DNA of 29,120 nucleotides from contig JABSSW010000103.1 of assembly GCA_018902385.1 (NCBI GenBank), positions 1-29,120 of the forward strand, written 5' to 3'. This document shows positions 1 through 29,120 of this stretch, in pieces; position 1 is the first letter of the stretch; every line of letters begins with the position of its first letter. The notes below the pieces were generated by a model that had not been told where the DNA came from, ran no database searches, and saw nothing but the letters and a program-made list of their open reading frames with translations. The DNA comes from Physcia stellaris (taxonomy: Eukaryota > Ascomycota > Lecanoromycetes > Caliciales > Physciaceae). Position numbers and translations under genes: made by a program.

Positions 1-690
1 AATTCATTTTTTCATCGATATTCAAGCACGAAATGAAATCGTAATCGAATATGAAGACGTTCACTTGAACATATTCGAAAAAAAACTGTGACGAATAGTT
101 GTATACGTGCTTCTTCGCATGTTTGATATATTTTTCGTCTTGCAAACGCTTGATATTATACGTGTTGATTCGTGAATCAACGCTATGATAATTCAAAAAA
201 TGATCACGTAATTCGTCTGAATTATCGAAAACAATTGAACATTTGTCACACGTTCAAGAATTTAAATTCAGTTCAAATTTATTGCTATCGTTGAAAAAAT
301 CTCAATCGTTGCATTGTGATGCTCGAATTGTTGATGTTCAATTTTTTTTTTCGTGATCGTGATAAATTCTTTGTTGATCGTCATTTTCTTGATTCGCGTG
401 ATAAGCAAAAATCTGAATATGAACTGAATTGACGAAAAAAACGTTGTATGTGAATTTCGTTCACGAAATTTGTCGTTGTGAAAATGTTTCAATCATACGC
501 TGTTGATCATATTGCTGATTGACTGATCGTGAATTACTAAAATATTGATTTTGACGATTTTGATTGTTTCATTGATTGTTACGCGAATATGCTGCTCGAT
601 TATTGTTTTGATAATTGATTTGATCGTTGTTTTGATACGATCGCTGAAAATTTGCGAAAAAACTTGATCGTAATTTTGATTGTTCATGTA
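1..690 (-). pseudogene. E0 gag C-terminus: Gln/Asn-rich tract and C2H2 finger
   Basis: Between about 690 and 450 the minus strand encodes a Gln/Asn-rich segment (YQNNDQINYQNNN, then NNQNRQNQYFSNS) broken by one TGA at a likely Trp. Further on, 250-185 encodes C-x2-C-x12-H-x4-H (starting CDKCSIVF, ending FLNYH), a C2H2 zinc finger. The remaining codons to the window edge stay open and are charged. Gag proteins usually bind RNA with a CCHC knuckle. Here a C2H2 finger takes that place as far as can be seen, as in the gag-like proteins of elements A and B. The protein may continue past the left edge. Confidence 0.6.
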
Positions 691-699
691 TTCTTTTTC

Positions 700-1390
700 A
701 CGCGAATAATTTTGATTTGACTGTTGATATTGAAAATATTGATTTGAAAATGCGAACAGTAAATTTGATTGACTTTGAAAATTTCAACGTTTTTTTGATG
801 AAATTTTCATTGCATAATAACGTTTTCATACATGCTCAAATTTTTTAGCAGATTCATGAATTTCAAAACGATAATTTTGAAAATTGATTTTTTAATATCA
901 CGTTGTAAATCGAATGCAAAATGATTTCAAATTCACGTGAATTGATTATTGATCGTCGTGAAATTTGTATTTTTCGCATGACGAATTACGTTCTGAACGT
1001 ACGAAATAATTGTGCGTTTGTTGCGCACGTTTTCGATAATATATTTATTTTCGACGAACAAATTCATGATTTTTGATTCGCTCATTTTGAAACGATTGAT
1101 GAAATTTTTTTTTCAATTTTGAAAATTTTGATTTCTTTTCAGATCAAATCGTTATAAATCGTCTAATTCGTCGATATATCATGTTTGAACGTCGTCTTGA
1201 AAACATTTATGCAAATGTGTACGAATTAATCGACTTTTTTTCGAAATTGCAATCGATTTGATCGCATCGATGAATAATCACACGTTTCGATAATATATTT
1301 TGTTCGTCACGATGACGTAATCATCATTTTCATACGATTCGAATTTGTGTGAATCGAAATAATCGATATTCGATTCACGAAATTTATTTT
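700..1390 (-). pseudogene. E0 gag core (retrotransposon gag domain), decayed
   Basis: Gag forms the cytoplasmic virus-like particle that packages element RNA. In one minus-strand frame starting near 1380 I read the order typical of fungal Ty3/gypsy gag. First comes an IDYFDSH motif, then a DDYVIVTNKIYYRNVxLFIDAI segment, a QDDVQTxYIDEL region, and INRFK. After that come YVQNVIRHAK and finally NQFTxIxNHFAFDLQRDI. The x positions are TGA stops where tryptophan is expected (for example the Trp in the ..W.IDEL block). The frame is otherwise largely continuous. Stops arise from TGG codons, while CAA, CAG and CGA codons survive, which fits G-to-A change at GG. Not functional. Confidence 0.7.
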
Positions 1391-1505
1391 TCGATGCTCA
1401 GATTTTTCATCTTTTTGAATTTCGCTAGTCGTAACATGACGTTTTGTAAAAAATCGTTGTCGTCAAATCGAATTGATTTGAAAAAGTCATTGAAATGAAA
1501 TTTAT

Positions 1506-2075
1506 TCAAATCGTTTTTGAATTGAATAAATTTAAAATTATCGTACAGATCAGACGTAATGAATTTGAAAACGATGATTTTCGACATTTCGATCGAAAAA
1601 AATCAAAATGTTTATGATGACGTCGTTTTTCACGATCGTCATTTTGTTTTCGATTGAGCGTTTTTAAATGTTCAATGATTTGATTGAAACGATCATCGAA
1701 TTTGATATCGAATTGATTGAATCGTTCGTCGATTTTTCGAAATTGTTTTTTTTGTATTTCGACAACGTCGAAATTGTGTTGATCGATAAAATCAAATTTT
1801 TTGAACAAATGTTTCATCGTTTGTCGTTTCGTTGATTTATCAGAAAGTCGAAATATTTCAATGACGTCGTAAAATTTTCGAATTTTTTTTTTTTTGTTCA
1901 AAATTCGCTCATTCGTTTTTGCAAAAATTTTTTGATTTTTCGACTGTTTATTTTTGCGACGTGAATTCATCGAAATTGACGAAGATAAATCGATAATCAT
2001 ATCGTGAAAAATATGCAAAGAATCGACATTTGACGAGTTATCGAAAACAGATGATTGTTTCGAATTTGAAATCAT
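1506..2075 (-). pseudogene. E0 gag N-terminal region, coiled-coil
   Basis: An open stretch of about 189 codons starts at a true ATG (2073-2075). After a Ser/Asn-rich start and a basic KNKQ-type patch comes a charged segment with repeated FDxxFDDRFNQ-like units and DDREKRRHH, consistent with a coiled coil. It lies directly upstream of the recognisable gag core and in the same orientation, so I infer it is the N-terminal part of the same protein, now separated by frameshift. No enzymatic motif is present. It could instead be a separate small ORF in the leader. Confidence 0.5.
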
Positions 2076-2508
2076 GTGTGAAACGAATCGACGTTATGTC
2101 GTCATACATTGATTCGAAAAGATCGTTTTTGAAGAAATTGAACAGATAAATAGATCGAAAACGTCGATGAAAAAACGATCGTTTGTATAATAAATTGATG
2201 AATATTTCAGAAACTGATTAGATGATTGAAACTCGACGAAAAACACGAAAATGACAAATCTATTTGACAAAAAAACAGATACGATTCTCAGACTTGTTTC
2301 TATCGTTGTGATGAACTTGTTATTGCGAAAAATTTCTGTTGATGCGTTTGTTCTGAAACGTTCGTTGATGTTGCTATTATTGCACAAATTGATGCAATCG
2401 TTGATTACTAATAAATATGACGATTTACTATGAATCGTAACTCGATGATGTTATCATTTGTTATGAAATAATTGCAATATGCATAATGTGAAAGATAAAG
2501 TGATTAAT

Positions 2509-2619
2509 TGTTACTATCTAAAAGACAAAAGACAAAATATGAATTCGTGTCGAAATTTTGCGAAAACGCTAATTTCTTCTGATCAAGATATTCTGATTGT
2601 GTGAAAATTTATCGTAACA
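2509..2619 (-). repeat. 5' LTR of E0 (111 bp)
   Basis: The segment starts TGTTAC and ends GTAACA, a perfect 6-bp terminal inverted repeat of the TG...CA type expected of LTRs. Its right edge coincides with the point where the G1 integrase frame is broken, which independently supports the boundary. The host base run next to it is CGTTT (2620-2624) and should reappear as the target duplication beyond the left edge. The partner LTR is outside the window, so the LTR call cannot be confirmed by pairing. At 111 bp it is short for an LTR. Confidence 0.6.
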
Positions 2620-2935
2620 CGTTTGCTGAAAAACAAATCGATAATAAAATTCATGATAATTTTTTTTTCAAAAAATATTCGAAACAAATAAAAATTTGAA
2701 TTTTTCATAAAATTTATATCGATGAATTTTGATACGTTAACATATCATGTCACAAATTTTGATATATGAACGAATTTGTTTCGCGCAAACGAATCAATAA
2801 AATTTTCGTTGAATCAAATTCACAATTTTATCAATATCAAAATGTTTTATCAATGAATCATTGTGATTTTTGTTTATGAATTTTTTATTGTTGCATTTTC
2901 AAATACATAAAGACAATTTTTAAATCTAAAAAATT
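2620..2935 (-). pseudogene. G1 integrase, N-terminal zinc-binding part, truncated by E0
   Basis: Integrase inserts element cDNA into the genome. The minus strand shows CLYVFENATIKN, the usual LYVP....R block. A one-base frame slip in a poly-A run follows. Then come NHNDSLIKHFDIDK and NLIQRKFYW, which match the HHDDPLAGHFG...RKYYWP region, and then CDIC, completing an H2C2 zinc site. The start of the catalytic core is visible as a MNFIIDL motif, where families carry MDF..DLP, so the first catalytic Asp is now Asn. The reading is lost at the E0 LTR border; the rest of the core should lie beyond E0. Confidence 0.8.
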
Positions 2936-3429
2936 TTCGAAATTCATTTTTCAATAAAATTTGTTGCGTCGACGACGAAATGATTTTTGTTTTTTTTTGA
3001 CAAATTTCTTAATCGTTTTGTCGATAATTTGAAATTTTTTAATCAAAAATTTCATCGATTTTGCGATTTTTCATAAAATTTCTCAAATAAATTTCGTATT
3101 TTTTTCTAAAAATGACAATTTGTACATCAATTAATTGAAACAATGAATTTAAATTTTTTTAATATTTCGCGTTTGTTTTTCGCACGCGCATTGTTTTTAA
3201 ATAATTGAATATTTGTTGCGATGTTCGAAACAAAATTTTGATTTTCAAAATCGATTCGTTTTTTTGACGATAATGCAAATTTATTTTGCAACGTGAACAA
3301 AAACTTGATATTGAATAACGATATTTTTCGTAATTTGAACGTTTCGATAATTCATTTGTCGAATTGATTTTGTTTGCACGATGAAAAATTTCGAAATCAT
3401 AAACAATTAATTTAAAAATTCATTTGATT

Positions 3430-3640
3430 TGTTTTGAATTAAACTTTTTTTGTTTCATAAATTTTTTTTAAATTATTGTAATCAAATCACATTTTCATCG
3501 CGTGCGTAACGTTTTCGAAATAACATCGTCATTGTTGAAAAATCATAATTATAATTAATAATTTTTGATTATGAATTTCGTAATTCATTTTTGTCGATAT
3601 CATTTTTCGCGATCAAAACGCGATCGAACGTCAATGATTT
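3430..3640 (-). pseudogene. G1 RNase H domain
   Basis: RNase H removes the RNA strand during reverse transcription. The minus-strand frame near 3618-3440 carries a SRK motif followed by MNYEIHNQKLLIII, equivalent to the (Y/F)SRKL...NYEIHDKELLAIV signature. A QxRCYFE block (WRHYLEG equivalent) follows, then KMxFDYNNLK, equivalent to V.TDHKNL. Conserved Trp positions are TGA. The D-to-N change in HDK (now HNQ) fits G-to-A after G. The segment joins the RT with no intervening gene, as expected for one polyprotein. Confidence 0.8.
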
Positions 3641-3718
3641 TGTTCATTAAATTGATTAAAAATATTTGAAATTTCGAAATTCGAAATATCGATTTTCATT
3701 TTGATTTTCTTTGCAAAA

Positions 3719-4660
3719 TCATAATGATAAAAAATGAAAATCGATATAAAAATATTGCGCAATCGACAAAACGTCAATTTCGATTTTTTTTTCAAATAAA
3801 AAATTCAAATTTTTGTTTTGTTTATTGTTTTTCAACAAATTAATAAATAATGCAATCAATTTTGAATAATCATGAATAAAACGACGATAATAATTGACGA
3901 AATTTAAAAACATTTGTAATTCGCGATAATTTTTAAATTGCGATCATTTCTCAATAATTCGAATTTTTTTTGAATTCATTTGTACATTTTCAATGAACAC
4001 AATAAAATTTAAAAATTCGATTTGATCGATAACAAATTCGCATTTTTTTAAATTGACATACAATTCGTATTGTTTCAATCGCTTGAACACAAAACGCACA
4101 TGTCGTCAATGTTGCGTTGAATCGTTGTTATATATCAAAATATCGTTCAAATAAATCACACAAATAACGTCGACAAGTTTTCGCAAAATTTTATTGATAT
4201 AAATTTGAAAAATTGTTGAAACATTGATTAATTCAAAAAACATAATTTGATATTCAAAATGTTTATATCGCGTACAAAACGTCGTTTTTCATTCGTCGTT
4301 TTGCTTGATGCGAATTCGATAATAAACATTTTTCAAATCGATTTTAATGAATTTTTTAACATCATTAAAACGATTCAAAATTTTTGTGATCAAAAATGAT
4401 AAATGACGATTTTTGATAATTATCGCATTCAAATTTCGATAATTCACACAAAAACGAAAATTTTCATTTTTTTTCGATACAAAAAATATCGACGCGTCAA
4501 TCAAAAAAATTGAATATTTAATTTTTTTTTTGATCAAGACATTTTCGATGTAACGTCGAAATTTCGTTAATTTATTTTGTGATAAATTATAAAACGACAT
4601 GAACGACGATTTTTCGTTTTTTTCAAATCAATAACATGATCATTTTTATTTAATTCGAAT
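3719..4660 (-). pseudogene. G1 reverse transcriptase
   Basis: The RT copies element RNA into DNA. From right to left on the minus strand I read MSFYNLSQNKL (the PLYNLS start), FVSKKNENFRFCVNYRNLN (LFVKKKDG.LR.CVDYR.LN), FIKIDLKNVYYRIRI (palm motif A, Asp retained) and a TGA at the Trp of DEWKTAF. A RYKHFEYQIMFF block follows, then VIYLNDILIY and finally the connection MFLNFVNYYRRFIHDYSKL. The catalytic YLDD box is YLND (4142-4153), so one metal-binding Asp is Asn. The whole domain reads with few or no indels; the loss is by transitions. Confidence 0.93.
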
Positions 4661-5089
4661 AAAATATTTGTTTTAATGTTGTCAAATTGATTTTTTAAAT
4701 TTTTTAATTACTTTGACATTTTCGTAATTTTAAATTTTTGTTTTTTCGATTGTTTTTCGATTTTTGCACACATCAACGCGAATATTTGTTCGTGATTTTT
4801 TAAATTCTTGACAAATTGTCTAAACGTATCAATTTGAAATTTTTTGAATTTGATTTTGAAACGTCAATTGTTTTTTGTCGAATTCATTAATATGTTTTCG
4901 ACAATCAACATAAACATATTCAAAATAAAATTCGATTCAATATAATCAATTGTAAAAAACAAAGTTTTGCATTTGCGATGTTGATTTCACGAATTTATTA
5001 TGTTGTAAATGAATTCATGCGTTTCATAACAATAACGATTTTGTTCATTCAAAAAATTCGATAACGATAAAATAATTTCGTTTATCGAT

Positions 5090-5190
5090 TGCATTTTTCA
5101 TTGAATGACAAAAATTTGATTGATAAAATTGATTTTGATTTCAAAATTCACGAACGCGCGAACAAATCGTTCATTTTTCAAAAATTTGAT
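5090..5190 (-). pseudogene. G1 aspartic protease active-site region
   Basis: The minus strand near 5165-5110 reads VRAFVNFEIKINFINQ, which matches the VRALVDSGA..NFI.. active-site block of retroelement proteases. The DSG triad is NFE (5140-5148). Each change is a C-to-T or G-to-A transition, so the protease would be dead. It lies between the CCHC knuckle and the RT, the normal place in gag-pol. The rest of the domain (to about 4900) is readable but weakly conserved, and I assign it only by position. Confidence 0.65.
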
Positions 5191-5342
5191 TCAATCTTGA
5201 ATCACGATAAAATTTCGAATTTTTATTGATTTTTTTTGTTTCGTTTGCAAAACGTTCGCGAAATTTGATTTTTTTTTGATTCAAATGTGAAATTGACGAC
5301 AACGATAATATATTGATTATTCGATTCATTTACATCAATTTT

Positions 5343-5384
5343 ACAATCGAAAACATAATGATTTTTGCGATGACATCGATAACA
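5343..5384 (-). pseudogene. G1 gag nucleocapsid CCHC zinc knuckle
   Basis: The minus strand encodes CYRCHRKNHYVFDC, a C-x2-C-x4-H-x4-C knuckle with all four metal ligands kept. Knuckles of this kind bind element RNA during packaging. The usual Gly residues have changed, which is expected for GG-containing codons here. It marks the gag/pol border of G1. Confidence 0.85.
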
Positions 5385-5399
5385 CGTTGATTTTGTATT

Positions 5400-5969
5400 T
5401 TGATTATTTTCATTGCGTTTTCGTTTGTTTTTCGCATGCGTGTGCGTTCAGAATCGTGAAAAATGTTTTGATTGAAACGATTTTGCGATTAATTTTGCTG
5501 CTGATTTTGTTGTTGAAATTGTTTTTTATTTTTATTTTTTTATTTTTTTGAAAATGTTTTGATTATTTTGAACATGCGAATTTGTTCGTCGTTCGCGTTC
5601 AAAAATTTTTTTCAATATAACGATTTTCGCAAACAAATTTTTTTTATTCATCGATATTTTTTCGATATTTAACAACTTTTTTTTCAACGATGACAATAAT
5701 TTACAAAAAAAAAATCGATCGAATAAATTTCATCAAAAAACGACAAATGAATTTTGTATTTTTCGAATTTATTTTTAAAATTAAACATTTTTTGATTTGC
5801 ACGTTAACGAATTCGTTTTCAATTTTCGTAAACGACGAATCGACGATTCATTGAATTTGCTATCAAATTCAAACAAAAAAATTATAATAATCGTAAAAAA
5901 TATTTTTCAAATTTTTATCGTTGTCGATGCGATTGAATCACTGAAATTGAAATTTTTTTTCGCAACGAT
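5400..5969 (-). pseudogene. G1 gag, middle part, left of the element A insertion
   Basis: On the minus strand this carries the second half of the gag core, including RANQKMFNFKNKFEKYKIHL, with tryptophan-type stops. If element A and one copy of its 5-bp target duplication are ignored, the frame continues from the gag segment at 12535-12620 with no shift, which shows the two pieces belong to one gene. The spacer between about 5400 and 5600 has Gln- and Arg-rich decayed codons leading to the CCHC knuckle. Confidence 0.65.
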
Positions 5970-6185
5970 TGTGAAATGCTATGCAAAAATATAATACTAC
6001 TACATAATTACACGAGAATATCGAAGTGAAAAAACAAATACAGAAAATTTGACAAAACATATGTAAAAAATTTGATTATAAACGAGATTCGATTCTGTCA
6101 TTCGATGTGATAAAATAAAAATGTTAATTTTAATGACTGATCAAATGTTGATTTCAGATGTTGAAATCGATGCACGTTCGTCACA
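5970..6185 (-). repeat. 3' LTR of element A (216 bp)
   Basis: The plus-strand ends are TGTGA and TCACA, a 5-bp inverted repeat. It matches the copy at 12319-12534 except for about 12 transitions and one transversion by eye. Ten of the transitions are at CpT/ApG steps. It also matches both LTRs of element B. Confidence 0.93.
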
Positions 6186-6203
6186 TTATTTTTTCTTTTT
6201 TTT
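6186..6203 (-). other. Polypurine tract of element A
   Basis: On the minus strand an unbroken A-rich, G-containing purine run (aaaaaaaagaaaaaat plus aa) abuts the 3' LTR. This is where plus-strand DNA synthesis primes in LTR retroelements. The same tract with its flanking gaaactg is repeated inside the element at 7958-7976. Confidence 0.75.
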
Positions 6204-6542
6204 CAGTTTCGTTTCGAAACAATCAATTGATTTTTTTTTTGTCGATCGACAAGATACGTGATTTCGATAACTTGTTCGTAAACGCGTTGAGTTCATAACG
6301 AACGCGACAATCGTAAAAACGTTCAAAAATCTGAAATGAAAACGACGAAAACGACGAAAAATTTTTTTGCAAACTATTTGCAATTTTTGCATCTGCGAAA
6401 ACTGTTGAATGTCAGAGATATTTGACGTTTAATATGATAAAACGATTGTTTTTTTCGCAAATTCTTGAGCATGCATGCGAAATTCATTAGTAATTAATAC
6501 AAATACACGAAAAAACATGAAAAAACGTTTTCGAATTTTTGT

Positions 6543-6857
6543 TCGAAGTTTGATTGCGAAACATGAATCATGATATTTGCGAGTAAATAATATGATAAAT
6601 CATTTGAAAATATTTGAAATTCGAAAATCTTGAAACCGACTGATCGAGATGAAAAAATTGTTCAACGTTTTGAGTTTTTGATTAAAATAGCGATTCGTTT
6701 CTATCAGATTTTCGATGTGAATAGAAATATTTGTGCTTTGATGACGAATGCAAATTTATACGAAATATTTGAAATCGAAATCATTGCAATTGATAAAGAA
6801 ATTGATTCGCAATCAATTCGCGAAAAATGCAAACGATAACGTAAATAATAAAACGAA
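6543..6857 (+). pseudogene. Antisense coding relic in element A (unassigned protein)
   Basis: The plus strand, opposite to the element's own gene, encodes about 105 codons. They include KPTDRDEKIVQRFEFLIK, FYQIFDVNRNICALMTNAN and LYEIFEIEIIAIDKEID, ending with REKCKR. In-frame stops at 6588, 6615, 6837, 6846 and 6849 coincide with TGA stops at the same codons in element B, as expected if all were TGG. A further TGA at 6564 is a CGA codon in B. Conserved Trp positions and a continuous frame suggest a former protein. I do not recognise the family. It could be captured host sequence or part of an older element. The corresponding copy is 14689-15027. Confidence 0.45.
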
Positions 6858-6989
6858 AATTGATTTTTTCAGAATTTAATACGTAATTTAGAGTGTAAAG
6901 AATCGAAAACTCGAGTTTTTCAATGTAATGAAAACATTAATGTAAACATTGAATTCTGACAACATTAGACGAATTATACGATGAAATTA

Positions 6990-7330
6990 ACAATTTAATC
7001 ATGTTAATAAAATTAACGCAACAACGTTTAACGCGTTGATATTGATGCATACGCAATAATTAATGTGTACATTGCATTCAGCGCAATCTGAATGTAATGA
7101 ATTTTTTGAAAAATAACTGATTTAAACAATTTTTCAAAAACAATTTCGACGATCATTTGAAAATGATCGTTTGAAATATCAAATCGATTTTATCACGAAA
7201 AAAACGATTTCGTCGTGTCGATAAAATCACTGTTTCGATGTTTAACGCATTGATATTCGCGCATATATGAAAATTGATTCGTACATTGAATTTAACAAAA
7301 CGTGCATGTAATAAATTTTTTAGAAATCAG
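6990..7330. repeat. Two diverged tandem units in the 3' module of A
   Basis: The string around tttaacgcgttgat at 7027 recurs at about 7241 (period near 214 bp), followed each time by a related 'gcat..cg....ttga..gtacattg' block. The same two-unit structure with period 221 occurs in element B, so the duplication predates the split of the two copies. Confidence 0.6.
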
Positions 7331-7957
7331 ATAATTTGTACGAATTTTACAAATAATTTCGTTAATCATTAATAAACAATATTTCGCAAACATGTGTTGT
7401 TGAAAATTTTTCGAATTCGAGTTTTTGAAATTTTGATTAATCGATGTTTTTTGATTGATTGCAAACAAAAAGTAAACGATAATGCGAAATTGATATGTGA
7501 CAAATGATCGAACGTCGATGCTTTGCGAAAAAAAACGACGCTTTTGATGTTGCGATAAATCAATTGATTTGAATTTTTCATGAAACATGCGAATCAGATT
7601 ATCGATTGTAAAATGAAATTTTTGATGTTTCGAAACAAATGTTCGAAAAGATGTAAACGAGCAATGAAATGTTGCAATTTTGACGCGTTTTGATGTAATT
7701 TTTCGAATCGTTAACATTATTGCAATTTTTGTTTGTTTTGATGTAATATCGAATGTCGCAATAGAAAAATGCGAATTTTTTGATGATATCGATGCAAAGC
7801 AAAATATCGACTTTGATGTTACAGAAAAAGAATAAACAAAATGAACGAAACAAACGAACAAACGATTACTGATTTTTTCTTGATTTTGTACGTGATTTTG
7901 AGTGTAAAGAATTGAAAATTCGAAATTTTGATGTTTCGTGACTGAATATTCGAACAA
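7292..7957 (-). pseudogene. Second, partial copy of the gag-like C-terminal domain (A only)
   Basis: This 221-codon open stretch repeats the C-terminal part of the gag-like protein encoded at 8056-9102. Shared blocks include KHQKFHFTIDNLIRMFHEKF (compare HQKFHIQKFYLTVNDLNRMF), an SQHQKRRFFSQS segment, and AINQKTSINQNF...QQHMFAK. It lies downstream of an internal polypurine tract and upstream of the true one, so the 3' end of the element has been duplicated. Element B lacks this block at the same place. Apart from the duplicated C-terminal domain no function can be assigned. Confidence 0.6.
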
Positions 7958-7976
7958 TTTATTTTTCGTTTTTTTT
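7958..7976 (-). other. Internal duplicate of the polypurine tract (A)
   Basis: The plus-strand string ttatttttcg + ttttttttcag + tttcgtttcgaaa matches the sequence at the 3' LTR border of both elements. It lies 1.77 kb inside element A. The equivalent in element B is at 15600-15617. Confidence 0.6.
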
Positions 7977-8055
7977 CAGTTTCGTTTCGAAATTACAAAT
8001 TCAATATTGACACGATCAATGAGCGAAATGACTCGCTGATAAACGTTAATACAAC

Positions 8056-10497
8056 TCATTTTTGCAATTGAAATGATCGAAACGAATGCGAAAACAAGAA
8101 ACAAAACTGAAAAAAAAGCGAAAAAGTATAAAAATGAAAAAAAAAATTTCGAATCGATGTCGAAAACATCGAACATTTTGTATAACAATTTGATCGATTT
8201 TCAGACAAATTTTTGTTAAAAACAATGCGAATTGATTTCGCAAACATGTGTTGATTCAAACTTTTCGATTTTAAATTTTTTGAATTTTGATTAATCGACG
8301 ATTTCTGATTGATTGTAAATCTAAAGTAAAAAATAATTCGCATTTGATTTGAAAAAATGTTTCGAAAAAATACGTTCATTTGATTTTCGAGCTGACTTTT
8401 TTGACTGTAAAATAATTTTTTTTTGAGAAATTTATCGAACATCTCGAACAGATTTTCGATAATAAAATAAATTTTTTTCGAAAAAATTGAACATGATCGA
8501 ACGAATTGACGAAAATCAAAATTTTGCGAAAAACGACAACGATTTTGATGTTGTTGCAAATCAAATGATTTAAATTTTTCGACAAACATGCGATTCAAAT
8601 CATTCACAGTTAGATAAAATTTTTGAATGTGAAATTTTTGATGTTTTCGAACTGAATCAAACGATGAAATAAATAAAAAAATGAACGAACAAACGACAAT
8701 TGCGTTTTTCATCGATTTTGAATTAATTTTGTATGTCGCAATCGAGAGATTCGAACATTTCGATGATAAAAATTGCGAAACTATTTTCGTCGAAAATATT
8801 TGATTTCGTGATGTTGCAAAAAAAATAAACGAAACAAACGAAACAAACGAACATTCAATTGTTGATTTTTTCTTGATTTTACATGTAAATTCTGATGTAA
8901 AAATTCGAAAATCAGAATTTTTGACAGATTTTCGAACATGACGTTCGCGAATATGTTCGTGAAACTTGTTATTGAAATTGAAATTTTGTTTGCAACGTTT
9001 GCAAGTTCGAACGCAAACGATTTGTTGAATCGAAAATTTTTTCATCGATTTTGATGCAGATTCGAATGCTGATATTTGAAAAATTGTTCGTTCAATTTTC
9101 ATTTTTACGCGAATGTAAACAGTTTGAATTCGAATATTCGCGATAATTTTTGCATTTTTTGCAAACGAATCTGATGTAATTTTCGTGTTTTTTTTATGTG
9201 ATTTTGAATGTCGTAATCGAAAAATTCGATCGTTTCGAAAAATCGATTTGCAACGTTGTTTTCGTAATTGATATCAAGTTTTTTGATGTTGCAAACGAAA
9301 CAAATGATTTATGCGAAATCGACAAATCAATGATTGTTGATTTTTTTTTCGTTTCGTATGTTGATTTGATTATATCGATCGAAAAAAATGAATTGACGAT
9401 TGAACGTTTTTGAACATCGATTTTCTGAAATTTTTGAACAAAAATTTGCAATTTTTGCGAAACAAACAGAATCGTCACATTTTTGATTGCTGATTTCTTT
9501 TCTGTTTTGCATATTAATTTGAATGTATGAAATTAAAAAAACGAATTGATGACATGATTTTTTGCATGTTGATCGCGTTTATGTTCGCGAAACGATTTTT
9601 TGAAATTGAAAATTTCGTCGCAATGTCGACACGTTGATAATTTTTTCGTCGATTTCGATGCAATTTCGAATGCAAAAACTGAAAAATCGAACGTTTCAAT
9701 AAAATGATTGTTTCAAATGTTATTGAAAATTCGAATATCGATTTCTGAAATTTTGTGAATGATTCATGCGATTTCTGCGAAACGAATGATTTTTTCTCGA
9801 TTTCGCATATTAAATTGATTGCATTGATCGAAAAATGAAAATTTTTGACGAGTTTGAAAATTTCATGATTGCGAATATGTTCGTATAATTTTTTGTTGAA
9901 ATTGAAATTTTGCTTGCAAAGTTTGCAAATTGTTCGAGCGTTTGTAATTTCAAAATTTGATAAAATTTCGATCGATTCTGATATCATATCGAGTGTATTT
10001 AATTGAAAATTCGAATTTTTTGAAATACGTCGTATAAACGTTTTTGAAAACGCTTTCGCTAAAATTTTATCGAAACGTTTTAACGAAATAAATTTTGATT
10101 GAGTTTTGAATCATTCAAACGCAAAATCACATAAACAATTCGACAATAAATTCAGCAAATTTGACTTGCGATACAAATGTCGACATTGCTGAAAATGTTG
10201 CAAAAAAATCGCTGTTTCGTTATAAAAATCGAATTCGAACTCGTCAAATGTTAATGTTGAATCGAAAATATCGATATTTTGAAACGTTGATATTGACTTG
10301 ACAATCTGTTTTGCTTTCGAAATTTTTTTGAATTTCGAAATTTCAAATTTGATTTTCAATTTCTGTTGTTTCTGCGAAGAAAACGAGCAAAATTTTGTTG
10401 ATTTCTCAAAGATTTCGCAAATTATTTCAGATGCAAAAATTGAAAAAAACAAACTGAACAACGCGTTGAAAATAGATGAAAAAAATGCATTCGTCAA
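8056..10497 (-). pseudogene. Gag-like protein with three C2H2 fingers (element A)
   Basis: Reading right to left, the minus strand first gives FLQHFQQCRHLYRKSNLLNL and then LSNCLCDFAFE followed by TGA (10111) and FKTQSKFISLKRF. This resembles the gag helix motif ending in a '...L.G.A..WF' block, with the Trp now a stop. Three fingers follow: 9927-9865 (C-x2-C-x12-H-x3-H), 9631-9566 (x4 spacing, CRHCDEIF start) and 9003-8938 (CKRCKQNF start). Each is embedded in a Ser/Thr/Lys-rich module. The C-terminal part (9102-8056) has YLTVNDLNRMF, an LQQHQNR segment and TINQKSSINQNS. Stops and frameshifts break it into at least four pieces. I infer particle formation and nucleic-acid binding; no enzyme domain is seen. 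Confidence 0.65.
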
Positions 10498-10539
10498 AAC
10501 TGTATCGAATTCGTGTAATGAAATGAATTTCGATTGATC

Positions 10540-12130
10540 GTCGAATCATGTATCGACAAAATCAATAAAAACGATTATCAACAAATCGAGCAATTTTGAT
10601 TCGCAATAAAGATGTAAGTATTGCTGAAAATGTTGAAAAAAAATTGCGATTTGATTAAACAATTCGTTTTCAAATCAATTGTAAAAAAACGTTGAATTGA
10701 ACATTTCAAATTCGTCGAATATTGAAATCATCGTAAAAACAAAAAACAAAAATTCATTTTATGAGTGAAATCGATGCAAGTAAATAAAATTCTCGAAGAG
10801 AAAAAATAATCGTGATAACTTTACTAAAAAAAAAACGCGAAATTTTCTGATTAGATATTCAATTCATTTTCGAAATGAAAAAAGAACGTTGATTTGTTAA
10901 ATAATTGAATGAAATTGTCAAATATTTTTTCGACACGATGAATAGATTCAATATCGAATGTTGAAAAAAAATTTTCGTTAAAAGATTTTTGTTGTTTTTG
11001 ATGCGATGATATTGAATTCAACATCGAAAAAAAAGAAACAAAACGCTTTGTTAATGAGACAGATATGATTTTTTGATGTTTTCGACAAAATTGAATAATC
11101 GTAATATTGAATTTTTGTCGTAATATTGAACGAAAATATAAAAAATGTTATCAATTTCATTTCAAATGTTGAAAAATCGAAACTGATTTGCAAAATCGAC
11201 AAATATAATTTTTGAAAATTTCTCAAAAATCAAAGATGATTCAGATATTGATATGAAATTGTCAATACTGAAAATTTTGTCGAAAAATTGATTGATTTTC
11301 AGACTCGATTATTGAAACTATCTCTGTAACAAAAAAAAATGTCAATTTATTATAATCAATAGATATGTGCTATGATTGATTCTCGAATAAGAAAAATGAT
11401 TTCAATATTAATGATTTGAAATAATATTGCGAAAAAATTCGAATGTTTTTAGACGAGATATTGAGTTGATCGAATGAATAAAAAAAACGATCAATTCGCT
11501 AAGAATTTGATAAAAATTTTGAAAAATTCTCGAAACAGATAAATGATTCGAATTCGATCGAAAAATGAAATTTCGATCGAAAATTTCTGATGTAATGATT
11601 AAATTTTCGAAATCATAATTTTCGATGTGAGATTTTTGAAATATTGATATTGAATTCATCGCAAAAATTAAAGAAAAAAATCGTTTTATTAAGATCAATA
11701 AACACGTTTTCGAATCAAGTTTCGAATCAATAAAATGATTACAATATCAAATACTGATGAAAAATTAAATGATTTTTTAACGAAATACTGATTCGTTTTC
11801 TGACTCGATATTGAAATTATCGAATTGATAGAAAAAAACAATCGATTTGCTAAAAAAGATGATAAAATTTCGAAAAATTCTCGAATGAAAAGAATGTTTC
11901 GAATATTGATGATCGAAAATCTGATTTTGATTCAATGATTAAATTTTTGATTTGATTTTTGCTCGAATATTTCTTGTATGATGTTTTTTTGATGATTTAA
12001 ATTTGATTTGATGATTTTTTGAATTTCAAACACGAATATTTCGTCAAAAATGATAAAAATTGTTGTTGTTGTTTGTGAATCGAAATTATCGCGTAAATTC
12101 GTCTGTTTTGAACGTTTTTTAAAACAAAAC
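10540..12130 (-). other. Repeat-rich 5' region of element A, no clear gene
   Basis: Diverged copies of a block recur here, for example 'actcgat.attgaaa..atc' near 11300 and 11800, each followed by an 'aaaaaattctcga' string. A second copy of the FQHFQQ..HLY..S.LL motif lies near 10600-10650 on the minus strand. At 12132-11932 the minus strand reads KKRSKQTNLRDNFDSQTTTT and FVFEIQKIIKSNLNHQK, which is conserved in element B. I take the region as leader plus N-terminal repeats of the gag-like gene, too decayed to model. Confidence 0.4.
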
Positions 12131-12318
12131 AAACGAATCTATTATGTTTCGTTTTTTTCAATTCACAACGAATCTATTATGTTTTGTTGTTTTCGTTGAA
12201 TGATCAAACAATATAAATTTATTATATTTCTTTATCGTCATTGAATTTGACAGAAAATTTTGTTTATTTAATGTTCGCGTATTTTATAACGAACATGACG
12301 TGATTAATTTCGATATAA
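12131..12318 (-). other. Leader next to the 5' LTR of A: triple repeat and hairpin
   Basis: Three imperfect copies of a motif close to acgaatctattatgttt begin near 12133, 12168 and 12210. Between them and the LTR lies a hairpin with 7-bp perfect arms (atgttcg...cgaacat, 12271-12296). Both features are kept in element B. The position just downstream of the 5' LTR is where packaging and dimerisation signals sit in retroelements. No primer-binding site could be matched to a tRNA end. Confidence 0.5.
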
Positions 12319-12534
12319 TGTGAAATGTTATGCAAAAATATAATATTACTACATAATTACACGAGAATATCGAAATGAAAAAACAAGTACAGAAAATTTG
12401 ACAAAGCATATGTAAAAAATTTGATTATAAACGAGACTCGATTTTATCACTCGATGTGATAAAAAAAAAATGTTAATTTTAATGATTGATCAAATGTTGA
12501 TTTCAAATGTTGAAATCGATACACGTTCGTCACA
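12319..12534 (-). repeat. 5' LTR of element A (216 bp)
   Basis: TGTGA/TCACA ends, the same length as and collinear with the LTR at 5970-6185. The element promoter would lie in this LTR. Its right border is followed immediately by the target duplication. Confidence 0.93.
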
Positions 12535-12539
12535 ACGAT
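12535..12539. repeat. Target-site duplication of element A (ACGAT)
   Basis: ACGAT follows the right LTR and also precedes the left LTR (5965-5969). A 5-bp duplication is typical of Ty3/gypsy integrases. Counting it once restores the G1 gag reading frame. Confidence 0.85.
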
Positions 12540-12919
12540 GACATGTATCAAAAAATTTTCGATCGATCATTTATAAAATAATTAAAACACGTCAAAAATT
12601 CGAGTTCGATTTCGCGAAATCAACGAATATGTTCATTTTCACTTTCGCTTTTATAAGAAAGTTGTTTTTTGAATTTTCGCTTTTTGAAATAAACAATAAA
12701 TACAATTGATATTGATTGCGTTTGCGATACGATAACGAATTGCGTTATATTTTGATTTGTTCGAATTTGAATTCGCAATTGAACGATTTCATCGTTAAAT
12801 TTTCGAAAAACAATTGTCATTTGTTTCAAAATGTTTTGCGTCGTCGCATTGTCGATAATAAAAATGTTTTGTTGAATTTGATTCACGTCGTTTCAATTCG
12901 AAAAAATAAAATTATTTGA
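12535..12919 (-). pseudogene. G1 gag, N-terminal part, right of the element A insertion
   Basis: From about 12886 the minus strand reads NQIQQNIFIIDNATTQNILK, FRKFNDEIVQLRIQI and, near the end, YKSESENEHIR followed by a TGA at a likely Trp. It then gives FREIELEFL, NYFINDRSKIF and a second Trp-type TGA. This is the usual start of a Ty3/gypsy gag core (WFR..E..F, then .YF..D..KI.W). The frame stops at the element A target duplication and resumes at 5969. The present start codon is not visible; the first codons seen are preceded by another Trp-type stop. Confidence 0.65.
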
Positions 12920-13577
12920 AATATCTGAAACATTATCAAGATTTTCTATTTTAAAACTTGAAATGTTGATATTTGATTCAATCATAATGCTAATAAATTT
13001 CGAATTTTTTTTTCGAAAAATGAAACGATTAAAATTGTAAAAATTTAAACGCGTTGACGTAAAGCAAATTCAAATAATGTATTAACTTTACGATAACGTA
13101 TCGAATTATTGAAAAACGTGAAATTTAATAAATTTCAATTATTAATTATCAACATCGTATGAATACTGTAAATGTAAAATTACTCGTTGAAAATTCAACG
13201 AAAAAAAAATGAACAATTTATCTATACTCGTATTTGACGTAATAGTTATGACGTTTTGATTAACGTTATGATTATGACATCAATTCATGACGTTTCTATT
13301 AAACGTACGTTTATAATTATGTTACATCTGAATTACATTCATTATTAATGTCAAGCATTTGCGTTACGCAAGCGCGTATTCAGAACTAACGCATGAATTA
13401 ATTGTTCGATAACGCGAACGTATTACAAAACGACAATCGATACGAAATTTAAAAAAAGAAAAAATGATAAAATCATTGATATCAATAATAATATCAATAA
13501 TAATAATTTTTTTTTGATAAATCAAATAATGCATGAAAATAATGCATAAATTAACAAAATATAACAATTGTTAAAAA
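12920..13577. other. G1 5' flank, no gene seen
   Basis: Upstream of G1 gag (on its strand) this holds no convincing reading frame. It keeps somewhat more CT/AG and has repeated 'atgacg' and 'gttatgac' strings near 13240-13300. It is the place where the G1 leader and 5' LTR should be, but I could not define LTR ends. The right end is a poly-A run that became the target site of element B. Confidence 0.35.
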
Positions 13578-13793
13578 TGTGAGATGCTATGCAATGATAT
13601 AATATTACTACATAATTACACGAAAATATCGAAGTGAAAAGCAAATACATGAAAACTCGACAAAACATATGTAAAAAATTTGATCATAAACGAATTTCGA
13701 TTTTGTCATTCGATGTGATAAAATAAAAATGTTAATTTTAATGATTGATCAAATGTTGATTTCAGATGTTGAAATCGATGCACATTCGTCACA
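13578..13793 (-). repeat. 3' LTR of element B (216 bp)
   Basis: TGTGA/TCACA ends. It differs from its partner at 19718-19933 by about 13 transitions and one transversion by eye. Eleven of the transitions are at CpT/ApG, one at CpC and one at CpG. Confidence 0.93.
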
Positions 13794-13811
13794 TTATTTT
13801 TCGTTTTTTTT
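13794..13811 (-). other. Polypurine tract of element B
   Basis: Purine-rich on the minus strand and directly abutting the 3' LTR, equivalent to 6186-6203. The purine run is interrupted once by a C in this copy. Confidence 0.65.
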
Positions 13812-13849
13812 CAGTTTCGTTTCGAAACGATCAATTGAATTTTTTTTTT

Positions 13850-14340
13850 TTTATCGATGAACGTTTCATGAAATTTCGTTGATTTGTTGAATGACGTTCA
13901 AGCGAACGATTGTTGAAACAGAAAAATCAACAAAAAAACGAAAACAGTGAAAAAAATCAGCGTCGTTTCGACGATCATTAATAAACAATTGAAAATTTTG
14001 TTGAAAATTTTGTTGATTAATTTGTATGCATTCGAATTTCAAATTTTTTCATTGTTTTGCATTTTTCGACTTTTTCAACATTCTGTTACAATTCATAATT
14101 TTGTAAAATCGAACAACAATTTCTGAAAATGTTTTTGACACGATTCAATTTTTCATGCGTCGTAAATTCTGATTGTAAACAACGCAAAAAAATAGCATCG
14201 AAACAAAAAATTGAAAAAATGATCATTAAAAATTCATACAAAGATGAAAATTTAGACGAATTTGAAATTAACGTGATGTTTTTTGATCGATTACAAACAT
14301 CAAAATCGTTTCAGCTTTTTTTCGAAACGATTAATTTATC
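13850..14340. other. Segment present in B but not in A (about 490 bp)
   Basis: In A the sequence passes directly from 'gtttcgaaacaatcaattga' to 'tcgatcgacaagatacg'. In B the two strings are separated by this segment. It ends with another copy of the border sequence ('ttcgaaacgattaattta' plus a poly-T run near 14320-14350), so it looks like a duplication-associated insertion. About 68 bp within it (14106-14173) also occur at 25846-25913 beside element G2. No gene is recognised. Confidence 0.5.
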
Positions 14341-14688
14341 GCTTTTTTTTTTTCATTGATCGACAAAATACGTGATTTCGATGATTTGTTTTTTAAATGC
14401 GTTGAGTTCATAACGAACGCGACAATCATGAAAAAATACAGAAATCTGAAATGAAAACGACGAAAACGACGAAAAATTTTTTTTGAAATCGATACGATTT
14501 TGATATTTGCGAAAATTTTTGAATGTCGAAAATATTTGACATTTAGTATAATAAAACGATCGTTTTTTCAGAACATCGAAATTTTCGAGAAAATTTACGT
14601 TTGTATCGAAATGTGAAAAAATTATTAAAACAATTGAAATATGCATGCGATATTCATCAATGACTAATACAAATACAAAATAAAAAAG

Positions 14689-15027
14689 ATGAAAACGTTT
14701 TCGAATTTCAATTCGAAATTTGATTGCGAAACACGAATCATGATATTTGCGAACAAATGATATGATAAATCATTTGAAAATATCTGAAATTCGAAATTTT
14801 TGAAACAGACTGATCGAAAAGAAAAAATTGTTCAACGTTTTGAGTTTTTGATCAAGATAACGATTCGTTTTTATCAAATTTTCGATGTGAATAAAAATAT
14901 TTGTGTTTTGATGACGAATGCAAATCTATGCGAAATATTTGAAATCGAAATTATTGCTGTTGATAAAAAAATTGATTTGCAATTCATTCGCGAAAAATGC
15001 AAACGATGACGTAAATGATGAAATAAA
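14689..15027 (+). pseudogene. Antisense coding relic in element B (unassigned protein)
   Basis: This is the counterpart of the relic at 6543-6857. Here an ATG is available at 14689, in frame with DCETRIMIFANK, the KIVQRFEFLIK block and VNKNICVLMTNANLCEIFEI, ending with REKCKR. TGA codons at 14758, 14785, 15007, 15016 and 15019 match stop positions in A and are best explained as TGG. The A and B copies differ mostly by transitions. The strand is opposite to the element's own gene. I cannot name the protein. Confidence 0.45.
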
Positions 15028-15179
15028 CAAACGATCGAAAATTTGTTTCTTTAAAATTTAATACGTAATTTAGAGTGTAAAGAATCGAAAATTCGAACTT
15101 TTGAATGTAATGAAGTCATTAATGCAAACGTTTGAATTTTTGTGTAAACGTTGAATTTTTGCAACATCAAATCGATTAC

Positions 15180-15590
15180 ACGATAAAACGAACAATTTTA
15201 TCATGTTAATAAAATTATCGCAACAACGATTAACGCATTGATACTTTTGCATATGCGAAAATTGATATGTACATTGCATTCAATAAAACATCAACGTAAT
15301 GAATTTTCTGAAAAATGATCAATTCATACAATTTTTCGCAAATAGTTTCGACGACAATAAATAAACAATTGAGAATTTTCGAAAATTTCAGATCGATTAT
15401 ATCATGAGACGAATAATTTCATCATTTTAGTAAAATCAACGTAACAACGATTAACGCATCGATATTTGAACGCATGCGATAATCGATGTGTACGATTCAT
15501 CTAATAAAACGTGTATGTAATAAATTTTTTGAAAAATAAATAGTTTTTGCGAATTTTATAGATAACTTCGATGAAATAATAAAACATTAA
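15180..15590. repeat. Two diverged tandem units (period about 221 bp) in B
   Basis: The string aacaacgattaacgcat occurs at 15222 and again at 15443. Each is followed by a 'gcatgcgataat / gcatatgcgaaaattgat..gtac' block and a 'taataaaac' string. This matches the paired units at 6990-7330 in A. Confidence 0.6.
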
Positions 15591-15599
15591 TGTAAACGT

Positions 15600-15617
15600 T
15601 TATTTTTCGTTTTTTTT
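15600..15617 (-). other. Internal duplicate of the polypurine tract (B)
   Basis: ttatttttcg followed by the T-rich run and cagtttcgtttcgaaacga repeats the 3' LTR border sequence 1.8 kb inside the element, as in A. Confidence 0.6.
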
Positions 15618-15706
15618 CAGTTTCGTTTCGAAACGACAAATTCATTATTTTTATTGAATGACACGATCAATGATCGAAACGATTTGTTCGTAAACGTTAA
15701 TGCAAT

Positions 15707-18185
15707 TCATTTTTGTAATTGAAACGATCGAAACGAATGCGAAAACAAAGAAAAAAATCGAAAAAAAACGAAAAAATATGAAAATGAAAAAGAAATTTCG
15801 ACAAAAAGTTTCAAATTGATGCAAAAAACATCAAGCATTTTGTATGATAAATTGATCGATTTTTCAGACAAAATCTCGCTGAAAACGATACGAATTGATT
15901 TCGCAAACATGTGCTGATTTAAATTTTTCGATTTTGAATTTTTTGAATTTTGATTAATCGACGACTTCTGATTGATTGTAAATTTGAAATAAACGATGAT
16001 TCGCATTCGATCTGAAAATGCTTGAAAAAAAACGTTGTTTCGATTCTGAAATAGATTCGTTTTTTTGAATTTTTTATCGAACATTTCGAACAGATTTTCG
16101 ATAATGAGATGAGATTTTTTCGAAAATGCGAAACGAAATTGACGAACGTCGAAATTTTGCGAAAAAAAACGACGATTGTAATGTTGTTGCAAATCAAATG
16201 ATTTAAATTTTTCATGAAACATGCGATTTAAATCATTCATGATCAAATAAAAGTTTTGAATGTGAAATTTTTGATGATTTCGAACAAAAATTCGAGAAAA
16301 TGAAAACGAAAAAATAAACGAACAATTGATTGATAGTTTCTTTTTCGATTTTGATGAAATTTTATGTGTCGCAATCGAGAAATTCGAGCATTTCGATGAT
16401 AAAAATTGCGAAATTATTTTCGTCGAAAATATTTGATTTCGTGATGTTGCGAAAAAGATAAATGATTTTTGCGAAACAAACGAAACAAACGAACAAATAA
16501 ATGCTGATTTTTTTTTGATTTTACACGTGAATTTTGATGCGAAAATTTTGAAATTCAAGTTCTGAACAGATTTTCGAGCATAATGTTCGCGAATATGTTC
16601 GTGAAATTTGTTATTGAAATTGAAATTTTGCTTGCAACGTTTGCAAATCGCTCGAACATCGACGATTCGTGAAATTGATGCATTTTTCGTCGATTTCGAT
16701 GCAAAATTGAATACACGTAATTGAAAACTCGAATATTTTGACGAAACAGATTGCAAAAATGTTTTTGAATTTGATGTCAAATTTTTTGACGTTGTGAAAA
16801 TCAATGATTCAAACGAAAAAGTCGAACAAATGTCAATTGATTTTTTTTCGAATTCGCATAACGATTTGAGTGTAAAAATCGTGAAAAACGAACTCTTGAC
16901 AGATTTCAGAATTTTGTGTTCGTTGATGTGCTCGAAAAACTTTTTATTGAAATCAAAATTTTGTTCGCATTGCTTGCATTTCGTTCGAATGCGTGCGATT
17001 TTTTGAATCGATGAATTTTTCATCGTTTCTGATATAATTACGAACGTATTTAACGAAAAATTTAAACGAAATGCTTTCAATCTAGCAAACAAATAAACAG
17101 TTCGAATTCGAGATTTTGCTTTTTTTTTTTTGAAATAGATTTCGAAAATTTCGCAATTGACGCAATTGTTGATTTTTTTGCGATTTTGCACGTTGATTTG
17201 ATCGTATCGATCAAGAAAAATGAATTAACGATGAAATGTTTTTGAACATCGATTTTTACATCGTTTTGAATCGAACTTTGTGACGAAACAATAAAACATT
17301 GAAATGATTTTTTTTATTCGAATAGATACGATTTCGAGTGTGAAAAACTGAAAATTCGAACATTTCAATGAATTGATTGTTTCGAAAAACATTGCAAATT
17401 CGATTATTTGTTTTTGTGATGTTGCAAATGCAACAAGCGTTTCTAGCGAAATCAAAAAATTGATAATTGTTGATTTTTTCATCGTTTCGCATATTAAATT
17501 GAGTGCATTGATCGAGAAATGAAAATTTTTGACGAATTTCAAAATTTCATGATTGCGAATATGCTCATATAATTCGTTGTTGAAATTGAAGTTTTGCTTG
17601 CAAAATTTGCAAATTATTCGAAAATTTGTGATTTCAGAATTTGATGAAATTTCGATCGATTCTGATATAATTTCGAATGTATTTAATTGAAAATTCGAAT
17701 TTTTTGAAACACGTCGTACAAACTTTTCTGAAAACGCGTTCGTTAAAATTTTAGCGAAATTTTTCAACGAAATAAATTCAAATTGAGTTTTGAATTATTC
17801 AAATGCGAAATCACACAAATATTTCGACAATAGATTCAGCAAATTTGATTTGCGATATTGATGTCGACATTGTTGAAAATCTTGCAAAAAATTCGCGATT
17901 ACATTGTATAATTCAAATTTTCATTCATTACATGTTGCTGAATCGAAAATATCGATATTTTGAAACGTTGAAATTGATTTGACAATCTGTTCTGTTTTCG
18001 AAATTTTCTTGAATTCGATTGATTTTTTTTTCGAAATTTCAAACGTGATTTTCAACTTTCGTTGTTTTTGCGAAATAAACGATTTTGATGAAATGAAAAT
18101 TGATTGTATCGTTACAAATTCGTCAAAAAAAAATGTTTTTGTAAAAGTTATATCGAAATCATTTAATGAGATGAATTTCGATTGA
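15707..18185 (-). pseudogene. Gag-like protein with three C2H2 fingers (element B)
   Basis: The best preserved stretch is a 494-codon frame at 17191-15707. Upstream (to the right), CRHQYRKSNLLNLLSKYLCDF leads to AFE, a TAA (17795) at the expected Trp, and FKTQFEFISLKNFAKILTNAF. Fingers lie at 17611-17549, 16978-16916 and 16645-16583, all C-x2-C-x12-H-x3-H. Between them are repeated modules with FATSKN/FTTSKNLTS, SSKYS and CEFEKKS-type strings. The C-terminal part carries YLIMNDLNRMFHEKFKSFDL and FTINQKSSINQNS. The role is inferred as in A: structural protein, no catalysis. The long surviving frame reflects loss at Trp codons only, not selection. Confidence 0.68.
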
Positions 18186-19531
18186 TCGTCGAATCATGTA
18201 TTGACAATGTCATAAAAAATTGTTTTCATTTTATTCAGCAAATTTGATTCGCAAAATAAATGCAAACATTGTTGAAAATGTTGAAAAAAATTTGCGATTT
18301 CGCAAAAATTTTTTTTTTGAATCAAAATAAAAATATTTCGAATTGAAAATGTTTAAATTTTTGAATATTGAAATCATTTGAATGATCGAAAAAAAACGTT
18401 GACTTGCTGAATAATTGAATGTAATTTTGAAAAATTTTCAAACACAATGAATAAATTCAATATTAAATGTTGATGCAAGATTTCGTCAAAAAATTTTTGT
18501 CGTTTTCGACGAAATGTTATTGAATTCAACTTTGTGACGAAAAAAACGAAATTTTTTCGTTATTGAAACAAATATGATCGAGCAATGTTTTCAAAAAAAC
18601 GAATGATTTCAATATTGAGTTTTTGTCAAAATATTGAACGAAAATATGAAAAATTTGAAAAATTGATTTGAAATTTGAACTCGAAATGTTATCAATTTCA
18701 TCACGAATGACGAAAAGTCAAATCAATTTGATAAGCAAACAAATGTAAATTTTGAAAATTTTCAAAAATCAAAAAATGATTCATGTATTGATATAAAATT
18801 GTCAATATTGAAAATTTTGTCAAAAAATTGACTGATTTTCGAACTCGATTATTTGAAAAAATTTGAAATTTTTTAGACGAAATATTGAATTGATCGAATG
18901 AATAAAAAAAAACGATCGATTCGCTAAAAATCTAATAAAAATTTTGAAAAATTTTCGAAACAAATAAATGATTCGAATTCGATCGAAAAATGAAATTTCA
19001 ATCGAAAATTTCTGATGTAATGATTAAATTTTTGAAATCGTAATTTTCGATGTGAAATTTTGAAAAAGTGATATTGAATTCATCGCAAAAATTGAAAAAA
19101 AAAATCGTTTTATTAAAATCAACAATCACGTTTTCGAATTGTTTTTCAAACAAAATGAATGATTGCAATACTGAATGTTGATGAAAATTTGAATGATTTT
19201 TTGATTCGATATTGAAATTATCATCGAAACAGAAAAAAAAAATCGTTTTATTATGATCAATAAATATTTGTTCGAATTGATTTTCGAACAAAAATGATGA
19301 TTCGAATAATGATGTCGAAAATTTGATTGCTGATCGAATAACGAAATTTCTGATTCGATTTTTATTCAGATATTTTTTGTATGATGTTTTTTGATGATTT
19401 AAATTTGATTTGATAATTTTTTGAATTTCAAACACGAATGTTTCGTCAAAAGTGATAAAAATTGTTGTTGTTTGTGAATCGAAACTATCGCGTAAATTCG
19501 TTTGTTCTGAGCGTTTTTTAAGACAAAACAA
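18186..19531 (-). other. Repeat-rich 5' region of element B
   Basis: The minus strand at 19531-18998 is open for 177 codons. It starts with KKRSEQTNLRDSFDSQTTT and FVFEIQKIIKSNLNHQK (shared with A). It then shows two tandem units of the form F(E/E)(N/K)QFE...NKTIFFF.F.D.FNI. Near 18240-18300 a second FQHFQQC.HL...SNLLN unit is visible. I read this as the upstream, internally repeated part of the gag-like gene or leader, with the exact start unresolved (the first codon seen is TTG). Confidence 0.45.
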
Positions 19532-19717
19532 ACGAGTTTATTATGTTTCGTTCTTTTCAATTCACAACGAATCTATTATGTTTCGTTGCTTTCGTTGAAT
19601 GATCAAGCGATACGAGTCTATTATGTTTTTTTATCGTCATTGAATTTGACAGAAAGTTTTGTTTATTTAATGTTCGCGTATTTTATAACGAACATGACGT
19701 GATTGATTTCGATATAA
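19532..19717 (-). other. Leader next to the 5' LTR of B: triple repeat and hairpin
   Basis: Three copies of a motif close to acgaatctattatgttt, better kept than in A, precede a hairpin with perfect 7-bp arms at 19670-19695. Arms and loop (cgtattttataa) are unchanged between A and B. Confidence 0.5.
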
Positions 19718-19933
19718 TGTGAAATGCTATGCAATGATATAATACTATTACATAATTACACGAGAATATCGAAATGAAAAGCAAATACATGAAAATTCGA
19801 CAAAACATATGTAAAAGATTTGATCATAGACGAATTTCGATTTTGTCATTCGATGTGATAAGATAAAAATGTTAATTTTAATGAGTGATCAGATGTTGAT
19901 TTCAGATGTTGAAACCGATGCACGTTCGTCACA
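19718..19933 (-). repeat. 5' LTR of element B (216 bp)
   Basis: TGTGA/TCACA ends. It keeps more AG and CT steps than the other LTRs (including one CC at 19915), so it is the least mutated of the four. Confidence 0.93.
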
Positions 19934-19938
19934 AAAAA
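19934..19938. repeat. Target-site duplication of element B (AAAAA)
   Basis: Five A residues follow the right LTR and five precede the left LTR (13573-13577). The low complexity makes it weaker evidence than the ACGAT of element A. Confidence 0.6.
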
Positions 19939-20268
19939 TACGAAAATTTCAAAAAAATTCGCAATGAAAACGAATTAAAAATTTGAAAATTAAAAAAATG
20001 TCGAAAACAATATTTCGAATAAAAAAAATTTAATGAAAATGAAAATTTAAATGCAAATCAATTCGATGATAATAATATTAACAATAATAAAACGAATAAC
20101 GATAAAAAGTTCGAATTTTGAATAAATCGAATAATATGTTAAAATAATGCACAAATTAACAAATCGAAAAACGTCACATGAAAAAAACAAATCGACGAAT
20201 GAATAATAATATTGATATAAACAAAAACAAAATATTAATCAAAAAATCATAAAAATTGATTTTTATTT
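19939..20268. other. A-rich spacer, no gene seen
   Basis: No reading frame or RNA gene is evident. A short string (aataatgcacaaattaacaa, near 20144) resembles one left of element B (near 13540), so the two flanks may be halves of a local duplication. Confidence 0.3.
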
Positions 20269-20358
20269 CGTTCAAATTTTTCGCGTTTAAATTTATTACG
20301 TTCAAATTTTTTGCGTTCAAATTTTTTTCGTTCAAATTTTTTGTGTTCAAATTTGCAA
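20269..20358. repeat. 15-bp tandem repeat, six units
   Basis: Units close to cgttcaaattttttg begin at 20269, 20284, 20299, 20314, 20329 and 20344, an exact 15-bp period with one to four changes per unit. It lies about 110 bp upstream of the histone-like relic. Confidence 0.85.
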
Positions 20359-20478
20359 TTCAATCGAACAAAAAATCAATCGCAAAACGTTCGAAATCAT
20401 TAATTAAAAAAAAATAACGAATAAATCGATAATGCATTCAAATTATGCGTTATCGAATATTGATTAACACATTAATAA

Positions 20479-20853
20479 AAACACAAACGAACAAAATTCG
20501 AAATGATCGCATTGCGCGAAATTAAACGTTTTCAAAAAATTATTGAATTATTAATTGCAAAAAAATCGTTCGCGAAATTTGTGAAAAAAATGATAAAAAA
20601 TATAAAAACGAATGTCAAAATTCAAATATCGATTTTTGAAATTTTACAAAAAAATATCAAAACGTTTGTCACAAAAATGTTTGAAAATAAATCAAATGCA
20701 TTATTTTTGCGCATTATTTTAATAATTAATTTTTATGAAATAATTCATGAAAAAACAATTCATACGAAACGAATAACTTTTCAAATAAAAAATATTCATT
20801 TTGTTCGAAAATTTTTGAAAATATTTGTGAACAACAACGTCACAATCATTTAA
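20479..20853 (+). pseudogene. Decayed histone H3-family gene
   Basis: Histone H3 is a core nucleosome protein. The open frame gives KFEMIALREIKRFQKIIELLI, aligning with KPGTVALREIRR.QK.TELLI. It continues with AKKSFAKFVKKM (.KLPF.RLVREI), IKTNVKIQIS (FKTDLRFQSS), ILQKNIKTFVTKMFEN (ALQEA.EAYLV.LFED) and finally TIHTKRITFQIKNIHFVRKF (AIHAKRVTIQ.KDIQLARR). Many changes are C-to-T or G-to-A in CC/GG contexts (Pro to Phe, Gly to Glu, Asp to Asn). About 18 extra codons between the FEN and TIHTKR blocks have the size of a fungal intron and may be an unspliced one. The N-terminal tail is missing upstream of a TAA at 20476. Loop 1 has canonical H3 length, without the extra residues of CENP-A. The C-terminus is extended. 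Confidence 0.75.
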
Positions 20854-22900
20854 ACACAACGTTAATTTTGTTGAATAATTAATTTACATAATTTAAATTC
20901 GTGTTTGAATTTTGTTTTTCAAATCGATATTTGTTATAAATGAAATGAAAATTGAATCGATTAACATTTAAAAAACGCGAAATATCAAATTATGTATATA
21001 TTTGACAATTTTGTTGTCGAATTATTATCAAAATCATATAAAACGAAAACAAAATTTTTGTCAAATATGACGCAACAAAATATTATCAATTTTCATGCTG
21101 TTTATAATTGATTTCGATTTATAACAATATTTCATCAAATAATAATAATATGATAAATCACTTTTTGTTAATTTTGAACAATACATTATATCATTATTTT
21201 TCATTTTAATTTTTGAATTGTTAAAATTTAATTTATGTTTTTCAAATAACGCAATATAAATATGAATTTTAATTTTTGCATTAAATTATTGCGTGCAACA
21301 AAATAGTAAATATCGAATTATTCGAATATTTAATTTTTCAAAAAATCAAAAATTATCATAAATAAAACAAAACAAATGTTTATAATAACAATATTTGTTT
21401 TTTAATAAAGTTGAAATTTCTTTTCGATTGTTGAAAACAAATAATTTTAATATATCGAAATAAAAAATAAAAAATAAAATATCGATTTAAAAAACGATTT
21501 AACGAAAAAATAATAAAATATTATTCGATTAATTTCGTATATAAATTAAAATAACACGATTTGATATATTATTTCAAATATATTATATATCTTTATATAA
21601 ATCATTTAAATTATTGAAACATATATTATTTATATTACAATCATAAATTTATAATTATATTACAAATAAATTCGAAAGTTTTTTTTAAAAAAACTTTGTT
21701 TGAATTGATATAAAAAATTTATTGAATTTTGAATTTATCAATTTGTATACAATCAAAATTTCGCATTTCAATAATTCAATGTTTTCGCGTCAAAATTCAA
21801 CAAATATTGCAATATCAAATTTTTTTCATCGAATTTTACAATTTCGATTACATAAACGAAAATTATATTAAATTCTTGATTGATGTGTAATGTACGAAAA
21901 ATTTGCATCAAAATTTTGATGTTTTTCGTCAAAATTGATTTAAATCAATAAAATAGTAAGTTTTTGAAAAGAAAACGATAAATATTTTTAATAAAATGTG
22001 TTTTATCATTTTATTATATCTTATTTCGCATATGATTAATAAAATGACAATTTTTGTAATTTTATAATAATTTATATATAATATAATATTGAAATGTCAA
22101 TTCATATTATTTCGTACGTTTTTATTGTGATTATATTTTTATTTTATTAATTGTTTAAATTATTGTACGTTAATATTTTAATTTCAAATTTGTATTCTTT
22201 AAAAACAAATATTTGTATCATATATATGTTTGAATTTGAATTGAAAAAACGTTTATATTGAATTTCAAATTTTTAATTTTAAAAATGTATTTCAATTAAA
22301 TTTCAAAACTCGAATATAATTAATATCAATATTCGTTTTGAAAGTTTCAATTGATTGAATTTTCAATGAAAAATTTATGACATTAATTTCTATATACGAA
22401 TTGACATGTTCAATAATTTTCTAACTAATTTAATATTTTTGTTATGAACAGTTATTCGTTTTGCATAAATAATTAATTTGTTAACAATGAATAAATATCA
22501 ATAAAATTATGATTTCAAAGTTTGAACAATAAAAAAAAATATTTATTTTCGAATATATCAATAACATAAATTTCGATTGTTTTTGTAATGTTTTCAAAAC
22601 ATTTGTTTAAATTCGCATTTCGACATTTTGATCAATTATTTCAAACAAATTTTTTCGAATCATTCGTTAAAATGACAATTTTGATATCATAAAATCAATC
22701 AATTTTTGATATTTTCGAATTTTTTTAAAAACGTTCAATTTTGTTTTGTTTTTGATTTAATAAAAATCAATTTGTGCGAATCAAATACATTATCAATATA
22801 CATTATTTTTTTTTATTTCGATTTTTTGTTTCAAACATTATTCGAAACAATTTTACGCGAAATTTCAAAAACGATCAAATCGATTTGAAAATTTTTTTGT
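20854..22900. other. TA-rich stretch, no gene seen
   Basis: About 2 kb with many TA steps and runs of tat/ata (for example 21570-21680) and few CG steps, unlike the retroelement blocks. I find no protein motif, tRNA or LTR. It may be old intergenic sequence mutated for longer. Confidence 0.5.
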
Positions 22901-22904
22901 TGAA

Positions 22905-23230
22905 TTATTGATAATTTTTTGCGCGATTTTTTTTTTCAATATCAATTTCACGATTTTTATTTCGTGAATTTTTAATTCGTTTATTCACGATTTTTTTTCG
23001 CGAATTATTATTGATTTGAAATTGATCAATTCGTTTTTGAATCGTTAAAAATGCGATGATGTTTTCGTTCGCAACAATATCGTTAAATTTCGATATTTTT
23101 CGCGATTTTCGATGCACATTATCAATATTTTTTTCGAAATTTTCAGTAAACGAATTGATTTTTTCATTTTTTTGTTTTCGACATCATTCAAAAATTTCGT
23201 GATCACGATATTTAAAAAATCATTTTTCAA
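22905..23230 (-). pseudogene. Possible charged, coding-like relic
   Basis: Two overlapping minus-strand frames give highly charged sequence, for example HRKSRKISKFNDIVANENII and KRIKNSRNKNREIDIEKKNR. Several Asn and Lys could derive from Asp and Glu by G-to-A change, implying an originally acidic/basic repeat protein or coiled coil. There is no recognised domain, and low-complexity AT-rich DNA could give the same picture. Confidence 0.2.
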
Positions 23231-23460
23231 TTTTTAATCGACAAACATTATTATCAAACATTGTTTCGATTCATTTTATCGATGATTTTTTCGAAATTTT
23301 CAAAAAACGTATTGTTTTTTTTTTTTCATTTTTTTTTTTTGACATCGTTCAGAAATTCGATGATTATTGTATTTAAAAAATCAATTATTAATTTTTAATT
23401 GTTGAATGCATCATTATTAAACATTATTTCGATTCATCTCATCGATGTTTTTTTTTCTTT
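23134..23460. repeat. 157-bp tandem repeat, two units plus a partial third
   Basis: tcgaaattttca begins at 23134 and 23291. Each is followed by a T-rich run, gacatc.ttca, tatttaaaaaatca, aca/catcattattaaacatt and ttcgattcat...atcgatg. A third unit starts near 23448 and fades. The period is not a multiple of three. Confidence 0.7.
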
Positions 23461-23599
23461 TTTTTTCGTGTCATTCAGTTCAAATTTTAAACATTTTTTC
23501 AAAATCGAAAAATCGATATCAATTTCGTTTTTTATGAATGTTTTATCGTTTCGCGAATTGAAATTTTCAATTTCGAAAATGTTTGAATTTTGAAAATGT

Positions 23600-24340
23600 T
23601 TTGATAAATTTGTCGTTGAAAAATATTTTCGAACAAATTTTATTGTTTTATCAATAATATATTCAAACAATAAAGTGAAAAATACAAATTTTCAAATTTC
23701 ATAAAATTCATTTTTGTTTGCGTTACGAAATAATTTATCAAATAAAATATTAATAATAAATTAATTAAAATATTAAAATGAAAATTGAAAAAAAATCAAC
23801 GTTTATACGATTCGAAAATTAAATTTCGCAATTATATGCGATTATGCGCAATTTAATTAATTCTTTCGATATTTTGATTGAATGCAAATAATTTATACAT
23901 TATTTGTTTGCATTATCGATGATTATTGCAAATTTCATTTCAAATCGTTTATTATTAAATTTTGAAATCATAAAACGAAATACATTTTTTATTGAACGAC
24001 GAAAATGATTATTTATCGCAATTTTTTGTTTTTGTTTTTTTATCGTTTTAATAAATTTCAAATTTTCGAAACAACGTTTTTAAATTTTGCATTTATCGTT
24101 CGATTATAATATTTGATCATTATCGTTTTTTCGAATTGAAATCTGAAAAGAAATGACAATCATATTGTGTATAACAACTATTGCGAATACATCTCATAAC
24201 AAAACAATTTTCGAATTCAGTGATTTATTCAAAACAACAAAATTCTCATAAATCAAAACAACGATCAATTTCTATATTTGTTACTTTTTTTTTCATTACA
24301 GTTTGTCTCTATTCTATATCAACGTCTTTTTTTTTCACAA
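23600..24340. other. AT-rich spacer, no gene seen
   Basis: No protein motif or RNA gene. From about 24130 the sequence keeps more CT/AG (for example tctctattctat near 24305), marking a less mutated segment. Confidence 0.4.
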
Positions 24341-24345
24341 CATAA

Positions 24346-24729
24346 TTACAAAGCAATTTGAAACGCTGCATTTATTTGCGTTTTTCGCAATTCAAAATCA
24401 AAATTCAAAATCGTTTTGTTTTTGCTTTTCAACGAACTCGCTTTTTCGAAAATCTTGAAAATTGTTCGTGCTTGTTTCAGTTCATGACGTTTGATTTTGT
24501 CGCGTTGCAATTTCGACTGTTTCGATTTCGAGCATTCAAACAAAATAATGATTATCATAATCAGAATTTTGCATTGTTGTTTGAAATTTGACTGAACGAA
24601 TTGTTTCATTTCGCAACGAGCAACAGCTTGATCGTAGACATCGCGATTTCGATTATACATTACGTCGAAATTCAGAATTTGAATTTGAAACGATAACGCA
24701 TTGATCGTTTGTTGAAACGTTATGTTCAT
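24346..24729 (-). pseudogene. Unassigned 127-codon frame, lightly mutated
   Basis: The frame has a true ATG at its start (24727-24729). It encodes NITFQQTINALSFQIQIL, a central NRNRDVYDQAVARCEMKQF, then basic KSKQSKLQRDKIKRHELKQA and a KSKNKTI..NFDFELRKTQIN end. The composition suggests a helical, basic, possibly coiled-coil protein. It retains more CAG, AAG and GCT-type codons than the neighbouring gypsy genes. I do not recognise a family. Likely options are part of a transposon protein or a host gene fragment. Confidence 0.35.
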
Positions 24730-25228
24730 TGTTGTGAATCAATTTTTGATCAAAAAGTGTTAACAATGTCACAAGAATGAATTCATAATATTATTCACGT
24801 TGTGATTTTGAAAATGTTTTGTCAAACGATAATCGAAATCTCGAGATTTGAAATTGTGATAAAAAAAAAAACGCAAAAAAAATCGTTATATATGAATCAC
24901 GAATATTCGTCGAAAATCGAATCATTGCGATGTGTGACTCAATCAAAGTCTAATTCGACGTAAAAATTCTGTTGAAACTCTGTGATTTGAAAAACGATGA
25001 ATTAATCTTTTTGTAAAATTCAAAAAATGTGACATCAGAAATGTATAGCAAAGACGATTGTATGATTAGATTAATAATTGCAAAATTAACTATTTTTCAA
25101 ATTTTTGCTCATATAATCAATCAATCTGTTCAATCGTACGCACACTTCGAAACTTATCCGAAAATATGAACTTGTTGAATTGATCGAAAATTTGATGTTG
25201 ACGTGATCAAAATAATCGTTTTCGTGAT
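24730..25228. other. Spacer with an 8-bp inverted repeat, no gene seen
   Basis: atgtcaca near 24767 and tgtgacat near 25028 form an inverted pair about 260 bp apart. This could mark a small element or an LTR, but there is no second copy in the window. A surviving CC lies at 25158. Confidence 0.25.
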
Positions 25229-25489
25229 TTATCGAATTTCGATAATCGAATTGTTTGATATAATTTTATCGAAATTCGATTCGCAATGTTTTGTTGATTT
25301 GAATTCTGAATGTTTTACATGCGTTTTCTTTTTAGCATCGAAATTTTTGAAATGATCAATATTTTCGACATGTTTCGCAATAGAAATTGTTAAATTTGTG
25401 TAAATATGTTTTTTTTTTTTGAAATTTGAAAATCGTTGTAATCGCGATTTTCGCATTCGTAAATCGTTGAATTGAAAAATCACTGTCAT
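25229..25489 (-). pseudogene. Unassigned 86-codon basic frame
   Basis: The first codon is a true ATG (25487-25489). The sequence is Lys/His-rich, with RMRKSRLQRFSNFKKKKHIY and DAKKKTHVKHSEFKSTKHC. No known domain is visible. It lies between G2 and the frame at 24346-24729 on the same strand; the two may be parts of one decayed gene, but no motif proves it. Confidence 0.25.
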
Positions 25490-25845
25490 CGTGATTTTCG
25501 TATTTGATTATTTTTCATTTCGATTTCTAATCAGTTTGCGTTAAAAATCTGAAAATACATTTTTTTGAATGATTCAAAAAAAAACATGATTTGATGATTT
25601 CACTATTTGTTGTTTTCAGAATCGAGAATTTGATTTCGTACAATTCACAACTTTCGATTTAATGACTGACAATTAATTGATTGACAGTGAATTTTGAATT
25701 CGAATCATTTTTTTTTTTCGTATATCAAATTCATGAAAAATTTAAACGCGAAAAACGTCGTTGTCGTGATCGCATTCGATATATCAAATTTCGATAATTT
25801 TTTTGATTTTTTTTTCATTTCACATTTTATTCGTCGTTCAGTCAA

Positions 25846-25913
25846 ATCGAACAACAATTTCTGAAAATGTTTTTGACACGATTGATTCTTTATGCGTCGT
25901 AAATTTTAGACAA
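25846..25913. repeat. 68-bp sequence shared with element B
   Basis: It starts aatcgaacaacaatttctga and continues through gtttttgacacgatt to atgcgtcgtaaattt. The same string, with a few differences, lies at 14106-14173 in the B-specific segment. Here it lies just beyond the end of the G2 coding region, where a G2 3' untranslated region or LTR would be. Confidence 0.65.
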
Positions 25914-26029
25914 TAAATAGTATTGAATTACGTGTGAAAATTGAATTTTTTGTCAGCGATTTCATCGTGAAAATTACATTTATTTAACGTCGAACGCGTC
26001 GACGATTGATGATTTGTTGACATTCATTT

Positions 26030-26195
26030 TTTTCGAATTATTTGCGAAATTTTCGAAACATATTTTTAAATGTTTAATTATTGCAATTGATTTTCAAATA
26101 CGTTTTTCGTAATTTTTTCATTGAATCAAATAATAAAGTTTTGATTCACTGTATGATTTATTCGAAATCTGATTTTTTATAAATTTTGCTGTTCA
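26030..26195 (-). pseudogene. G2 integrase C-terminal chromodomain
   Basis: The minus strand reads TAKFIKNQISNKSYSESKL, then YYLIQ, a TGA where Trp is expected, KNYEKRI, a second Trp-type TGA, and KSIAIIKHLKICFENF. This matches the YLVKWKGY...TWEP...L....L..F pattern of chromodomains, with both Trp lost. In chromoviruses this domain binds methylated histone H3 (usually H3K9) and steers integration into heterochromatin. Just upstream, IHDVFHVSLL (the conserved MHDVFHVSLL block of Ty3/gypsy integrases) confirms the context. Confidence 0.82.
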
Positions 26196-26199
26196 GAAT

Positions 26200-27450
26200 G
26201 ATTTCAATTCAGAATTTTCGTTCGTGAATTTTTCGTCATTTTCGATATTCGACTGATACGTAAGTTCTAACGAAATTTTTTTAAATTTGATTTCTTTCAA
26301 CAATGAAACGTGAAAAACGTCATGAATTCGTCAACGTTTGAATATTTCGAATTGATATGCTTGATCTTTTATTATTTTAAATATTTTGAATGAATCGAAA
26401 AATTTTCACTCGAATTTCTTATTGCGTTTGATGCGAATGTTCTTGTTTGCGTTGACGTTGACGTAATTTTTACGTAAAAACGTTTTATTTTTTGTTTTTG
26501 CATTTTTGTATTTGATTTGTTGTTTCTGTGCGTATGTTAAATTGATTTTCAATATTTTCATCAATTCGATCAACTTTTCGACATGTTTTTCGCAAATTTT
26601 GATTTAATTTTGAAATTTGCAAATTTTTCGAAAAATATTTTCGAAAAATATTTTTGCATTGTCACAAAAAACGACATTTGCGTTGACGCATGTTTATTGT
26701 TGTTGTAAACAAATTCAATCATCGACAATAATTTTATTCAATTATTCTGTTGAAAATTGACGTAAATTCTGAAATATTGTTTCATGATTGAGTTTTGACG
26801 TTTCGTCTGATCGTTTGTTTGCGAATGATAAACTGTGAATATTTTAAATTTGATTTTTAAAACATAACATAAAACGTCGTGATATTTCGAAATAAAAATC
26901 GATTTTCTGTCTGTTGTTATCGATAAGAAAAATCATGAAATTTAATGATTTTCCGAATCAATATTTCGACGAAATTTTTTGCGATCATTGTTTTCTTGAT
27001 CGAAATGTAATGTGTCATTTTCGTCAAACGATTTACGACAACGAATATTGAATCGTACGTTGTTTCGTTTCATGTTTTGTTTTCAGATAAATTTGTCACG
27101 AAATTCATAATAATGTCAGTTCATTTGAATTTCGATATGAAAAAAAACGATAATTTTTCGTATGACTTGTGACGAAATGTTTTGTTTTTTTTGCAAATTG
27201 CACATGTTTCGCAATATTTTTTTATTTGTGTTCGCATGTTTGAATCATGTTGAGAATTTTTTCTTCTTTTTTCGTTCGATCAGTAATATTTTCGTCGTAT
27301 TAATTTCAAAATACGTTTTACATCGAAATGATTTGCGAAAAAATTGTCATGATTCGTTTTTATGACGTTTTTTCTCAAATTCGATAAAACGTACAAACGA
27401 TTTTCGTGTCACAATACTTTTTTCGTTTACTCAAAACGAGTGTGACTTTT
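26200..27450 (-). pseudogene. G2 integrase
   Basis: Reading leftward: RLYVLSNLRKNVI and NHDNFFANHFDVKRIL..IRRKYY (H2 half of the zinc site), then CETCAICKKNKTFRHKSY (C2 half). The core starts MNFVTNLSENK, where the DDE Asp of MDF is Asn. It continues with YDSIFVVVNRLTKMTHYI, where the DRLTKM Asp is also Asn, and then EFVYNNNKHASTQMSFF (the E.AYN...H.STG.SPF block). A further FKIIKDQAYQFEIFK segment leads to the chromodomain. Several frameshifts and Trp-type stops break it. Both Asn changes are G-to-A after a purine. Confidence 0.85.
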
Positions 27451-27636
27451 CAAAAATAATTAATTTTTGTCTCACTTGAATCGCACAAGAATTTTTTTTA
27501 ACAATGAACGAATCAATTCGACAAAATTGTCAATGATTTTATCATCGTATGTTGCATCATGTTTATGAATATGTTTTCGCGCAATCATTTCGTCGATCGA
27601 CTCGAAAATCGTTGCACTATTCAATATTAATATTTT

Positions 27637-28110
27637 TCATTCGTTGATAATCACGTTTGATATATCTGAAACGTCAAAAAAATCACTCGAAAAATTGTTT
27701 TTTTTATTTTTTTCAAGAAATTCGCACGCGAAATTTTCATTTTCGTTGAATTTGAGCATCGTTGTTTTGATTTCGTTTACATAAATCGAAAATTCGTTTG
27801 AATTCGTTTGTAAAAATTGTCGCAAACGCGTCAAAATTTGACGATTGTTTTCAATTTCATTTTCGATGATCGTCATGTGATCAAATCGTTTTGACAAATC
27901 GTTCGTAAAATTTTTATTGTCGAAACGATAATCGATGACAAAATTGTAACGTGACAATTTTTGTGCCATCGTATTTGTCGAAATGATAATTTTGTTTGTA
28001 ATCGTGGAAACGACTGAAATTTCGATGATTCGTCAAAACGAAAATTTGTTTTTCGTTTTTTCAAATAATGACGTCGATGTTTAAATGCGAAAATTATGAT
28101 CAAAATTTTT
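27637..28110 (-). pseudogene. G2 RNase H domain and pol spacer
   Basis: The block FKHRRHYLKKRKTNF (FKEWRHYLEG..) is followed, after frame slips, by AQKLSRYNFVIDYRFDNKNF and TNDLSKRFDHM. These correspond to WAQ.LS.YDF.I.YRPG..N.ADALSRRPD, the RNase H end. The open frame then runs about 80 codons further (27880-27637) as an acidic spacer typical between RNase H and integrase. CC survives at 27966 and GG at 28006. Confidence 0.8.
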
Positions 28111-28329
28111 TGTCGTGAATTTCATACTAATTGCATTTCGCGAATATCATTTTTTTTGAAAAATAAATTATCGAATGTCAATGATCTTTGTCGTCTGATT
28201 GACAGAATATTTTTCTATTGCTTTATTCGAAACGTCAATTTTCACACGAATGAATCTAATCGAATCGAAATGTTGCAAAACAGAAATTTTCATAAACGCT
28301 TTGCGTAATCGTTTGAATGATTCGAAAAT

Positions 28330-29120
28330 TTCGAAAATCAAAAATTCGTTCGATAATCGTTTTTATTGTGACTTTTATTTCGATTTCGTTTTTTATTTTT
28401 TTTGTGAAGTTTTGCTGATTTCTTTAACATGAAAATTAAAAATAATGTCAACTTATTGAAATTTTTGATAAATCGTTTATAAAAATTACACAATTCGAAA
28501 AATTCGAGAATTTCGAACACGTTTCTAAATGCAAATCAGTTTTGTATGATTTCGATTTTGTTCTGTTGCATTTGCATTTCTTTCGATGAAACGATAAAAC
28601 TCAAAAACTCGATATTATTTTTGAAAAATTTACGGCTTTTTGTTAAAAAAGAATTTGTGCTTTTTAAACGATTTAATATTCATTTGACGTTTTCGACGTG
28701 CTGTGTTTCGTTTTTGAAATAAATAATTATCGTTAAATAAACAATGACGAACAAGTTTAATCGCTCGATCAAAATCTTGTTGACGAAATTCTGAAACGTT
28801 GCAAATGCATTAATGAAATCGAAAAACATAACGATATATTCAAAATGTTCGTATCGTGTTTTGAACGCTGTTTTTCATTCGTTTTTTTTTTAATACGAAA
28901 TCGATTGTAAATCGTTATCATGTCAAAACTTGTATATTTGCGAATTTTGCTTAGACGATTCAGACTTTCATCGATTAATAATAAAAATATTTATTCTTGA
29001 TCGTTAAAAAATTAAAATTTCTGTAATTTACGCACAATCGTAAAGTTTCGTTTTCTTAACGAACAAGATTGAAACGCTCGCAAAAAAATGAAAAATTTGA
29101 TAAATTCGTTTTTGAATGTT
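28330..29120 (-). pseudogene. G2 reverse transcriptase, partial at the right edge
   Basis: From the edge leftward: FIKFFIFLRAF (the IRPS.SPAGAP block), RKRNFTIVRKLQKF (KK.G..R.CVDYR.LN), LLLIDESLNRLSKIRKYTSF and DMITIYNRFRI (motif A). Next come TAFKTRYEHFEY, INAFATFQNF, and VIVY followed by a one-base slip at the YLDD box. The connection ELCNFYKRFIKNFNKLTLF ends it. The N-terminal fingers region is cut by the window border. Both a frameshift at the catalytic box and Trp-type stops inactivate it. Confidence 0.85.

Follow-up and report, generated by a model that had tools for sequence, protein, structure and literature searches.

In the available text of the papers cited here, a preference for CpA is presented as common to RIP in different fungi (PMC12543289). 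The target order given for Neurospora crassa is CpA > CpT > CpG > CpC, and CpC ranks last in the orders quoted for both N. crassa and T. reesei (PMC5496416), while double changes of CpC to TpT accompany classical CpA RIP (PMC8959702). CpT is a main target in Botrytis, Sclerotinia, Magnaporthe, Anisogramma, the N. crassa element Tad1 and the control fungi of van Wyk 2021 (PMC4352252, PMC10998396, PMC2621366, PMC7882544), its dominance in Tad1 and the control fungi coming from PMC2621366 and PMC7882544; CpT targeting itself is therefore already known elsewhere. Here we describe repeat DNA of the lichen fungus Physcia stellaris in which the preferred target is CpC.

Composition and elements of the window

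The window analyzed is contig C103 of the P. stellaris assembly (29,120 nt; genome 44 Mb), with base counts of A 10555, C 3407, G 3990 and T 11168. An initial annotation, made from the letters, had claimed about seven CC or GG steps, and our count returned exactly the seven positions that it named (Table 1): five CC (obs/exp 0.01) and two GG (0.00), where arithmetic from the base counts predicts about 399 and 547. The depletion is continuous, with at most two CC or GG in any 2-kb step. CT and AG are rare, as was also claimed (395, obs/exp 0.30, and 330, 0.23), and the other ratios are 1.16 for CA (1429), 1.36 for TG (2080), 3.38 for CG (1578), 0.43 for TA (1725), 1.36 for TC and 1.54 for GA. 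Gene-rich DNA of the same genome is normal: in 302 of 340 500-nt windows, those with GC of at least 0.45 from 17 arbitrarily placed 10-kb loci, mean obs/exp was 0.96 for CC, 1.07 for CT, 1.10 for CA and 0.87 for CG.

Table 1. Features of the window and candidate methyltransferase loci of the genome.
Feature	Location	Strand	Evidence
CpC/GpG- and CpT/ApG-depleted DNA, both strands	1..29120	.	5 CC + 2 GG; continuous signature
Ty3/gypsy-type pol region, CpY-mutated	2619..5969	-	RT match PF00078 at 4001-4477, 2 TGA stops
Segmental duplication (~6.5 kb), first copy, mutated long open frames	5970..12535	.	alignment blocks
Segmental duplication, second copy	13578..19934	.	six blocks, 73-92% identical to first copy
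Mutated repeat element	19934..24050	.	~90% identical, two blocks, to copy on C27
Histone H3-like open frame, in the repeat 19934..24050	20503-20853	+	PF00125 E 9.1e-6; PDB histone H3 E 1.9e-11
Second gypsy-type pol fragment, more diverged	26762..29069	-	tblastn with L001, L002, L003 open frames
Residual CC steps	6636..6637, 19915, 25158, 26953, 27966	.	position listing
Residual GG steps	28006, 28634	.	position listing
RID/Masc1-like protein P0001 (presumed class)	C5		PPCQ + EQT motifs
Second class-I (RID/Masc1)-like methyltransferase L011 (candidate)	C6		
DIM-2-like methyltransferase L012 (candidate)	C3		

The first pol region is 70% identical over about 3.35 kb to an unmutated relative (L001) and 92-94% identical to the mutated copies L007, L009 and L010. 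The second pol fragment matched with E values of 6e-16 to 7e-24, and the DNA around it is similarly depleted. Between the two copies of the duplication, surviving CpT mostly differ (35 shared vs 176 differing), whereas CA (437 vs 97) and CG (385 vs 92) are mostly shared. Of the 34 genomic matches to the histone profile PF00125, 18 contain internal TAA stops, among them the H3-like frame of the window. Searches of the window returned no Rfam match at the gathering score and no tRNA.

C-to-T changes by sequence context

Alignment to unmutated copies showed C-to-T changes on both strands, in the context order CpC > CpT >> CpA > CpG. Between the pol element of the window and L001 there were 934 such changes, 28 T-to-C changes and 21 transversions, and T was read at 426 of 429 CpC, 418 of 445 CpT, 62 of 425 CpA and 28 of 392 CpG; one further copy, L008, was left out of this summary, as its match to the window is partial (2619-4603) and its 401 transversions were taken as misalignment. 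The same order was seen in a second retroelement family, where eight mutated copies (L035-L042), hand-chosen among 44 places listed (six of the topmost entries and two further down) and scored only at sites where the intact copies L002 and L003 agree, held 5219 C-to-T changes over both strands, 74 T-to-C changes and 95 transversions. Pooled, these copies had changed at 2929 of 3177 CpC, 2086 of 2927 CpT, 145 of 3119 CpA and 59 of 3146 CpG. The initial annotation's reading that the target, on both strands, was C before a pyrimidine is thus borne out in two families, and its refuting case, most transitions at CpA, is the opposite of these counts. Its statement that CpA and CpG were kept stands relative to CpY, but neither context is untouched. 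In the least mutated copy, L035, the counts were 271/350 (CpC), 140/333 (CpT), 5/357 (CpA) and 2/360 (CpG), and in the most heavily mutated copies (L042 and the element of the window) CpA conversion reaches 12-15%.

Target choice is governed by the 3′ neighbor, and the effect of the 5′ neighbor is small. In the eight copies, conversion after a 5′ A, C, G or T was 0.94, 0.92, 0.90 and 0.93 for CpC and 0.72, 0.75, 0.64 and 0.73 for CpT. The role of the 3′ base is evident from the trinucleotide CCA, whose first C was converted in 775 of 802 cases and whose second was mostly spared (48 of 907). Internal stops in RT matches are mostly TGA, with TAG in 3 of the 150 rows scored (527 candidates), as expected if TGG is converted only at its CpC.

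Distribution over strands, copies and island edges

Three top-strand tracts of L035 are nearly unconverted (3/119 CpY), and its bottom strand is converted throughout (281/386); within converted tracts the changed share is about 90% for CpC and 50% for CpT. Such one-strand tracts inform on the workings of a single mutation event. Mutation patterns were nearly independent between copies (phi 0.04-0.21) except for the pair L035/L036 (phi 0.76), which share an ancestral mutated state, so that the eight copies count as at most seven independent ones. The signature ended within about 100-200 nt at the three edges seen, in two islands met by chance (L024 and L032). All compared copies belong to repeat families, and the sampled GC-richer DNA had normal mean ratios. 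Still, L002 and L003, 95% identical over 3.4 kb, are both unmutated, and so is L001 although mutated relatives exist, which indicates that the process is not constant.

Comparison with known RIP systems

The usual RIP indices rest on CpA and TpA, and the P. stellaris pattern makes them point the wrong way. Classical RIP is called at TpA/ApT of at least 0.89 and (CpA+TpG)/(ApC+GpT) of at most 1.03; the window, at 0.44 and 1.51, misses both thresholds, and the indices were positive in none of 57 1-kb windows. Standard RIP tests thus score scarred transposon DNA as untouched. Two features of RIP in the broad sense were nevertheless found: the transitions are nearly purely C:G to T:A on both strands, and a RID/Masc1-class methyltransferase appears to be encoded (P0001 on C5 and a second on C6). 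Classical CpA RIP itself is ruled out by the indices and the alignments (CpA 145/3119 vs CpC 2929/3177), and CpG deamination and a deaminase that follows a 5′ rule by the context tables.

P. stellaris resembles N. crassa, with its RID-dependent RIP, in strong inactivating C-to-T change on both strands of repeats and in having RID-like and DIM-2-like genes, but departs from the published N. crassa order in its preference for CpC and in the lack of a rise in TpA. In the CpT-type fungi, where targets are named in the available text, CpA ranks as a main or second target and CpC does not, whereas here CpC comes first and CpA falls far below CpT. The CpG-type RIP-like mutation of Microbotryum and Tuber (PMC4352252) likewise changes C to T in transposons, as far as that source describes it, but CpG is the most spared context in P. 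stellaris (59/3146). Among lichen fungi, Cladonia rangiformis also has sharply bounded, very AT-rich retroelement islands and homologs of RID and DIM-2; this species was scored by GC content, and the available text contains no mention of dinucleotides, CpA, CpT or CpC (PMC12542154). Cladonia metacorallifera and Gyalolechia flavorubescens are reported to be RIP-positive by the classical indices (PMC7882544), by which P. stellaris is negative. As these two are also Lecanoromycetes, the CpY rule is not class-wide. We found no CpC-first RIP with CpA nearly spared in the literature covered, Clutterbuck 2011, said to be a survey of filamentous ascomycetes, lying outside its scope. CpC-preferring RIP is not reported in the available text of PMC4352252, PMC10998396, PMC7882544, PMC2621366, PMC13297926, PMC12542154, PMC5602860, PMC8959702, PMC4234444, PMC5555474, PMC7493409, PMC5496416, PMC7513301 or PMC12543289.

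Candidate methyltransferases

Inspection of the RID and DIM-2 homologs, also proposed in the initial annotation, gave three methyltransferase loci in the genome, two RID/Masc1-like and one DIM-2-like (Table 1), which are candidate mutators. The suggestion in that annotation that a divergent RID/DIM-2-type methyltransferase or a deaminase may be at work is compatible with the data. The class of P0001 is our assumption from known motifs and from its relatives rather than from comparison with a Neurospora RID sequence. L011 had 29 relatives at 60-94% identity among the matches listed, including one from Heterodermia aff. obscurata (72%), and the other fungal proteins among these matches were at about 50% identity or less. 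In a tree with long branches and five open forks, L011 and the Heterodermia protein grouped together outside the C5 clade, and their branch was long (2.09).

Possible origins of the signature

We consider it probable that the window is transposon-derived P. stellaris DNA left by a RIP-type defense that targets CpY, with the RID-like protein of C5 as its most likely mutator. Repeated DNA would be recognized and its cytosines turned into thymines, with conversion close to saturation on either strand. As in RIP, the trigger would be homology and the timing premeiotic; the mutations would be made by a methyltransferase of the above set, most likely the C5 protein, whose target choice would have shifted from CpA to CpY. 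A broader proposal, which we hold tentatively and with somewhat less than even confidence, is that in the Physcia lineage the target of RIP re-evolved from CpA to CpY, CpC being the most preferred, by way of an altered RID-like enzyme or of the second class-I methyltransferase shared with Heterodermia; surveys based on indices would then score no RIP, and both the taxonomic range of RIP and its common CpA preference would be mis-stated. If true, the system would offer a natural comparison for what reads the 3′ base in RID-like or DIM-2-like proteins, and AT-rich lichen genomes would need re-scoring with CpC/CpT indices.

A RIP-like process with L011 or the DIM-2-like L012 as mutator instead of the C5 protein is unlikely but deserves weight. 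The separate long branch of L011 and its Heterodermia relative fits it, a review gives Neurospora DIM-2 a CpT preference (PMC13297926), and a CpT bias alongside CpA is described in Botrytis, Sclerotinia and Magnaporthe, with a RID motif proposed for it (PMC4352252); yet DIM-2 methylation with a CpT preference leaves CpC as the best target unexplained, and the long branches and five open forks of the tree also count against this choice. Considerably less probable is dense CpY 5-methylcytosine in repeats, laid down by a DIM-2-type enzyme and followed by slow spontaneous deamination with no active mutator, even though a DIM-2-like protein is encoded and Neurospora DIM-2 methylates mainly non-CG sites, as far as that review goes (PMC13297926). 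Near-complete CpC conversion (426/429) with few other substitutions (28 T-to-C changes and 21 transversions) means that the process must be very rapid, and the abrupt switches of the one-strand tracts better fit discrete events.

We regard a cytidine deaminase of the APOBEC/AID type, whether its substrate were nuclear DNA or intermediates of reverse transcription, as very improbable. Enzymes of this type are generally governed by the 5′ neighbor. The almost pure C-to-T change and the strand tracts would suit one, but the small 5′ effect, with CpC and CpT converted whatever the 5′ base, argues against it, as do conversion of both strands in the copies examined and depletion of the H3-bearing repeat of L047, which had no RT match among 150 scored of 527 candidates. 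A profile search with PF08210 (APOBEC_N) gave no match, but its own control matched nowhere either. Base-composition drift or an assembly artifact is hardly credible, the draft Nanopore and Illumina assembly (PMC7513301) notwithstanding, given 94-99% C-to-T in CpC/CpT vs 7-15% in other contexts of the window element, near-independent patterns in copies on separate contigs and normal DNA just beyond island edges.

Possible spread beyond P. stellaris

No relative of a mutated RT protein turned up when viral_contigs was scanned. Twenty public proteins resembling the mutated RT of the window, which carry no species label, have residue losses suggestive of CC/GG loss with part of CA kept, and hence, at the level of a hint from protein sequence, of spread to other species. 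They keep Pro at 1 of 155, Gly at 5 of 165 and His at 28 of 62 positions of the L001 frame, in a search whose design favors such proteins. Tyr stands at 22 of the 62 His positions, and Trp is kept at 26 of 34.

Dinucleotide Composition of the Window and of the Surrounding Genome

A count of all 16 dinucleotides in the window found five CC and two GG, at the same seven positions on which the initial annotation had based its claim of near-total CC/GG loss. CT (395) and AG (330) stand at 0.30 and 0.23 of expectation, against 3.38 for CG (1578) and 1.16 for CA (1429), which bears out the reading that CT/AG was lost and CpG and CpA were kept; TA (1725) is at 0.43. The depletion of CC/GG and CT/AG is continuous along the entire window.

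The assembly containing the window, as part of contig C103 (43.97 Mb in total, 147 contigs), is somewhat smaller than the published P. stellaris genome, given as 46.57 Mb in 184 scaffolds with 43.32% GC (PMC7513301); neither "point mutation" nor "transpos" occurs in the main text of that paper. Background was sampled as 340 windows of 500 nt from 17 arbitrarily placed 10-kb loci. Unlike in the window, mean dinucleotide ratios were normal in the 302 of these with GC of at least 0.45 (CC 0.96, CT 1.07, CA 1.10, CG 0.87, TA 0.68). CC fell below 0.3 in ten of the 340, all within two islands (L024 and L032), and CpC loss was evident in 10 of the 12 with GC below 0.38, the exceptions lying in L027 (CC 0.57) and across an island edge in L032. 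Three such edges were observed, and at each of them CC/GG counts returned to normal within about 100-200 nt.

Conversion of Cytosines According to Their Neighbors

The pol region of the window (2619-5969) is 70% identical over 3350 nt to L001, an unmutated gypsy-type relative, from which it differs by 934 C>T changes, counted over both strands, alongside 28 T>C changes and 21 transversions. Conversions in this region and in three other mutated relatives are listed below; L008 was left out of these figures.

Cytosines converted relative to L001, by 3′ neighbor (converted/total)
Sequence	CpC	CpT	CpA	CpG
Window 2619-5969	426/429	418/445	62/425	28/392
L007	424/430	389/448	26/427	16/392
L009	436/445	386/465	26/443	14/412
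L010	421/443	371/464	30/442	22/409

For a second retroelement family, eight mutated copies were chosen from 44 listed places and scored where two intact copies agree. Conversion reached 2929/3177 at CpC and 2086/2927 at CpT, 145/3119 at CpA and 59/3146 at CpG, with pooled changes of 5219 C>T, 74 T>C and 95 transversions. Between the intact copies themselves there are 58 C>T, 75 T>C and 42 transversion differences, which follow no such context rule. Across the possible 5′ bases the converted fraction was 0.90-0.94 for CpC and 0.64-0.75 for CpT, lowest after G. In CCA the first C was converted in 775/802 cases and the second in 48/907, hence the deciding neighbor is the 3′ pyrimidine and not the 5′ one. 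Tabulated by 3′ neighbor against unmutated copies, both families agree with the proposal that C before a pyrimidine (CpY) was targeted on both strands: CpC and CpT dominate and CpA is minor.

Comparison With Known RIP

Classical RIP was rejected, as the main targets are CpC and CpT and not CpA. In the window TpA/ApT is 0.44 and (CpA+TpG)/(ApC+GpT) is 1.51, and none of its 57 1-kb windows passed the usual thresholds (≥ 0.89 and ≤ 1.03, respectively). The eight mutated copies gave less RIP-like values of these indices than did the two intact copies, and index-based surveys would overlook such mutation. Apart from target choice the process resembles RIP in its mutation pattern, and we file it as a putative RIP-like variant with a CpY rule.

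A k-mer survey describes CpA preference as common to RIP-like defences, and the four classes it names for 130 species with strong recent signatures do not include Lecanoromycetes (PMC12543289). As two other Lecanoromycetes are described as RIP-positive by classical indices (PMC7882544), the CpY rule does not appear to be class-wide. CpT is reported as dominant in the control fungi of the latter study and in N. crassa Tad1 (PMC2621366), and as targeted alongside CpA in Botrytis, Sclerotinia and Magnaporthe (PMC4352252), so that strong CpT on its own would be ordinary. P. stellaris resembles these fungi in CpT targeting, but differs in that CpC comes first and CpA is minor. For N. crassa the order is quoted as CpA>CpT>CpG>CpC, and in T. 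reesei CpC is likewise last (PMC5496416).

Strand Tracts and Independence of Copies

L035 (C95:25093-28551) is the least mutated of the eight copies of the second family. Two-state segmentation with preset rates delimited three tracts on its top strand (4-627, 774-897 and 2006-2300) with 3/119 CpY converted; on the bottom strand CpY was converted throughout (281/386). In converted stretches CpC is near 0.9 and CpT near 0.5. This pattern indicates that a single strand can be struck alone, heavily and tract by tract. Another copy, L036 (C51:4755-8220), is mutated on both strands (249/363 and 282/392). The two share most CpT choices (phi 0.76, against 0.04-0.21 for every other pair) and are thus not independent. 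L035 largely lacks top-strand mutations in the three tracts where L036 carries them, a contrast that could reflect segregation of strands or an exchange between the products of a single event.

The window's duplication (5970-12535 and 13578-19934, ~6.5 kb) is old, given 261 transversion differences between its copies. Shared versus differing sites number 35 versus 176 for CT, 437 versus 97 for CA and 385 versus 92 for CG; CT is mostly unshared, as expected if CpT survivors are per-copy chance leftovers. In each copy there are long open frames, themselves mutated, in which CxxC...H-like motifs recur (7292-10497 and 15707-17767, minus strand). A Pfam scan of frames 7292-7957, 8056-9102 and 15707-17191 gave nothing above cut-off and one weak C2H2 match.

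Unmutated gypsy-type copies persist on C5 (L002), C12 (L003) and C52 (L001), in families that include many mutated members; two of the three are 95% identical over 3.4 kb.

Candidate Methyltransferases

The initial annotation had suggested that a RID/DIM-2-type methyltransferase or a deaminase might be responsible, and candidate homologues of RID and DIM-2 were found: PF00145 has four matches at three loci, a DIM-2-like one on C3 and RID/Masc1-like ones on C5 and C6. The C3 protein (L012; DUF7893 and DNA_methylase domains) matches PDB 9bap, "DNA (cytosine-5-)-methyltransferase", with 608.6 bits, which we take to be Neurospora DIM-2. The C5 locus (L013/L014) corresponds to annotated protein P0001 of 932 residues; its best match is P. 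stellaris G7Y79_00005g016670, a "hypothetical protein" (99% identity), and in the tree it groups with proteins of Usnea, Alectoria, Lasallia and Heterodermia. The C6 protein (L011), a second of this kind, has a Heterodermia relative at 72% and forms a long separate branch. Motifs presumably of RID/Masc1 type, and the neighbors of both proteins in a tree of sequences other than Neurospora RID, suggest that the two are RID/Masc1-like.

Other Observations

A mutated repeat at 19934-24050 of the window carries a histone H3-like frame (20503-20853, plus strand), and a further copy lies on C27 (within L047, 574500-582500). Genome-wide, 34 matches to PF00125 were obtained, of which 18 are interrupted by TAA stops; several form opposite-strand pairs ~5 kb apart (C27, C30, C47, C59 and C72), and a pair on C4 is ~2 kb apart. 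From the window and C27 copies, the repeat may be a mobile element that captured an H3 gene. Public reverse transcriptase fragments (P0239-P0258) are almost devoid of Pro and Gly, with His partly retained and replaced by Tyr in many rows, a hint that similar mutation may occur in other species.
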